From positions 34,403 through 98,402 of the forward strand of contig NZ_JARRAF010000018.1 in assembly GCF_030129945.1 (NCBI RefSeq): DNA of 64,000 bases, written 5' to 3'. Source of the stretch: Parachitinimonas caeni. Lineage in GTDB: Bacteria > Pseudomonadota > Gammaproteobacteria > Burkholderiales > Chitinimonadaceae. The notes beneath the pieces were generated by a model. It was not told the DNA's origin, did no database searches, and saw only the letters and a program-made list of their open reading frames with translations. This document shows, piece after piece, positions 1-64,000 of the stretch; positions within the stretch are counted from its first letter, which is position 1, and the number at the start of each line of letters is the position of its first letter. Position numbers and translations under genes: made by a program.

Positions 1-222
1 CATCGTGCTGCGATGACCGGCGAGTGGGCACTTTTGCCAGTCTTGTTACGTGCCGGTGCCGACGTGCATGCCCTGACTCCGGAAGGTGAATCTGCATTGC
101 ATCTGGCTGCCCGCCAGGGTTCAAAGCTTGCGTACCGGTTGTTGATTCAAGGCGGGGCAGACCCCACTTTGCGAAATCGCCAGGGTGAGACGCCAGAAGC
201 CCTGCTGTATGTGGAGCATTAA
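1..222 (+). CDS. Ankyrin-repeat protein, C-terminal fragment
   Basis: The reading frame is open from base 1, so this is the 3' end of a gene that begins before the window. The visible part contains ankyrin-repeat signatures: GADVHALTPEGESALHLAA and then a second repeat ending GGADPTLRNRQGETP. Ankyrin repeats mediate protein-protein contacts; the specific partner cannot be inferred. A methionine at base 13 is in frame but lies inside a repeat and is not a plausible start. The gene stops at 222, three bases before repeat element A. Confidence 0.8.
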   Translation, partial: HRAAMTGEWALLPVLLRAGADVHALTPEGESALHLAARQGSKLAYRLLIQGGADPTLRNRQGETPEALLYVEH

Positions 223-224
223 GC

Positions 225-522
225 GCTGTTGATGTTTTGTTTCCAGTCGCGCCGGTCCGAATTTGGGGGCAGGGTAAGCGTACCCTAACGTATCCCCGTC
301 CCAAATCGACCCGGCCTTGCGTGGCGGTAGCGGCACAGCGCTTACCAGCACGGCATCCCCTTGCGGGGACGGAGCGTTTCGCCGGATTGGGGCCTGTTGC
401 GGTGCTGACTACTGCACCCAGACGGGAAGCTGCGAGGTTTACCACTCAGTGGCGCGTCTTTTTCCTTGCATCGGGCCCGTATCCGACAAAGCGCGATCCA
501 GAAATGGAATCTCATGGAGTCA
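225..522. repeat. Composite intergenic repeat element A with inverted ends
   Basis: The element opens with the repeat core GCTGTTGATGTTTTGTTTCC (225-244) followed by AGTCGCGCC. It closes with an inverted, diverged version (about 491-522; reverse complement reads TTTCTGGATCGCG). Inside are two hairpin modules: 252-268 against 298-314, and 381-400 against 468-487 (15 of 20 positions match in the inverted arms). The second module, read on the minus strand, aligns with the element at the window end, including the conserved string GCGCGCC then CT.AGTG.TAA.CC.CGC. Short open frames inside it look non-coding. This is a REP/BIME- or MITE-like element by inference. Confidence 0.7.
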
Positions 523-616
523 GGCCTTTGTACGGGAATGCCTCCAGTGAGGAGATGAAGGGCTGGGGCAGGGCTTATGTTTCTGGTTCTTCAGGTGATC
601 GAACTTAAGGGCGGAG

Positions 617-1510
617 GTGTTGGATTTGGAAATCTATCAGTTGCGCACCTTTGTCGCGGTGGCGCAGCAAGGCCATCTGACGCAGGCTGCGGAGATTCTG
701 CATCTTTCCCAACCTGCCGTCACGGCACAGATCAAGGCGCTGGAGGAAGAAACAGGCCTTGCACTGTTTGATCGCACCACGAGCGGAGTAATGCTGACGG
801 AGGCTGGAAAGCTACTCCTGCCCGAGGCGGAAAAGATATTGGCAGGCAGCTGGGACATGCTGAACAAGGCTCGATCACTCAAAGGCCAGCTGACCGGGAA
901 GTTGCGAATCGGGACGATTGGCAGCCCTTCGCTGTTGCGCTTGGGGCGTTGGCTATGCTGCCTGCGGTCTCGCCACCCTCTGCTGGCGCTGGTTACCGCA
1001 CATGGCATTTCTGGCTCTGTGCTGAACGATGTGCGCAAGAAAGAGCTGGATGGCGGTTTTTTTGTGGGTAAAAACCCGTATCAAAATGTGTTTGGCCTGC
1101 CGCTGCGTGAAGTGAGGTTTCGTCTGGCAATGCCTGCTGAATGGGCGGTCCGCTTGCAAGGGGCTGACTGGCGTAGCTTGGGTCGTGAGCTATGGATCGG
1201 GCATTCGCAGTTCTCGTCGCTGCATAAGCTCAGTAGTGAGCTTTGGCGCGAGCATAATATTTCTCCCAAGAAAATCGGTGAGATTGATCAGGAAGCAACC
1301 CAACTTGATCTGGTCCGGGCAGGGATGGGTTTGTCTTTGCTGTCGGAAGAGGTGGTGGCAGAACCGCTGGCGCGGGGTGAAATTGCGCTGGTTGATGGTG
1401 TGGAGGTAACTGCACCGCTGGCATTTATTTATCCGGCCGAGCGTGAGAACGATCCGCTATTGCAGGCGATGCGCGCCGCACTCTATGAGGTATGGGAGCT
1501 ACCGGCGTAA
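617..1510 (+). CDS. LysR-family transcriptional regulator
   Basis: The product (297 residues from this start) has a typical LysR winged helix-turn-helix at about residues 5-64 (IYQLRTFVAVAQQGHLTQAA, LSQPAVTAQIKALEEETG) and a periplasmic-binding-protein-like effector domain from about residue 92. The annotated start is GTG at 617. A TTG at 626 is preceded by GGAGGTG six bases upstream and would give an N-terminus MEIYQLRTF, which is usual for the family; it is arguably the better start. No target gene can be assigned: the upstream space is occupied by a repeat element and the downstream gene is convergent. The 3' end overlaps the convergent CbiX gene by 28 bases. Confidence 0.85.
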   Translation: MLDLEIYQLRTFVAVAQQGHLTQAAEILHLSQPAVTAQIKALEEETGLALFDRTTSGVMLTEAGKLLLPEAEKILAGSWDMLNKARSLKGQLTGKLRIGTIGSPSLLRLGRWLCCLRSRHPLLALVTAHGISGSVLNDVRKKELDGGFFVGKNPYQNVFGLPLREVRFRLAMPAEWAVRLQGADWRSLGRELWIGHSQFSSLHKLSSELWREHNISPKKIGEIDQEATQLDLVRAGMGLSLLSEEVVAEPLARGEIALVDGVEVTAPLAFIYPAERENDPLLQAMRAALYEVWELPA

Positions 1511-1881
1511 TCACAGATCCAGTTCGCCATGGCCGCTTGAACGACGGGTGATTCGCCAAGTGCTGGCGATTCTTGGATATGAAGTTGCGGATGCTGTTGG
1601 CGAATGCTGTCGAGTAGCGTCGGGAGATCGCGCTTCAGATGCCCGCCTCGCGCCATAAAGGCAGGCACAACCAGAATGTCGGAGATTCCAGCTGTGGCAA
1701 GTGCGGCGATGCAGTTTGCCAACGAAGGCTGCATGAGTTCCAGATAAGCGATTTCAACTTTGGCCTCAGGCCGCCGTTGCCGCAACGCATCGGCCAGCTG
1801 TTCAAATGGCTGCGCCCATTGCGGGTCGCGAGCGCCGTGTGCAAACAAGACAATGGCGGTATGTGGCAAGACTGACTCCAA
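1483..1881 (-). CDS. cbiX: CbiX/SirB-type sirohydrochlorin chelatase
   Basis: This 132-residue protein matches small, single-domain CbiX chelatases, which insert cobalt or iron into sirohydrochlorin for cobalamin or siroheme synthesis. The N-terminal motif VLFAHGARDPQW carries the first metal-binding histidine, followed by EIAYLELMQPSL and by VVPAFMARGGHLKRDLP with the second conserved histidine. The length agrees with the short (CbiX-S) form, half the size of two-domain SirB. No other tetrapyrrole gene is adjacent, although hemH lies 8 kb away. The choice between cobalt and iron as substrate cannot be made from sequence alone. Confidence 0.8.
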   Translation of the reverse strand: MESVLPHTAIVLFAHGARDPQWAQPFEQLADALRQRRPEAKVEIAYLELMQPSLANCIAALATAGISDILVVPAFMARGGHLKRDLPTLLDSIRQQHPQLHIQESPALGESPVVQAAMANWICDYAGSSHTS

Positions 1882-2030
1882 TCAAACGCAGTGGACTTTA
1901 GATTTTGCCATGGCTGGTGGCTGAATGGCGTGGCATACGTGTTATGCGGTACTGCACGTAGGCGTGATTGGATAAGGCGGTGCAGCGCAGATTGATTTTG
2001 GAATCCAACTGTTGGCATCTAATTGATGCC

Positions 2031-2062
2031 AAAAAAGCAAAACCCCTGCAGAGCAGGGGTTT
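2031..2062 (-). terminator. Intrinsic terminator of rpmB-rpmG
   Basis: On the minus strand an AACCCCTGC stem, a three-base loop and its perfect complement are followed by TTGCTTTTTT. It lies 30 bases after the rpmG stop codon. Confidence 0.85.
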
Positions 2063-2091
2063 CAGGCATTTCGCTGCAAGGGCAGGCCCAA

Positions 2092-2247
2092 TTACTTGAG
2101 CTTGGTTTCCTTGTAAACGACGTGCTTGCGAGCTACCGGATCGAACTTCTTGATTTCCATCTTTTCCGGCATCGTCCGCTTGTTTTTGGTCGTTGTGTAG
2201 AAGTGACCAGTACCAGCAGTCGATTCGAGCTTGATCTTTTCACGCAT
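2092..2247 (-). CDS. rpmG: 50S ribosomal protein L33
   Basis: The 51-residue product begins [20 protein letters not shown] and ends in [11 protein letters not shown], the full-length L33 of the large ribosomal subunit. It contains no cysteine, so it is the zinc-independent (C-minus) form. The ribosome binding site GAGGTAA sits just upstream of the ATG. It is the second gene of the rpmB-rpmG operon, 15 bases after rpmB, and is followed by a clear terminator. Confidence 0.97.
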
Positions 2248-2262
2248 GATGAATTACCTCGA

Positions 2263-2496
2263 TTAAGCTTCGCCGCGAGCGCGCAGGTCGGCCAGAACAA
2301 CGTCAATGCCTACCTTGTCGATCAGACGCAGACCAGCATTGGACAAACGCAGACGGACCCAACGATTTTCGCTTTCAACCCAGAACTTGCGGTATTGCAG
2401 GTTCGGCAGGAAGCGGCGTTTGGTCTTGTTATTGGCATGGGAAACATTGTTCCCTGTCATCGGACCCTTGCCGGTGACTTTACATACACGGGCCAT
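2263..2496 (-). CDS. rpmB: 50S ribosomal protein L28
   Basis: The 77-residue product starts [20 protein letters not shown] and ends [11 protein letters not shown], matching bacterial L28 at full length. L28 is a structural protein of the large subunit. The gene is the first of a two-gene operon with rpmG, an arrangement common in proteobacteria, and is preceded by a promoter at about 2591-2619. Confidence 0.97.
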
Positions 2497-2590
2497 GATT
2501 GAAACTCCCGACTTATTTTCTTTGGAAAAACTGAATTTTTAACACAAACGCCGTCCGACTGGCAAGCCAAGGGCCGGCAAAAGAGGCAGC

Positions 2591-2619
2591 ATTCTGCGCG
2601 TATACGACACTTTTGTCAA
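2591..2619 (-). promoter_or_regulatory. Sigma-70 promoter for rpmB-rpmG
   Basis: On the minus strand there is a perfect -35 box TTGACA (2614-2619), a 17-base spacer and a -10-like CAGAAT (2591-2596). It points at rpmB about 95 bases downstream. The rest of the 2497-2772 gap shows no gene. Confidence 0.7.
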
Positions 2620-2732
2620 TTTTGACTATCTGCGCGAAAACAAAAGACATTTTGGATGAAAAAAGAACGCGGTCATCCAGGTTGGATGCCGCGCCAATGC
2701 GAGGAACAACTGCTCGGTTTGCGGGATGTCTG

Positions 2733-2766
2733 GCAGGGCGGGGATTGGCTGTTCGGGCCGCCCTGC
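2733..2766 (-). terminator. Stem-loop after the sugar-transport ATPase gene
   Basis: GCAGGGCGG (2733-2741) and CCGCCCTGC (2758-2766) form a perfect 9-base stem with a 16-base loop, just after the stop of the MalK-like gene. There is no U-run, so it may be a 3' processing or stabilising hairpin rather than an intrinsic terminator. Confidence 0.45.
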
Positions 2767-2772
2767 AACAGA

Positions 2773-3885
2773 TCAGGCAATGCGGTTTTCGCTGGCAGGA
2801 TCGAACAGCAGTGCCTTGCTGGGATCAATGACCAGGGTAGCGGTTTGGCCAGGGGCCATACCGGCCTGCGGGTGGCAGCGGGCGGTGACCTTCACGCCGT
2901 TGAATTGACTGGTGACCAGTGTATCGGGGCCGGTTGGCTCGGTGATTTCGACTTTGGCTCGGATCAATTGCAGATTGGGCTGGTCGGCTTGTGCGCTGCC
3001 CTGATCGGTAATCTGTTCTGGCCGGATGCCAAGGATGACCGATTTGCCCACGTAGGGGCGCTGCGCCGTGCCAAGCGGGCCAAGCTTTGCTGGGAAAGTT
3101 TCGGTGCCATTGTCGAGTCGGACGATGGCTTGCCCCTCCGCTTCTTCCAGTGTTGCGGGAATGAAGTTCATGGCAGGGGAGCCAATGAAACCGGCCACAT
3201 ACAGATTGGCGGGGGTGTCGTAGATCTGTTGTGGGGTGCCGAACTGCTTGACTTCACCATCCTTCATCACGGCGATACGGTCGCCCAGGGTCATGGCTTC
3301 GATCTGGTCGTGGGTAACATAGACAATCGTGGTGCCCATGCGTTGGTGCAGCAGTTTGATTTCGGTGCGCATTTCTACTCGCAGCTTGGCGTCCAGATTG
3401 GAGAGTGGTTCGTCAAACAGGAAGAGCGTGGGGTTGCGCGCCAGCGCCCGGCCCATGGCAACGCGCTGACGTTGGCCACCCGAGAGCTGGTTGGGTTTGC
3501 GATCAAGCAAGTGGCTGATCTGCAGCATATTGGCTACCCGCTCGACAATGGCTTTCTGCTCTGCCACGGGAATCTTGCGGATTTCCAGACCAAAGGAAAT
3601 ATTCTGCCGAACCGTCATATTCGGGTAGAGCGCGTAGCTTTGAAACACCATCGCGATATCCCGGTCTTTGGGTGGAAGATGGTTGACCAGGCGGTTGCCG
3701 ATGTGGATCTCGCCTGAAGAGATGTCTTCGAGCCCGGCAATCATGTTGAGTAAAGTGGATTTGCCACAGCCAGATGGCCCGACCAGAATCAGAAACTGAC
3801 CCTTGTCGATGTCAATATCGATGCCCTTGAGGATATGGGTGTTGCCGTAAGACTTTTTGACGTTGCGTATCGAAAGTGCGCCCAT
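2773..3885 (-). CDS. gtsD: Sugar ABC transporter ATP-binding protein, MalK/UgpC type
   Basis: The 370-residue ATPase energises the importer encoded by the three upstream genes. It has Walker [10 protein letters not shown] (residues 36-44), the ABC signature LSGGQRQR, Walker B LFLFDEP, a switch histidine in VYVTHDQ, and the C-terminal TOBE domain typical of MalK-type subunits. A longer open frame reaches 3984, but the ATG at 3885 is preceded by AGGAG at good spacing and gives the conserved N-terminus [14 protein letters not shown]; the longer version would overlap the permease gene. The name gtsD follows the resemblance of the whole operon to Pseudomonas glucose transporters; malK or ugpC would be equally used. 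Confidence 0.85.
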
Positions 3886-3917
3886 GATGTTGCTCCTGTG
3901 CCAGCTGCTGCCGGCGA

Positions 3918-4796
3918 TTAACCTTTGACTGCGCCGGCTGTCAGCCCGCGGATGAAGTACTTGCCGCCGAAGGCGTAGACACACAGCGTCGGTAGCGCCG
4001 CGATGATGGCTGCAGCCATTTCCACGTTGTAGTGCTTGACCCCGGTCGAGGTGTTGACGAGGTTGTTGAGCGCTACGGTCATGGGTTGGGTTTCACCGGC
4101 CGAGAACACCACACCAAACAGGAAGTCGTTCCAGATCTGGGTGGTTTGCCAGATGACGCAGACGGCAATGGTCGGCAGGGAAATGGGTAGCATGATGCGG
4201 AAGAAGATCCGCAGAAAGCCGGCCCCATCAATGCGGGCGGCCTTGACCAGCTCATCGGGAATCGTCACGTAGAAGTTACGGAAAAACATGGTGGTAAAGG
4301 CCAGACCGTAAATGGTGTGCACCAGAACCAGCCGCGCCGTGCCGTTTTCAAGCCCGAGAAAGCCCAGCATCTGCGCCATGGGCAGGATCACCACCTGGAA
4401 TGGCAGGAAGCAGCCGATCATCAACAGGGTGAAGAACAGATCGCTGCCCTTGAAGCGCCACATCGCCAGCACATAGCCGTTGACCGCCCCAATCAGGGTC
4501 GAGAGTGCGACGGCAGGCACCAGCATCTTGATTGAATTCCAGAAGTAACCTTGAATGCCTGAGCATTCGACCCCGGTGCATGCCGACGACCAGGCGGTGG
4601 ACCAGGCTTCGAGTGACGGGGCGGCAGGTAGGGCCAGCAGATTGCCATTGCGTACTTCCTCCAACGACTTGAGCGAAGTGACGACCATGACGTACAGCGG
4701 GGCCAGGTAGTAGAGCGCGAACAAGGCCAGTACGGCATAGATACCGAAGCGGCCGATGCGGGCGGCTGGGGTCTGGTGGTAGGCAAGATCAGCCAC
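3918..4796 (-). CDS. gtsC: Sugar ABC transporter permease, GtsC/MalG type
   Basis: This 292-residue inner-membrane protein has about six membrane segments (first at residues 14-40) and the binding-protein-dependent permease loop around [21 protein letters not shown], which docks onto the ATPase. The start is GTG at 4796, with GAGGAG nine bases upstream, inside the end of gtsB (8-base overlap), implying translational coupling. It resembles the second permease of glucose/mannose importers, but the sugar is inferred from the operon rather than from this protein. Confidence 0.85.
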
Positions 4797-5751
4797 GGCG
4801 TTGACTCCTCAATTCGGAATACAGGAAAGGCACCACGATCGCTGCAGCGGTTGCCAGCATGATCATGGCGCTGGCCGCACCGAGGCCCAGCTGACCACGG
4901 TTGAAGCCGTGCTGATACATGAAGATCGACGGCAGGTCAGTAGCAAGGCCAGGGCCGGCATTGGTCAGGGCCATTACCAAGTCAAAGCTCTTGATGGCAA
5001 TGTGAGCGAGGATCATGAAGGCGCTGAAAAATACCGGGCGCAGGCTGGGGATGACGATGCGGCGGTAGATGGTGGGCAGATTGGCACCATCGACCTGCGC
5101 TGCTTTGATGATGGCATCGTCGATACCTCGCAGACCTGCCAGGAACAGGGCCATGACGAAACCGGATGATTGCCAGACGCCGGCGATGACCACGGTGTAG
5201 ATCGCCATGTCCGGATTGACGATCCAATCGAATGTAAAGTCGCTAAAGCCGAAGTCGTGCATCAGTTTCTCAAGCCCGAGGCCGGGATTGAGCATCCACT
5301 TCCAGGCCGTGCCGGTGACGATGAAACTGAGCGCCATCGGGTAGAGATAGATGGTGCGCAGGGCGCCTTCACGACGGATTTTCTGGTCCAGAAAGACGGC
5401 CAGCAGCAATCCGACGGCCAGAGAAAAGAAGATGAACAACCCGCCAAAGACGCCAAGGTTTTTCATGGCGGCCCACCAGCGTTCATTGCTGAAGAGTTCC
5501 TGGTATTGCACCAGCCCGACGATTTCGTACTTGGGCAGAATGCGCGACTCAGTCAGGGATAGCCAGGCTGTCCACAGTACGAATCCATAAAAGCAGACAA
5601 GGCTCGCCACCATGGTGGGTGCGACGACGATCTTGGGCAAGACCACATCAACCAGCCGGCCGAAGCGGCTGGCCGACGCCGTTTGGAGGGATGGCATGCT
5701 CGGGCTTCCTTCATGCAAGGTCAGTTGAGCGCCAGAGGGCGACGGGGACAT
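4789..5751 (-). CDS. gtsB: Sugar ABC transporter permease, GtsB/MalF type
   Basis: The first permease of the importer, 320 residues from the ATG at 5751, which has GGAGGT just upstream; the open frame extends to 5802 without a better start. Membrane segments begin near residue 40, and the ATPase-coupling loop reads IIKAAQVDGANLPTIYRRI. Strings such as DQKIRREGALRTIYLYPMA and ALSFIVTGTAWKWMLNPG are very characteristic of Pseudomonas GtsB. It lies 283 bases downstream of the binding-protein gene, with a UUCG-capped hairpin between them. Confidence 0.87.
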   Translation of the reverse strand: MSPSPSGAQLTLHEGSPSMPSLQTASASRFGRLVDVVLPKIVVAPTMVASLVCFYGFVLWTAWLSLTESRILPKYEIVGLVQYQELFSNERWWAAMKNLGVFGGLFIFFSLAVGLLLAVFLDQKIRREGALRTIYLYPMALSFIVTGTAWKWMLNPGLGLEKLMHDFGFSDFTFDWIVNPDMAIYTVVIAGVWQSSGFVMALFLAGLRGIDDAIIKAAQVDGANLPTIYRRIVIPSLRPVFFSAFMILAHIAIKSFDLVMALTNAGPGLATDLPSIFMYQHGFNRGQLGLGAASAMIMLATAAAIVVPFLYSELRSQRRG

Positions 5752-5938
5752 GGTGACCTCCGTGACATTAGTTATAAGGGACGCAGCAAAGTCTGCTGCC
5801 AAGTGGGCCTGACAGGCTGCAATCGGCTATGTGCCGGCTGAGGCATGGCGCCTCAGACGGATACCTCGATCCCTTCGCTCAGGACGAACGCCATCCGTGG
5901 CAGGCAGGATGCCGGTGGCGATAAGAGGGAGGGGAGGT

Positions 5939-5960
5939 GGGGCTGGCCGAAGCCAGCCCC
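5939..5960 (-). other. UUCG-tetraloop hairpin between gtsA and gtsB
   Basis: On the minus strand GGGGCTGGC, loop TTCG and GCCAGCCCC form a perfect 9-base stem closed by the very stable C(UUCG)G tetraloop. No U-run follows, so it is more likely a 3' end-protecting or processing hairpin that keeps the binding-protein message abundant relative to permeases, as known for malE-malF. The remaining 5752-6034 gap shows no gene. Confidence 0.7.
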
Positions 5961-6034
5961 GGCAGCGGGAAGGATAGGAGCCATACCGCTGCCAAGCCGG
6001 GCGCAACCGGCATCTATTGACGCCAGAGGGGTGC

Positions 6035-7288
6035 TTAGCGCTTTTTCGAGGCGGCGATGAGCTTTTGCACGGCGTCTTTGCTGCTCATGCTGGAGTTCAT
6101 GAAGTTGGATACCACGTCCACGACCGCGCCTTGTGTAGCACTGGGCATGGCCATGCCGTGGGCAAATGAAGGCACCAGGCCACCGCTCTTCGACGTGGCA
6201 ACGAAGTCGTCCATCGACAGGCGGGCGCAGTCGTCGAACTTGGTCTTGGGCATATTCAGGCGCGCAGGAATCGAACCCTTGTTCAGGTTGAAGACTTCCT
6301 GAAACTCGGGAGACAGGATGGAAGCGGCCAGATCGTTGGTCACTTTCATGTCTTTCGACTTCTGCGAGAACAAGACGAAGCTGTCGATATTGAAGGTGTA
6401 AGCCTTGGCGGTGCCAGGAGCGGGTGCGCAGATGAAGTCTGTGCCGGGTTTCTTGCCGGCAGCAGTGAATTCGCCTTTGGCCCAGTCACCCATGAACTGC
6501 ATGGCGGCCTTGCCATTGATGACCATGGCGGTGGCCAGATTCCAGTCACGGCCGGGGCTGTCCTTGTCGGTGTATTTCTTTACCAGGCGCAGCGTATCGA
6601 AAACCTTTTCGGTCGTGGGGCTGGCCAATGCGGCGGCGTCGAGTTTGACGAAAGCTTTCTGATAGTAATCTGCGCCGCCTACTCCCAGCGCAATCGATTC
6701 GAAGACGGTCGCGTCCTGCCAGTTCTGGCCACCGTGGGCGACCGGAATGAAACCGGCTTTCTGGATCTTGTCGGCGGCTGCTGCAAATTCATCCCAGGTG
6801 GTGGGGATCTTGGCACCGGCTTTTTTGAAGACTTCCGGGTTCACCCACATCCAGTTGACGCGATGAACATTGACGGGCACCGCCACATAGTTGCCCTTGT
6901 ACTTCATGACATTGGCGACGACGGGTGGCAGCAGGGTGTCCCAGCCGCCGGCTTTAGCAACCGGGTCGAGATTCGCGAGCACCCCTTCATTACCCCATTC
7001 CTGAATCGATGGGCCTTTGATCTGAGCGGCAGTGGGTGGGTTGCCTGATACGACGCGGGTTTTGAGTACGGTCATGGCATTTTCGCCGCCACCGCCAGCT
7101 ACTGCAAAATCCTTCCAGGTATGGCCTTTGGCGGCCATCATCTTTTTCAACTCGGCTGCCGATTTGGCCTCGCCGCCGGAGGTCCAGTAGTGCAGCACTT
7201 CCACTTCGCCGGCATGGGCGAGGGCCGTGGCGCCGAGCAGGCCGATTCCGGCAATGAGGGCGTGTAGCGGTGTACGGGATTGCTTCAT
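6035..7288 (-). CDS. gtsA: Periplasmic sugar-binding protein, GtsA type
   Basis: A 417-residue solute-binding protein of the carbohydrate family. The ATG at 7288 has AGGAG eight bases upstream and yields a classic signal peptide, residues 1 to about 26 ending ATALAHA. The mature start GEVEVLHYWTSGGEAKSA and later GNPPTAAQIKGPSIQEWG closely resemble glucose/mannose-binding GtsA of pseudomonads. It captures the sugar in the periplasm and delivers it to GtsBC. An open frame extends to 7351 but adds a charged stretch that would spoil the signal peptide. Confidence 0.88.
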   Translation of the reverse strand: MKQSRTPLHALIAGIGLLGATALAHAGEVEVLHYWTSGGEAKSAAELKKMMAAKGHTWKDFAVAGGGGENAMTVLKTRVVSGNPPTAAQIKGPSIQEWGNEGVLANLDPVAKAGGWDTLLPPVVANVMKYKGNYVAVPVNVHRVNWMWVNPEVFKKAGAKIPTTWDEFAAAADKIQKAGFIPVAHGGQNWQDATVFESIALGVGGADYYQKAFVKLDAAALASPTTEKVFDTLRLVKKYTDKDSPGRDWNLATAMVINGKAAMQFMGDWAKGEFTAAGKKPGTDFICAPAPGTAKAYTFNIDSFVLFSQKSKDMKVTNDLAASILSPEFQEVFNLNKGSIPARLNMPKTKFDDCARLSMDDFVATSKSGGLVPSFAHGMAMPSATQGAVVDVVSNFMNSSMSSKDAVQKLIAASKKR

Positions 7289-7544
7289 GTCTCTACTCCT
7301 GATTATTGGATGTTGAAACCCGGCTTGGAAAACCCAGTCAAGATCTGCCATGAATCACTGTCAGCCAGTAATTTGCCCCGCACGATCTGAACAGGTCTGA
7401 GCGCCGTGTCCCGCTAATATAGCTAGCAAGTCAGAGAATGGAAAGTATTTTGTAAGCTATCGGTAAGCTTCGTGAGGCTTGCTGGCGGCACCTGCCCTGA
7501 TTCATCAGGCGGCGCACAGGAAATGCTATGTGATCGCTGAAAGA

Positions 7545-8975
7545 TCAAGGGTCTGCACGTAGATCGAAGTGCAGGCTGATGATGAGTCCATGCGGTTGAG
7601 CGTCGGACAGGGTCAGGCTGGCGCCGTGGCGGCGGGCGATTTCCTTGACGATGGCAAGCCCCAGTCCACAGCCTTTGCCGCTGGTCTGAACGCGGTAAAA
7701 GCGCTCAAACACGCGCTCCTTGTCTACATCGGCGATGCCGGGGCCATTGTCTTCAACCTGCAGGGTGAGGGTGTCGGCCTGGTCGATCAACCTGACGGTG
7801 ACGTGCCCGCCCGAGGGGGTGTACTGAATGGCGTTGTCGATAAGATTGGCGACCAGCTCGCGCAGCAGTGCTTCGTTGCCGCTGACCAGTAGGGGCGGGT
7901 AGTCATCGGCCAGGCCAAGGTCCAGCCCGGCGGCCAGCGCTCGCGGGACCGCTTCGGCCGTGATGTCTCGGGCCAGGCGGGACAAGTCAAGGGGGGCGCG
8001 GTTGATGGGGGCGTCAGGCTCAGCGCGTGCCAGCGCCAGCAGCTGGTTGACCAGATGAATGCTGCGGCGCGTACTGGTTTCGACATTTTCCAGCCGTGCG
8101 TGCAGGGCCCTGGCGTCGAAATTGGGATTATCCAGCTCGCGCAGAGCCAGTTCAGTCTGAGATTTCAGGCCGGCAAGTGGTGTGCGCAGCTGATGGGCTG
8201 CGTCGGCGATAAAGCGGCGTTGGGCGGCTACGTTGCGGTTGACTTCGCCCAGCAGGGTGTTGATGGCGGAAGCCAAGGCTCGGACTTCGGTTGGGGCATT
8301 TTCGATTTCCAGCGGTGTGAGGTCGCGAGCCGTACGATTTTCGACCTGCCGCCGCAACAGGCGCAGGGGGGAGAGGCCACGGCTGATCCCGGCCCAGACG
8401 ATCAGGCTGGTGGCGAGCATCAGGGCGGATAAGGGGATAACGGTTGCGAACAGGATCTGCTTGGCCAGCTCGGTGCGGGCGCTGTTGCTTTTGGCAACCT
8501 GGACCAGCATCAGCTGGGGCTTGGCGTCCGTGCCGATCATCAGGTAGAGCGCAGCAATGCGGACGGGTTGCTGATTGAGCACCCCGTCGTAGAAATAGGG
8601 TTGTCTCAACTCGATCTTGTCTTGCGGCGGGAAGGCCGGCAGGTCACGATTGCCAAGGATGAAGCGGCCCGGCGGGGTGCTCACCATGTAATACAGTTTG
8701 TCTTCAGGATCTTCTTCGAGGATATCGCGGGCAGCGGTTGGAAAGTCGATCAGCAGGCCATCATCAAGCGGCTTGACTTGACGGGCGAGGGCCCGGCTGG
8801 ATTGGGCAAGGCTCTGGTCGATAGCGAGATTGGTGTAACGCAGGGCAACACCGAAGGTCACGAAGGCGGCAGCCAGCCAGAGCAGCAGCTGCGGGGCGAG
8901 CAGCCAGAGCAGCAGCTGCCGCTTGAGCGACAGCTGCCGACCCAGGCGGAGTGGCCAGCTAAACCGCTGTGGCAT
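7545..8975 (-). CDS. Sensor histidine kinase, TctE/QseC class
   Basis: A 476-residue membrane sensor. Transmembrane helices lie at about residues 21-44 and 172-196, flanking a periplasmic region of the two-component sensor kinase N-terminal type (as in TctE). A HAMP-like linker follows, then HisKA with phospho-acceptor H261 in AADAAHQLRTPLAGL-like context, and a HATPase domain with VANLIDNAIQYTP, VEDNGPGI and GCGLGLAIV. The chosen ATG at 8975 overlaps the response-regulator gene by 17 bases. It sits directly upstream of the sugar importer and probably controls it, as GtrS does for gts genes in Pseudomonas, though the sensor domain here looks TctE-like. Confidence 0.85.
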   Translation of the reverse strand: MPQRFSWPLRLGRQLSLKRQLLLWLLAPQLLLWLAAAFVTFGVALRYTNLAIDQSLAQSSRALARQVKPLDDGLLIDFPTAARDILEEDPEDKLYYMVSTPPGRFILGNRDLPAFPPQDKIELRQPYFYDGVLNQQPVRIAALYLMIGTDAKPQLMLVQVAKSNSARTELAKQILFATVIPLSALMLATSLIVWAGISRGLSPLRLLRRQVENRTARDLTPLEIENAPTEVRALASAINTLLGEVNRNVAAQRRFIADAAHQLRTPLAGLKSQTELALRELDNPNFDARALHARLENVETSTRRSIHLVNQLLALARAEPDAPINRAPLDLSRLARDITAEAVPRALAAGLDLGLADDYPPLLVSGNEALLRELVANLIDNAIQYTPSGGHVTVRLIDQADTLTLQVEDNGPGIADVDKERVFERFYRVQTSGKGCGLGLAIVKEIARRHGASLTLSDAQPHGLIISLHFDLRADP

Positions 8976-9660
8976 CCGATTGTTCTGGCTGTGACTTGCG
9001 CTGTTGCAGCAGGTAGCCAAGACCGCGCACCGTACAGATTTCCACGCCACACGGCTCAAGCTTTTTGCGCAGACGATGGACGTACACCTCTATGGCGTTG
9101 GCGCCCAGATCCCCCCCTTCCGGCGCCAATAGCGACACGATCTGTTCTTTGGGCACGACCCTGTCGCGTTGGGTGACCAACACATCCAGCACCTCCAGTT
9201 CTCGGGCAGATAGCACCAGCGGCACCTCGCCTGCCCAGGCGCGCTGGCCAACCCGGTCCAGGCGCAGGTTGGCGATGGTGGTGATGTCGGGCTGCAGACT
9301 TTTGCTCCGCCGCATCAGGGCATTCAATCGGGCTTCCAGCTCGCTGAAATCGAAAGGTTTGGGCAGGTAGTCATCGGCGCCGGCATTCAACCCGGCGACA
9401 CGGTCTTCCACGCCATCCAGTGCAGTCAGCAGCAGGATGGGCAGATTGGGTTTGAGCGCGCGTACCGCGCGCAGGACGGTCAGGCCATCAATTCCCGGTA
9501 GACCAATGTCGAGTACCGCTGCATCGAAGTCTTCTCCGATCAGTCTGGCTTCTGCGTCGGTCCCGTTGGTGGCATGGCTCACCTTGAATCCGGCTTGGGA
9601 GAGGCTGGTCAACAGCGCATCGCTCAAGATGGGATCATCTTCGGCAAGAAATAATTTCAT
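8959..9660 (-). CDS. OmpR-family response regulator, TctD/QseB class
   Basis: The 233-residue regulator has a receiver domain with acidic pair D8-D9, phosphorylation site D51 (VLDIGLPG) and K101 (YLPKPFD). A winged-helix DNA-binding domain follows, with ALSARELEVLDVLVTQ-like and AIEVYVHRLRKKLEP motifs. It is the first gene of a leftward series with the histidine kinase and, after 256 bases, the sugar ABC genes. The likely role is sugar-responsive transcription of the importer, an inference from neighbourhood. The 9661-9939 gap upstream holds no gene; a TATAAAT near 9690 on the minus strand is a possible -10. Confidence 0.88.
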   Translation of the reverse strand: MKLFLAEDDPILSDALLTSLSQAGFKVSHATNGTDAEARLIGEDFDAAVLDIGLPGIDGLTVLRAVRALKPNLPILLLTALDGVEDRVAGLNAGADDYLPKPFDFSELEARLNALMRRSKSLQPDITTIANLRLDRVGQRAWAGEVPLVLSARELEVLDVLVTQRDRVVPKEQIVSLLAPEGGDLGANAIEVYVHRLRKKLEPCGVEICTVRGLGYLLQQRKSQPEQSDATAV

Positions 9661-9939
9661 CAGCCCGTTCTCACTTTGGTGGTGATATTTATATGAACCG
9701 GTGCCAGAACAGCCCCGACCTGTGCGGTCTACGCCACTGATGGGTCGGAGCCTGGAGCCGGCTCTGGAAGGTCGTAACCCGAGCCGCAGTGCTGTTTGCA
9801 GCCTGCTGCAGTCGGGTTCGCCAGCTTTGCGCCACCGACAATATAAAAAAGATTTTCAGACTTGTCTGGACAAGGATGATGCTGCACCGCAGCGATCAAT
9901 ATGCGGGCATCACCTGCTGTGGCCGTCTTGTCCGTGGGT

Positions 9940-11028
9940 TTATTGGCTGGCACCCAGTGCCTTGGCTCGACTTGGCCGGCCGGCATCCGTAGTGCCGCCG
10001 GTGTTTTCCCAGCCCGCAAGATGGGGCTGGACGATCTGGGCGAGCGCACGAATCCAGTTCGGCTGGTCGTTCAGGGCAGGGATATAGCGGAATTGCTTGC
10101 CTCCCGCCTCGGTAAAGGTCTTACTGGCTTCCAGCGCGATTTCTTCGAGCGTTTCCAGGCAATCCGAGACAAAACCAGGGCAAACGACATCGAGTGTGCC
10201 GGTTCCTTTGCGACCCAGATCACCCAGCACATCCACGACATAGGGCTTCAACCACTCGGCGCGGCCAAAGCGTGACTGAAACGCCAGCGACCAGCTGCCC
10301 TTGGGTAAGGCCAAGGCCTCGGCCAGCAGGCGGGCGGTTTTGTGGCATTCGCAGTGGTAGGGATCGCCTTTGTCCAGCGTATAGCGCGGCACACCATGAA
10401 AACTCATCAGCAGGTGGTCCGGGCGGCGGTGCTGTTGCCAATGGTTGCGGATCTGGCCTGCAAGCGCATTGATATAGGCCGGGTGATCATGAAAGTGTTT
10501 GATGGTGCGGATTTCCGGCGGGTTGCGCATATGGCTGAGTACGCGATACACCTCGTCGAGCGCACTGCCACTGCTGCTGGCGGCGTACTGCGGATAGAGC
10601 GGAACGATCAGAATCCTGTCGCATCCGGCAGCTTTCATCGCCTGCAGCTTTTGCTCGATGCTGGGTGAGCCATATCGCATGGCGTAATCCACCATAAGTT
10701 TCTGGTCGGCCAGCTCGGCCAGATAGCCTTGCAGCAGCTTGGCCTGTCGCTGGGTATACACGGCCAGTGGCGAGCCTTCCTTGGTCCAGATCTGTGCGTA
10801 TTTGGCGGCAGATTTGGCGGGCCGGGTGGTCAGGATGAAGCCGTTGAGAATTGGCCACCAGATAAGACGTGGGATCTCGACGACTCGCGGATCGGACAGA
10901 AACTGGCGCAGATAGGGCCGGAGCGCGGCGGCGGTGGGTGCCTGGGGGGTGCCGAGGTTGATCAGCAGGATGCCAACGCGCCCTGTCGTGGCATCGTGAC
11001 GAAACGAAGGTTCGGGCAAGTAGCGCAT
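9940..11028 (-). CDS. hemH: Ferrochelatase
   Basis: The 362-residue enzyme inserts Fe2+ into protoporphyrin IX, the last step of protoheme synthesis. It has [14 protein letters not shown] near the N-terminus, the catalytic histidine H211 in [26 protein letters not shown], and the C-terminal [17 protein letters not shown] with the conserved acidic residues. The ATG at 11028 gives the usual family start; the open frame continues to 11277 through sequence belonging to a repeat and without homology. The gene appears monocistronic and lies between the two-component system and the ChrB-like gene. Confidence 0.95.
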
Positions 11029-11236
11029 GTCTGGGTGGATTAAGAAACGGTGGTCAGGATGATAGCAGGCCGTCTGACCGGCGCCGTGGTTGAATTGCGC
11101 TGATTCTGATGTCAACACGCTGGCGGCATCTCTTTCCGGGCGCCAAGCGTGCAGGACCGAGTCGGCCCGAGGACAAAGTGAAGTCCGGTTCAGCACTGGA
11201 TGGGGGTGTGCTGGCCGTTGGCGTCGGGGCTTGGGT

Positions 11237-11281
11237 GCTGTTGACGGCTTATTTCCAGATCGGAAAAAAACCGTCAACAGC
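11237..11281. repeat. Repeat element B: 45-base near-palindrome of two opposed cores
   Basis: GCTGTTGACGGCTTATTTCC (11237-11256) and the inverted GGAAAAAAACCGTCAACAGC (11262-11281) differ at only two of 20 positions, with AGATC between. Each arm is a copy of the repeat core seen elsewhere in the window. It lies 11 bases past the stop codon of the ChrB-like gene and could act as a transcription terminator; the 11029-11236 stretch has no gene. Confidence 0.75.
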
Positions 11282-11292
11282 GCCCGATCAGC

Positions 11293-12276
11293 TCAGGCGC
11301 CGTCCGCCAGCCAGTCAAACAACTGCAGCGCTGCCCGGCTGCGCTCGGTGAGTGGCCTGACATCACGAATACCGGCCAGCAGAGCCACGATGCCGGCAGC
11401 TTGAGGATGGCTCAAGTCACCGCTGTCGATGGCGGCGGTCAGGCCATCCAGGCGGGCGAACAGTGGCTTGTCGAGGCCGAAGCGTTCGCACAGGTCGGCA
11501 AAGGCCGAATATTCGCCGCCGAACGGTGCGCCGGGTACCCCAATCCTCACCGCCTGGCTGGGAGGCGTGTCGGTATCAGCCAGCCAGATCAATTGTGCGT
11601 CGCTGTCGATATGCCGGCAGATCAGCCAGGCGCTCGCCAGAATCGTGGCGTCGCTGCATAGCGGTAATGCCCATACCCGGTTCTGATAGTCGGCCGGGTC
11701 AAACGGTCGCTGTGCGGCGGCAGCAGGGGCGGGCTCGGGTGGTGTTGGTTCGCTATCGGCAGGTGATCGGTCAAGCTCGCAGGTTTCGAAGTTTGGTGCG
11801 GCGTGGCCGGGGCAATCCTGGCGGAAAGCGGCCAGGTAGGTGGCGCAGGTATTGTCAAAAGCCGCCGCCGGGAAGAAGTCCGTGCTTACCAATTCCTGCA
11901 GACGGTGACGCCAGGTCTCGTACTCTCGAAGGCGTGTCGGCGGGTCTAGCTGTATCCATTCGCGCCGAGCCTGCTCAAAGCCGTGCAACCATTCCTGATA
12001 GTCATTATCCCGTTCGAACAGGGTACGGAACCCCGATTCCTGGCTGGCGCTGCGGCTACAGATGCGCAACAGCTGAGCTTCACCGCCCTCGGCCTGCAGG
12101 CTGTCGGCCACTTCGGCAAGTGCCGCCTCGTGGTTGCTGCTATAAGGCAGCAGATAGGTGCTGTCACGTAGCGCTGCAGCACCCAGGCTGCGCAGTGTGC
12201 GCCACAATCGAATCCGGCCGCCGGATTGACCGCCGGGAGGGGTTAGCAAGAGCAGAAGCCAGTCGGCTTGAGGCAT
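11293..12276 (-). CDS. ChrB-like chromate-response protein
   Basis: The 327-residue product resembles ChrB. The N-terminal part has RIRLWRTLRSLGAAALRDSTYLLPY, split here as WRTLRSLGAAALRDSTYLLP, typical of the ChrB N-terminal domain. The C-terminal part (from about residue 190) has DYQNRVWALPLCSDATILAS, WLICRHID and HPQAAGIVALLAGI, like the ChrB/chromate-resistance exported-protein domain. A proline- and alanine-rich linker separates them. In characterised systems ChrB regulates chrA; no chrA transporter is present in this window. The ATG has GGAGTGACTC upstream. It lies 84 bases after scpB and may be co-transcribed. Function outside chromate sensing is possible. Confidence 0.7.
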   Translation of the reverse strand: MPQADWLLLLLTPPGGQSGGRIRLWRTLRSLGAAALRDSTYLLPYSSNHEAALAEVADSLQAEGGEAQLLRICSRSASQESGFRTLFERDNDYQEWLHGFEQARREWIQLDPPTRLREYETWRHRLQELVSTDFFPAAAFDNTCATYLAAFRQDCPGHAAPNFETCELDRSPADSEPTPPEPAPAAAAQRPFDPADYQNRVWALPLCSDATILASAWLICRHIDSDAQLIWLADTDTPPSQAVRIGVPGAPFGGEYSAFADLCERFGLDKPLFARLDGLTAAIDSGDLSHPQAAGIVALLAGIRDVRPLTERSRAALQLFDWLADGA

Positions 12277-12360
12277 GAGTCACTCCAGAAGAAGCGTTTT
12301 GCAGAACGCCGGAAGCGGTTCCGATCCGGCCTGTTTCAGCATAAACGATCAGGATGCGAT

Positions 12361-12942
12361 TCAGGGGGATGGCTCGCTTTCAGCTTGCGGTTGCGAGGGG
12401 TCGATGGTGAGACCGGCCAGTTCGGAAAGGGGGGGCAGCTCGCGTACGCTGCTCAGGCCAAGATCGTCGAGAAACTGTCGCGTCGTGGCGTACAGCCCCG
12501 GTCGGCCTGGGGTCTCCTTATAGCCGACCACTTCGATCCAGCCCCGCTCTTCCAGTGTTTTGACGATCTGGGTCGATACCGATACGCCACGGATTTCTTC
12601 GATTTCGCCCCGGGTGACAGGTTGCTTGTAGGCGATGATGGCCAGTGTTTCCATGACCGCACGCGAGTAACGCGGTGGCTTTTCCGGGTTGATCCGATCC
12701 AGATAGGGCTGAAATTCGAGCCGCGCCCGGAAGCGCCAACCCGACGCCAGCTTGACCAGCTCGACGCCTCGGCCGATCCAGTCGCTCTGGATTTCTTCAA
12801 GCAGGGTATTCAGGAACTCACCTTTCAGCTCTTCGCTGAACAGGCGCTTGAGGTCGTAGAGGTTGAGTGGCTCGGTGGCGACCAGCAGGGCGGTTTCGAG
12901 CACGGTCTTGATGTGGCGCCGTTCGTGGATCAGGCTAGACAT
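12361..12942 (-). CDS. scpB: Segregation and condensation protein B
   Basis: A 193-residue ScpB, the kite subunit of the bacterial SMC condensin complex that organises and segregates chromosomes. Motifs include [20 protein letters not shown] and [20 protein letters not shown], the tandem winged-helix core, and [18 protein letters not shown]. The gene begins three bases after the scpA stop, indicating translational coupling. The C-terminal tail is acidic and proline-rich. Confidence 0.95.
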
Positions 12943-12945
12943 GCA

Positions 12946-13776
12946 TCAGTCCAGTTGCAGGGTGGGTTCCAGCGTATCGTCGCTGGCGGTGGCGAGGCGG
13001 GCGTAGATGGGGGCGTAGGCGGCATCCTGGCTGACGTGGATCAGCGACTCTTTCACCAGCTCCAGCACGGCGATGAAGGTGACCACCAGCAGCGGTACGC
13101 CTTTGCTCAGGTCAAACAGTGTCTGGAACTCGTGATAACGACCATCCGCCAGTTGTCGTAACACCAGCGTCATTTGCTCGCGCACCGTGAGTTCGTCGGG
13201 TTTGACGGTGTGATGTTTATTGCGTCGCGTCCGCGCCAGAATCCCGAGCCAGGCTTGTTTGAGATCGGCCGGACGCACCTCGGGTAGGCGCTCGGTGGCT
13301 TCGCGGTCTATCCACACCTCCACCCAGGAAAAATCCCGCCCAGCCTGTGGTAGCTGGTCCAGCTCGTAGGCTGCCAGCTTCATCCGCTCGTATTCAAGCA
13401 GCCGTCTAACCAGCTCCGCGCGCGGATCATCGGCTTCCTCCGTTTCAGCCACGGGGCGGGGGAGCAGCATGCGCGACTTGATCTCGATCAGCAGCGCCGC
13501 CATCAGCAGGTATTCGGCCGCCAGCTCCAGCTGGGAGGATTGCATGGCTTCGACATATTCCATGTATTGCGCCGTGATAATGGCCATGGGGATGTCGAGG
13601 ACGTCGATATTCTGCTTGCGGATCAGGTAGAGCAGCAGATCAAGCGGTCCCTCGAAGCTTTCCAGTAATACTCGCAAGGCTTCGGGGGGGATGTAGAGGT
13701 CGTTCGGCAGCTCGGTGACGGGCTGGCCGAACAACAGGGCAATGGGGGGCAGTGGCGGCGGTACGAGGTCACTCAC
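12946..13776 (-). CDS. scpA: Segregation and condensation protein A
   Basis: A 276-residue ScpA, the kleisin subunit that bridges SMC heads and binds ScpB. The diagnostic N-terminal region FEGPLDLLLYLIRKQNIDVL is followed by AAEYLLMAALLIEIKSRMLL. The start codon is GTG at 13776 with no strong ribosome binding site, 11 bases after the preceding hypothetical gene, so it probably depends on upstream translation. It is directly followed by scpB. Confidence 0.95.
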   Translation of the reverse strand: MSDLVPPPLPPIALLFGQPVTELPNDLYIPPEALRVLLESFEGPLDLLLYLIRKQNIDVLDIPMAIITAQYMEYVEAMQSSQLELAAEYLLMAALLIEIKSRMLLPRPVAETEEADDPRAELVRRLLEYERMKLAAYELDQLPQAGRDFSWVEVWIDREATERLPEVRPADLKQAWLGILARTRRNKHHTVKPDELTVREQMTLVLRQLADGRYHEFQTLFDLSKGVPLLVVTFIAVLELVKESLIHVSQDAAYAPIYARLATASDDTLEPTLQLD

Positions 13777-13787
13777 GGCGTAGCAGA

Positions 13788-14228
13788 TCAGCGGTCGGCA
13801 GCGGCGCCCATGACGCCACGTAGATCCAGCTCTCCCGCTCCCGGCACCTTCAATACCGCTTTGTAGCCTTGCCCTTGCGGCGGCAACTGGGGCGGCACGA
13901 TGAAGGTTGGTGTGCGGAATTCAACGGTAATGCTGCAGGTCTCGCCAGCACGGAGTTTCCGGCCTTTGCAGCCATCTTCCAGGATGTTGAAGAGTGCCCC
14001 GTTATCGTGCTCACAGCCAATCGCGGCACAGGCAATGGTGCCACGACTGGTGATGGTGGCCGCACCCAGCTTGCGGGGCCGATTGCTGCTGACGGTGAAT
14101 TCGGCTTTCTTGCTGGTGCCAATGCCCAGATTGCCGAAGTCGGCCGGGCCTTCAATGGCAGCCTGGGCGGCAAGGGGCAGTGCCAGCAAGCCAGCCAGTA
14201 AAAAACTCTTCAGCAGCGTATGTTTCAT
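13788..14228 (-). CDS. Secreted protein of unknown function with immunoglobulin-like fold
   Basis: A 146-residue protein with a clear Sec signal peptide (residues 1 to about 23, ending AAQA). The mature part, DFGNLGIGTSKKAEFTVSSN then LRAGETCSITVEFRTPTFIV, resembles choice-of-anchor-D or ASH-type beta-sandwich domains. Four cysteines in the mature region could form disulfides. It overlaps the trhP stop by one base (TGATG), so translation is probably coupled. I do not recognise a specific function; the placement between trhP and scpA may only reflect operon membership. Confidence 0.7.
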   Translation of the reverse strand: MKHTLLKSFLLAGLLALPLAAQAAIEGPADFGNLGIGTSKKAEFTVSSNRPRKLGAATITSRGTIACAAIGCEHDNGALFNILEDGCKGRKLRAGETCSITVEFRTPTFIVPPQLPPQGQGYKAVLKVPGAGELDLRGVMGAAADR

Positions 14229-15571
14229 CAGAATACCCTCGCAATCAAGGCGCCTTCGAATCCTGGCTCCAGCGGAATGCTGGCTACCACACCATTGCCG
14301 GCCGCAGCCTGCATCGGCTCACCATTCTTGCCACGCAAGGCTTCGAGTTTGACGATGCGGTTGCCTCGTGGATGGATGATTTCGATCTGGTCGCCAATTT
14401 CAAATCGGTTTTTCACTTCCACTTCAGCCCAGCCGTTGGTAATGCGCAAGACCTCACCGACATACTGGCTCTGTTTCGACTTGGAATGGCCATCCAGATA
14501 GTTCTGGGTTTCGTGGCTGTGATGGCGTTGGTAGAAGCCATCGGTGTAACCGCGATTGGCCAGACCATCCAGATCGGCCAGTAATGCCGGGTTGAAGGGG
14601 CGGCCCGCGACGGCATCGTCGATCGCCTGACGGTAAACCTGGGCGGTACGGGCGACATAGTAACGGCTCTTGGTACGGCCTTCGATCTTGAGCGAATCAA
14701 TGCCGATTTTCACCAGGCGCTCGATGTGTTCGACGGCGCGCAGATCCTTCGAGTTCATGATGTAAGTGCCGTGCTCATCTTCCATGATCGGCATCAGTTC
14801 GCCAGGGCGGCTGGCTTCTTCGATCAAGTAAACCTTGTCGGCGGCCGGGTGGCGGGGCGTATCACCGGCCGAAGCAAAGGCGTTGTTGGCTTCGTCCATG
14901 GCTTTCTTAAAATCAAACTGGATGACCTGAGCGTCGCCCGCATCATTTTCGAAGGTGTCATGGACTTTGTAATCCCAGCGACAGGCGTTGGTGCAGGTGC
15001 CCTGGTTGGGATCGCGGTGATTGAAATAGCCTGATAGCAGGCAACGTCCCGAGTAGGCAATGCACAGCGCGCCGTGGACGAAAACTTCCAGTTCCATGTC
15101 CGGGCACTGCTGGCGAATCTCTTCAACCTCGTCCAGCGACAGTTCGCGGGACAAAATAATGCGGGTAAGCCCTAGTGCTTTCCAGAATTTGACGCCGGCG
15201 AAATTGACGGTGTTGGCTTGTACGCTGAGGTGGACGGGCACTTCCGGCCATTTTTCACGCACCATCATGATCAGGCCTGGATCGGCCATGATCAGGGCAT
15301 CGGGCTTCATGGCAATGACAGGTTCCATATCCGCCAGATAGGTTTTGACTTTGGCGTTATGGGGCAGGATGTTGCTGGCAACAAACAACTTTTTGCCTCG
15401 GGCGTGGGCTTCATCAATGCCCTTTTTCAGGTTTTCGAGTTTGAAGTCGTTATTGCGGGCACGTAACGAATAGCGAGGCTGGCCGGCATAGACGGCATCA
15501 GCACCGAAATCATAGGCGGTGCGCATCCGGTCGAGATCACCGGCGGGGAGTAGCAGTTCAGGCGTTTGCAT
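14228..15571 (-). CDS. trhP: tRNA 5-hydroxyuridine synthesis protein TrhP (YegQ, U32 family)
   Basis: The 447-residue protein is a U32-family member of the YegQ/TrhP type, which with an Fe-S-dependent mechanism hydroxylates U34 of several tRNAs. It starts PELLLPAGDLDRMRTAYDFG and has the U32 signature EVFVHGALCIAYSGRCLLSG, followed by further conserved cysteines in NQGTCTNACRW that probably bind the cluster. The C-terminal region LDGHSKSKQSQYVGEVLRI is diagnostic of this subgroup. It is the first gene of the leftward trhP-hypothetical-scpA-scpB-chrB-like series. Confidence 0.9.
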   Translation of the reverse strand: MQTPELLLPAGDLDRMRTAYDFGADAVYAGQPRYSLRARNNDFKLENLKKGIDEAHARGKKLFVASNILPHNAKVKTYLADMEPVIAMKPDALIMADPGLIMMVREKWPEVPVHLSVQANTVNFAGVKFWKALGLTRIILSRELSLDEVEEIRQQCPDMELEVFVHGALCIAYSGRCLLSGYFNHRDPNQGTCTNACRWDYKVHDTFENDAGDAQVIQFDFKKAMDEANNAFASAGDTPRHPAADKVYLIEEASRPGELMPIMEDEHGTYIMNSKDLRAVEHIERLVKIGIDSLKIEGRTKSRYYVARTAQVYRQAIDDAVAGRPFNPALLADLDGLANRGYTDGFYQRHHSHETQNYLDGHSKSKQSQYVGEVLRITNGWAEVEVKNRFEIGDQIEIIHPRGNRIVKLEALRGKNGEPMQAAAGNGVVASIPLEPGFEGALIARVF

Positions 15572-15592
15572 GGGAGGCTTCCAGAAGCAGAT

Positions 15593-15611
15593 CGCCCCGT
15601 CAGGCGGGGCG
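15593..15611 (-). other. GC-rich hairpin in the trhP leader
   Basis: CGCCCCG and CGGGGCG pair perfectly around a five-base loop, 22 bases upstream of the trhP start. It may be a leader stem-loop; no U-run is visible. Confidence 0.4.
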
Positions 15612-15839
15612 TTACGATAGGCACGATTCTACCGCAATCTCGGGGATATTGCGGAAAAGCCATGCTGGCTCAGGGGTTTATTGGCAGGTGTGGCAAGCCA
15701 TAGGGACTTGGCCGGATCTGCAGCATAATCAGCTAAGCTGACATGAACGATCTGGTTGGTCTGGCCAGCGCAAAAGTTGATGCACGATGCGGGATACGCA
15801 TCTGGCCGATGAACCGGGAAAACAGAAGAGGGACTTTTT

Positions 15840-16619
15840 ATGGCTCGCATACCTGCCTTGTTTGTTTCACACGGCGCACCGACCTTGCCGCTGGATGGCA
15901 TCCCCGCGCGCGACTTTCTGGAGGGGGCGGCTGCGCAGTGGCCACGACCGACCGCGATTGTGGTGGTGTCAGCGCATGCTGCCGGTCGAGGGGTCTGGGT
16001 CGGCCGCTCGGCCCATCACACGGCCTGGCACGATTTCTCTGGTTTCCCCGAAGCCTTGAATGACTTGCACTATGACTGCCCCGGCGACCCCGAGCTGGCT
16101 GATTTTTTGATTGGCCACCTGCGCGAATCCGGCATACAGGCTGGCGCGCAGACCGATGTCCGGCTTGATCACGGGGTCTGGGTGCCCTTGTTGCTGATGT
16201 ATCCGGATGCCAAGGTTCCGGTGGTAACGGTATCGCTTGATCTTGGCCGTTCCGACGGAGCTCAGGTCGAGCTGGGACGTTTGCTGGCGACTTTGCGTGA
16301 TCAGCAAGTGCTGGTGATGGGCAGTGGTAGTCTGACTCACAATCTGCGCGAGGTCTGGTCGCACCAGATCAACGATGCGCCAGAAGCCTACGCCCTCGAA
16401 TTTGCAGACTGGGTGGAGGCGACGCTGGCTGCTGGCGATGTCGAGGCCATCAAGGATTGGCGTCAGCAAGCCCCACATGCGCAACGCTGTCATCCAACGC
16501 CAGAGCATTTTCTGCCTTTGCTGGTGGCGCTGGGCGCTGGCGATTCGGGCCGGGGGCTTGCCTTGCACCGGAGCTTCAGCTTCGGTGTGCTGGCCATGGA
16601 TGCTTACGCTTTTGATTAG
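15840..16619 (+). CDS. DODA-type extradiol ring-cleavage dioxygenase family protein
   Basis: A 259-residue member of the class III extradiol dioxygenase family related to YgiD and plant DOPA 4,5-dioxygenase. Metal-ligand motifs are present: LFVSHGAPTLPLD, VVSAHAAGRG, the DHGVWVPLLLMYPD segment and HPTPEHFLPLLVALGAG near the C-terminus. Family members use a non-haem metal to open catecholic rings; YgiD itself acts on L-DOPA in vitro. The physiological substrate here is unknown. The gene is monocistronic, with AGAGGGA upstream of the ATG. Confidence 0.85.
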   Translation: MARIPALFVSHGAPTLPLDGIPARDFLEGAAAQWPRPTAIVVVSAHAAGRGVWVGRSAHHTAWHDFSGFPEALNDLHYDCPGDPELADFLIGHLRESGIQAGAQTDVRLDHGVWVPLLLMYPDAKVPVVTVSLDLGRSDGAQVELGRLLATLRDQQVLVMGSGSLTHNLREVWSHQINDAPEAYALEFADWVEATLAAGDVEAIKDWRQQAPHAQRCHPTPEHFLPLLVALGAGDSGRGLALHRSFSFGVLAMDAYAFD

Positions 16620-16675
16620 TCTTGCCTGGGCAGGGGGCTACGGTGGGGAGTGATCGCCTTTGCGGTGGATGATGG

Positions 16676-17521
16676 TCAGGGCTTGGCTTGTGCAGGTAAG
16701 TATTTGCGATACAAATCATTCTCGGATTGTTCGCGGACAACCGCGAGTTTTTGCCAGATTTTGTGCGCCGCTTCGCGATTGCTGGCGTAAAAGCCTCGGC
16801 TGAACAGCAGGAAGTAGTCGGCTGAGCGCAGTGGTGGGCCGACTTTTTCCACCCACTTGATATTGTTGAGTTTGATATACGCATCAGCCGAAGGCTCCAG
16901 CCCGGCAAACAGGTCGATCCGGCCGAGTTTGAGCTTGCCGAAATTGGCGACGTAATCTGCACCGCCATCATCTACCGGTGCGCTCTTGGCTTTCAGGTCG
17001 CTGACAATGGCCCAGCCCGTATTGGCACCAATGGGGTTTTGCAGGTTCTCAAAGGTCTGGCCATTCCAGAGTGCTGTCGAGCCGGTACGACGATAGGCAC
17101 GGTACTCAATATGGGCCGCACGTAGACTGCTGTCGGGCTTACCGTTCAACATCGGGTAGATGTATTTCTGGCCCCGCTCTTCGGTATACGACAGGACAAA
17201 AGCACCATCGACCTCGCTTTCTTCCAACGACTTCAACATGCGCAGCGGTGGCAGGCGCGTCAGCTTGAGCTTATAGCCGGCTTCCGCCACGGCACGCTGG
17301 ATCAGCTCGACGGTTGTGCCTGGCTGACTGGGTATTTCCGACCCTTTCCCGAGCGCCAAAGGTGCGACATCCACGTCGGAGTACACCAGCTGGATGGTTT
17401 GCGGCTCTGCAGCCAGAGCAGGGGGCGAGAGCAGACCGTGGCAGGCAAGCAGGAGTACCACGCGACAAGCAAGGTGCCACGAGTGGTTGTCTGTTTGGCA
17501 TGTCTTGAAGGCAATGCGCAT
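16676..17521 (-). CDS. Periplasmic substrate-binding-like protein, paralogue 1
   Basis: A 281-residue secreted protein with a long signal peptide (to about residue 38, ending PALAA). The fold is that of amino-acid-type solute-binding proteins (PBP2): GTTVELIQRAVAEAGYKLKL, then LPPLRMLKSLEESEVDGAFV and YTEERGQKYIYP. There is no permease or ATPase nearby, so it may serve a distant transporter or a sensor. It is clearly homologous to the next upstream gene, with which it shares the string LRMLK.LEES.VDGAF, indicating tandem duplication. Ligand unknown. Confidence 0.75.
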   Translation of the reverse strand: MRIAFKTCQTDNHSWHLACRVVLLLACHGLLSPPALAAEPQTIQLVYSDVDVAPLALGKGSEIPSQPGTTVELIQRAVAEAGYKLKLTRLPPLRMLKSLEESEVDGAFVLSYTEERGQKYIYPMLNGKPDSSLRAAHIEYRAYRRTGSTALWNGQTFENLQNPIGANTGWAIVSDLKAKSAPVDDGGADYVANFGKLKLGRIDLFAGLEPSADAYIKLNNIKWVEKVGPPLRSADYFLLFSRGFYASNREAAHKIWQKLAVVREQSENDLYRKYLPAQAKP

Positions 17522-17558
17522 GGTCAGACCCTAAGGAAACGGTGGGCAAAATGGTTAT

Positions 17559-17590
17559 GGCGCGACCGGAAACAAAACGTCAACAGAGCC
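17559..17590 (-). repeat. Repeat element C (single core copy)
   Basis: Read on the minus strand this is GGCTCTGTTGACGTTTTGTT followed by TCCGGTCGCGCC, the best match to the window-wide repeat core. It separates the two paralogous binding-protein genes. Confidence 0.75.
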
Positions 17591-17608
17591 CAAGCCCGGT
17601 TGCCCAGT

Positions 17609-18436
17609 TCAGTTGTTGCCCGCCTGATACTGCCTGTATAGCTGCGCCTCCATCCTCTCACGCACTGCTGCCAGCTTTTGCCAGATGCGTTGAGCTGCGG
17701 CAGGGCTTTCGCTAAAGAAGTTGCGGCTGAAAATCAGGTAATAGTCGCGAGACAATAAAGGTGGCCCGGTTTTTTCTATGTCCTCAATCTTGTTGCTGCC
17801 AAGATAGGCATCGACCGTTGGTTCCAGCCCTGCATAGATATCAACCCGTCCCAGGCGCAGTTTACCCACATTGCCCTGGGTGCCAGACGCGCCATCATCC
17901 ACCTCTACGCCTTTTTCCCGGAGGGTGCTGACGATGACCCAGCCCGTGTTGGCCCCAACCGGCTTCTGCAGGTTTTCAAAGGTGTTGCCATTCCAGCTGG
18001 CGTTGCCATCTTTACGGCGATAGGCCCGGTAGATGATGTGGGTGGCTCGCAAGCTGGGATCGGGTCGTCCGGTTTTGGTCGGGTAGATGAATTTCCTGGC
18101 CCGCTCTTCGGTATACGAGAAGATGAAAGCACCGTCTACCTGACTCTCTTCGAGCATTTTAAGCATGCGCAACTGCGGCAATCGCACCAACTCCAGACGA
18201 AAGCCGGCATCTGTGACGGCCTGTTGTACCAGCTCAACCGCAAGGCCGGGCGGGGTGGCGGCGGCTGCGCCATTGCCATTCAAAAAGGGGGGCGAATCGG
18301 TATCGACATAGGCGAGCCGCACCAGCAGCGGCTCTGCCCGAACCGGCTGGATCAGCGCCATTATCAGCAGCCAAGCTAAGGCCGCACCTGATCGTAACCA
18401 CATCATGCAGAATCCGGAGACTGAACCCTCTTTCAT
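17609..18436 (-). CDS. Periplasmic substrate-binding-like protein, paralogue 2
   Basis: A 275-residue paralogue of the downstream gene, with a signal peptide ending near PVRA (about residue 34) and a PBP2-type domain: PGLAVELVQQAVTDAGFRLE, LPQLRMLKMLEESQVDGAFI, YTEERARKFIYP. Alternative ATGs at 18406 and 18403 would give a more typical signal peptide (MMWLRSGAALAW); neither start has a strong ribosome binding site. A transporter is not present beside it. It is divergent from the small genes at 18520, with an inverted repeat between. Confidence 0.75.
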   Translation of the reverse strand: MKEGSVSGFCMMWLRSGAALAWLLIMALIQPVRAEPLLVRLAYVDTDSPPFLNGNGAAAATPPGLAVELVQQAVTDAGFRLELVRLPQLRMLKMLEESQVDGAFIFSYTEERARKFIYPTKTGRPDPSLRATHIIYRAYRRKDGNASWNGNTFENLQKPVGANTGWVIVSTLREKGVEVDDGASGTQGNVGKLRLGRVDIYAGLEPTVDAYLGSNKIEDIEKTGPPLLSRDYYLIFSRNFFSESPAAAQRIWQKLAAVRERMEAQLYRQYQAGNN

Positions 18437-18480
18437 TCTTAGAACAAGATCAGGGACTTGCTGAAAATTCTTCTTATTTT

Positions 18481-18496
18481 TGTTACATTGGTAACA
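18481..18496. promoter_or_regulatory. Inverted repeat, candidate operator
   Basis: TGTTACATTGGTAACA has perfect 6-base arms with a 4-base spacer. It lies between divergent genes, 23 bases before the ATG at 18520. Confidence 0.45.
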
Positions 18497-18519
18497 TGTT
18501 ATTTGTGTTGGAATGAGTC

Positions 18520-18903
18520 ATGACAGATCTGGAGTTTATCGACGCGCTGGAAAGTGGCGAGCTGCTACCCGAGCAATTCAATCATGCAGCGCATATACGG
18601 GCAGCCTGCATCTATCTGCGACACCAGCCCTTTCTGGATGCTGCGGTCAGTATGCGTAATGCCTTGCAGGCATTTACCGCACGAATCGGCAAGGATGGGC
18701 TCTACCACGAAACGCTGACTTTGGCGTTGATGAGCATTGTGGCGGATCGCCTGGAGCGGTTTGAAGGGAATGACTGGCAAGCGTTTCTGATGGCTAACCC
18801 TGATTTGTCGGAGCGGACGTTGCTGAACAGCTACTACCGCCCCGAGACTCTGGGCTCAGATCTGGCTCGTCAGCGTCTGGTGCTGGAGCGGCGTGGCGAA
18901 TAA
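18520..18903 (+). CDS. Conserved small protein of unknown function
   Basis: A 127-residue soluble protein with no signal peptide. Conserved-looking residues include FNHAAHIRAACIYLRHQPF and YHETLTLALMSIV, a pattern of histidines that could bind a metal. I recognise it as the sort of helical protein annotated as conserved hypothetical, but I cannot name a function. It starts 23 bases after a candidate operator and is followed after 81 bases by another small gene in the same direction. Confidence 0.65.
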   Translation: MTDLEFIDALESGELLPEQFNHAAHIRAACIYLRHQPFLDAAVSMRNALQAFTARIGKDGLYHETLTLALMSIVADRLERFEGNDWQAFLMANPDLSERTLLNSYYRPETLGSDLARQRLVLERRGE

Positions 18904-18984
18904 AGGCCCGTGCGTGTTCGCTTCTCAATCGGAAAGCAAATGCAAATATCAAATTCGAAGATCAATGATGACGTGGAGGATGTA

Positions 18985-19275
18985 ATGACTGACCAAATCA
19001 ACAAGAGCCCAACCGAGACACCGACAGAGGCTCTGGTGGTGGAGCGGGTGCAAACCGGCTTGCGGATTGAAAAGCGCATGCTCAAAGTGCTGAAAGCGCT
19101 GGCCGAATACCATGACATCAGCCTTGGTGATCTGATGGAAGGTATTGTGTTGCATGCCTTTGACGGCAAGACCCCGTTCAGCCCGCAAACGTTGGCGCGG
19201 ATTGCCGACCTCAAACGGGTCTATGGGCTGGATCTGGACTCCAGTGCCAGTCATCGCTTGATCGAGCGAAACTAA
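18985..19275 (+). CDS. Small protein, possibly ribbon-helix-helix
   Basis: A 96-residue protein. The ATG at 18985 is chosen because GGAGG lies seven bases upstream; the open frame reaches back to 18910 with weaker starts. The core VERVQTGLRIEKRMLKVLKA followed by AEYHDISLGDLMEGIVLHAF looks like a ribbon-helix-helix fold, suggesting DNA binding, possibly to its own promoter region. This is a fold guess from pattern, not a firm assignment. It probably forms an operon with the preceding gene. Confidence 0.6.
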   Translation: MTDQINKSPTETPTEALVVERVQTGLRIEKRMLKVLKALAEYHDISLGDLMEGIVLHAFDGKTPFSPQTLARIADLKRVYGLDLDSSASHRLIERN

Positions 19276-19303
19276 AGCCGGGCGGCCGATGCTGGTCGCC
19301 CCC

Positions 19304-19717
19304 TCACTTCTTCATCATGAGCCAGAGTCCGGCAAAGCTCAGGCTCATGCCAAGCAGCTTGCTGCCGGATGGCTGCTCCCGAAACAGCCAGTACCCAAGT
19401 GGAGCCAGCAGCAAGGTGCTCAAAACATTGGTACTGAGGGCGGCCTGCCCAACATGCCAGCCACTGCGATATGCCAGAACGAAACCGACCTCGATGCCGA
19501 CGATGCCAAGTGCAACACCCGCGCTGCTCCAGTTGAGCGCCGCCAGGCTGCGGTTCCCTGCCGGAAACAGGACCATGCCACCGATGCAGGCAATCAAGGC
19601 AAAGCCATAGCTGATAGCCAGCGCCAGAAAAGGGTTACTGTCTGCAGGTACTTGCTTGACGGACAGGTGGTAGACGACAGAGCCGATGGCGGCAATCAAT
19701 AAGGCGGCGATATACAT
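19304..19717 (-). CDS. Short DMT/EamA-type membrane protein
   Basis: A 137-residue protein with four predicted membrane helices, resembling a half-size EamA/small multidrug-resistance module of the drug/metabolite transporter superfamily: ALAISYGFALIACIGGMVLF, then LGIVGIEVGFVLAYR and the C-terminal LLGMSLSFAGLWLMMKK. Such half-size proteins generally work as dimers. It is transcribed away from the LysR gene at 19937, the classical arrangement of a LysR regulator and its target; substrate unknown. Confidence 0.7.
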   Translation of the reverse strand: MYIAALLIAAIGSVVYHLSVKQVPADSNPFLALAISYGFALIACIGGMVLFPAGNRSLAALNWSSAGVALGIVGIEVGFVLAYRSGWHVGQAALSTNVLSTLLLAPLGYWLFREQPSGSKLLGMSLSFAGLWLMMKK

Positions 19718-19936
19718 GGCGAGAGTCTTTGATTAGCGGTTCCAGATCTGCGGCGTAGTGGTCTGCCTGTTTCCAGCGGGGGTATTCCAGATTTCTCGAC
19801 TGGATGGCATCCGTAACGACGTGCAGCAGACTTGGATGAGTTGTCATAAAAAGCAGCTTACTGTCATCTTAACGGCGGACTCTGGTTATCGGTAGAATGC
19901 GCTTTGTGATGTCAGTTATAAGACTTGTTTATACCA

Positions 19937-20812
19937 ATGGATATTGATACCTCTCTGCTGCGGGCTTTCGTGATGGTCGTCCGGCACGGCAGCATCAATC
20001 GTGCGGCCAGCTTGCTGGGCCGCACACAACCCGCCCTGAGCCAGCAGATGCGCAAGCTTGAAGAGTTGCTGGGGCAGGCTGTGCTGGTACGCTCAACACG
20101 AGGTATCAGCCTCACGCCTTCGGGAGAGACATTGCTGCCTTACGCTGAGCGCATCGTGGCTTTGGCCGATCAGGTGGTGCCGGATATGCGGGGGCCGGCC
20201 AAGGCGGGCAACCTGCTACGTAAGGTTGGACTGATTGAAGACTTGATCGGTGCGCGTTTGCCGAATGTACTGGCGGATTTCGCAGCTGTTCATCCGGGTC
20301 TACGGTTGGAGGTGCAGGTTGCCCCCTGGCGTCAGATGAGCCAAGCCTTCATAGAGGGTGAGCTTGATGTGCTGGTGACGGATCTTGCAGCGGCAGAGGA
20401 TATTCCTCAGCCTCCGGTGGGTATGTTTGCCTGCCCGCTGGTGTGGCTGGGCGCAATGGGGCAGGCATGGCCAGACCCGCTACCGCTTATTATGTTTGCG
20501 CCGCCTTGCACTTGGCGCGCCACCATCCTGACCGCGTTGAATCGCACGCAGATGCCCTGGCAGATCATGTTTGAAAGCCCCAGCTATCAGGCGGTTCAGG
20601 CAGCCTTGCAGGCAGGGCTGGGCCTGACGGCCTTGTTGCCGGATGCGGTGCCTCGTGGCGTGCAACGCGTCGTCGATGAGCGATTGCCGCCTTTGCCACC
20701 GGTTTCGATCGGTGTGTTCCGTCAGCCCACAACGATGGGTGATCCGATTACTGATGAGTTATGCCGATTGTTCCTGCGTGAGATTGGCGGTATTGCCGCG
20801 CAAACGGCTTAA
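19937..20812 (+). CDS. LysR-family transcriptional regulator
   Basis: A 291-residue LysR regulator starting MDIDTSLLRAFVMVVRHGSI, with the helix-turn-helix at about residues 4-62 (RTQPALSQQMRKLEELLGQA) and an effector-binding domain. A TTG at 19925 would add four residues; neither start has a good ribosome binding site. It is divergent from the DMT-type membrane protein gene and probably regulates it. The intergenic region ends in TATAAGACTTGTTTATA, a loose dyad next to the start that could be an autoregulatory site. Confidence 0.85.
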   Translation: MDIDTSLLRAFVMVVRHGSINRAASLLGRTQPALSQQMRKLEELLGQAVLVRSTRGISLTPSGETLLPYAERIVALADQVVPDMRGPAKAGNLLRKVGLIEDLIGARLPNVLADFAAVHPGLRLEVQVAPWRQMSQAFIEGELDVLVTDLAAAEDIPQPPVGMFACPLVWLGAMGQAWPDPLPLIMFAPPCTWRATILTALNRTQMPWQIMFESPSYQAVQAALQAGLGLTALLPDAVPRGVQRVVDERLPPLPPVSIGVFRQPTTMGDPITDELCRLFLREIGGIAAQTA

Positions 20813-20813
20813 G

Positions 20814-20843
20814 GCCTGTTGACATCTTGTTTCCGGTCGCGCC
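20814..20843 (+). repeat. Repeat element D (single core copy)
   Basis: GCCTGTTGACATCTTGTTTC followed by CGGTCGCGCC matches the repeat core. It starts just after the LysR stop codon. Confidence 0.7.
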
Positions 20844-20905
20844 GTTGCCATCGCACGCAATGACGCGGACGGATCGCCGGTCTGCCCGAAGCGCCCGATA
20901 GCCAG

Positions 20906-20944
20906 CGAGGGGAATGCTTACTCCTTCAGCGACTCTTCCCCTCG
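20906..20944. terminator. Stem-loop between convergent lysR and dapE
   Basis: CGAGGGGAA (20906-20914) and TTCCCCTCG (20936-20944) form a 9-base stem with a 21-base loop, between two converging genes. There is no U-run, so terminator function is uncertain. Confidence 0.4.
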
Positions 20945-20960
20945 GGTGCTTGCTGCGCAC

Positions 20961-22432
<1,472 letters not shown>

Positions 22433-22456
22433 GCTGTCATAGGTCCTTGGAGGCAT

Positions 22457-22490
22457 AAAAAATAAAAAGGCGAGCCTCCTGGCTCGCCCC
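22457..22490 (-). terminator. Intrinsic terminator of pilU
   Basis: On the minus strand GGCGAGCC, loop AGGA, GGCTCGCC is followed by TTTTTATTTTTTA. It lies downstream of pilU and immediately before the YffB-like gene. Confidence 0.9.
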
Positions 22491-22529
22491 GCAGAGGGTG
22501 ATTCCTGGCTCTGAAGAGGTTTCAGCTTT

Positions 22530-22557
22530 GCGCCAAAACTGAAATTTCAACAGAGCC
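22530..22557 (-). repeat. Repeat element E (degenerate core)
   Basis: The minus strand reads GGCTCTGTTGAAATTTCAGT then TTTGGCGC. The first ten bases match the repeat core exactly; the rest is diverged. It lies just after the pilU stop. Confidence 0.45.
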
Positions 22558-22562
22558 CCGTT

Positions 22563-23714
22563 TCAATGCAAGTCGATGTTGAAACTGACATCGGAGGCAG
22601 GAGGGGCTGCTCGCTCCCCAGTCTTGGCGGCTTTCTGGGCTTCCAACTCTTCAAGTGACTGAGCGTTGTTCACCAGCCATGCAAGGTTGGTGGCCGAATC
22701 CGAATTCTTCAAGGCTTCCTCATAGGTGATTTCACCTTCCTTGAACAGTTTGTACAGCGCCTGCTCGAAAGTCTGGGAACCTTCGTAAAGGCTATTCTCC
22801 ATGGCATCCTTGATCTGGTCGATCTCGCCGTTCTTGATCAATTCAGAAATCCGCGCCGAATTGACCAAGACTTCAACCGCTGGTGTCAGCGTCCCTCGCT
22901 TATTGCGGACCAAACGCTGCGAAATCACGGCCTTCAATGCCACCGACAAGTCCATCAACAGACTCTCGCGCGCATCATGCGGGAAGAAGTTAATGATACG
23001 GTTGAGCATGTGATAGCTGTTGTTGGCGTGTAGGGTGGAGATGCACAAATGACCTGCCTGTGCGTAGGCCATGGCTTGCTGCATGACGAGCTTGTCGCGA
23101 ACCTCGCCGATCATCAGAACATCGGGCGCTTCCCGCATCGCGTTCTTCAGTGCATCAGAGTAACTGTGGGTGTCGATGCCCACTTCGCGTTGGCTGACGA
23201 TAGATTTTTTGTGGGTATACAAATACTCGACCGGGTCTTCGATGGTCAGGATGTGACCAGGGGTGGTGCTGTTCCGGTACTCCAACATCGCCGTTACCGT
23301 TGATGACTTGCCACTGCCTGTTGCGCCCACCAGAAAGATCAGACCACGCTTTTCCAGGATCAGCGACTTCAAAACCTCTGGCAGGCGCAATTCCTCGATA
23401 CCGGGAGAAGTGGCTTTGACGTAGCGGATCACCATCGCGACACTGCCGCGTTGCTTGAATACGTTGACGCGAAAGCTACCCAAGCCTTCTACACCCTGAC
23501 GAAAGTTCATTTCCCAATCGCGCTCGAAGTCGGAGATTTGCTCGTCGTTCATCAGCTCATATGCAAGCTGCTTGACGTGATCCGGCGACAAAACCTGTTT
23601 ATTCACCGGGTGAATGACACCCTGGATCTTGACCTGGACTGGGGCGCCAGCAGTAACAAACAGGTCGGTGGCCTGGCGCTCGGCCATCAATTTGAAATAG
23701 GGCAGCAGGTTCAT
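22563..23714 (-). CDS. pilU: Type IV pilus retraction ATPase PilU
   Basis: A 383-residue-class PilT/PilU family ATPase (ATG at 23714). Walker A is GATGSGKSST (residues 130-139), followed by HILTIEDPVEYLYTHKKSIV, the Walker B/His-box area in APDVLMIGEVRD, and HLCISTLHANNSYHMLNRI. The start MNLLPYFKLMAERQATDLF and the extended C-terminal tail rich in alanine and charged residues favour PilU over PilT. It powers retraction together with PilT for twitching motility and DNA uptake. No pilT is adjacent within the window. The upstream 23745 start adds ten unlikely residues. Confidence 0.87.
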   Translation of the reverse strand: MNLLPYFKLMAERQATDLFVTAGAPVQVKIQGVIHPVNKQVLSPDHVKQLAYELMNDEQISDFERDWEMNFRQGVEGLGSFRVNVFKQRGSVAMVIRYVKATSPGIEELRLPEVLKSLILEKRGLIFLVGATGSGKSSTVTAMLEYRNSTTPGHILTIEDPVEYLYTHKKSIVSQREVGIDTHSYSDALKNAMREAPDVLMIGEVRDKLVMQQAMAYAQAGHLCISTLHANNSYHMLNRIINFFPHDARESLLMDLSVALKAVISQRLVRNKRGTLTPAVEVLVNSARISELIKNGEIDQIKDAMENSLYEGSQTFEQALYKLFKEGEITYEEALKNSDSATNLAWLVNNAQSLEELEAQKAAKTGERAAPPASDVSFNIDLH

Positions 23715-23856
23715 GGCTATGTATTTCTGGTAACTGGCAATCAAATATCGGTGTAGTGGCCGTATTGGCAGGGTACCGAACCGCTTGTCCTGAAGCAGCT
23801 TCGGCAGGCGAGTTTAGCACGCTGTCCTAAAATCGCTACCCGACCTGCGGGGCGGG

Positions 23857-23889
23857 AAAAGGCGCTACCTGACTGTCGCAAGCGCCTTT
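23857..23889. terminator. Hairpin with A- and T-flanks
   Basis: AAAAGGCGCT and AGCGCCTTT pair around a 14-base loop. It may act as a second terminator for fadD transcripts on the minus strand. The surrounding gap from 23715 to 24049 contains no recognisable gene. Confidence 0.4.
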
Positions 23890-24049
23890 GTTCGGTATGT
23901 TTCTGAATCCAAACCTAAATAATAGGCACTTTCAGCAAAGCCCCTACCATCCTGTATGTGATGGGTGTCAAGTGACGCAGGGGCGCTGCACGGCTTGTTG
24001 ATGGATTCGCAGATTTCAGTGTAGACCGCTTCCTGGAATTGTCAGACAG

Positions 24050-24074
24050 CAAAAAGCCCGCTGATCGCGGGCTT
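24050..24074 (-). terminator. Intrinsic terminator of fadD
   Basis: On the minus strand AAGCCCGC, five-base loop, GCGGGCTT is followed by TTTGCTG. It lies about 50 bases after the fadD stop. Confidence 0.8.
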
Positions 24075-24122
24075 CTGGCTTGTTGCGAGGCAGCGAAACG
24101 CCGCCATGAAGAGAACGTCCAG

Positions 24123-25811
24123 TCAGGCGGGAACTTTGTTCTTGGCAACTTCCTCATCGCGCAATGCCCGGCGCAAAATTTTACCGACATTGGTCTTGGG
24201 TAACTCGCTACGAAACTCAATGTACTTTGGAAGCTTGTAGCCGGTTAGGTTCTTTTTGCAGTGCTCATGCAGATCTTTATCGGTGAGATTGGGGTCCTTT
24301 TTCACCACGAAGACCTTCACCACCTCACCTGACTTATCATCAGGTATGCCGATACAGGCGACTTCTAACACGCCGCTGTGCATTGCTACCACATCTTCGA
24401 CTTCGTTCGGGTAAACGTTGAAACCGGATACCAGAATCATGTCCTTCTTCCGATCAACCAGTTTCACGAAGCCATCCGGAGTGATCATCGCCATATCGCC
24501 GGTCTTCAAAAAGCCGTCCGCATCAATGACTTTGGCGGTCTCATCAGGCCGGTTCCAATAACCCTTCATCACCTGTGGGCCACGCACGCACAATTCGCCA
24601 GCTTCCCCCATTGCTACCGGCTTGCCCTCCTCGTCACGCAGGTCGATTTCTGTTGAAGGCACAGGTACGCCAATCGTGCCGTTGTAGTCGCGCTGGTTCA
24701 TCGGATTGATACACACTGCTGGCGATGCCTCTGTTAGCCCGTACGCCTCAACCAGCGGTACACCGGTCACTTGCTTCCATTTCTCAGCGACGGCTTTCTG
24801 TACCGCCGTGCCCCCACCCAGAGCCATTTTCCAGGTCTTGAAATTGATCTTGCCGAAGTCAGGATTGTTGATCAGGGCGTTGAACAATGTGTTGACGCCA
24901 GTCATGCAGGTGACCGGGTATTTGTCTATTTCCTTAACGAAACCAGGAATGTCCCGAGGATTGGTGATCAGCAGGTTCAGGCCGCCAATCTTTGAGAAGA
25001 CCATGCAATTGGCTGTCAGACAGAAGATGTGATACAGCGGCAAGGCGGTAACGATGATCTCTTTGCCTTCTTCAACCAAGGGGCGTAGCCAAGCATGGGC
25101 CTGTTGCATATTGGCGATGATGTTGCGGTTGATCAGCATCGCGCCCTTGGAGACCCCGGTGGTACCGCCCGTGTACTGTAAAAAGGCGATATCCTCGTGG
25201 CCTATGTCAACAGGCTTCAGCGCCTGCCGGGAACCCACTGTCAGAGCAGTCTTGAAGGGGACATGACCAGGGATATTCCAGTCTGGCACCATTTTCTTCA
25301 CGTTCTTGATGACATAGTTGACGATCAAGGACTTCGGAAAGCTCAGCATGTCACCAATATTGGTGACGATGACATTCTTGACCGGCGTTTTAGGCAAGAC
25401 TTCCTGAAGAACATGAGCAAAATTGGAAACAATGACGATGGTGGTAGAGCCGGAGTCCTTCAGCTGATGCTCCAGCTCGCGAGGCGTATACAGCGGGTTC
25501 ACATTCACGACGGTCAGGCCGGCCCGCAATATGCCGAATATTGCAATCGGGTATTGCAACAGATTGGGCATCATCACAGCTACACGATCGCCCTTGACCA
25601 GCTTTAGTTCGGTTTGTAGAAAAGCCGCGAAGTCCCGCGATGCTTTGTCTACCTCGCCATAGGTCATTACCTTTCCCATATTGGCAAAAGCTGGCCGGTC
25701 GCGAAATTTTTGCGCGCTCTTTTCGAATACCTCTGCCACGGAGCGGAATTCGTTCAGATCGATTTCCTCAGGGACTCCGGGTTGGTAGTTCTTGAGCCAG
25801 ATTTTCTCCAT
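24123..25811 (-). CDS. fadD: Long-chain fatty-acid-CoA ligase
   Basis: The 562-residue enzyme activates long-chain fatty acids with ATP and CoA, feeding beta-oxidation and lipid synthesis. The AMP-binding P-loop reads AFLQYTGGTTGVSKGAMLIN, followed by VEAYGLTEASPAVCINP and the C-terminal motifs FLKTGDMAMI and GKILRRALRDEE. The N-terminus MEKIWLKNYQPGVPEEIDLN matches typical FadD, and length is normal. GGAG lies about ten bases before the ATG. It is monocistronic. Confidence 0.95.
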   Translation of the reverse strand: MEKIWLKNYQPGVPEEIDLNEFRSVAEVFEKSAQKFRDRPAFANMGKVMTYGEVDKASRDFAAFLQTELKLVKGDRVAVMMPNLLQYPIAIFGILRAGLTVVNVNPLYTPRELEHQLKDSGSTTIVIVSNFAHVLQEVLPKTPVKNVIVTNIGDMLSFPKSLIVNYVIKNVKKMVPDWNIPGHVPFKTALTVGSRQALKPVDIGHEDIAFLQYTGGTTGVSKGAMLINRNIIANMQQAHAWLRPLVEEGKEIIVTALPLYHIFCLTANCMVFSKIGGLNLLITNPRDIPGFVKEIDKYPVTCMTGVNTLFNALINNPDFGKINFKTWKMALGGGTAVQKAVAEKWKQVTGVPLVEAYGLTEASPAVCINPMNQRDYNGTIGVPVPSTEIDLRDEEGKPVAMGEAGELCVRGPQVMKGYWNRPDETAKVIDADGFLKTGDMAMITPDGFVKLVDRKKDMILVSGFNVYPNEVEDVVAMHSGVLEVACIGIPDDKSGEVVKVFVVKKDPNLTDKDLHEHCKKNLTGYKLPKYIEFRSELPKTNVGKILRRALRDEEVAKNKVPA

Positions 25812-26121
25812 TTTTGTCTACTCCGTTATGTGGCGGTCTGATCCGTATAATCGTAGCTGCTGACGCAGTTTGCCAAAAGCAATAAGCTGTTGAACACTCT
25901 TCTCCAGCACATATCTAACAAAGACGGTTATGGCTGTGCAAAGAGTCAAGGCATGTCAAATACCATAAAATCGCGAACCGGGTTGCCGCTGTTATAGCCA
26001 ATGCATGGCAGTCTTTTACCAAGCAAGCGATTGACCGCCTGATACTCTACCCGAAACGGAAAGCTGGGGAAAACCCCCGATCTTGCCAAGCAGCCTTTTG
26101 GTTCGTCGCTTACGGGTAATG
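25812..26121. other. Intergenic region upstream of the rimP operon
   Basis: No gene, tRNA or repeat was recognised between the fadD start and the rimP promoter. In particular there is no initiator tRNA gene of the kind that precedes rimP in enteric bacteria. Confidence 0.6.
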
Positions 26122-26150
26122 TTCCGTTTCGGGCAATAAGTTGTTACAAT
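26122..26150 (+). promoter_or_regulatory. Candidate promoter of the rimP-nusA-infB operon
   Basis: A weak -35 TTCCGT (26122-26127), 17-base spacer and a good -10 TACAAT (26145-26150) point to transcription starting near 26157, about 25 bases before the leader hairpin. Confidence 0.6.
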
Positions 26151-26181
26151 AGCGGCGATTTTCGATTCCGCGTTTACTAGG

Positions 26182-26205
26182 ATGGGCTCTGAGCCCATTT
26201 TTTAT
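26182..26205 (+). promoter_or_regulatory. rimP leader: terminator-type attenuator
   Basis: ATGGGCT, loop CTG, AGCCCAT is followed by a T-rich run (TTTTTATTT), an intrinsic terminator in the 5' leader 47 bases before the rimP start. Its sequence and position resemble the rimP-leader element described from proteobacterial attenuation screens. NusA encoded downstream modulates termination, so autoregulation is plausible. Confidence 0.75.
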
Positions 26206-26251
26206 TTCTGTTTCAGGATTTGCAAAATTCCTTGGACGGTGCTTGGTTGTT

Positions 26252-26680
26252 ATGAATCTTTTGGAATTGCTGGAAAAAACTCTGCCTGGGCTAGGCTATG
26301 AACTTGCAGATCTTGAGGTCGGCGGCATGGGCTTGGTACGCGTGTTTATCGACAAACAGCCTGGGGGCATCACGGTTGAAGATTGTGTGACTGTCAGTAA
26401 CCATCTGACCCGCTTGTTTGAAGTGGAAGGTATCGATTTCGATCGACTTGAAGTGTCGTCGCCCGGCTTGGATCGTCCTCTGAAAAAGGAGTCCGATTTT
26501 GTTCGCTTTGTCGGTCATGAGGCCAAGGTGAAGCTCAGACTTCCGATTGAGGGTAGAAAAGTGTTTGTTGGCGTCATTCTTGGCGTGGTCGATGGCGTGG
26601 TAAATCTGCAAGTTGAGTCAACCACCGTTGGGTTGGGGCTGTCCCAAATCGACAAGGCTAGGTTGGTCCCCAAGTTCTGA
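26252..26680 (+). CDS. rimP: Ribosome maturation factor RimP
   Basis: The 142-residue protein assists 30S subunit maturation. Motifs include [10 protein letters not shown] near the N-terminus, [20 protein letters not shown], and [20 protein letters not shown], all characteristic. The ATG at 26252 gives the family-typical start [18 protein letters not shown]; a TTG nine bases earlier has GGACGGT upstream and cannot be excluded. It is the first gene of the conserved operon rimP-nusA-infB-rbfA-truB. Confidence 0.95.
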
Positions 26681-26774
26681 TTGGCGTTTGAGTGGTTATC
26701 TATTTCAAATGTATGCCAGAGATTGCATGAGTGTCGGCGTTGAAGACGTCGTTACGGTTGGAGGTAGCGCATAA

Positions 26775-28247
26775 ATGAGTCGTGAAATTCTATTGCTGGT
26801 GGATGCACTGGCAAGGGAGAAGAACGTCAATCCGGAGATCGTGTTTGGCGCGCTGGAGCTGGCGCTGGCATCTGCAACCAAAAAGCGTTTCCAGGATGAT
26901 GTGGATGTAAGGGTTACAATCAATCGTGATAACGGTGATTACCAAACATTTCGTCGATGGATTGTCGTGGAAGACGACATGCATGAGTTCCCATCGAAGG
27001 AATATGCCATTACAGACGCAGCCGAGCGTGATCCAAAGCTGAAAATTGGCGATTACATTGAAGAACCGCTGGAGCCTGTGGAGTTTGGCCGCATTGGCGC
27101 GCAGACTGCGAAGCAGGTTATTTTGCAAAAAATCAGGGATGCTGAGAGAGAGCAGATCCTTAATGATTTCTTGCAGCGTCGTGAACATCTGGTCACGGGC
27201 ACGGTAAAGCGTATCGAGCGTGGTAATGCGATTATCGAGTGCGGGAAATTGGAAGCAAAGTTGCCTCGTGATCACATGATCCCGAAAGAGAATTTACGTG
27301 TTGGCGATAGAGTTAGGGCTTACCTCTTAAAGGTTGATCGTGATGGGCGCGGCCAGCAGTTGATTCTCTCGCGTACCGCACCCGAGTTCATCATGAAGCT
27401 GTTTGAGCTTGAAGTGCCAGAGATTGAGGAAGGTGTTATCGAAATCAAGGCTGCGGCGCGCGATCCGGGAATGCGCGCAAAGATCGCCGTGAAATCAAAT
27501 GATCCACGTGTTGATCCTCAGGGTACCTGTATTGGCATGCGAGGCACACGGGTACAGGCAGTGACAGGCGAGTTGGCGGGAGAGCGTGTTGATATTGTCT
27601 TGTGGTCGGCAGACCCTGCGCAATTTGTAATCGGTGCATTGTCTCCTGCTGAAGTCAGCAAGATCATGGTGGACGAAGAGAGCCACAGTATGGATGTGGT
27701 AGTCGATGAAGAACAGTTGGCCCAAGCTATCGGACGTGGCGGCCAAAATGTTCGGTTGGCATCTGAGCTGACCGGGTGGCGTCTCGACATCATGACCGTT
27801 GCGGAAGCGGAAGAGAAGCACCAGGCCGAATTTTCTCGTGTTAGAGAATTGTTCATTTCTGCTTTGGATGTAGATGAGGAAGTTGCTGATATCCTGGTTC
27901 AGGAAGGCTTTGGAACGCTGGAGGAAGTGGCTTATGTTCCGATTGCTGAAATGCTGGAGATTGAAGCATTTGACGAAGCTTTAGTTGATGAGCTTCGAAG
28001 CCGTGCTCGCGATGCTTTGCTTACGCAAGCAATCGCGAAGGAAGAACAGGTTGAGCATGGGGCTGAAGAGTTGCTCAATCTGCAAGGTATGACAGCCGAT
28101 ATTGCACGCGCATTGGCGGCAAATGGTGTCGGTACTCGGGATGATCTGGCAGACCTCGCTGTGGACGATTTGGTCGAGATGGCAGGGATGGATGTTGATG
28201 CTGCCAAACAATTGATAATTACTGCTCGCGCCCACTGGTTTGCCTGA
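26775..28247 (+). CDS. nusA: Transcription termination/antitermination protein NusA
   Basis: The 490-residue NusA binds RNA polymerase and nascent RNA to modulate pausing, termination and antitermination. The N-terminal polymerase-binding domain ([18 protein letters not shown]) is followed by the S1 domain (about residues 135-200), two KH domains (including [20 protein letters not shown] and [18 protein letters not shown]) and two C-terminal acidic repeats ending [16 protein letters not shown]. Ribosome binding site GGAGGTAGCG precedes the ATG. The length equals that of E. coli NusA. Confidence 0.98.
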
Positions 28248-28298
28248 CTTTACGAGGACGCGACTCGTGCCTGTATCTTCGGCACACAAGGAATACGA

Positions 28299-31184
28299 AT
28301 GACCCAAATGAATGTTAGCCAATTTGCTGCAGAACTGAAGATGCCGCATGAACAGCTGCTTGAACAGTTGCGTGCAGCAGGTGTTGAAAAGCGTAATGCT
28401 GATGATCAGTTGACTGAGCAAGATAAATCGAAATTGCTGGATTACCTTCGCAAGGTGCATGGCCAGCAGACCGATAAGCAGCGTATTACGCTGACTCGTA
28501 AGCAGACAAGTGAGATTAAAAAATCTGATGCTACCGGCAAGGCTAGAACCATCCAGGTTGAGGTAAAGAAAAAGCGCGTAGTAGAAGCGCCTTCCTCAGT
28601 TCAAAGGAGTGGCGAAGAGGATGAGTCTGCGCATTCCGAAGTGGATTTGGATCAGGGTGTCGTCCGCGGAGGTGACGAGCAGGCTGAGGTTGAGTTGCCG
28701 GTCGTAACGCCTATCGCAGAGCCTGAGAATATAGTAGAAGAGGTGGCTACGGCTGCTCACGAGCCGGACGTCGTGATGGAACCCAAGGTTGTTGAGCTGG
28801 ATGTAGAGATGGCGGCCAATAAGGTCGAGGAGGTTGAATCTGAGGTGGCTGGGGCTACCCCTGAGGCGGCCCCTGTTGTTGCTGCGGAAGAGGTGGTTCG
28901 GCGGGCTCCTCCAGCAATTGATGCTGCTGAACTGGCGGCCCGCGAGTCGGAAGCGAAGCGACAGGCGGAGCTATTTGCTCGGCAGGCTGCGGAAATCAAG
29001 GCGAAGCAGGAGCGTGAGATGGCTAAGAGGCTCGCTGCTCAACAGGCTCAGAATCCTGTTGAAGTAAAGCCTGTAGCAACAACGCAAGAGCCCATCAAGC
29101 AAGCACCCCGCCAGCAGACTGAGCATACCCTGCACAAGCCGGCTTCTAAGGGCAATGTGCCGAACAAGACTTCGGTATCTCCTGCTCAGCGTCAACAGAC
29201 AGTTCAGCCTGCAGCAGTTCCTACATCAGCATCGGCGGCTACCAGTGAGAAGAAGCCTAGTGGTGGAAAGAAAGCAGGTCCGGCTACGGCTAAGAATGAG
29301 TGGGGCGATGGTGGTAAGAAGCGTGGCCTGAAGGTTCGCGGTGGAGATGCGGGCGGTGATTGGAAGTCAAAAAAAGGTGGCAAGTCTCGTGGAGATAACC
29401 AGCATAGCTTCACGCAACCGACAGAGCCTATCGTTAGAGATGTTTTGATTCCCGAGACTATTACTGTTGGGGATCTTGCTCACAAGATGGCCGTCAAAGC
29501 GGCAGAGGTCATCAAAGTACTGATGAAAATGGGCATGATGGTTACGATTAACCAAGTGCTTGATCAAGAGACTGCGATGATTGTGGCGGAAGAAATGGGG
29601 CATAAACCTCAGGCCGCCAAGACGGACGATCCAGAAGCATATCTGGGGGATGATGCTGCTATTGAGCATGAGTTGATCCCGCGTGCACCAGTGGTAACGG
29701 TGATGGGTCACGTTGACCACGGTAAAACTTCTCTTCTGGATTACATCCGGCGTGCCAAGGTTGCCTCTGGTGAGGCTGGTGGCATTACTCAGCATATTGG
29801 TGCGTATCATGTGGAAACACCGCGCGGAGTTATTACTTTCCTAGACACGCCGGGTCATGAGGCTTTTACCGCCATGCGTGCTCGCGGTGCCAAAGTGACG
29901 GATTTAGTTGTCTTGGTTGTTGCTGCAGATGACGGCGTGATGCCGCAGACCATTGAAGCAATCCACCATGCCAAAGCTGCGAAAGTGCCTATCGTTGTTG
30001 CAGTAAACAAGATCGACAAGGCTGATGCGAATGCGGAGAAAATTCGTCAGGAGCTAGTGGCGCATGAGGTAGTGCCTGAAGATTGGGGCGGCGACTCCAT
30101 GTTCATCAATGTCTCGGCGAAGACTGGCCAAGGGATTGATGATTTGCTCGAAGGCATACTGTTGCAGGCGGAAGTTCTGGAGTTGACCGCCGCGACAGAT
30201 TCTCCTGCGAAAGGCATCATTATTGAGGCTAGACTGGATAAAGGCCGCGGCCCGGTGGCGACGATGCTGGTTCAGTCTGGTACCTTGCGCAAGGGTGATG
30301 TTGTGCTGGCTGGCGGTGTGTTTGGCCGTGTCCGTGCAATGCTTGATGAGAATGGTCGCGCGATCAACGAGGCGGGGCCATCAATTCCCGTAGAGATCTT
30401 GGGTTTGTCTGAAGTACCAGGGGCCGGTGAGGACTCAATGGTGCTGGCGGATGAGAAGAAAGCCCGAGAAATTGCCTTGTTCCGCCAAGGGAAGTTCCGT
30501 GATGTTCGTCTCGCCAAGCAGCAGGCTGCCAAGCTGGAGAATATGTTCGCCAATATGGGCGAAGGCGAAGTACAGACATTGGCAGTGATTGTTAAGGCTG
30601 ATGTTCAGGGTTCCTATGAAGCGCTGTCCCATAGCCTGCAGAAACTGTCAACTGCTGAGGTGCGTGTAAATATTCTGCACTCAGGTGTTGGCGGTATTAC
30701 GGAATCAGATATCAACTTGGCACTTGCGTCGAAGGCGGTTGTGATCGGCTTCAATGTGCGTGCGGATGCTGCTGCCCGTAAGCTTGCTGAAAATGAAGGT
30801 GTCGATATTCGTTACTACAACATCATTTACGACGCTGTAGATGATGTTAAGGCTGCCTTGTCTGGCATGTTGGCACCTGAGCGCAAGGAGCAGATCATAG
30901 GTCAGGTCGAGATTCGCCAAGTCTTCCATATCTCGAAGGTTGGCACGATTGCTGGCTGTTTAGTTCTTGATGGAATTGTGAAGCGGGCAAGCAGCGTACG
31001 CGTATTGCGTAACAACGTAGTTATTCATCAGGGTGAACTGGATTCCTTGAAGCGGTTCAAAGATGACGTCAAGGAAGTAAAGGGTGGCTTTGAGTGCGGC
31101 TTGTCATTGCGCAATTTCAACGATATCCAGGAAGGTGATCAGCTGGAAGTCTTCGAGATCGTGGAAATCGCAAGAACGCTTTAA
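28299..31184 (+). CDS. infB: Translation initiation factor IF-2
   Basis: The 961-residue GTPase delivers initiator tRNA to the 30S subunit. An IF2 N-terminal subdomain ([20 protein letters not shown]) is followed by a long low-complexity Ala/Glu/Val/Lys-rich region (about residues 85-380), which accounts for the large size. The G domain starts with GHVDHGKTS near residue 470, with [17 protein letters not shown] and [11 protein letters not shown]. The C-terminal fMet-tRNA-binding domain ends the protein. Together with nusA it is in the canonical order. Confidence 0.98.
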
Positions 31185-31213
31185 TTGAGCAACGTATTTA
31201 TTTGTAGGTAAAC

Positions 31214-31258
31214 AAGGGGGAAGGGGTGCGATGTTCGCCATCGTTCCTTTCCCCTTTT
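31214..31258 (+). other. Stem-loop between infB and rbfA
   Basis: AAGGGG-G-AAGG pairs with CCTT-T-CCCCTT around an inner CGATG/CATCG stem, followed by TTTT. It resembles a leaky intrinsic terminator or an RNase processing site that could lower expression of rbfA-truB relative to infB. Confidence 0.6.
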
Positions 31259-31288
31259 GTGTTCGAGGGGCCCTAAGGGCTGGCGGCT

Positions 31289-31666
31289 ATGGCGAGAGAT
31301 TTTTCGAGATCAGACCGGATTGCTCAGCAAATTCAGCGCGAGCTGGCTGAGTTGTTGCGAACTGAACTAAAGGATCCGAGACTCGGGTTCGTGACGATTA
31401 CAGATGTGGAAGTGACCAGAGATTATTCGGTTGCAAAAGTATTTTTTACCTTGATGCGAGGCGAGGACTCCCAGACGCAGATAATTCTGGAACGTTCGGC
31501 CGGTTTTCTGCGCCGCGAGCTTTCTCGGCGTATTACCCTGTTCAAGATGCCGGAGTTGCGTTTCTCTTATGATCATTCGGTAGAGCGTGGCATGTCGCTT
31601 GATCGATTGATTGATGAGGCGGTTAAGTCCTCCCGGACGGATGCAGATGAAGGCGAGACTGAATGA
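31289..31666 (+). CDS. rbfA: Ribosome-binding factor A
   Basis: A 125-residue KH-like protein required for late 16S rRNA maturation and cold adaptation. Diagnostic strings are SDRIAQQIQRELAELLRTEL, KDPRLGFVTITDVEVTRDYS and ELRFSYDHSVERGM. Its stop overlaps the truB start by four bases (ATGA), indicating translational coupling. Confidence 0.97.
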   Translation: MARDFSRSDRIAQQIQRELAELLRTELKDPRLGFVTITDVEVTRDYSVAKVFFTLMRGEDSQTQIILERSAGFLRRELSRRITLFKMPELRFSYDHSVERGMSLDRLIDEAVKSSRTDADEGETE

Positions 31667-32577
31667 AGCGGAGCAAGCGCCCGGTTAATGGCGTTTTACT
31701 GTTGGATAAGCCTTATCGGGCTTCCAGCAATATGGCCTTGCAAAAAGCCCGCTGGCTGATGAATGCGGAGAAGGCGGGGCACACCGGCGTGTTGGATCCT
31801 CTGGCAACGGGGTTGTTGCCACTGTGCTTTGGGGAGGCGACCAAGTTCGCTCAACGTTTACTTGATTCGGACAAAGCATATTTAGCCGAGCTGAAATTGG
31901 GTGAGACTACGACAACGGGCGATCTTGAAGGGGAAATTGTTGAGCAGCGGCCGGTATCTGTTTCGGGTGAACAGATTATTAAGGTGTTGTGTGGCTTTGT
32001 GGGTGAGCAGGATCAGCTGCCGCCGATGTACTCTGCATTGAAGTATCAAGGGAAGGCCCTTTATGAATATGCGCGGCAGGGTGTTGAAGTTGAGAGAGCG
32101 GCTCGGCGTATCACGATTCATGATATTCAATTGCAATCCTTGAGCGGTAACGCTTTATCAATTGCTGTTCGATGCAGCAAGGGTACTTACATTCGTACGC
32201 TGGCAGAGGATATTGGGAAAGCTTTGGGGTGTGGCGCACATCTGACCGCGCTACGCCGCCAGGGAACGGCGCGCTTTGATATTCAGGATGCAATAACCCT
32301 AGAGGCACTAGAGGCGCTTGATCTAGAACAGAGAGATAGCCTGTTACTGCCGGCAGATGTTTTGGTTCTAGATCTGCCAGAGATCTTTCTTGATTCAGAA
32401 TCAGCGCGACGCCTTTGTCATGGTATGTCCGTGCGCTATCAGCCGGAAAGTGCGATAATCGGCGACTTCCGCCTGTACCGGGGTACTTCAGACGGTAGGC
32501 GTGAGTTTATCGGCTTGGGTGAGTTGGCAAGTAATTGCACGCTTTATCCGCGAAGGTTGCTGGCAAGCAGTCAATGA
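31663..32577 (+). CDS. truB: tRNA pseudouridine-55 synthase
   Basis: The 304-residue enzyme forms pseudouridine 55 in the T-loop of tRNAs. The catalytic aspartate is D45 in TGVLDPLATGLLPLCFGEAT, with KPYRASSNMALQKARW before it and the C-terminal substrate-binding region including CSKGTYIRTLAEDIG. A PUA-like C-terminal domain follows. Gene order rbfA-truB-rpsO-pnp is the usual one. Confidence 0.97.
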   Translation: MKRSKRPVNGVLLLDKPYRASSNMALQKARWLMNAEKAGHTGVLDPLATGLLPLCFGEATKFAQRLLDSDKAYLAELKLGETTTTGDLEGEIVEQRPVSVSGEQIIKVLCGFVGEQDQLPPMYSALKYQGKALYEYARQGVEVERAARRITIHDIQLQSLSGNALSIAVRCSKGTYIRTLAEDIGKALGCGAHLTALRRQGTARFDIQDAITLEALEALDLEQRDSLLLPADVLVLDLPEIFLDSESARRLCHGMSVRYQPESAIIGDFRLYRGTSDGRREFIGLGELASNCTLYPRRLLASSQ

Positions 32578-32590
32578 TTGCCAGTTTGGG

Positions 32591-32645
32591 AGCAAGGATG
32601 GGTTCAGGCTCGCCTTGCTTGTCTAGCGCGTGAGCGCTTTTATAT
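32591..32645 (+). promoter_or_regulatory. Two leader stem-loops before rpsO
   Basis: AGCAAGG (32591-32597) pairs with CCTTGCT (32613-32619), and AGCGC-GTGA-GCGCT (32625-32638) is followed by TTTTAT. They lie in the truB-rpsO gap and may end truB transcripts or belong to an rpsO leader. Confidence 0.5.
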
Positions 32646-32661
32646 TTGGAGTTTTATTTAA

Positions 32662-32931
32662 ATGTCTATCAGCACCGAACAAAAAGCTGAAATCGTTAAG
32701 CAATACCAGCGCGTCGCCGGTGACACTGGATCCCCAGAAGTACAAGTTGCATTGTTGACCGCACGTATTAACGACTTGACTGGTCACTTCAAGGCCAACA
32801 TGAAGGATCACCACTCTCGTCGTGGTTTGCTGAAGATGGTTAGCCGTCGTCGCAAGTTGCTTGACTACTACAAGCGTACTAACTTGGAAGGCTACCGTGA
32901 GCTGATTGCTCGCCTCGGTCTGCGCAAGTAA
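32662..32931 (+). CDS. rpsO: 30S ribosomal protein S15
   Basis: The 89-residue product matches S15 in full: [40 protein letters not shown] and [21 protein letters not shown]15 binds 16S rRNA early in 30S assembly and in enteric bacteria represses its own translation. It is followed by an intrinsic terminator before pnp. Confidence 0.98.
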
Positions 32932-32943
32932 GGTATATGTAAA

Positions 32944-32973
32944 GGTCGCGGATTCATCCGCGACTTTTTTTTT
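32944..32973 (+). terminator. Intrinsic terminator after rpsO
   Basis: GTCGCGGA, loop TTCA, TCCGCGAC is followed by nine T residues, a textbook terminator. Confidence 0.93.
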
Positions 32974-33023
32974 GAAGTAGATGTTCTTTTTGTAATGCTC
33001 GCCTACAGTAATTCAGGGATGCA

Positions 33024-33114
33024 AGGTTCCAGCCGTTCTGAAGCGCTGTTGGCTGTTTGTTGTGCATGTTGTGGCTGGAACCTCGGTACATGGGATGTTC
33101 CCTCGGCCGTACCG
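33024..33114 (+). promoter_or_regulatory. pnp leader stem-loops
   Basis: AGGTTCCAGCC (33024-33034) pairs perfectly with GGCTGGAACCT (33073-33083), and directly after it CGGTAC (33084-33089) pairs with GTACCG (33109-33114). They lie 61-151 bases before the pnp start. In E. coli a long pnp leader hairpin is cut by RNase III and then used by PNPase to autoregulate; these hairpins sit where such a structure is expected. Confidence 0.65.
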
Positions 33115-33174
33115 AAACACTAATTGTCGCGCCGCTTTGGCTGAAAGTGGCATGTTGTTGAACGAAGGAAAACT

Positions 33175-35310
33175 GTGTTGACACCTATTCGTAAAACTTT
33201 TGCCTATGGCAAGCATACCGTTACCTTTGAAACCGGAGAGATTGCCCGTCAGGCATCCGGTGCGGTAATGGTCCACATGGACGATACGGTAGTGCTTGTT
33301 ACCGTGGTGGGTGCCAAGAATGTAAAACCCGGTCAGGATTTTTTTCCTCTGACCGTTGATTATCAAGAACGTACTTACGCCGCAGGCAAGATTCCTGGCG
33401 GCTTTTTCAAGCGTGAAGGCCGTCCTTCGGAAAAGGAGATCCTTACCAGCCGCTTGATTGATCGTCCGATCCGCCCGCTGTTTCCTGAGGGGTTCTATAA
33501 CGAAATCCAGATTGTAGCGACCGTCATGTCGGTCAACCCTGAAGTGGATCCTGACATCCCAGCCATGCTGGGTGCATCTGCTGCATTGGCGATTGCTGGG
33601 GTGCCGTTCCAGGGGCCGATTGGTGCTGCTCGTGTTGGTTATATTGATGGCCAATATGTCCTGAATCCGTCTCTGACCGAACTCAAGACCTCCCAGTTGG
33701 ATCTCGTGGTAGCTGGTACTGATCTGGCGGTGCTGATGGTGGAGTCCGAAGCTCAGGAGCTTTCCGAGGCAATCATGCTAGGGGCGGTGGTGTTTGGCCA
33801 CGACCAGATGCAAGCTGCCATCAAGGCAATCAATGAGCTTGCAGATGAAGTCAATCCTGAACTGTGGGACTGGCAAGCGCCTGCTAGGGATGAGGCACTG
33901 GAAGCACAGGTTGGCGCCTTGGCTGAAGAAGGTCTGAAGATGGCCTTCCGTATCCCCCAGAAGCAGTTGCGCACCGCAAAGATTGATGAGACCTGGAAAA
34001 AGGTCGAAGCAGCTCTGATTACAGAAGATACCGATACATTGCGCGCCAATCAGATCCGCGACATTTTCCATGGTATGGAAGCTCATATCGTGCGTAACCA
34101 GATTCTGGACGGCTATCCTCGTATTGACGGCCGTGATACTCGCACCGTTCGTCCGATTACCATCCGTAATGGCGTGTTGCCTCGGACCCATGGTTCCGCA
34201 TTGTTTACCCGTGGTGAAACGCAAGGTCTCGTGGTTGCCACATTGGGAACCAAGATGGATGAGCAGATCATTGATGCGCTGACTGGCGAATACACCGAGC
34301 GCTTCATGCTGCACTACAATTTCCCTCCGTACTCAACAGGCGAAACGGGGCGCGTTGGTGCGCCGAAGCGGCGTGAAATTGGTCATGGTCGTTTAGCAAA
34401 GCGTGCGTTGGTGGCGGTACTGCCGAAGCAAGAAGATTTTAGCTATTCGATGCGTGTCGTATCAGAGATCACTGAGTCGAACGGTTCTTCGTCCATGGCA
34501 TCCGTATGTGGTGGTTGCTTGGCGCTGATGGATGCGGGTGTACCGTTGAAGGCGCACGTGGCCGGAATTGCCATGGGCTTGATCAAGGAAGACAAGCGTT
34601 TCGCAGTATTGACCGATATTCTGGGGGATGAAGATCACCTAGGTGATATGGACTTCAAGGTTGCCGGTACCGAAAACGGGGTGACGGCGCTTCAGATGGA
34701 TATCAAGATCAACGGCATCACCAAAGAAATTATGCGCGTGGCGTTGGATCAGGCCAAGGAAGGTCGCTTGCATATTCTGAATGTGATGAAGGGGGCTATG
34801 GGCGAGCATCGCTCCGAGGTCAGCCAGCATGCGCCTCGCCTGTACACCATGAAGATCAATCCCGAGAAGATCCGTGATGTGATTGGCAAGGGTGGCGCCG
34901 TGATTCGTGCGATTACCGAAGAGACCGGAACTCAGATCGACATCCAGGATGACGGCACGATCACGATTGCCTCTGTTTCGGCTGACGGTGCCGATGCGGC
35001 TCGTCGCCGTATTGAAGAGATTACCGCTGAAGTTGAAATCGGCAAGATCTACGAAGGCAGTGTCGTGAAGATTCTGGACAAGAACGTAGGCGCCATTGTG
35101 CAGATCATGCCTGGCCGCGACGGTTTGGTTCACGTCTCCCAAATTGCTAACGAGCGCGTAAACAACGTGGCGGATTACTTGAAGGAAGGCCAAGCTGTTC
35201 GCGTCAAAGTTATCGAGCAGGATGAGAAGGGTCGGATCCGCTTGTCGATCAAGGCGGTTTTGAATGAGGAAGCGCAGGCAGCTGCGCCAGTAGTTGCCTC
35301 AGAAGCCTGA
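33175..35310 (+). CDS. pnp: Polyribonucleotide nucleotidyltransferase (PNPase)
   Basis: The 711-residue exoribonuclease degrades RNA 3' to 5' using phosphate and is part of the degradosome in many bacteria. Two RNase PH-like domains (first with [20 protein letters not shown], second with [20 protein letters not shown]) are followed by a KH domain ([18 protein letters not shown]) and an S1 domain (about residues 620-690). The start is GTG at 33175 with AAGGAA five bases upstream. Length is normal. Confidence 0.98.
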
Positions 35311-35331
35311 TCAGACTGTTTGGCAGTATAC

Positions 35332-35369
35332 AAACCCCCGCTACGAGAGTAGTGGGGGTTTTGCTTTTT
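35332..35369 (+). terminator. Intrinsic terminator of pnp
   Basis: AAACCCCCGCTAC and GTAGTGGGGGTTTT form a stem with a GAGA loop, followed by GCTTTTT. It ends the pnp transcript 21 bases after the stop codon. Confidence 0.88.
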
Positions 35370-35689
35370 GGGGTTCTCTGAAAGCGCCGTGCTGCGCATG
35401 TGGTAAGAATTTTAAGTAAGTCGCCTTGCGCTGCGTTCGTTACCTTGCAAGTTTGTCGAGTGAGAACCCTCAACAGTTCTTGTGACTGCCGGATCTTGCG
35501 CAATCAACCGATTTGCGAAAGCGATGTGCGTGGTCGATACTGATTTGGGAGTGCTTCTGGCTATCAGCTTGGCTTTAAAGCCATTGCATAGCCAGTCGTC
35601 GATGTTGGTGTTTCGGATATTTTCCTTGCGGTGCAGGCCGAAAACCAAACGAATCTACCTCATGTGCCGGATCAGGGAGCCGCCCTTCA
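35370..35689. other. Intergenic region between pnp and the GGDEF-EAL genes
   Basis: No gene, RNA or repeat was recognised; it presumably holds the promoter of the downstream c-di-GMP genes. The GGGAG just before 35690 serves as ribosome binding site. Confidence 0.5.
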
Positions 35690-38600
35690 ATGACAACAGC
35701 GGAAGCCGACCGCGCATCCCATCCATCCAGAGCAACAGCCTGGTGGACTTGGCTTGTTCCGCTGCTGGTGTTTCAGCTTGGTAGTCAGGTTTCACTTTTT
35801 CTCCCGCTTGGTCTTCAGAGTTCTGCGCTATATCTACCGACGGCTTTAGGGCTGGTGCTTGTACACTGGTGGGGACCTCGCATTCTCCCGGCTTTGTATC
35901 TGAGTGCTGCAGCATCTTCAGCGTTGTGGCTCGGCGAATTGCATTGGCACTCCTTGTTGCATCCTCTGCCGGAAGTCCTGACCGTCGGTCTGTCGTGGTT
36001 TCTGTTTCATGGGCTGGTGCATCATCCACCCCGCCTGTCTCGGCAGCGTGATCTGCATTGGTTCATTGCGATGGGGGGAGCGTTGCCGATTACCATCGGT
36101 GCGATCTGGGCGCAGTTTCAGCTTTATTTATTGGGCGAGTTGCTGCCAGAGGAAGCGGGTTGGGGGATTCTCAATGGCTGGGTCGCAGATCTATTGGCGG
36201 GCTTGGTAATCAGCCTGCCGATCCTGTACTGGCTCGAACGGCGCAGCAACCCCTGGTGGGGCACATTGTCTCGGCGGGGCAAGCTCGAAATGGTTCTGCT
36301 CTGCCTGGGGCCGTTAATGCTGAGTCGTTGGTTACCGGTACACCCTTACTGGTATGCCTACGCGGGATTTGCATTGCTATCGGCGCTGCGGCATGGCATC
36401 CCTGCGGCCATGCTGATGAATGGCTGGATCGTGCTGTTGACTTTGGCCTTGCCTGTCATTGCTTCCGGGGCGCGTGGCATCTTGAGCGAGGGGGTTGAGA
36501 TCCATGAGGTGTATCTGAGCCTGATAGTCATGAGTCTCGCTGCGGTATGGATTGGCGCTGCGGTCGGCCATTTGCGGCAGCAAGTGGCGGAACTGAAGCG
36601 AGCGCAGGAGGCCCTGCGGGACAGCGAAAACACCGCACATAAGTACCGGCATCTGGTATCGGCAAGTTCAGACCTGATTGCCTTGGTTGATACCCATGAA
36701 CATTGTGTGATAGCGAATGACACCTTGAAGTATTACCTCGGAAGAGAGGGGCTGGCGTTTTCTGCTGAAAATCTGGTGCAGCTGTGGGGTGCCGAGATGG
36801 CCAATGCTCTCAAGCCGGCATTTTTGGGGGCATTGCAAGGTAAAGGGGTTACCAGCAAGGACTGGACGACCTTGAATGGTCAGCGTTGCTTTCTGGATGT
36901 GCATGTCGATCCCTACCGCGATGATCAAGGGGCTGTGCAGGGAGTTGTCTTTTCTGCCCGCGACTTGAGCGAAGAAGCGCATTTACTGCAGCTTCAGCAG
37001 CAGACCCAGGAAGTGGCAAAGGTGGGCGGCTGGGAAATGGACTGCCGCAGCGATGAATTGAGCTGGACTCAAGAGTGCTATCGCCTGCATGGCATCGGAT
37101 CTGACTTCAAGCTGGATCTGGGAAGCATGCTGGGGTTGTACAGCCCGGTTGATAGTGATCAATTTGCGGTGGTTCTGGAGTCTGCACGCCAGTCAGGTGA
37201 AGAGTTTGATATTGAAGTGACCTGTGCGCGGGATCAGCAATTGCTGCGAGTAACGGCCAAAGTCGAGCGCAACGGAGAAGGGCGGGTCATCCGGCTATTT
37301 GGTTCTTATCAGGACATTACCGAACAGCGACGGGCTGAGGCCCAAGCCCGGCTGGCGGCAACGGTGTTTGCCAATAGTGCCGAAAGTATTGTGGTGGCCG
37401 ATGCCAACCGCCGTATCGTCACGGTCAACCAAGCATTCACCAAGATTACCGGGTTTGCGGACACGGAAGTTTTGGGACGTGATCTGCACTTTCTGGCGTC
37501 GGATATTCAGGATCAGTCGTTTTATAGCCGGATATGGCTGGATATTGAACAGTATGGCTGCTGGCAGGGCGAGGTATGGAACCGCCGCAAAAATGGCGAC
37601 TTGTACCCGGAGTGGCAGACACTCAGCATGGCTTATGATGAACAAGGGCGCGTTGCAAACTATATCTGCGTGTGTTCAGACGTATCGGCACACAAGGAAG
37701 CGGTGGCGCAAGTCGAACATCTGGCCAACTACGACCCGTTGACGGAGTTGCCAAACCGCGCGCTGCTGCTGGATCGGATCGGTCAGGCGATTGTGATGGC
37801 GGAGCGCAATCGCAAACAGATTGCTTTGATGTTTATTGACCTGGACCGCTTCAAGAACATCAACGATTCGCTAGGCCATAGTGTTGGTGATCAGGTATTG
37901 ACTCAAGTAGCGGACCGCCTGAAATGGTGCTTGCGATCGTCCGATACCATTTGCCGCTATGGCGGCGATGAATTTGTGGTGTTGCTGCCAGATGTGGATG
38001 AGCCTGCCGATGCTGCGCTGGTTGCCAAGAAACTGGTAGAGACCGTGGCATGGCCGTTTCAGGTGCAAGGCAATGAGCTGACCATCACACCCAGCATCGG
38101 TATCAGCATCTACCCCGCCGATGGGCACGACATTGATACCTTGCTGAAGAATGCCGATGCTGCGATGTACCACGCCAAGGCATCAGGCCGGAATAACTTC
38201 CAGTTTTACACGCAGGAGCTCAATGGCCGTACCTATGACTACCTGATGGTTGAAAACCAGTTGCGTCGGGCCATTGAGCGCAAGGAGTTTCAACTGTATT
38301 ACCAGCCGCAGATCGAGCTGGCCAGCGGCGCCTTGGTGGGCTGTGAGGCATTGATCCGCTGGATGCACCCCGAGCGCGGCATGGTGCCGCCGGATCGCTT
38401 TATTCCTGTGGCGGAAGACAGCGGGCTCATCGTCCGCATCGGGGAGTGGGCACTGATAGAGGCGTGTCGCCAGAACAAAGCTTGGCAGGAGCAAGGTTTG
38501 CCGGCGATTCCGGTGGCCGTCAACCTTTCCCCGGCGCAGTTTTCAAGCAGCATTACGGCAACGGTTGAGATTGCTCTGATGGAAACGGGGTTGTCAGCCC

Positions 38601-39052
38601 GGCACCTCGAGCTGGAAGTGACCGAAGGAGTGGTAATGCGTGACGCAATTGAAGTCATCGACACCTTGCGCGAACTCAAACGCATGGGGGTTCGGCTGTC
38701 GATTGATGACTTTGGTACCGGCTATTCCTCACTGTCTTACCTGCGGCGCTTCCCGATCGACAAACTCAAGGTAGACCGCTCGTTTGTGGATGAAATTGGC
38801 GCAGATGTCGATGACGAGGCGATTGCCTCGGCGATTATCGATCTGGCACATAGTCTTCGTCTGAAGGTGATTGCAGAAGGGGTGGAGACGGCGGATCAGG
38901 CGCGTTTCCTGCTGCAACGTGGCTGCGACCAGATTCAGGGGTTCCTGGTGAGCCGGCCGCTCTCAGCGGGCGCGATGGCAGAGTTTCTTCAAACATGGCG
39001 TGCAGACACCGGCCAGGCTTTGTTAACGTCATACCATGATGTGAAACCGTAG
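35690..39052 (+). CDS. MASE1-PAS-GGDEF-EAL membrane protein (c-di-GMP turnover)
   Basis: A 1120-residue inner-membrane protein. About eight to ten hydrophobic segments in residues 15-300 form a MASE1-like sensor; three PAS-type domains follow (about 320-440, 440-545, 550-670). The GGDEF domain has an intact YGGDEF motif at residues 757-762 and an allosteric I-site RSSD five residues before it. The EAL domain has EAL at 886-888 and DDFGTGYSSL. Both diguanylate cyclase and phosphodiesterase activities are therefore possible. It lies seven bases before a second GGDEF-EAL gene. The MASE1 assignment rests on topology and position. Confidence 0.85.
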   Translation: MTTAEADRASHPSRATAWWTWLVPLLVFQLGSQVSLFLPLGLQSSALYLPTALGLVLVHWWGPRILPALYLSAAASSALWLGELHWHSLLHPLPEVLTVGLSWFLFHGLVHHPPRLSRQRDLHWFIAMGGALPITIGAIWAQFQLYLLGELLPEEAGWGILNGWVADLLAGLVISLPILYWLERRSNPWWGTLSRRGKLEMVLLCLGPLMLSRWLPVHPYWYAYAGFALLSALRHGIPAAMLMNGWIVLLTLALPVIASGARGILSEGVEIHEVYLSLIVMSLAAVWIGAAVGHLRQQVAELKRAQEALRDSENTAHKYRHLVSASSDLIALVDTHEHCVIANDTLKYYLGREGLAFSAENLVQLWGAEMANALKPAFLGALQGKGVTSKDWTTLNGQRCFLDVHVDPYRDDQGAVQGVVFSARDLSEEAHLLQLQQQTQEVAKVGGWEMDCRSDELSWTQECYRLHGIGSDFKLDLGSMLGLYSPVDSDQFAVVLESARQSGEEFDIEVTCARDQQLLRVTAKVERNGEGRVIRLFGSYQDITEQRRAEAQARLAATVFANSAESIVVADANRRIVTVNQAFTKITGFADTEVLGRDLHFLASDIQDQSFYSRIWLDIEQYGCWQGEVWNRRKNGDLYPEWQTLSMAYDEQGRVANYICVCSDVSAHKEAVAQVEHLANYDPLTELPNRALLLDRIGQAIVMAERNRKQIALMFIDLDRFKNINDSLGHSVGDQVLTQVADRLKWCLRSSDTICRYGGDEFVVLLPDVDEPADAALVAKKLVETVAWPFQVQGNELTITPSIGISIYPADGHDIDTLLKNADAAMYHAKASGRNNFQFYTQELNGRTYDYLMVENQLRRAIERKEFQLYYQPQIELASGALVGCEALIRWMHPERGMVPPDRFIPVAEDSGLIVRIGEWALIEACRQNKAWQEQGLPAIPVAVNLSPAQFSSSITATVEIALMETGLSARHLELEVTEGVVMRDAIEVIDTLRELKRMGVRLSIDDFGTGYSSLSYLRRFPIDKLKVDRSFVDEIGADVDDEAIASAIIDLAHSLRLKVIAEGVETADQARFLLQRGCDQIQGFLVSRPLSAGAMAEFLQTWRADTGQALLTSYHDVKP

Positions 39053-39059
39053 GATCTGT

Positions 39060-41930
39060 ATGTCCTTGTTCCCCGACGGCCAGCCTGGTCCCGACCCTTC
39101 GCTGCAACGCCCGGAACCCGCCTCTCAACCGGAGGGCTGGGGGAAGCGGCTGTTCTATCGTGTCAGCCTGCGGCAGGCTTTCGTACTGGTGGTGGTGCTG
39201 GGGCTTCTGGTTCCGGCTTTGTTTGTAGCGCAGATCAATCTGCGTCTACGCCAGGCGTCCATGGTCGAGCAGCTCAAGCATGATCAGGACCAGATCACCG
39301 ATATTCTCGCCCGTGGCATGCGCCAGCCCTTGTGGGACTTGAGCACGGTCAATGGCCGGCCCTTGCTTGACTCGGTGATGAAGGACGAGCGTGTGGTCTC
39401 GGTCAGTGTCTGGTCAACCATCTCACAAGAAGTCTTCCTGCAAGCGACTGCACCCGCCCGCCGCCTGGGGGCGATTCAGGTGGTCACTTCACCAATCAGC
39501 CAAGGTACGCGACAGATCGGCCGGCTAACCATCGAGTTTGATCAGACCCACCTTGCAGCACGCATTTCCAACCTGCAGCGCGATTTTGTCTTGCTGATTG
39601 CTGCCCAGTTTGCACTGAGTGTGATACTGATTCTGGTGGTGCTGGATAGCCGCTTTCTGCGCCCATTGCGCCAATTGGGCATTCAGGCCATGCACCTGTC
39701 TCGCCGCGAATTCAAGGAACGGTTTGATTGGCGCCGGGATGACGAAATTGGGGATCTGGGACGTTACCTCGAATGGACGCGTCAGGAACTGCTCCGGCTC
39801 TTTGACGAGCTGGAACGCAAGAATGCGGAGCTTGAGGTGGATATTGCTGAGCGCAAGCAGGTCGAGCAGGCGTTGCGCTCATCTGAACGCAAGTACCGCG
39901 AGCTGTTTGTATCCAATCTGGACGGCATTTTCGTGGTCGATCTGGCAGGCCGGATCCTCGATGCCAATCCAGCTGTGCTGGCCATGCTGGGGGTGCGGGA
40001 GGATCAGCTGAAGGGGCATCTGGCCAGCGAGTTCATCGCGTCGGACTGGCATGAGCTGGACCGGCAGATGATGCAGGTTACCGTGCCCAGCCGGGGCTAT
40101 TGCAATGAGTATGAAATCGAGTTGTGTCGGTCAGATGGTCTGCTGATCCCCGTTAGCGCCAAGGGAGTGCTGATGCGTGATGATGCGGGCGGAGCCGTTG
40201 GCATCTGGCGGTTGGTGCGGGATCTGACGGAAGGTCGGGATGCTCAGCGCAGCATGGAGCTGGCGGCCAAGGTTTTTGAGAACACCACTGAGGCAATCGT
40301 CATCACGGATGCGGCTTATAGAATCCTGACGGTCAATCGCGCCTTTTCAACCATGACCGGGTTTAACTCGGATAAAGCAGTCGGCCGCATGGTGACAGAG
40401 CTTCCCAGCAGCCGGCACAAGCTGGAAATGCTGGAAGACATCCAGCACAGCATGAGGGCGCGCGGACAATGGCAGGGGGAGGTCTGGCTGCGTCGCGCCA
40501 ATGGGGAGGAGTTTCCCTGCTGGGCGATTGTGAATGATGCAAAAGACCGACATGGTCGTACCAGCCAATACATTGCCCTGATCAGCGACATCAGCGAGCG
40601 TAAGCGTAGCGACGAGCGTATCCAGTATCTGGCGCATTTCGATGTGCTGACGGGTCTGCCGAATCGGGGGCACTTTCAGGAGCTCGTCAATCAGGCCCTC
40701 GCGCTGGCGGATCGTAATGAGGGGCGCTGTGCCCTGCTATTCATCGACCTGGACCGATTTAAGACCATCAATGACTCGTTAGGGCATGTCACAGGGGACG
40801 AGCTGCTCAAAGCTGTGGCGGATCGCCTCAAACAGGCTTTGCGGGCAGGGGACAATGTCGGCCGGTTGGGAGGGGATGAGTTTGTGATCGTGCTCAGCCG
40901 GATTGATTCACCGGATGAGGCGGCGACGGTGGCCCAACGAGTACTGGAGCGTCTGTCGGTGCCTTTCCTGCTATCTGGCCACGATCTGATCGTAACGCCG
41001 AGCATCGGTATAGGCATCTACCCCGAAGACGGCGAAGACTACGACACGCTGGTAAAGAATGCCGATGCTGCCATGTACCACGCCAAAGAGAGCGGCCGTA
41101 ACAACTTCCAGTTTTATACTTCGGATATGAATGCCAGGGCCTATGAAATCCTGGCAGTGGAGAGCCAGCTTCGCCGAGCGATTGAACGGGAAGAGTTTGT
41201 GCTGCATTACCAGCCACAGGTGGACATGCGCACCGGCCGTATCGTTGGCGCCGAAGCGTTGATACGGTGGCAGCATCCCGAGAATGGCTTGGTCGGGCCG
41301 GGTAAATTTATTCCGATTGCGGAAGAGCGGGGCCTGATTGTAGCGATTGGCAATTGGGTGCTCAGGGAAGCGGCCAGACAGAATCGCGCCTGGCAGGACG
41401 CTGGTTTGCCGCCTATTGCCATTGCAGTCAATCTTTCGGCATTACAGTTTTATCGGCAGGACATCTGCGGCTATATCGCTGGTGTTCTGGCAGATACTGG
41501 TCTGGAGGCCCGCTATCTCGAGCTGGAGGTGACGGAAAGCATCATCATGCAGGATGTGGTTTCTACCGTTGCCACCATGGATGCCCTCAAGTCCATGGGC
41601 TTGAAGCTGGCCATCGACGATTTTGGCACCGGTTATTCCTCGCTTAACTATCTGAAGCGCTTCAAGGCCGACAAGCTGAAGGTGGATCGCTCCTTCGTCA
41701 GCGACGTACCCGGTGACCCGGATGACTGTGCGATTACCCGAGCCATCATCAACCTTGCCCGAAATCTGAACCTGAAAGTGATCGCTGAAGGGGTGGAGAC
41801 GGTCGAGCAGTGGCAATTCCTGCTGCATGAACACTGCGATGAAGTACAGGGCTATCTGGTATGCAAACCACAACCGCCCGCGGATATGGCGCAGCTGCTA
41901 AAGGCTGGCCTGCCCATCCCAAAACCATAA
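39060..41930 (+). CDS. HAMP-PAS-GGDEF-EAL membrane protein (c-di-GMP turnover)
   Basis: A 956-residue protein with a membrane helix at about residues 37-58, a periplasmic loop of about 120 residues and a second helix at about 178-200, then a HAMP linker with a short coiled coil (LFDELERKNAELEVDIAERK) and two PAS domains. The GGDEF motif (LGGDEF, residues 603-608) has an intact I-site RAGD; the EAL motif is at 732-734 with DDFGTGYSSL. Both enzymatic activities appear intact. It follows the first GGDEF-EAL gene by seven bases and is probably co-transcribed. The different sensor halves suggest two distinct inputs. Confidence 0.87.
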   Translation: MSLFPDGQPGPDPSLQRPEPASQPEGWGKRLFYRVSLRQAFVLVVVLGLLVPALFVAQINLRLRQASMVEQLKHDQDQITDILARGMRQPLWDLSTVNGRPLLDSVMKDERVVSVSVWSTISQEVFLQATAPARRLGAIQVVTSPISQGTRQIGRLTIEFDQTHLAARISNLQRDFVLLIAAQFALSVILILVVLDSRFLRPLRQLGIQAMHLSRREFKERFDWRRDDEIGDLGRYLEWTRQELLRLFDELERKNAELEVDIAERKQVEQALRSSERKYRELFVSNLDGIFVVDLAGRILDANPAVLAMLGVREDQLKGHLASEFIASDWHELDRQMMQVTVPSRGYCNEYEIELCRSDGLLIPVSAKGVLMRDDAGGAVGIWRLVRDLTEGRDAQRSMELAAKVFENTTEAIVITDAAYRILTVNRAFSTMTGFNSDKAVGRMVTELPSSRHKLEMLEDIQHSMRARGQWQGEVWLRRANGEEFPCWAIVNDAKDRHGRTSQYIALISDISERKRSDERIQYLAHFDVLTGLPNRGHFQELVNQALALADRNEGRCALLFIDLDRFKTINDSLGHVTGDELLKAVADRLKQALRAGDNVGRLGGDEFVIVLSRIDSPDEAATVAQRVLERLSVPFLLSGHDLIVTPSIGIGIYPEDGEDYDTLVKNADAAMYHAKESGRNNFQFYTSDMNARAYEILAVESQLRRAIEREEFVLHYQPQVDMRTGRIVGAEALIRWQHPENGLVGPGKFIPIAEERGLIVAIGNWVLREAARQNRAWQDAGLPPIAIAVNLSALQFYRQDICGYIAGVLADTGLEARYLELEVTESIIMQDVVSTVATMDALKSMGLKLAIDDFGTGYSSLNYLKRFKADKLKVDRSFVSDVPGDPDDCAITRAIINLARNLNLKVIAEGVETVEQWQFLLHEHCDEVQGYLVCKPQPPADMAQLLKAGLPIPKP

Positions 41931-42181
41931 AAAGCAGCTATTAGGGAAAGAATCCTTCAGGCTTATTGCATAACAATAGGTTGCAGAAGGAAAAAATAGA
42001 CGAAAATAGCAGTTCGAAGAGTATGAAGAAAAAAAGCTGGACGGGCCACGCGTGCAACGACCAGTAGGACTCCTCCTCTTCAATGATCGTGCCGGATCAT
42101 ATCGTTACCCGCGTGCTGCCGCGATTCTTTATTCGCCCGCCCAGTAAGCGTTAGATTGCCGGGATTCGGATGTATTGAACA
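41931..42181. other. Intergenic region before luxR
   Basis: No gene or clear terminator was recognised here. The stretch is more AT-rich than the neighbouring coding regions and leads into the lux-box-like dyad at 42182. Confidence 0.5.
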
Positions 42182-42197
42182 CTACCATTTCTTGTAG
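42182..42197 (+). promoter_or_regulatory. Candidate lux box upstream of luxR
   Basis: CTACCATTTCTTGTAG is a 16-base imperfect dyad with CTAC/GTAG ends. The identical pattern CTACC-N5-TTGTAG recurs before luxI. A possible -10 (TATTCA, 42224-42229) lies at a distance compatible with activation from about -45. Confidence 0.65.
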
Positions 42198-42306
42198 GGG
42201 GAGATGGAGGCGGTGGTTGGCGGTATTCAGGTTAATAAATTGTTTTAGATCAGCTATTTGCTGTTTTTTGGCAGCGGGGCGGTTCAGTTTTTTGGGGGGG
42301 TAGGTC

Positions 42307-43044
42307 ATGAGAAAATCGAAGCTTTTAGGCTATGACGAGCTACAAGCATTGCTCTCTGTTGATTCTCCTGAACGATTGCAGCAGGAAGTAGGGCGGCAGG
42401 CAGCCAGAATCGGGTTCGAAAAATTTCTGTATGGCATGCGCAGTGTCCAGGGAAATGAAGCCAAGGATTTTGTTTTTAGCTCATATCCCGACACTTGGCG
42501 CAAGCATTATGACTCGCAGCTCTACGCCAATATCGACCCAACGGTGTTGCACTGTTTTGGCAGCGCGACACCAATCATCTGGAACCCGGACATTTACACC
42601 AGTCGAAGCCAGAAAGCGCTTGCAGAAGAGGCGAGCAGTCACGGTATCAAATTTGGTTCGAGCTTTCCCATTCGTGATCGAAACGGTGACCTGGGCCTGT
42701 TCAGCCTTGCCTTGAGCACAGGCAATGCCTCCGCTCGCAAGCATGTGGGGGAGACGCTGGGGGCAGGGCAACTGTTGGCCTGCTTTGCCCATGAGGCATT
42801 GGTGAACATCCGCCTGCAGCGGCTTGCCTCGCAGCCGAAAAACGAGTCGCCACTGACTCAGCGTGAGTTGGAATGCCTGAAGTGGGCGGCCGAAGGGAAA
42901 ACGGCCTGGGAGACGGCTCAGATTCTCAATCTTTCGGAGCATACGGTGATCTACCACATACGCACGGCGGCGGAAAGACTGGAAGTCCGAGGGAGTCGCA
43001 AGGCGGTCATCAAGGCGATTTCTTTAGGGCTCATTAGGGGCTAG
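42307..43044 (+). CDS. LuxR-type quorum-sensing transcription factor
   Basis: The 245-residue regulator has an autoinducer-binding domain (about residues 20-165) with all usual ligand-pocket residues: W64, Y68, D77, P78, W92 and G117. A LuxR-type helix-turn-helix follows (about 180-243): LTQRELECLKWAAEGKTAWE, then ILNLSEHTVIYHIRTA. It should bind the acyl-homoserine lactone made by the adjacent synthase and regulate promoters with lux boxes, including its own and that of luxI. GGGGGTAGGTC precedes the ATG. Confidence 0.92.
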   Translation: MRKSKLLGYDELQALLSVDSPERLQQEVGRQAARIGFEKFLYGMRSVQGNEAKDFVFSSYPDTWRKHYDSQLYANIDPTVLHCFGSATPIIWNPDIYTSRSQKALAEEASSHGIKFGSSFPIRDRNGDLGLFSLALSTGNASARKHVGETLGAGQLLACFAHEALVNIRLQRLASQPKNESPLTQRELECLKWAAEGKTAWETAQILNLSEHTVIYHIRTAAERLEVRGSRKAVIKAISLGLIRG

Positions 43045-43091
43045 TTTCTGGAAAATCAGCTGTTTAGATAGCGGTTTTTCTCTTTTTTGCC

Positions 43092-43107
43092 CTACCGGAA
43101 CTTGTAG
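43092..43107 (+). promoter_or_regulatory. Candidate lux box upstream of luxI
   Basis: CTACCGGAACTTGTAG repeats the CTACC-N5-TTGTAG pattern found before luxR. Its centre lies about 43 bases before the start expected from a -10-like TTTAAT at 43131-43136, the class-II activator position of LuxR proteins. Confidence 0.72.
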
Positions 43108-43170
43108 TTAACTATTTGATTTTAATGATATTTAATAGTCGGCCCAATTATCTGAAACTTAGGGCCGACC

Positions 43171-43809
43171 ATGAATATCATTATTGCTCGTCGTAACAGC
43201 GGTGCTTTTTCTCTGCCAGAAGAAGTTGATATGTACAAGCTCCGCTACCAAGTCTTCTATCAGCGTCTGCAATGGCAGGTGTCATCTGCCGAAGGTCAGG
43301 AGCGGGATGACTTCGATGATTGCAATCCCATCTACATGCTGGTTCGTGAGCACACTGCCCGTCTGCTGGGCTGCTGGCGCATGCTGCCAACAACCGGCAG
43401 CTATATGCTGCGGGATACCTTTCCAGAGCTTTTGCATGGTCAGGATGCACCGGCAGAGCCCAATGTCTGGGAGCTGTCCCGCTTTGCCGTCAGCAAGCAT
43501 GGTGAGGGCGGATTTGGCTTCAGTGATACGACAATCCGCATGATCCAGGCCATCATCCGCTTTGGCGGCGAGCAAGGTATCGTCCGCTATGTCACCGTTA
43601 CCACGGTGGCCGTCGAGCGCATGCTGCGGCGCCTCGGAATGGACATCAGTCGCTTCGGGCCCCCGTTGCAGATCGGTATCGAAAGGGCGGTAGCGCTGAA
43701 TATCGAAATCAATGAGAAGACCAACGCTGCGCTATTCAACCCCGAGCTGGAAGCCATGCTGGAGCAGGCCAAGGTATCCAAGCTTGTAGCATTGCCAATC
43801 GCGGCGTAA
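43171..43809 (+). CDS. Acyl-homoserine-lactone synthase (LuxI family)
   Basis: The 212-residue enzyme makes acyl-homoserine lactones from S-adenosylmethionine and acyl-ACP. All family-invariant residues are visible: R25, F29 and W35 in LRYQVFYQRLQW, D47 and D50, R70 in GCWRMLPT, F84, E101 and R104 in WELSRFAV. The acyl-chain length cannot be read from sequence. It lies 126 bases downstream of the LuxR gene in the same direction and is separately controlled by a lux-box-like dyad. A perfect palindrome forms its terminator. Confidence 0.95.
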   Translation: MNIIIARRNSGAFSLPEEVDMYKLRYQVFYQRLQWQVSSAEGQERDDFDDCNPIYMLVREHTARLLGCWRMLPTTGSYMLRDTFPELLHGQDAPAEPNVWELSRFAVSKHGEGGFGFSDTTIRMIQAIIRFGGEQGIVRYVTVTTVAVERMLRRLGMDISRFGPPLQIGIERAVALNIEINEKTNAALFNPELEAMLEQAKVSKLVALPIAA

Positions 43810-43816
43810 GGCGCCA

Positions 43817-43854
43817 GAAGCACAAAACCCAGCCTAGGCTGGGTTTTGTGCTTC
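43817..43854. terminator. Perfect 38-base palindrome, bidirectional terminator
   Basis: GAAGCACAAAACCCAGCC-TA and its exact reverse complement form a perfect palindrome between the convergent luxI and potI genes. A-tracts and T-tracts flank the GC core on both sides, as in bidirectional intrinsic terminators. Confidence 0.88.
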
Positions 43855-43921
43855 AAGGTCTGCTTATGTCTGCGGGCGTTTCACTTTCGATTTGAAAATG
43901 CAAAGCCAAGCCCAAAGCCCC

Positions 43922-44812
43922 TTAGTCGGTCGAGGCCAAGGCGGCCTGAATGGCGCGATCCCGTTTAGCCTGTGCGGACATCATTAAGCGGTTGGATACC
44001 ACAACGAACGTCGTCACGACGCAGATGATGATGGTGGCTAATGCATTGATCTCCGGCGACAGCCCTAGTCGTATCGACGAGAAGATCCATTGCGGCAGCG
44101 TGGTGGAGCCTGGGCCGGACAGGAAGGCGGTCAGCACGTAATCATCCAGCGACAAGGTAAAAGACAGCAGCCATCCACTTAACAGCGTGGGCGCAATCAA
44201 CGGTAGGGTGATTACAAAGAACACATTGAATGGCCGGCAGCCCAGATCCATGGCGGCGTCTTCGAGCGAGCGGTTCATCTCCTTGAGCCGCGATTGCACC
44301 AGCACGGCCACGTAAGCGGTGCAGAGCGTAACGTGGCCAATCCAGATGGTCAGCATGCCGCGCTCGCCGAAGGCCCAGCACCCAAGACGCTGCACTAGTC
44401 CTGAAGGTTCTTCGCTGCAGCCAAAACTGGTTTGCAGGGCGACAAACAACAGCAGCATCGACAGGCCGACAACGACTTCTGGCATCACCATTGGTGCCGT
44501 CACCATGCCTGCGAACATCGAGTGGCTGCGGAAGCGGCCAAATCGCGCCAGTACGAAGCCGGCAATGGTGCCAAGTACGACTGCAAAGCTGGCGGTCATG
44601 AAGGCAATGGCAAACGAGATTTTAACGGCGGACATGACAGCAACGTCGTTCCAAAGCACGCTATACCATTTGAGGGAGAAGCCACCCCAAACGGTGACCA
44701 GGCGTGATTCATTAAACGAATACACCACCAGGCTGATGATTGGCGCATACAGGAAAAAGAAGCCAAGCAGCATGTAGAGCTTGTTGGCCAAGGGCATTTT
44801 ATTGCCGTTCAT
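43922..44812 (-). CDS. potI: Putrescine/spermidine ABC permease, PotI type
   Basis: A 296-residue inner-membrane permease with about six helices. The coupling loop reads SLEDAAMDLGCRPFNVFFVI, followed by SFTLSLDDYVLTAFLSGPGS, typical of PotC/PotI. It begins inside the potH stop codon (ATGA overlap). Together with PotH it forms the channel of a polyamine importer; putrescine is inferred from the catabolic genes upstream in the same block. Confidence 0.92.
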   Translation of the reverse strand: MNGNKMPLANKLYMLLGFFFLYAPIISLVVYSFNESRLVTVWGGFSLKWYSVLWNDVAVMSAVKISFAIAFMTASFAVVLGTIAGFVLARFGRFRSHSMFAGMVTAPMVMPEVVVGLSMLLLFVALQTSFGCSEEPSGLVQRLGCWAFGERGMLTIWIGHVTLCTAYVAVLVQSRLKEMNRSLEDAAMDLGCRPFNVFFVITLPLIAPTLLSGWLLSFTLSLDDYVLTAFLSGPGSTTLPQWIFSSIRLGLSPEINALATIIICVVTTFVVVSNRLMMSAQAKRDRAIQAALASTD

Positions 44813-45759
44813 TGCTCGGCCTCCCTTTGCTTGGTCTCGAAACGATGGAACCAGATGATGGGCGCGATCAGCAGTATCATCATCAGTACCGTGACGGCGG
44901 CGGCTTGCGGCCAGTCGATGCTGACGCCGAAGTCATCCATCAGCTTCTTGCCGATCATCAGGACTTCTCCACCGCCCAACAGCTCGGGAATCACAAACTC
45001 ACCCACCGCTGGAATGAACACCATCATCGAACCGGCGATCATGCCGGCTTTGGATAAGGGCAAGGTGATCGAGAAGAAGGTGCGCCAAGGTGTTGCCCCC
45101 AGATCTGCCGATGCTTCGAACAGCCGGGTGTCGAGCTTCACCAAGTGGGAGTACAACGGCAGGATCATGAACGGCAGATAGCTGTACACCATACCCAGCA
45201 TGACCGAGAACTGGGTGTAGAGCATGGGAATGGGTTCTTTGATCATGCCTAGTGACATCAACAGGTTATTGATGATGCCGTTGTCTTTCAAAATGCCGAT
45301 CCAGGCATACACCCGTAACAGGAACGAGGTCCAGAACGGCAGCATCACCAACATCAGCAAGGTGTTGCGGGTGGTCTCGTCGGCGCGGGCAATGTTGTAG
45401 GCGATCGGGTAACCGATCAGCAGGCAGAACAAGGTGGTCAGCAAGGCCAGCTTCAGGGAGTTCCAGTAAGACACCAGATACTGGCTTTCGGCCATACCGG
45501 TAGCGAGCCCTTTGGTGGCAAAGGTTTCGGCCTCACCAAAAATGGTTTCGTATTTGGCGAGGTTAAGGTTGATGGTGACCTTGGATTCTTCCTTGGTAAC
45601 CAACGGGGTGTAGGGTGGCTGCGCGATGTCGGGCTCGGCAAAACTGATTTTCAGCACGAACACAAACGGCAGCAGGAAGAAGACCAGCAGCCACAGATAG
45701 GGGACGGAAATCACCCAGGTCCTGCCGGACGGAAGCAGGCGTCGCAGCACGTTCATCAT
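44809..45759 (-). CDS. potH: Putrescine/spermidine ABC permease, PotH type
   Basis: A 316-residue permease starting [20 protein letters not shown], with membrane segments from about residue 17. The coupling region is RLFEASADLGATPWRTFFSI, followed by PAVGEFVIPELLGGGE, a PotB/PotH hallmark. It overlaps both neighbours by four bases, so potG-potH-potI are translationally coupled. Confidence 0.93.
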   Translation of the reverse strand: MMNVLRRLLPSGRTWVISVPYLWLLVFFLLPFVFVLKISFAEPDIAQPPYTPLVTKEESKVTINLNLAKYETIFGEAETFATKGLATGMAESQYLVSYWNSLKLALLTTLFCLLIGYPIAYNIARADETTRNTLLMLVMLPFWTSFLLRVYAWIGILKDNGIINNLLMSLGMIKEPIPMLYTQFSVMLGMVYSYLPFMILPLYSHLVKLDTRLFEASADLGATPWRTFFSITLPLSKAGMIAGSMMVFIPAVGEFVIPELLGGGEVLMIGKKLMDDFGVSIDWPQAAAVTVLMMILLIAPIIWFHRFETKQREAEQ

Positions 45760-46889
45760 GATGTCAGAACCACCCCCGCGTTATCACCCCACTTCAGGAA
45801 CAACGTATCGCCCCAGGTTGCCGGTGCTTCGTCCCCCCAGTGGCTGGATGGGACGTTGGCCATGACAACGCGACCACTGGGTAGCTTGACGTGATAGATC
45901 GAATAACTGCCCAAATAAGCAATTTCCTGGACGGTTCCTTGAAACCAGTTATGTTGGCCTGTTGGTTGCTGGCGCAGCAGGCTGATGCGCTCTGGTCGAA
46001 CCGAATACCAGATCGGCATACCCAGTACACCGGTGATGCCGTGGCTCACGTAAATCCGATTGTGTAATTCTGGACAGTCGAGCACGACATAACCAGGCTC
46101 ATCTTCGACGACTGTGCCGTGGAAGATATTGGTGGAGCCGATGAATTCAGCGGTGAAGCGACAGTTGGGGTAGTCGTAGATGTCGCGAGGGTTGCCAACC
46201 TGCAGCAGGCGGCCTTCGGACATGATGCCGATACGTGACGCCATCGTCATCGCTTCTTCCTGATCATGAGTCACCATGATGCAGGTTACCCCGACCTGTT
46301 CGATCACATTGACCAGCTCCAGCTGGGTTTGCATCCGCAATTTTTTGTCGAGGGCGCCCAAAGGCTCGTCCAGCAACAACAGCTTGGGGCGCTTGGCCAG
46401 CGAGCGGGCCAGGGCAACACGCTGTTGCTGGCCACCAGAGAGCTGGTGTGGTTTGCGCTGGGCATACTTGCGCATCTGCACCAGATCAAGCATCTGTTCA
46501 ACCCGGACACGGATCTCGTCCTTGGGCATCTTGTCCTGCTTCAAACCGAACGCGATGTTCTGTTCAACGGTCATGTGCGGAAACAGCGCATAGGACTGGA
46601 ACATCATATTGATTGGCCGTGAATACGGCGGCAGGGCGGTAACATCCTGTCCATCCAGAATCAGGCTACCCTCGGTGGGCGTTTCCATGCCGGCCAACAT
46701 ACGCAGCAAAGTCGATTTTCCACAGCCCGAACTGCCCAGCAGGGCGAAAATTTCGTTCTTGGGGATCTTCAGATCAACCTGGTTGACCGCAACGAAGTCA
46801 CCAAATTTTTTCGTGACTCCCTTGATTTCGAGATAGGTAGGCTGCGCGGTAGCAGCCGGGTTGTGAGCGAGGGCAGTATCCGCCGGCAC
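45756..46889 (-). CDS. potG: Putrescine ABC transporter ATP-binding protein PotG
   Basis: The 377-residue ATPase drives the importer. Walker [10 protein letters not shown], signature LSGGQQQR, Walker B LLLLDEP and [10 protein letters not shown] are intact, with a C-terminal TOBE domain. A longer frame reaches 47030, but it crosses the hairpin at 46965. The GTG at 46889 has GGAG six bases upstream and gives the length known for PotG, so I take it as the start. The potG-potF spacing of 144 bases contains that hairpin. Confidence 0.92.
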
Positions 46890-46964
46890 AATACACTCCG
46901 TGAGGGGGTGGCTTTCTCTGACGTCTGCGAGGTAGAGAAAACCCAAAACCGATTGAATGACAAA

Positions 46965-46986
46965 GGGCCGCGTATCTGCGCGGCCC
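46965..46986 (-). other. Stem-loop between potF and potG
   Basis: GGGCCGCG, six-base loop, CGCGGCCC, followed on the minus strand by TTTGTC. It follows the binding-protein gene as the UUCG hairpin follows gtsA and may raise binding-protein mRNA relative to the rest of the operon by partial termination or 3' end protection. Confidence 0.65.
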
Positions 46987-47033
46987 CGTTTGCAACTTTT
47001 CCAACTAGCCTGTCGGCCGGCCGGGGCCAAGAA

Positions 47034-48134
47034 TTACTTGGCGGTCTTGAATTTGTTGAACGATGTTTGCAGCAGCTTCAGTGTGTCTTTTGAGAGCGGA
47101 GTCATCGGCTGCATCTTGGCCATCATGTCGGCAGGCAGGTAGATCTTGGTATCACCCGTCAGCTTCTTGTTGACCAGGGCGGTTGCCTTGGTATTAGGGT
47201 TCGAGTAGTTCACCTTGTTCGAGATTTCGGCAACGACTTCCGGCTTCAGAATGTAGTTGATGAACTTGAAGGCGTTGTCAGCGTTCTTGGCATCCTTGGG
47301 GATGGCCATGGTGTCGATCCACAACACGGTACCCTTGGCAGGCACGACGTATTCGATGTTCTGTGGCTTCTTGGCTGCCGCAGCACGATCTTTGGCCTGG
47401 TATACATCACCGTTATAGGCAACACCAACGCAGATGTCGCCGTTGGCCAGCAGATCAATTGGCGAATCGTTGAAGACGCGGATGTCCTGACGCACCTTCT
47501 TCAGCATCTCAGTGGCGGCGTCAACGTTTTCTTTCGAGAAATCGTTGGCGGGCTTGCCCATATGGATGTTGGCCATGGAGTACAGGTTACGTGCCATGGT
47601 GATGAAGGAAATACCGCAGGACTTGAGTTTGTTGGTGTACTTGGGGTTGAACACGAGTTCCCACTGGTCGGCAGGCATCGGCTCGCTGCCCAGTGCCTTC
47701 TTGACCTTGTCCACGTTGATGCCAAACGCCATGGTGCCCCACATATAGGGGACCAGATACTCATTGCCCGGATCGGTCGCTGCCAGTTTGGACATGATGG
47801 CCGGATCAAGATTGCCGAAGTTGCTGAGCTTGGCCTTGTCCAGTTTCAGCAACACGCCGGATTTGATGTAGTTGCCTGCGTAGTCGGCGCTTGGAACGAC
47901 CACGTCGTAGCCGCTTTTGCCGGTCAGCAGCTTGGCCTGAAGGGTGTCGTTGCTGTCATAAACGTCGTAGCGGGTCTTCAGGCTGGATTCTTTTTCGAAG
48001 TTGGCGATGGTCTTGTCGGCAACGTAGTCGTTCCAGTTGTAGATATTAACTACCCCATCAGCCAGCGCGGCAGATGCCGATACGGTGGCAACGGCGGCAG
48101 CCAGTACCTTCAGCACGAAATTCTTGTTGACCAT
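47034..48134 (-). CDS. potF: Periplasmic putrescine-binding protein, PotF type
   Basis: A 366-residue polyamine-binding protein. The ATG at 48134 has AAGGAG ten bases upstream and yields a signal peptide ending SASAALA; the open frame to 48245 adds an arginine-rich stretch that is not plausible. The mature N-terminus DGVVNIYNWNDYVADKTIAN is almost diagnostic of PotF/SpuD-class proteins, followed by YDVVVPSADYAGNYIKSG and YMWGTMAFGINVDKV. It delivers putrescine (or spermidine) to PotHI. Confidence 0.94.
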   Translation of the reverse strand: MVNKNFVLKVLAAAVATVSASAALADGVVNIYNWNDYVADKTIANFEKESSLKTRYDVYDSNDTLQAKLLTGKSGYDVVVPSADYAGNYIKSGVLLKLDKAKLSNFGNLDPAIMSKLAATDPGNEYLVPYMWGTMAFGINVDKVKKALGSEPMPADQWELVFNPKYTNKLKSCGISFITMARNLYSMANIHMGKPANDFSKENVDAATEMLKKVRQDIRVFNDSPIDLLANGDICVGVAYNGDVYQAKDRAAAAKKPQNIEYVVPAKGTVLWIDTMAIPKDAKNADNAFKFINYILKPEVVAEISNKVNYSNPNTKATALVNKKLTGDTKIYLPADMMAKMQPMTPLSKDTLKLLQTSFNKFKTAK

Positions 48135-48215
48135 TGAACTCGACTCCTTAAAAAACCTGTGCAAGTTGAATTGGGATGCCGGTTTCAAGACCCCCGCCCG
48201 GCAATGAGCAAATGC

Positions 48216-48243
48216 GACCCGGCGCCTTGTGCGGCGCCGGGTC
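48216..48243 (-). other. GC-rich stem-loop between the aminotransferase gene and potF
   Basis: GACCCGGCGCC and GGCGCCGGGTC form a perfect 11-base stem with a six-base loop, nine bases past the aminotransferase stop. The following ATTTGC is only weakly U-rich, so partial termination or processing is likelier than full termination. Confidence 0.6.
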
Positions 48244-48252
48244 AACTGTGTA

Positions 48253-49626
48253 TTAGACCATACCTAGTTTGCGGGCGGTGAGCGTGATGCAGTGTTGCGC
48301 GCGGCTCACCAGTTCGTCGATTTCACTGCGGCTGATGACAAGCGGTGGCGAGAGCAGCATGCGTTCTCCAGTTGCTCGCATAATCAAATTGTTAGCGAAG
48401 CAGAAGTCTCGGCATAGCAGGCCAACCTCGCCACGGTTCGGGAAGAGTTCGCGTGTGGCTTTATTGCGAGTCAGTTGCATTCCGGCCACAAGTCCGGTGC
48501 CGGCTACTTCGCCAATCAACGGATTGTCTGCCAATGCTTCCTTGAGACAGCGCTGAAAATACGGTCCGGTGTCATTCATTACCCGCTCGACGATGCCTTC
48601 TTCGCGCAGGATGCCGATATTGCGAATCGCCACGGCCGCAGCAACAGGATGGCCGGAGTAGGTGAGCCCATGATTGAAGTCTCCGCCTTCATTGATCAGC
48701 GGATCGGCCACCCGCCGCGAGATGGCGACGCCACCCATCGGGATGTAACCGGAGGTCATGCCTTTGGCGATGGTCATCAGATCGGGTTCGATGCCGAAGT
48801 GCTGGCTGGCGAACCAGTGTCCGGTACGGCCAAATCCACCAATGACTTCGTCAGCAACCAGCAGAATGCCGTACTGACGGCAGATGCGCTGGATTTCCGG
48901 CCAGTAGCTGTCAGGCGGGAAGATGACGCCGCCGGCTCCCTGAAAGGGCTCACCGATAAAGGCCGCTACCCGTTCCGGCCCCACTGCCAGAATCTTCTCT
49001 TCCAGTTGCCGTGCGACTTTCAGGCCAAACGCTTCCGGGCTGAGATCCCCGCCCTCTGCGTACCAGTACGGCTGGTCGATATGCTCGATGTCTGGGATGG
49101 GCAGCCCTCCCTGTGAGTGCATGTAATCCATGCCGCCGAGCGAAGCGGCGCCAACGGTTGAGCCGTGATAGGCATTGTGGCGCGAGATGATGACCTTGCG
49201 TTCGGGTTGCCCGATGATGTCCCAATAACGGCGCACCATGCGAATGATGGTGTCGTTGCCTTCCGAACCGCTATTGGTAAAGAAAAAGTGTTCAAAGCCA
49301 GGTGGCGTAACCTCTGCCAGAAGCCGCGAAAGTTCGATCACGGCTGGATGGGTCGTCTTGAAGAAGGTGTTGTAATAGGCAAGCTCCTGCATCTGCCGGG
49401 CTGCCGCATCGGCCAGCTCCTTCCGGCCATAGCCAACGTTGACGCACCACAGGCCCGCCATGCCATCCATGATCTGGTGGCCTTCCGAGTCCCACAGGTA
49501 AACGCCTTCCCCCCGGACGATCACCCGGCTGCCGGCACGGTTGAGCGCGCCCATGTCTGAAAACGGATGGATGTGGTGGGCGGCGTCCAGTGCCTGCCAT
49601 TCCTGAGTCGTTCTTTGTGTGTTCAT
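48253..49626 (-). CDS. spuC: Putrescine-pyruvate aminotransferase, SpuC-like
   Basis: A 457-residue class-III PLP-dependent aminotransferase. Key strings are HIHPFSDMGALNRAGSRVIV, MAGLWCVNVGYGRKELADAA, FFFTNSGSEGNDTIIRMVRR, the PLP-aspartate in LLVADEVIGGFGRTG and the Schiff-base lysine in MTIAKGMTSGYIPMGG. It closely resembles Pseudomonas SpuC, which transfers an amino group from putrescine (and other omega-amines) to pyruvate. GAGG lies eight bases before the ATG. It begins ten bases after puuA. The exact amine donor here is inferred. Confidence 0.85.
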   Translation of the reverse strand: MNTQRTTQEWQALDAAHHIHPFSDMGALNRAGSRVIVRGEGVYLWDSEGHQIMDGMAGLWCVNVGYGRKELADAAARQMQELAYYNTFFKTTHPAVIELSRLLAEVTPPGFEHFFFTNSGSEGNDTIIRMVRRYWDIIGQPERKVIISRHNAYHGSTVGAASLGGMDYMHSQGGLPIPDIEHIDQPYWYAEGGDLSPEAFGLKVARQLEEKILAVGPERVAAFIGEPFQGAGGVIFPPDSYWPEIQRICRQYGILLVADEVIGGFGRTGHWFASQHFGIEPDLMTIAKGMTSGYIPMGGVAISRRVADPLINEGGDFNHGLTYSGHPVAAAVAIRNIGILREEGIVERVMNDTGPYFQRCLKEALADNPLIGEVAGTGLVAGMQLTRNKATRELFPNRGEVGLLCRDFCFANNLIMRATGERMLLSPPLVISRSEIDELVSRAQHCITLTARKLGMV

Positions 49627-49636
49627 GCCGGTTTCC

Positions 49637-50974
49637 TCAAACGTGCAGCAGCAGGTGCTTGCGTTCCCAAGAGCTGATGACGCGGAAGAAGGTGTCGTAT
49701 TCCTTTTCCTTCACACCGCAGTAGGCTTTGACAAACGACTCGCCCAGCACCTCGGAAATCTCCGGGCTGTCGAGCATCAGCTCGATGGCATCTTCCAGAT
49801 GGCGTGGCAACTCGTAGTCGAGTTCGTAGGCGCTGGTCGTCATGGGTTCGGTGGGTTGCAGGCCCTGAATCATGCCCAGATAGCCACATGCCAGAGTGGC
49901 TGCCATGGCTAGGTAGGGGTTGACGTCTACGCCCGGAACGCGGTTCTCGATGCGACGGGCATCCGGCCCGGAGTTGGGGATGCGGAAGCCGACGGTGCGG
50001 TTGTCGTAGCCCCATTGCAGATTGATCGGTGCCGCTGTGAAGCGTGACAGGCGGCGATAGGAGTTTACATAGGGCGCAAAGATCGGCATGACGTGCGGCA
50101 TATAGCGCTGCAAGCCAGCAATATAGCCACGGAAGAGCGGGCTGGGGCTGCCATCTTCGCTGGAGAAGATATTGCGCCCGTCGGCATCCAGCACACTCTG
50201 GTGAACGTGCATGGCACTGCCGGGCTCGTCCTGCATCGGCTTGGACATGAAGGTGGCGTAGATATTGTGCCGCAGGGCGGTTTCACGCACGACACGCTTG
50301 AACAGGAAGACCTTGTCGGCCAGTTCCAGTGCGTCACCATGCAGGAAGTTGATTTCCATCTGTGCCGCGCCGACCTCGTGGATCAAGGTGTCGATATCCA
50401 GATGCATGCGGTCGCAATAGGCATAGATATCTTCAAAGAAAGGGTCGTATTCATTGACCGCCTCAATGCTGTACGACTGCCGGCCGGTTTCGGGGCGGCC
50501 GGTGCGGCCGACCGGGGGACGCAAGGGTTCGTTGGGATCGGTATTGCGCTCAATCAGATAAAACTCCAGCTCGGGGGCCACCACAGGGCGCCAGCCTTTA
50601 TCTGCAAACAGTTGCAAAACCTTGCGTAATACAAAACGGGGGGAGATATCGACGGGTTTTCCGTCGAAACCCACGCAGTCGTGAATGACCACGGCAGTGG
50701 GGTCTTCGGCCCAGGGTACGACCTTGACGGTGGCTGGGTCTGGCACACATACCATATCCGGGTCGGTCGGGCCGGTGATGCTCAAATCGTTGGGGATGTC
50801 GCCATTGACGGTCTGCACCAGCACAACCTTGGGTAGCCGCATCTTTTCGCCAGAGACAAATTGGCCCTTGGGCAGAATCTTGCCACGGGCAATGCCCGTC
50901 ATATCGGGGATGATGCATTCGACTTCAGTCACCCGGTGTTCCCGGAAGAATTCGTACATGGTTTGCATGATCAT
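49637..50974 (-). CDS. puuA: Gamma-glutamylputrescine synthetase (glutamine-synthetase family)
   Basis: A 445-residue member of the glutamine synthetase family. It shows VAPELEFYLIERNTDPNEPL, GAAQMEINFLHGDALELADK, SAMHVHQSVLDADGRNIFSS and the arginine-rich RIENRVPGVDVNPYLAMAAT. It is shorter at the N-terminus than GlnA, and, given its neighbours, it probably ligates glutamate to putrescine. The ATG at 50968 (MQTMYEFF) has AGAGG at better spacing than the annotated one. It is preceded by puuD and followed by the aminotransferase gene. Confidence 0.88.
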   Translation of the reverse strand: MIMQTMYEFFREHRVTEVECIIPDMTGIARGKILPKGQFVSGEKMRLPKVVLVQTVNGDIPNDLSITGPTDPDMVCVPDPATVKVVPWAEDPTAVVIHDCVGFDGKPVDISPRFVLRKVLQLFADKGWRPVVAPELEFYLIERNTDPNEPLRPPVGRTGRPETGRQSYSIEAVNEYDPFFEDIYAYCDRMHLDIDTLIHEVGAAQMEINFLHGDALELADKVFLFKRVVRETALRHNIYATFMSKPMQDEPGSAMHVHQSVLDADGRNIFSSEDGSPSPLFRGYIAGLQRYMPHVMPIFAPYVNSYRRLSRFTAAPINLQWGYDNRTVGFRIPNSGPDARRIENRVPGVDVNPYLAMAATLACGYLGMIQGLQPTEPMTTSAYELDYELPRHLEDAIELMLDSPEISEVLGESFVKAYCGVKEKEYDTFFRVISSWERKHLLLHV

Positions 50975-51032
50975 TTGCCTCTGGCTATTCGATGTGGGAG
51001 TGCTACCAAATCAGGTGGTGAACTCCTTCTAC

Positions 51033-51788
51033 CTAAGGAACGGCGTTGCCGCGCTGGCGGCAGGCGTCGCCAAAGGCGGCGAACAGGGCGGCCGACATGG
51101 AGTTTTCGGCAAATCGCCATTCAGGGTGCCACTGCACCGCCAGGGCAAAACTCTTGGCATCGGCGACGCGGAAAGCTTCGATCAGACCATCCGGCGCCCT
51201 GGCTTCCACCCGAAGCCCCTTGCCGAGCCGGTCCACGCCCTGCTGATGCAGCGAGTTGACCAGAACGCGCTTGGTACGGGCGATGCCGCGTAGCAGACCG
51301 CCTTCAACCAGTTCGACCTCATGCGCGGGGGCGTATTGCACATCCAGCGGCTCGCTGTCGTCTTCACGATGATCAAGCTTGCTCGGGTCGGTCTGGATGG
51401 CCTGCAGCAGGCTGCCGCCGAAGGCTACATTCATTTCCTGAAAGCCCCGGCAGATACCGAACACCGGTACGCCAGCATCAACGGCGGCGCGGATCAGGGG
51501 CAGGGCGGTGGCATCGCGATAGGGGTCGAGCCAGGTGCCTTCCGGCTGCACGGCCCCCCCGTAGTGCTCCGCGCCAACCATGGAAGGACTGCCGGTAAAC
51601 AGCAGGCCGTCGAAGTGACTGAGGGTGTCTTCGATGGGTACCCGGTCCATCAGGGCGGGGAGGATCGTGGCGTAGGCACCGGCGCCATCGCTGACTGCCG
51701 TGATGTACTTCTCGCCTACACAGTGAAAGGCATGGTTGCCCAGTTGTCGTCGGTCAGCAATGATGCCGACCAGAGGTTTACGCAGCAT
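51033..51788 (-). CDS. puuD: Gamma-glutamyl-GABA hydrolase
   Basis: A 251-residue class-I glutamine-amidotransferase-like hydrolase of the peptidase C26 type. The nucleophile cysteine lies in VFGICRGFQEMNVAFGGSL, and the catalytic His-Glu pair in LAVQWHPEWRF. PuuD releases GABA from gamma-glutamyl-GABA, the last step of the gamma-glutamylated putrescine route. It starts 21 bases before the ald terminator region and is 58 bases from puuA. Confidence 0.9.
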   Translation of the reverse strand: MLRKPLVGIIADRRQLGNHAFHCVGEKYITAVSDGAGAYATILPALMDRVPIEDTLSHFDGLLFTGSPSMVGAEHYGGAVQPEGTWLDPYRDATALPLIRAAVDAGVPVFGICRGFQEMNVAFGGSLLQAIQTDPSKLDHREDDSEPLDVQYAPAHEVELVEGGLLRGIARTKRVLVNSLHQQGVDRLGKGLRVEARAPDGLIEAFRVADAKSFALAVQWHPEWRFAENSMSAALFAAFGDACRQRGNAVP

Positions 51789-51808
51789 GTTGGATACAGA
51801 TAATTAAC

Positions 51809-51831
51809 GAAAAAAGGGGGCTGTGCCCCCC
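51809..51831 (-). terminator. Intrinsic terminator of ald
   Basis: On the minus strand GGGGGC, loop ACA, GCCCCC is followed by TTTTTTCG. It lies right after ald and before puuD, so puuD-puuA-spuC must rely on readthrough or a promoter in the short gap. Confidence 0.88.
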
Positions 51832-51837
51832 GGTTTA

Positions 51838-52956
51838 TCAAGCCTCGATGGCAGTCAGCGCCGGGACATAGTCATAGCCCAGATCGTGCGCGACGGCTTC
51901 GTAGGTCACATTGCCACGGCAAATATTCAGGCCGTTGCGCAGATGCACATCATCCAGCAGGGCCTGCTTCCAGCCGCGATTGGCCAGCGCCAGCGCAAAT
52001 GGCAGCGTCGCATTGGTCAGGGCCAGGGTTGAGGTACGGGCGACACCGCCCGGCATGTTGGCAACACAATAGTGCGTAATGCCATCTACCCCATAAGTTG
52101 GATTCTGGTGCGTGGTGGCGCGGCTGGTTTCAAAACATCCACCCTGATCAATCGCCACATCGACCAGCACAGAGCCGGGCTTCATCAGTTTCAGTTGCTC
52201 ACGCCGAACCAGCTTGGGTGCGGCGGCGCCAGGCACCAGTACGGCCCCGATGACGGCATCGGCACCTGCCAGCTCGTTTTCGATGGCGTCTTCTGTCGAG
52301 TAGAGCGTTTTCAGGCGTCCACCAAAGATCATGTCCAGCTCTTTCAGGCGTGGTAGCGAGCGGTCGAGAATGCTGACTTCTGCGCCCAGGCCCATTGCCA
52401 TCCGTGCTGCGTTGATGCCGACCACCCCGCCACCGATCACACTGACCTTGCCGGGTGCCACACCAGGCACACCACCCAACAACACACCCGATCCACCCTG
52501 AGCTTTTTCGAGGCAATGTGCGGCAGCCTGAATCGCCATGCGTCCGGCAACCTCCGACATCGGTGCCAGCAGCGGCAAACCGCCTCGCGCATCGGTAACA
52601 GTCTCGTAGGCAATGGCAATGGCACCGGAGTCGATCAGGCCACGGGTTTGTTCTGGATCGGGGGCAAGGTGCAGATAAGTAAACAGAATCTGGCCGGGTC
52701 GCAGCATCTTGCATTCCTCAGGCTGCGGCTCCTTAACCTTGATGATCATCTCGGCCTTGGCAAACACACTCGCCGCATCCGACGCGATTTCAGCACCGGC
52801 AGCGCGGTATTGATCATCAGGAAAGCCGATACCGCCGCCGGCCAGTGTCTGCACCAGCACCTTGTGGCCATTACGTATCAGCTCTTTCACGCCGGCAGGT
52901 GTCAGACCCACGCGATACTCGTGGTTCTTGATTTCCTTGGGTACGCCTATCAGCAT
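51838..52956 (-). CDS. ald: Alanine dehydrogenase
   Basis: The 372-residue NAD-dependent enzyme interconverts L-alanine with pyruvate and ammonia. The start [20 protein letters not shown] is diagnostic. Other features are the [10 protein letters not shown] lysine, [10 protein letters not shown] with the conserved histidine, the NAD-binding [20 protein letters not shown] and [20 protein letters not shown]. In this cluster it could regenerate pyruvate from alanine produced by the SpuC-like aminotransferase. It is divergent from puuR. Confidence 0.95.
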
Positions 52957-53080
52957 TTTTAATTCTCCACCAAGTAAAGATCTGCCCTTTGTGAGGGCGG
53001 CGATAAACAGGGCAGTCCAACAATCAAACCTGTTTAGAATAATGAACGGCTTGTGACCAGTGGTTATCTGTCAAAGTGGC

Positions 53081-53128
53081 TTGTTGCGTTGCAACAATCT
53101 AATTATTAAAGGATTTTTTGGTATCCTT
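53081..53128. promoter_or_regulatory. Two inverted repeats in the ald-puuR intergenic region
   Basis: TTGTTGCGTTGCAACAA (53081-53097, perfect 7-base arms) and AAGGATTTTTTGGTATCCTT (53109-53128, 6-base arms) lie between the divergent ald and puuR genes. They are candidate operators for PuuR or another regulator. Confidence 0.5.
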
Positions 53129-53203
53129 GGCGGATTCTAGGCACCGCTTCTATACTTTTGCAACTGGGATGTTCGGAATATTGCACAGACGGAAGAGGTT
53201 GAG

Positions 53204-53758
53204 ATGTCACTCGAAGTCAGCCAGCGCCTACGCATTCTCCGCACCCGTAGCGGCCTTTCCCAGCGCGAACTGGCCAAGCGGGCGGGGGTTACCAACAGCA
53301 CGATTTCGCTGATCGAGCAGAACCGTGTCAGCCCATCCGTGGCATCGCTCAAGAAGGTGCTGGCGGGGATTCCCATGTCGCTGGCCGAATTCTTCACCTT
53401 TGATATAGACGAACCGGCGCGGCCGAGTCCATTTTTCCCGGCAGAGCAGATGCCGGACATTGGCGGCGAGGGCATTGCCTACCGGCTGGTTGGTCATGGA
53501 TTGAAAGATCGGCAGATCTGCCTGCTGCGCGAGCACTACGACCCCGGTGCCGATACGGGCGCCGATATGCTGTCGCATGAAGGGCAGGAGTGCGGCGTGG
53601 TGGTCCGTGGTCGGGTTGAAATCACTGTCGATGGCGAAACCCGCTGCCTTGGCCCCGGTGATGGCTTCTACTTCGACTCGAAACTGCCTCACCGCTTTCG
53701 GAACGCCGGGGAGGAGCCCTGCGAAATCATCAGCGCCAATTCGCCCCCCAGTTTTTAG
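53204..53758 (+). CDS. puuR: PuuR-like repressor (HTH-cupin)
   Basis: The 184-residue protein has an XRE-type helix-turn-helix at residues 8-62 (RLRILRTRSGLSQRELAKRA, NSTISLIEQNRVSPSVASLK) and a cupin domain at about 105-180 (GQECGVVVRGRVEITVDGE, GDGFYFDSKLPHRFRNAGEE). This matches PuuR, which represses putrescine catabolic genes and is released by putrescine. It lies between the leftward catabolic block and puuC, and is probably the local regulator. Confidence 0.88.
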   Translation: MSLEVSQRLRILRTRSGLSQRELAKRAGVTNSTISLIEQNRVSPSVASLKKVLAGIPMSLAEFFTFDIDEPARPSPFFPAEQMPDIGGEGIAYRLVGHGLKDRQICLLREHYDPGADTGADMLSHEGQECGVVVRGRVEITVDGETRCLGPGDGFYFDSKLPHRFRNAGEEPCEIISANSPPSF

Positions 53759-53829
53759 TTTGATTACCAGATAAACCCATCAATCGACAGCTGGATTGAC
53801 CAGCAGTCGGCCGCAACAGGAGTCCTCCC

Positions 53830-55332
53830 GTGAGTTCCCCCGAAAAAAACCTCGCCTACTGGCAAGCCCACGCCCAAGCCCTGCAGATTGAATCCCGTGC
53901 CTTTATCGACGGCCATTACGCCCCGGCGCAAACCGAGGAGACCTTTGAATGCCGCAGCCCGATAGACGGCGAACTCCTGTGCGAAGTCGCCCAGTGCGGC
54001 CAGGCTGATGTCGATCTGGCCGTGGCGGCCGGCCGCCGCAGCTTCGAGGCCGGTGTCTGGGCGGGGTTGCACCCGCGTCAACGCAAGAAGGTACTGCGCA
54101 AATTTGCCGAGCTGATCCGCCTGCACAACGACGAACTGGCCCTGCTCGAATCGCTGGATATGGGCAAACCCATCAACGACGCCACCCGGGGCGACGTGCC
54201 TGGGGCGGCCCAATGTATCGAGTGGTATGCCGAAGCCATCGACAAATGGCCGGGTGAAGTCGCCCCCTGCGACCACAACATCCTTGGCCTTATCACCCGT
54301 GAGCCGGTTGGCGTGGTGGCCTGCGTCGTGCCCTGGAACTTCCCCATCCTCATGGCTTCCTGGAAGATCGCGCCCGCGCTGGCGACCGGCAACTCGGTCA
54401 TCCTCAAGCCTTCCGAAAAATCGCCGTTGACTGCCATTCGTCTGGCCGGTCTGGCGCGCGATGCCGGCATCCCGGCAGGGGTATTCAATGTTCTGACGGG
54501 AGACGGCCGGGTGGGCGAGGCACTGGCCCTGCATGGCGATGTCGATTGCATTGCCTTTACCGGCTCGACGGCCGTCGGCAAACGCATCATGCAATGTGCC
54601 GGGCAGAGCAACCTCAAGCGGGTCTGGCTCGAACTGGGCGGAAAATCAGCCAATATCGTGCTGGCCGACTGCCCAGACCTTGACCGCGCCGCGCAAGCTG
54701 CCGCCGGCGCCATCTGCTACAACATGGGCGAAATGTGTACCGCCGGCTCGCGGCTACTGGTGCAACGCGCAATCAAAGACCAGTTTGTGGAGCGCGTGCG
54801 GGCCGAAATGGCCACCTGGCAGCCCGCCCACCCGCTCGACCCCGCTACCGGCATGGGGGCTATCGTCGATGACATCCAGCTCAAGCGCGTGTTGGGCTAT
54901 ATCGAAGCCGGCAAACAGGAAGGTGCCACCCTGGTGCTGGGCGGCCAACAAACCCGCGCAGATACGGGCGGTTACTACGTTGAACCCACCATCTTCCAGG
55001 TGAGCGACCCCAACATTCGCATCGCCCGCGAAGAAATCTTCGGCCCCGTACTCTCCATCATCGAATTCGACACCCTCGACGAAGCCATTGCCATTGCCAA
55101 CCGCAGCGACTACGGCCTGGGCGCCGCCATCTGGACCGCCGATCTCGTCACCGCCCACACCGCCGCCCGCCGCCTGCGCGCCGGCACCGTCTGGGTAAAT
55201 TGCTACGAAGAAGGCAGCGACATGAACTTCCCCTTCGGTGGCTACAAACAAAGCGGCAACGGCCGCGACAAATCGCTACACGCGATGGAGAAATACACCG
55301 AGTTGAAATCGACGGTGGTGAAGTTGGGGTGA
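53830..55332 (+). CDS. puuC: Gamma-glutamyl-gamma-aminobutyraldehyde dehydrogenase
   Basis: A 500-residue NAD(P)-dependent aldehyde dehydrogenase of the PuuC class. It has VVACVVPWNFPILMASWKIA, general base E268 in LELGGKSANIV and nucleophile C303 in NMGEMCTAGSR. The start is GTG with AGGAG eight bases upstream, 71 bases after puuR. It oxidises gamma-glutamyl-gamma-aminobutyraldehyde (and related aldehydes) on the way to GABA. The third positions are notably C-rich near the gene end, in sharp contrast to the AT-rich gene that follows. Confidence 0.92.
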   Translation: MSSPEKNLAYWQAHAQALQIESRAFIDGHYAPAQTEETFECRSPIDGELLCEVAQCGQADVDLAVAAGRRSFEAGVWAGLHPRQRKKVLRKFAELIRLHNDELALLESLDMGKPINDATRGDVPGAAQCIEWYAEAIDKWPGEVAPCDHNILGLITREPVGVVACVVPWNFPILMASWKIAPALATGNSVILKPSEKSPLTAIRLAGLARDAGIPAGVFNVLTGDGRVGEALALHGDVDCIAFTGSTAVGKRIMQCAGQSNLKRVWLELGGKSANIVLADCPDLDRAAQAAAGAICYNMGEMCTAGSRLLVQRAIKDQFVERVRAEMATWQPAHPLDPATGMGAIVDDIQLKRVLGYIEAGKQEGATLVLGGQQTRADTGGYYVEPTIFQVSDPNIRIAREEIFGPVLSIIEFDTLDEAIAIANRSDYGLGAAIWTADLVTAHTAARRLRAGTVWVNCYEEGSDMNFPFGGYKQSGNGRDKSLHAMEKYTELKSTVVKLG

Positions 55333-55474
55333 TTGGAAGCTTGTTCGCCAGCGATTAGCCCAGTGGTTAGCCTGGGGTGGGGGTCGGCCTTTCCCCAGTA
55401 CGAAATATTTGAGATATTAATTGGAGAAACGGCTTGGAGAAGTAATTTATATCTGGTTTGCCTGTTGATGTGTA

Positions 55475-55497
55475 TAAAAAGGCGGCAACTGCCGCAA
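55475..55497 (-). terminator. Intrinsic terminator of the AT-rich ATPase gene
   Basis: On the minus strand GCGGCA, loop GT, TGCCGC is followed by CTTTTTATA. It lies immediately after the stop codon of the ATPase gene. Confidence 0.85.
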
Positions 55498-55502
55498 TAA
55501 AT

Positions 55503-56954
55503 CTATTCTGGACTGCTGGGCTTCATTTGGAGAAAAATATCTCCTATGTCGTTTGGTTGCAATGCCCAGCGATATGCGGGATGCATTTCCCAGTCAAAAC
55601 CAAAATCAATAAATTTTTGAAGTAAATATCGATTCTCTTCAAAGTATTTTCGATTAATATAGTCTCCGATATCTTTCCTTGCTGTTATGAAATTTATTTT
55701 ATACATAAAAGCAGCAAGTGACTGCTTGTCGGCGATTTTTCCATTGGAGAATTTAAAAGTGCCGGATTGTGTAATATTCTCTATTTTCTTTAATAGGGTG
55801 TCTGTGGTGTATATGTAGGATGTGGAGGTTCTTTTCTCTTGCTTGGATGGCTTCATTCCAAGTAAAAGCCTTTCTATTTCAGGTAATTCTGATCTGTACT
55901 CATTTATGGTGTCTTGGAGGCGGCCTTGTGAATATTCTTCAAAGATGCATTTAAAGTGTTCTGTTGAAATTATATCGGCAGACTTTTCACTGGCAGCCCT
56001 TGCTGCTAGCGTGCATAGCTTTATGAGATCGCGAGGCCGCTTTCTTATAAGGGTCATAAGCATTCTATGGGTAGGTATCGATGACCAATGTCCTGCACCG
56101 TAAAATGTGGAGGACATCAATGGATATAATTTGGAAGCAAGAGTAGATTGATCTAGTTTTATAAGATTACTGGTTTCATGTTCTCTTCCAAAAAAATGCT
56201 CTACTCGCTTTATAAGCAAGGCAAGAATTTCATGGTTTGACCAGGAAAGCCATATTACATTTCCTTCAATTTTATCTGTTGATTCGTCTGATGTACGAAC
56301 TAGATGATAGACATCAGATCGCAAACTAATCCTGAAAGATATGTTCTTTGTTTCTGAGTTAATATCCCTTACTGCATTTAGTAGGGCCGATATTTTTCTT
56401 ATGTCTGATTTTTGACCTTGCCAGCCCCGATCTAAATCGTCAATGTATACATATATTTTATTGCTGGATATAAAGTTTTTAATAATTAATTCTTCGGATT
56501 TTTCTAGATGTGCATAATTTTTTATTGACTCTTGTAGCGTGGATTTTATGTATTCAATTAATTTCCCAGTGTATTCGTTAATTTTTTCTCTCGTGCTGTT
56601 GTATGGTAGTCCGAAAGAGGTTAGTGCTTTTTCTGCGATTATTTTAATTAATCCGCGCTTCCATTCTCGAATTAATTTTAGAAAATCTTCTTCTTTATCG
56701 CCAATGCCTATAATGTCATCGGGTTTGATTAGTATAGAGAGTTTTCTATTTTCTTTTTCTTCCTCTTTTGAGATTCGCAATAACGCAGACTTTCCTGTTC
56801 CTTTGTGTCCAACTAATATTCTAAGAGGTAGATCGTTTGAGATTTGTTCAAAGGTTTTTCCTTTAAGGTAGTAAGATTTTAGCTTGTCAATTTCTTCGTC
56901 TTCTGCGGCTTCGTATCCAAAAATACTTATAATATTTTCTTCTGTGAATTGCAT
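55503..56954 (-). CDS. AT-rich P-loop ATPase of the Sll1717-like family
   Basis: The 483-residue product has Walker A GHKGTGKS (residues 49-56) and Walker B IYVYIDDLDRGW (167-178), with sensor-like RISLRSDVYHLVR and a helical C-terminal half including KRPRDLIKLCTLAARAASEK. The arrangement resembles P-loop ATPases called the Sll1717 family, whose function is not established; some relatives occur near defence genes. No nuclease, protease or membrane domain is visible. The ATG has a near-perfect AAGGAGG upstream. The coding sequence is far more AT-rich than both neighbours (for example 14 G or C among bases 56461-56520), indicating recent acquisition. It has its own promoter and terminator and sits between puuC and srkA. 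Confidence 0.75.
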   Translation of the reverse strand: MQFTEENIISIFGYEAAEDEEIDKLKSYYLKGKTFEQISNDLPLRILVGHKGTGKSALLRISKEEEKENRKLSILIKPDDIIGIGDKEEDFLKLIREWKRGLIKIIAEKALTSFGLPYNSTREKINEYTGKLIEYIKSTLQESIKNYAHLEKSEELIIKNFISSNKIYVYIDDLDRGWQGQKSDIRKISALLNAVRDINSETKNISFRISLRSDVYHLVRTSDESTDKIEGNVIWLSWSNHEILALLIKRVEHFFGREHETSNLIKLDQSTLASKLYPLMSSTFYGAGHWSSIPTHRMLMTLIRKRPRDLIKLCTLAARAASEKSADIISTEHFKCIFEEYSQGRLQDTINEYRSELPEIERLLLGMKPSKQEKRTSTSYIYTTDTLLKKIENITQSGTFKFSNGKIADKQSLAAFMYKINFITARKDIGDYINRKYFEENRYLLQKFIDFGFDWEMHPAYRWALQPNDIGDIFLQMKPSSPE

Positions 56955-56996
56955 GATACCTCCTTGGGGGGGTGGCTTTAAAGCGAGGTTGTGAGA

Positions 56997-57025
56997 TTTA
57001 TAGTAATGGTTCTTGGTTTTAGCAA
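56997..57025 (-). promoter_or_regulatory. Promoter of the AT-rich ATPase gene
   Basis: On the minus strand TTGCTA (-35, 57020-57025), 17-base spacer and TATAAA (-10, 56997-57002) lie 42 bases before the start codon. Confidence 0.65.
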
Positions 57026-57050
57026 TTCATGTTGAATACGTTGCTTTGTT

Positions 57051-57080
57051 TTGTAACTGGAAATGGTTTTCTCTTACAAT
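57051..57080 (+). promoter_or_regulatory. Promoter of srkA, possibly leaderless
   Basis: TTGTAA (-35), 18-base spacer and TACAAT (-10, 57075-57080). A start seven bases after the -10 falls exactly on the A of the srkA ATG at 57087, and no ribosome binding site is visible. Confidence 0.55.
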
Positions 57081-57086
57081 GCCCCC

Positions 57087-58073
57087 ATGAACCCTACCCC
57101 TCCCTTCTCCGGGCTCGACCCGGATTGTATTTTGAATGCCATCGACAGCACCGGCCTGCGGGCCAGTGGTAGTTTGTTGGCGCTGAATAGTTATGAGAAC
57201 CGCGTGTATCAGGTGGGCATCGATGATGCGGCGCCGGTGGTGGTGAAGTTTTACCGGCCCGAGCGCTGGAGTGAGGCGGCGATTCTGGAGGAGCATGCCT
57301 TTCTGGCCGAGTTGACCGGGCTGGAGATTCCGGTGGTGGCGCCCTTGCTGCTGGGTGGCCAAAGCTTGCACAGCTTTCAAGGCTTCCGCTTTGCCTTGTT
57401 CCCTCGTCGGGGCGGTCGGGCGCCGGAACTGGATGATGCGCAGACGCTGGAATGGCTGGGCCGCTTTCTCGGGCGGATTCATGCCGTGGGTGCGGTGCGG
57501 CCGTTTGCGCATCGGCCGACGCTCGACATTGCCAGTTTCGGCGAGCAGTCGCTGGCCTATCTGCTGGAAAACAACTGGTTGCCGCCTGAGCTGACGGAGA
57601 CTTATCGCAGCGTGGCCTTGCAGGCACTGGAGGGTGTGCGCCGCTGCTATGACCGGGCCGGTAGCGTTGGCAGTCTGCGCCTTCATGGCGATTGCCACGG
57701 TGGCAATATCTTGTGGACCGACGACGGCCCGCATTTCGTTGATTTCGACGATTGCCGGATGGGTCCGGCGATTCAGGATTTATGGATGTGTCTGTCGGGT
57801 GAGCGGGAAGACCGTTCACGCCAGCTGGCCGATTTGCTGGCGGGTTATGAGGAGTTTTGCGAGTTCGATTATCGTGAGCTGCATCTGATCGAAGCCCTGC
57901 GCACTTTGCGGCTGCTGCATTACTCGGCCTGGCTGGCCCGGCGCTGGCATGATCCGGCTTTTCCTGTGGCGTTTCCGTGGTTTGGCAGTCAGCGTTACTG
58001 GCAAGACCGGATTCTGGAGCTGCGCGAGCAGGTGGCGCTGCTGGATGAGCCGCCGCTGTGGGTGGTGCCTTGA
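57087..58073 (+). CDS. srkA: Stress-response serine/threonine kinase SrkA (YihE)
   Basis: A 328-residue aminoglycoside-phosphotransferase-fold kinase. Motifs are VVVKFYRPERWSEAAILEEH (ATP-binding lysine), the catalytic loop LRLHGDCHGGNILW and the metal-binding HFVDFDDCRMGPAIQDLWMC. Length and strings match E. coli SrkA, which protects cells from oxidative stress and toxin-induced death. I use the ATG at 57087; the frame also opens at 57063 but overlaps the promoter. Its stop codon abuts the stop of the convergent GST gene (TGATCA). Confidence 0.92.
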   Translation: MNPTPPFSGLDPDCILNAIDSTGLRASGSLLALNSYENRVYQVGIDDAAPVVVKFYRPERWSEAAILEEHAFLAELTGLEIPVVAPLLLGGQSLHSFQGFRFALFPRRGGRAPELDDAQTLEWLGRFLGRIHAVGAVRPFAHRPTLDIASFGEQSLAYLLENNWLPPELTETYRSVALQALEGVRRCYDRAGSVGSLRLHGDCHGGNILWTDDGPHFVDFDDCRMGPAIQDLWMCLSGEREDRSRQLADLLAGYEEFCEFDYRELHLIEALRTLRLLHYSAWLARRWHDPAFPVAFPWFGSQRYWQDRILELREQVALLDEPPLWVVP

Positions 58074-58697
58074 TCACCAGTGCTGGCTGAAAACACGGGT
58101 GACGGCTTCATCGGCTTCAATTTTCTGCAGGGTTTTGTAAAGGTGTGGGCGCGATGCCGCGATATGTGGTCTGGCGCCTGACCATTTCGAGACGACTGCT
58201 GCCAGCAGGTCGAGCGCTCCCAGCTGTGGGCCGCTCAGATAAGGTTCGCGCCAGAAGCAATCGGCAAACAGATCCCAGTAGTGATGCAGGCGATCGCGGG
58301 CCCCTTGGCGGATGGCTTTGAGGGTGGCTTCGTCGTGCTTGGTACTCCAGCGTTCCGGGTAATCAATCACCCCTATGGCGGCGTAGCAGTTGGCGGCAAG
58401 GTAGACCAGCCCGCGAATGACCTGCGCCCGATCGGCCGCATCGGCGGGTAGCAGTTCGCTGACCGGGTGATTGAGCCCAAGGTGAATCAGGATGGCGGCA
58501 CTCTCTGTCAGAACGGTTCCGTCGTGCAGCTGCAGGGTTGGGATCTGGCCCAGCGGGTTGATGGCGAGCAGTTCCTTGATGGCGGATTGCGGGTCCCATG
58601 ATGCTGCCTGGCAGACCCGGAAGGGTTGGAGGGTTCTTTCCAGGGCAAGCTCGATGGCTGCTGAACCAGAGCCCTTGTAGCCAAAGAGTGTGTACAT
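58074..58697 (-). CDS. Glutathione S-transferase family protein
   Basis: A 207-residue GST-fold protein. The N-terminal thioredoxin-like domain starts MYTLFGYKGSGSAAIELALE and includes NPLGQIPTLQLHDGTVLTES, with the conserved cis-proline and glutathione-contacting ES pair. The all-helical C-terminal domain contains WREPYLSGPQLGALDLLAAV. The substrate is unknown. The gene is convergent with srkA, with no spacer between stop codons. Confidence 0.85.
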   Translation of the reverse strand: MYTLFGYKGSGSAAIELALERTLQPFRVCQAASWDPQSAIKELLAINPLGQIPTLQLHDGTVLTESAAILIHLGLNHPVSELLPADAADRAQVIRGLVYLAANCYAAIGVIDYPERWSTKHDEATLKAIRQGARDRLHHYWDLFADCFWREPYLSGPQLGALDLLAAVVSKWSGARPHIAASRPHLYKTLQKIEADEAVTRVFSQHW

Positions 58698-58962
58698 CCT
58701 TTGTCCCCTTGCTGCATCGCTTTTGGGTTACGAGAACTTTTAAACACCGTCTATAGTCTTTTATGGCGCGATAGCATGAAGCCTGCATGGGGCAGGGGGC
58801 TGATACGGAATGTGTTGTCCGGCGTGGCTACCCGCACCGCCCTGTAAGTGTCTGGTCTGCCCGTTCATGCTGATCGCCTGGTGACTCGGGGCTGGTATCG
58901 GTAATCGGTATAGCCTGTCTGATGTCACTTTGCCCTGCACCTCATCACTCAGGAGATTCTCG

Positions 58963-59469
58963 ATGTCGTTGTCGATGTATCAGGTTTCCGTTGCTGTCAT
59001 GCCGCACTTTCTTAATAGCCTGTCGGTGATTCTCGATAAAGCCGTCGCGCATGCCGATGCCAAGAAGTTTGATATGGCGGTGCTACTCGGTAGCCGTCTG
59101 GCGCCCGATATGTTCCCGCTTTCGCGGCAGATTCAGATCGCCAGTGATCTGGCCAAAGGCTGCGCCGCCCGGCTGGCAGGGGTGGAGCCGCCGAATTGGG
59201 AGGATAACGAGACAACAGTGGAAGAGCTGAAGGCGCGTATCGCCAAGACGGTCGATTACCTGCAAACCTTCAAACCCGAGCAGATTGATGGCAGCGAGAG
59301 TCGTACGGTTGTGCTGAAAATGCGCAGCGGCGAATTGACTTTCGATGGCCTGACGTATCTAAACCAGTTTGTGTTGCCCAACTTCTATTTTCATCTGACG
59401 ACGGCCTACGACATCTTGCGGCATAACGGTGTGGAGCTGGGCAAGAAGGATTTTCTTGGGGCAAAGTAG
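58963..59469 (+). CDS. DUF1993-family protein
   Basis: A 168-residue soluble helical protein. The ATG at 58963 has AGGAG seven bases upstream. Family-typical parts are LDKAVAHADAKKFDMAVLLG, SRLAPDMFPLSRQIQIASDL and FYFHLTTAYDILRHNGVELG, of the DinB-like superfamily annotated DUF1993. The role is unknown; the histidines could bind metal as in DinB-fold proteins. It ends before a long bidirectional terminator. Confidence 0.85.
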   Translation: MSLSMYQVSVAVMPHFLNSLSVILDKAVAHADAKKFDMAVLLGSRLAPDMFPLSRQIQIASDLAKGCAARLAGVEPPNWEDNETTVEELKARIAKTVDYLQTFKPEQIDGSESRTVVLKMRSGELTFDGLTYLNQFVLPNFYFHLTTAYDILRHNGVELGKKDFLGAK

Positions 59470-59490
59470 CCAGGAGCGGCGACTTATCCG

Positions 59491-59528
59491 CAAACAACAA
59501 AGGCCGCAAATGCGGCCTTTGTTGTTTG
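59491..59528. terminator. Bidirectional terminator between DUF1993 gene and mog
   Basis: CAAACAACAAAGGCCGC pairs perfectly with GCGGCCTTTGTTGTTTG around a short AT loop. The A/T-rich lower stem gives a U-run in both directions, suited to the two convergent genes. Confidence 0.9.
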
Positions 59529-59545
59529 TCGGAACAAAAAGCGGA

Positions 59546-60130
59546 CTAGTGGGGTCGTTGTGCCGACTTGGGCCGGAATGCACTGACGACTTCCGACCGG
59601 GTTTCGAGGTAGGGGCCGCCGATCAGGTCGATGCAGTAAGGGATGGCGGCGAAAATGCCCGGCACCTTGGTCTGGCCGGCTTCGTCTTTGAGCCCTTCCA
59701 GGGTTTCCTTGATCGACTTGGGCTGACCCGGCAGATTCAGAATCAGGGACTGGCGGCGGATGACGCCGGTCTGGCGTGACAAGATAGCCGTCGGCACAAA
59801 CTGCAGGCTGATCTGTCGCATCTGCTCACCAAAGCCGGGCATGACGCGGTCGGCAATCGCCAGCGTGGCATCGGGCGTGACATCGCGTGGCGCGGGGCCG
59901 GTGCCGCCAGTGGTCAGCACAAGATGGCAGTGCAAGTCATCAACCAGATGAATCAACGTAGCTTCGATTTCAATCTGCTCGTCTGGAATCAGTCTTTCCA
60001 CCCACTCCACCGGATTGTGCAGGGCTGTGGTCAGCCACTCTCGCAGGGCGGGCAGACCCTTGTCTTCATATACGCCGCTGGCAGCGCGATCGCTCACCGA
60101 AACCAGCCCGATCTTTACCGTTTCATACAT
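59546..60130 (-). CDS. mog: Molybdopterin adenylyltransferase
   Basis: A 194-residue MogA-type enzyme that adenylates molybdopterin before molybdenum insertion. Key strings are KIGLVSVSDRAASGVYEDKG, HLVLTTGGTGPAPRDVTPDA and LSRQTGVIRRQSLILNLPGQ. The ATG at 60130 has GAGG six bases upstream; the open frame to 60196 adds a basic stretch read through the upstream spacer. It is preceded by darP, 22 bases away, so the two may form one transcript. No other molybdenum cofactor gene is in the window. Confidence 0.92.
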   Translation of the reverse strand: MYETVKIGLVSVSDRAASGVYEDKGLPALREWLTTALHNPVEWVERLIPDEQIEIEATLIHLVDDLHCHLVLTTGGTGPAPRDVTPDATLAIADRVMPGFGEQMRQISLQFVPTAILSRQTGVIRRQSLILNLPGQPKSIKETLEGLKDEAGQTKVPGIFAAIPYCIDLIGGPYLETRSEVVSAFRPKSAQRPH

Positions 60131-60152
60131 GGCAGCCTCATTCCGTTCGGGT

Positions 60153-60713
60153 TCAATCCTCGTTGGTTTCGTCCTCGTCCTCGTCTTCGTCGGCAAGACG
60201 TGGCGCGGCGGGCTCGGCGATCACTTCCTTCAATAGCTGAAACAGCTGGCGATAAGCTTTGGGCGGCTTGCCGGCGGCCTGTTCGGCCTTGGCATTGCGA
60301 ATCGCCTGCCGCATCGACTGCACGGGGGCTTCCGGGTGCTCGGCAATAAACGCTGCCAGGGCAGAGTCATCGGCAATCAGCGTATCGCGCAGACGCTCCA
60401 GGCGGTGCAGCCAGGCATTGTGGCGGTCGGACGTGGCGCGAAGCGTGCTCAGGAATTCCCGGATCGGTTCCGGGTCGAGGTCGCGCATCAGTTTGCCGAT
60501 GTACTGCTTCTGGCGTTTGATGGCGCCGCGCTCGGTCAGGCGCTGTGATTCCAGCAGGGCGTCAACCACCCGCTCCGGCAGGTTCAGGCGTTCCAGCTGC
60601 TTGCGCTTGAGGGGCATCAGCTGTTCGCCCAGCTCCTGCATGTCGTGGGCTTCCTGCTTGCGGCGGGTTTTGCTGGGTTGGTCGTATTCGGGATCAAATG
60701 GGAGGTCAGACAT
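60153..60713 (-). CDS. darP: Ribosome-associated protein DarP (YjgA)
   Basis: A 186-residue basic/acidic helical protein matching YjgA, now DarP, which acts in late 50S subunit assembly. Typical strings are PSKTRRKQEAHDMQELGEQL, KRQKQYIGKLMRDLDPEPIR and AKAYRQLFQ-like KPPKAYRQLFQLLKEVI. The C-terminal tail is extremely acidic. The ATG at 60713 gives the family start MSDLPFD; a TTG at 60734 is less likely. It is divergent from pmbA, a very conserved pairing. Confidence 0.92.
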   Translation of the reverse strand: MSDLPFDPEYDQPSKTRRKQEAHDMQELGEQLMPLKRKQLERLNLPERVVDALLESQRLTERGAIKRQKQYIGKLMRDLDPEPIREFLSTLRATSDRHNAWLHRLERLRDTLIADDSALAAFIAEHPEAPVQSMRQAIRNAKAEQAAGKPPKAYRQLFQLLKEVIAEPAAPRLADEDEDEDETNED

Positions 60714-60860
60714 CGTGGCGGGGCCGTCTTGCAAAGTTTGTTATGATACTGCATGCGGTGCCATGAAGGCGCCTGCGCCCGTCTGTTCAAGGCAAATCTG
60801 GCCAAATAGCGCCAAAAACCCTACATAAACTTCCAACATTTCAATATTCGAGGGCTCCCT

Positions 60861-62204
60861 GTGACCACGACCCAATTCGCCTATTCCTCCGAACAGCTCC
60901 AGATGCTTGCCGCCGATGCGCTACGCATGGCTGCCGATGCCGGGGCAACTTCCTGCAATATCGAGGTATCTGAAGGTTTTGGCCAGAACGTGTCGGTACG
61001 GGTTGGCGCCGTCGAAACCATCGAGTACAACCGCGATAAAGGGATCGGCATCACCGTATATCTGGGACAGGCCAAGGGGCATTCCAGCACCTCTGACTTC
61101 TCCCCGACGGCTATTCGCCAGGCCGTTGAGGCTGCCGTTGCGATTGCCCGCTATACCGCTGCGGATGATTGCGCCGGCCTGCCGGATCGCGAGCAGCTGG
61201 CAACGGTGTTTCCCGAGCTTGACCTCTACCACCCGTGGGATCTCTCCGTTGAAAGAGCGATCGAACTGGCACTCAGCTGCGAGGCTGCGGCGCGGAATAT
61301 TGACCCTCGGATTACCAATTCTGACGGGGCCGGCGTGTCGAGCCATGCTACCCATTTTGTGTACGCCAACAGCCTGGGCTTTTCAGGCTATAGCGTCTCC
61401 AGCCGGCACAGCATGAGCTGTTCAGTCATCGCTGAAGAAAACGACACCATGCAGCGCGACTACTGGTACACCACGGCACGGGCCGCCGAGGATCTGGAGT
61501 CGGCGATTGCCGTGGGTGAGCACGCCGGCCGGCGCACGCTGGCGCGGCTGGGCGCACGGCGCATCAAGACGGCGCAGGTGCCGGTGCTGTTCGATCCTTC
61601 CCAGGCGGCGGGCCTGTTTGGCCATCTGGTGTCGGCAGTCAGCGGCGGCTCGCTGTATCGTCGTTCTTCATTCCTGCTCGACAGCCTGGGCAAGCCGGTG
61701 ATGGCACCCTGCGTCAACGTTCACGAGACCCCCTTCCTGCCGAGGGGCCTGGCCAGCTCGCCGTTCGATGGCGAAGGGGTGGCTGTTCACGAGCGTGACC
61801 TGGTCGAAAACGGTGTGCTCAACGGCTACTTTCTGTCTTCCTATACCGCCCGCAAGCTGGGCATGACCACAACCGGCAATGCCGGTGGTTGCCATAACCT
61901 GCTGATCAAACCAACGATTACCGGTGGTCAGGCTGAGCTGATCAAGACTATGGGGCGCGGCCTGCTGGTGACCGAGCTGCTGGGACATGGCATCAATATG
62001 GTGACCGGTGATTACTCGCACGGTGCAGCGGGTTTCTGGGTGGAAAATGGCGAAATCGTCCATCCGGTCGAAGAAGTGACCATCGCCGGCAATCTGAAAG
62101 ATATGTTCATGGGCATTCAGGCGATTGGTTCCGATCTGGAAACCCGTGGCTCGAAGCGAGTGGGTTCGGTACTGATTGACCGCATGATGGTTGCTGGCGA
62201 GTGA
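60861..62204 (+). CDS. pmbA: Metalloprotease subunit PmbA/TldE
   Basis: A 447-residue PmbA (TldE), partner of TldD in a protease that matures peptides such as microcin B17 and degrades CcdA. Motifs are GFGQNVSVRVGAVETIEYNR, DKGIGITVYLGQAKGHSSTS and NAGGCHNLLIKPTITGG. As expected for TldE it lacks the HExxxH metal site of TldD. The start is GTG with CGAGGG upstream. The divergent partner is darP. The stop overlaps the start of the glycosylase gene (GTGA). Confidence 0.94.
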   Translation: MTTTQFAYSSEQLQMLAADALRMAADAGATSCNIEVSEGFGQNVSVRVGAVETIEYNRDKGIGITVYLGQAKGHSSTSDFSPTAIRQAVEAAVAIARYTAADDCAGLPDREQLATVFPELDLYHPWDLSVERAIELALSCEAAARNIDPRITNSDGAGVSSHATHFVYANSLGFSGYSVSSRHSMSCSVIAEENDTMQRDYWYTTARAAEDLESAIAVGEHAGRRTLARLGARRIKTAQVPVLFDPSQAAGLFGHLVSAVSGGSLYRRSSFLLDSLGKPVMAPCVNVHETPFLPRGLASSPFDGEGVAVHERDLVENGVLNGYFLSSYTARKLGMTTTGNAGGCHNLLIKPTITGGQAELIKTMGRGLLVTELLGHGINMVTGDYSHGAAGFWVENGEIVHPVEEVTIAGNLKDMFMGIQAIGSDLETRGSKRVGSVLIDRMMVAGE

Positions 62205-62821
62205 GACCGGAGTATTGGGAGCAGGCTTGCCATGAACTGGCCGAGCGTGACGCCGTTCTGGCACGCCTGCTACAGCAATATCCCGGTGAATGTCTGGAGG
62301 GCAAGGGGGATGCGTTCATTACCCTGGCCCGGTCTATCGTCGGCCAGCAGATTTCGGTCAAGGCTGCGGAAACCATCTGGGGCCGCTTGGCGCAGCGGCT
62401 GGGCGAAGTCAGCTCGCATGCCCTGCTGACCATGGCAGAGGCCGATCTGCAGGCTTGTGGGCTGTCGTCGCGCAAAGTCGCCTATCTGCAGGATCTGTCA
62501 CATCGGCATGTTGCTGGCCAGCTGTCAGTGCGCGATTGGTTGGATCGGGATGACGAGGCCGTCATTGCAGAACTCATCACCATCAAGGGCATCGGCCGCT
62601 GGACGGCCGAGATGTTCCTGATCTTTCACTTGCTGCGGCCGAACGTGCTGCCGCTCGACGACATTGGCCTGCAACGGGCGATGGCGCAGTTTTATAACCA
62701 CGGCGATCCAATATCCAAGCTCAAGATGCGTGAAATTGCCAGAGCGCTGTGGCAACCGTGGTCCAGCGTTGCTACCTGGTATCTGTGGCGTAGTCTGGAC
62801 CCGCTGCCGGTGGCGTATTAG
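62201..62821 (+). CDS. DNA-3-methyladenine glycosylase, AlkA/HhH-GPD family
   Basis: A 206-residue base-excision glycosylase. ITLARSIVGQQISVKAAETI opens the HhH-GPD domain; the helix-hairpin-helix is LITIKGIGRWTAEMFLIFHL, followed by NVLPLDDIGLQRA with the catalytic aspartate. It lacks the extra N-terminal domain of E. coli AlkA, as in compact bacterial homologues. It removes alkylated purines. The start is GTG overlapping the pmbA stop by four bases, implying coupling. The end overlaps the convergent GAF gene by four bases. Confidence 0.88.
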   Translation: MRPEYWEQACHELAERDAVLARLLQQYPGECLEGKGDAFITLARSIVGQQISVKAAETIWGRLAQRLGEVSSHALLTMAEADLQACGLSSRKVAYLQDLSHRHVAGQLSVRDWLDRDDEAVIAELITIKGIGRWTAEMFLIFHLLRPNVLPLDDIGLQRAMAQFYNHGDPISKLKMREIARALWQPWSSVATWYLWRSLDPLPVAY

Positions 62822-63513
62822 TCGGCGCCCGCTGGCAAATACTCCACCGCCATCAAACATAGCCCGATCACCCATCCCAGCCTTTCGCCATCAAACCAGC
62901 TGGCCCGGCTGTCTTCAACATCGACAATACCGACTACGGTGCCGGCCGAATCGAATAGTGGCAGGCAGGCTTCTGACTGCACGGCCGGATCACACTTGTA
63001 ATAGGCGCCGCCGGCGGCAACGTGGTCAGCCACCCGTGAAATCAGCTTGGCTTGGCCACTCAGACCAACCGTGCTGTTGTTGGAATGGGCGGCAAATTCT
63101 GGCGTCAGTGGAAACTCTGCGCGGCTGGGTTTGCCCTGGTAGGCCAGTTTGATCAAGGCGCGGCTGCCATCGGCGAGTTGGCGCGCCTGGTAGATGCCAG
63201 CCCAACCGGCTTCAGTGCGTTCGCTGAGCCGTTGCACCATGGCGTTGAGCGCTGCCAGCTGACGGCTGGTCTGTGCGCTTTCACCGCCCAGAATCCGGCT
63301 CAGATCATAGGGGGCCGCAGCCAGCGACTCAAACAGCGAGCAGCTGCCATCATCAGACAATTCCGGCACCCGGTAGCGGTAGAGATCTGAGTCAGCACGG
63401 GCGTGGCTGGCGGCATCGGCCAGTTCTGCCAGCGCTCTTTCGGCTTGGGCGACGGTGGCGGCATCCGGTACGGGTAATCCGGCGCGTTCGCAATAGCGGA
63501 GGATGGGGCTCAT
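62818..63513 (-). CDS. GAF-domain protein
   Basis: A 231-residue soluble protein. A helical N-terminal part (about 1-90) precedes a GAF domain at about 90-225, with AGWAGIYQARQLADGSRALI and YYKCDPAVQSEACLPLFDSA followed by TVVGIVDVEDSRASWFDGE. The latter resembles free-methionine-R-sulfoxide reductases (cysteine in the YKCD context), but the match is partial and enzymatic function is uncertain. Sensing of a small molecule is the alternative. It is convergent with the glycosylase gene. Confidence 0.7.
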   Translation of the reverse strand: MSPILRYCERAGLPVPDAATVAQAERALAELADAASHARADSDLYRYRVPELSDDGSCSLFESLAAAPYDLSRILGGESAQTSRQLAALNAMVQRLSERTEAGWAGIYQARQLADGSRALIKLAYQGKPSRAEFPLTPEFAAHSNNSTVGLSGQAKLISRVADHVAAGGAYYKCDPAVQSEACLPLFDSAGTVVGIVDVEDSRASWFDGERLGWVIGLCLMAVEYLPAGAD

Positions 63514-63876
63514 TGATTTTCCTGTTCGGAATGGAGGGGAATGCGTAGAAACGGCGGGTTCGCATCATCTCACCCCTGTGCGCTAAATCAAAGTTGCTGC
63601 CTACTCCTGCCCCTTTGCTGCCGAGCTGACATCGGCGGAAGGGTGACATTCTGGTCGCCAAAGCACCTCCCCGACTGAATGGCGAATGGCAAATGGCCAA
63701 CAGCGCCTAAAACTGCGGTCGAAGCCGCTGAAAAATTTCTGCTTCATTCCAACGATGAAATAGCCATTTGGTGAGTTGTACGCCCGGATCGTTAGGTGAA
63801 AATAGGCGCGTGGCAAATCAGCTTGAAGGCCGGATGAAGGTTTGGTGTTGACCGCAATCGGCCGGCTACGACTTTG
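63514..63876. other. Intergenic region before repeat element F
   Basis: No convincing gene is present: the open frames here lack ribosome binding sites and recognisable motifs. Confidence 0.5.
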
Positions 63877-64000
63877 GCTCTGTTGACGTTTTATTTCCGG
63901 ATCGCGTTTCGTCGGATTTGGGCCTGATGCAAGGCAAAAAGCGCGCCGCTTAGTGATAAGCCACGCGATTTTTAACGCGGCGGCAGGCCCAAATCCGGCG
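63877..64000 (+). repeat. Repeat element F, cut by the window end
   Basis: It begins TCTGTTGACGTTTTATTTCC after GGC, then GGATCGCG. Inverted arms GTCGGATTTGGGCCTGATGC (63911-63930) and its near-complement at 63980-63999 match at 17 of 20 positions. The interior carries the same conserved string as element A (GCGCGCC, CT.AGTG.TAA.CC.CGC). It continues beyond the window. Confidence 0.75.

Follow-up and report, generated by a model that had tools for sequence, protein, structure and literature searches.

A short sequence core recurs in a 64,000-nucleotide stretch of the Parachitinimonas caeni genome (the window), which raises the question of what kind of repeat it belongs to and how this repeat spread. 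An earlier note had described an intergenic family in at least six places and suggested a REP/BIME or MITE type. The repeat is of the MITE rather than the REP type, and the core forms its terminal inverted repeat. With good confidence, the repeats of the window are copies and remnants of this MITE, likely mobilized in trans by an IS5-family transposase (IS427 type) and carrying an interior predicted to fold into two arms. That the element moves in trans, and what its fold does, we infer from the comparisons below.

The complete unit is 266 bp long, a size too small for a transposase gene, and its terminal inverted repeats of at least 18 bp continue into an outer stem of about 30 bp. Searching the 5.65-Mb genome with the 20-base core (up to two mismatches) located 284 places, compared with none for the reversed pattern used as a control; further copies genome-wide, for which the earlier note had proposed a search, are thus abundant. 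The fetched loci of this genome contain 49 paired elements of 45–376 bp, below the length limit of about 500 bp for MITEs, and 22 of them measure 256–267 bp. These elements take an outer-stem-only form (45–52 bp), a one-arm form (149–207 bp), a two-arm form (256–267 bp), and a form with extra hairpins (319–376 bp), and solo ends also occur. The varied architecture remarked on earlier is accounted for by a single modular element; the solo ends, the 45–52-bp palindromes, and the 319–376-bp forms are variants of the 266-bp full form. Among the matches listed, 18 of 100 exact cores lie less than 260 bases from a contig start, and the element helps explain the breaks in the assembly.

Within the window, the core occurs with up to three mismatches at four places (222–241 and 63876–63895 on the forward strand, 11265–11284 and 17571–17590 on the reverse strand), whereas shuffled sequences lead to an expectation of 0.01. 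Five of the six sites proposed earlier belong to the family. The site given as 225–253 (+) is a member, not as a 29-base core but as the left end, at 222, of a decayed, near-full-length copy of the long form that spans at least 222–514 on the forward strand (blastn to the 374-bp form, 70%, E 3e-34; local alignment 223–514). Its TA flank (220–221) lies inside the stop codon of the upstream ORF (TAA, 220–222). The site reported on both strands at 11237–11281 is indeed a palindrome, namely a 51-bp outer-stem-only form at 11234–11284 whose ends are joined without arms (paired-end search; fold of −31.4 kcal/mol) and which has no TA flanks. Two further sites are solo left ends. The one at 17559–17590 (−; 32 bp) matches consensus positions 1–32 at 100% and lacks a TA flank, and the one at 20812–20844 (+) reaches 93% in an alignment to the consensus of the genome itself, with a TA (20810–20811) within the stop codon of the upstream ORF (19925–20812). 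At 63876–64000 (−), a full element is represented by its right end and arm 2 (94% to consensus 141–266); this half element reads the 266-bp consensus backwards, has no TA flank, and is cut by the contig end, as contig C99 stops at window base 64000. Membership of the proposed degenerate copy at 22530–22557 (−) was not borne out: it contains only the first 11 core bases (GGCTCTGTTGA), with no TA flank and no blastn match. TA flanks are thus missing at four of the six window sites.

Among the ends examined in this genome, TA adjoins 98 of 128 (30 lack it), compared with a background of 2.8%. As the direct repeat that target duplication leaves around a MITE, it is found on both sides of 30 of the 49 paired elements and of 32 of 55 relatives from other genomes. 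The base preceding the TA is C at 70 of the 98 TA-flanked ends, and the target reads YTAR, mostly CTAG. Ten of the 128 ends abut the end of another element across a single TA, two of them representing one junction. For the copy of one relative (locus L146), an unoccupied site could be aligned in two sister species (G409 and G410), and the rows of a third genome (G408) also abut at this insertion site. No insertion site was shared among 21 fetched loci of seven sister species. As these loci have no flanks in common, the idea that conserved positions might betray domestication was rejected. The earlier suggestion of a mobilized family of MITE type is borne out by the inverted ends with their TA flanks, by copy numbers in the hundreds, by insertion sequences (ISs) whose ends match, and by one empty site.

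The claim that copies lie always outside genes holds for the four window loci that blastn detected. On a 295.7-kb contig taken as a sample, it holds for 23 of 26 loci, and the remaining ones overlap predicted ORFs by 30 bases (a weak match, E 6e-3), 39 bases, and 7 bases. The copies had also been described as lying mostly right after a stop codon. With three ends having less than 300 bp upstream left out, 20 of 132 ends form the TAG or TAA of the upstream ORF, compared with 3 and 1 in the other frames used as controls. Since 57 of 236 non-coding YTAR sites are themselves stop codons, the per-element share is close to what chance would offer and is no evidence of targeting. Stop-codon targeting was dropped on this ground.

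A transposase with matching ends, which the earlier note had proposed looking for, was found in relatives. ISs of 852–858 bp with IS5-type transposases carry the terminal 18 or so bases of the MITE as well as TA flanks on both sides, and their ends match those of the MITEs lineage by lineage. In Chitinimonas sp. BJB300, the IS is 854 bp long and TA-flanked; one of its ends is identical to the 18-bp MITE end, and the other has one difference. Its transposase frame matches PF01609 (E 9.6e-17), PF13340 (E 4.2e-10), and PF13586. An IS of 852 bp with matching ends and TA is present in an Azonexus MAG, and the genus g163 has TA-flanked ISs of 857–858 bp with the ends GGGTCTGTTGACGTTTCA, found by protein homology (42–43% identity). 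Eleven MITEs were fetched from g163: nine share both ends with its ISs over 18 identical bases, and two have ends that differ from its IS. The search for IS ends covered 17 of 22 loci plus three of genome G004. One genome, G420, contains both the IS and 15 MITEs. Within a second bacterial family, homologues of the Chitinimonas transposase occur in three of 19 genomes with the element and in five of 24 without the search pattern, and transposase and MITE presence show no association across these 43 genomes.

No intact transposase with MITE ends was found in the assembly of P. caeni (97% complete, 337 contigs). Its PF01609 matches come from another IS with the ends GATAGTGTCGTCACGAG, of which pieces lie at contig ends, and this IS5-type element was rejected as the partner because its ends differ from those of the MITE. 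The GG-CTCT ends, presumably a sign of an ISL3-type transposase, gave another lead, which ended in one partial match with no core nearby. IS630-type (DDE_3) candidates were likewise rejected, being two genes on contig C311 without core ends.

REP/BIME repeats are intergenic palindromes in many copies that are linked to RAYT transposases; a REP is a single palindrome of 20–40 bp and has no target duplication. The present element resembles them in its many intergenic palindromic copies, and the genome does encode two Y1-transposase (Y1_Tnp) matches. That the family is of this type and was spread by a RAYT (Y1) transposase is nevertheless highly improbable. The element is longer, with a full unit of 266 bp, two inverted ends of at least 18 bp, and TA on both sides, and its ends equal those of IS5-type elements. 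No RAYT link of the kind suggested earlier was found: the two Y1 matches are the only ones genome-wide and both are partial, consisting of 70-residue frames at contig starts with no core within their 1.7-kb loci.

The architecture extends well beyond P. caeni. All 55 fetched relatives measure 263–269 bp, within a search pattern that admitted only about 250–280 bp, and elements of this size occur in 19 of the 43 genomes of the second family. Three Burkholderiaceae copies measure 283–285 bp. One architecture of two inverted ends and two arms (about 265–285 bp) is thus present in three families of Betaproteobacteria, with sequence identity falling to about 65%. No matches were found in viral contigs, phages, and E. 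coli, nor in plasmids searched with the elements of three loci (L027, L145, and L149).

The predicted shape consists of the outer stem and two arms of about 100 nt each, with a folding energy of −155.9 kcal/mol as RNA (z −12.4) and −88.9 kcal/mol as DNA (z −10.9). In an alignment of 59 sequences, 65 of the 86 predicted pairs exhibit double-sided compensatory change; 95.5% of cells are paired, and double-changed cells number 963, compared with 290 in shuffled and 128–203 in slid alignments. Both arms contain the same bipartite loop motif (C-N-AGGC opposite AAC), inverted in one arm relative to the other, and this motif is kept in 54 of 59 sequences in arm 1 and, mirrored, in 48 of 59 in arm 2. 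Of four elements tested for resemblance between the arms, one did not show it. Departures from pairing are evenly divided between G-T (85) and A-C (87) when two fixed wobble pairs (columns 137–148 and 178–221) are set aside; with these included, the counts are 190 and 87. The near equality suggests that the palindrome is maintained in DNA rather than as a one-strand RNA. The same equality also fits hairpin-templated repair without selection.

What maintains the fold can be explained in several ways. It is possible, and we propose it tentatively, that the three-way-junction fold is the conserved and selected part of the element, which would be recognized or helped as folded single-stranded DNA. 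The elements would then form a widespread class of mini-transposons, a structure-dependent substrate feeding a cut-and-paste IS transposase in many genera of Betaproteobacteria. A MITE of the ordinary kind, whose interior has no function, is a reading that we regard as credible, if short of probable. Its arms would stay paired because misaligned hairpin replication copies one side of the palindrome from the other. The equal G-T and A-C departures are as expected if neither strand is read as RNA, and the forms of 46–207 bp in P. caeni do without one or both arms. Templated repair should, however, erase internal loops, yet the loop motif is kept on both arms, and the length stays within 263–269 bp in the 55 relatives, given the range that the pattern admitted, and within 283–285 bp in the three longer Burkholderiaceae copies.

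That the element is instead a structured RNA, read together with neighboring genes so that its arms serve as 3′ or 5′ UTR hairpins for stability, termination, or RNase III sites, is unlikely. The very stable RNA fold and the positions between and just behind genes speak for it, as do the precedents of Correia and ERIC, for which such UTR hairpin roles have been reported in the part of the literature consulted here (PMC10969869). However, departures from pairing show no strand bias, and the elements have no match in Rfam 15 at the gathering score. Extending the Rfam search to E values of 0.1 also found none in the elements and returned two sub-threshold microRNA matches outside them. An RNA gene was rejected given the absence of an Rfam match and of wobble bias.

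Because the two arms bear one motif in inverted orientation and departures from pairing favor neither strand, DNA is the level at which the fold most likely works. We propose that whenever the element passes through a single-stranded state, for instance on the lagging strand while DNA is replicated, the arms would fold out and the outer stem of about 30 bp would bring both ends together, favoring their pairing by the transposase. If the transposase reads only the ends of about 18 bp, as we infer, anything between two such ends would be movable. Loss of one arm could then yield the 149–207-bp forms and loss of both arms the 45–52-bp forms; solo copies would arise where one end has decayed.

Correia and ERIC elements differ from the present one in their ends and lengths. 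They are likewise palindromic, intergenic mini-elements with up to hundreds of copies, as described in the accessible part of a review (PMC10969869), whereas for the present element relatives supply ISs with matching ends. That part of the review treats bacterial MITEs as IS derivatives and goes through them one family at a time, mostly within a single genus or species (PMC10969869). The element shares with the Type II MITEs reviewed there (ERIC, Correia, QMITE, and Chunjie) its short length, inverted ends, direct-repeat flank, mostly intergenic location, size variants, REP-like truncated copies, and IS homology confined to the ends. Unlike them, as far as that part describes them, it has a unit of 263–269 bp with a two-armed branched fold that compensatory changes have preserved in different genera and families, and the same part describes no comparable covariation measure for MITEs (PMC10969869). 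Members of the IS427 group of the IS5 family measure 832–865 bp and mostly generate 2-bp direct repeats, according to the portion of the source available (PMC3281130). The partner ISs resemble this group in their 852–858 bp, their TA flanks, and the DDE_Tnp_1 and DUF4096 domains of the Chitinimonas frame, and the group name given to them is based on their length, their TA repeat, and the Pfam domains. The MITE shares their terminal 18 bases but, unlike the group, is too short for a transposase. No published description of the element was found among literature titles and abstract openings, subscription papers being outside this scope.

The element makes testable whether the foldback shape of MITEs takes part in their transposition or arose by accident, and genome G420 supplies MITE and IS ends that match within one genome.

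Within the window (bases 34403-98402 of its contig, with window base 64000 at the contig end), the core GGCTCTGTTGACGTTTTGTT occurs at four places with up to three mismatches, against 0.01 expected. The whole genome (5.65 Mb, 337 contigs) holds 284 places with up to two mismatches and none for the pattern read backwards, bearing out the dispersed repeat family proposed in the earlier note. The loci sampled were the surroundings of copies among the first 100 listed places, each an exact core, to which 295.7 kb of contig C222, taken without selection, was added. Blastn located 26 loci in C222 at E up to 0.01, together making up 1.18% of the sequence, and the reversed control gave no matches. The claim that copies always lie outside genes holds for 23 of these loci, which overlap ORFs by at most 1 base according to our own ORF and codon-usage caller, and fails for three (overlaps of 30, 39, and 7 bases). 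Solo ends are frequent among the copies, though left and right solos are not comparable from the exact-core list because it is biased to left ends (GTTTTGTT). The window also contains an ordinary ribosomal leader, the Rfam S15 leader (RF00114; 32611-32718, plus strand; 40.4 bits, gathering score 39.5).

In the fetched loci and the C222 run, the core forms the terminus of elements with two inverted ends. TA, which accounts for 2.8% of C222 dinucleotides, lies immediately outside 98 of 128 distinct ends (up to four mismatches, TA being outside the search pattern), and it is preceded by C at 70 of those 98. Ten of the 128 ends adjoin another element's end over a single shared TA, two of the ten being both sides of one junction at locus L010. 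The 49 paired elements, 30 of them with TA on both sides, measure 45-52 bp (n=6), 64-134 bp (n=6), 149-207 bp (n=9), 256-267 bp (n=22), and 319-376 bp (n=6). Twenty-two copies of the 266-bp form were aligned, one row being misoriented, and their pairwise identities have a median of 92%. Most bases in the consensus of this form are predicted to pair, giving an outer stem of about 30 bp formed by the two ends, one small hairpin, and a pair of 100-nt arms. Several 149-207-bp forms are without an arm, the 45-52-bp forms are the outer stem only (one of them at 11234-11284 in the window), and the 319-376-bp forms have additional hairpins. From this anatomy, it is nearly certain that the repeats are a MITE family. 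An extra module (AGTAGGCCGTG...), absent from the main form, is present in L053 (766-1103) and L015 (about 5706-5890), which suggests that further hairpin modules were acquired as units. A second subfamily in the same genome has ends near GGTTCTGTTGACGTWAGRTTT (L044, 713-979; L021, 17278-17544; L079, 979-1139).

In genus g56, 21 loci fetched across seven sister species (flanks up to 1.4 kb), a subset of the many more copies in those genomes, had no insertion site in common. The site of one copy, L146, aligned without the element in genomes G409 and G410, and its flank matches abut in G408; they are separated by 58 bases in G412 and about 260 bases in G352 and G062. Taken with the TA flanks and abutting copies, these sequence comparisons mark the repeat as a mobile element.

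The partner of the MITE is likely an IS5-type insertion sequence (IS). An IS of 854 bp in Chitinimonas sp. BJB300 lies between two TAs and has GGCTCTGTTGACGTATTG and GGCTCTGTTGACGTTTTG as its ends; its transposase, of the DDE_Tnp_1/DUF4096 type, is split over two overlapping frames. Related ISs are TA-flanked with ends of the form GGNYCTGTTGA; an end search of 20 loci returned such a pair in seven (L105, L107, L111, L112, L115, L116, L123) and no pair or an unrelated best pair in the other 13, one of which (L092) does have visible IS ends, just one of them next to a TA. The ISs of genus g163 (857-858 bp, open frames, genomes G420 and G416) terminate in GGGTCTGTTGACGTTTCA, and nine of 11 MITEs fetched there carry these 18 bases at both ends, the other two (L153 and L156) having different ends; G420 houses the IS together with 15 MITEs. 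Thus, MITE and IS ends largely vary in step between lineages. Against this partnership, no IS with these ends was found in the P. caeni assembly, and in a second family of Betaproteobacteria the transposase does not track the element (three of 19 genomes with the pattern vs. five of 24 without). A different IS5-type IS of P. caeni (L072, L073, L089, L091, L093) terminates in GATAGTGTCGTCACGAG, and its flank, where visible, is CTA or TAG; the assembly breaks within it, its loci lying at contig ends. Two IS630-type (DDE_3) genes lie on opposite strands of the small contig C311 (6.8 kb; L070, L071), one with a frame extending to 554 aa. Inverted ends, TA flanks, abutting copies, an empty site, and ISs with matching ends together uphold the earlier suggestion of a mobilized, MITE-type family.

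The exact ends (up to one mismatch) were found in two of 10 genomes of the family and four of 399 of the order. A gapped whole-element pattern matched 19 of 43 second-family genomes, in six of 11 genera and with up to 29 copies per genome; its reverse matched none of the 43. The matches listed and two earlier loci give 55 distinct relatives of 263-269 bp (265 or 266 bp in 44), from a pattern that allows only about 250-280 bp and leaves out shorter variants such as the 180-bp L130. TA flanks both sides of 32, one side of 16, and neither side of seven. In a blastn search of a plasmid collection, one of these relatives (L151) gave a single 105-base Caballeronia match (72.6%, E 1e-5) within a 285-bp element, which in turn matched 21 places in six records of Burkholderia, Caballeronia, and Paraburkholderia. 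These relatives end in GGGTCTGTTCACC (L238) or the form GGGTCTGTTTA, and script-drawn borders give 285 (L238), 283 (L239), 283 (L240), 304 (L241, whose right border overshoots the true end), and 310 bp (L242). TA lies on both sides of L239, L240, and L242, and not of L238. One B. stagnalis replicon in this set has 10 places; at L239, an annotated minus-strand gene stops at the element's last base, which completes a stop codon with TA. By eye, arm 1 of L153 (G419) and L156 (G423) aligns more closely with that of P. caeni than with their g163 neighbors', a hint of transfer between families.

For one natural copy of the 266-bp form, the predicted folding energy is -155.9 kcal/mol (z -12.4) for RNA and -88.9 kcal/mol (z -10.9) for DNA. 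The same two-armed fold is also predicted for L238 (-200.6 kcal/mol, z -17.6) and for the other Burkholderia, Caballeronia, and Paraburkholderia relatives (-186 to -201 kcal/mol). For 59 aligned elements (the 55 relatives and four from P. caeni), RNAalifold predicted 86 pairs, and one or more double-sided compensatory changes were seen at 65 of them. Paired cells reach 95.5%, a percentage that leans towards the structure because the structure came from the same alignment; stronger evidence for a conserved fold is provided by the 963 double-changed cells, compared with 290 for shuffles and 128-203 for slid versions. Two copies from genome G145, 65% identical to the P. caeni consensus, keep 97 and 91 of 108 pairs with 19 and 20 double changes, and L044 keeps 103 of 108 with 13. 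In three of the four elements compared, one arm looks like an inverted copy of the other (z 5.6-7.8), a likeness missing from G000sub2 (z -0.7). A loop motif, C-N-AGGC facing AAC, occurs in arm 1 of 54 of the 59 and is mirrored in arm 2 of 48.

The main rival to selection on this fold is that the covariation arose through hairpin-templated repair. Because a G-T on either strand reads as A-C on its complement, selection on a one-strand RNA should favor G-T departures. With two fixed wobble pairs set aside, which contribute 105 further G-T cells, the departures are equal (85 G-T type, 87 A-C type), which points to pairing maintained in DNA, or on both strands alike. A bold reading is that the fold would be a selected DNA structure aiding transposition. 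MITEs are a known kind of element; what is new is a two-armed architecture conserved across families.
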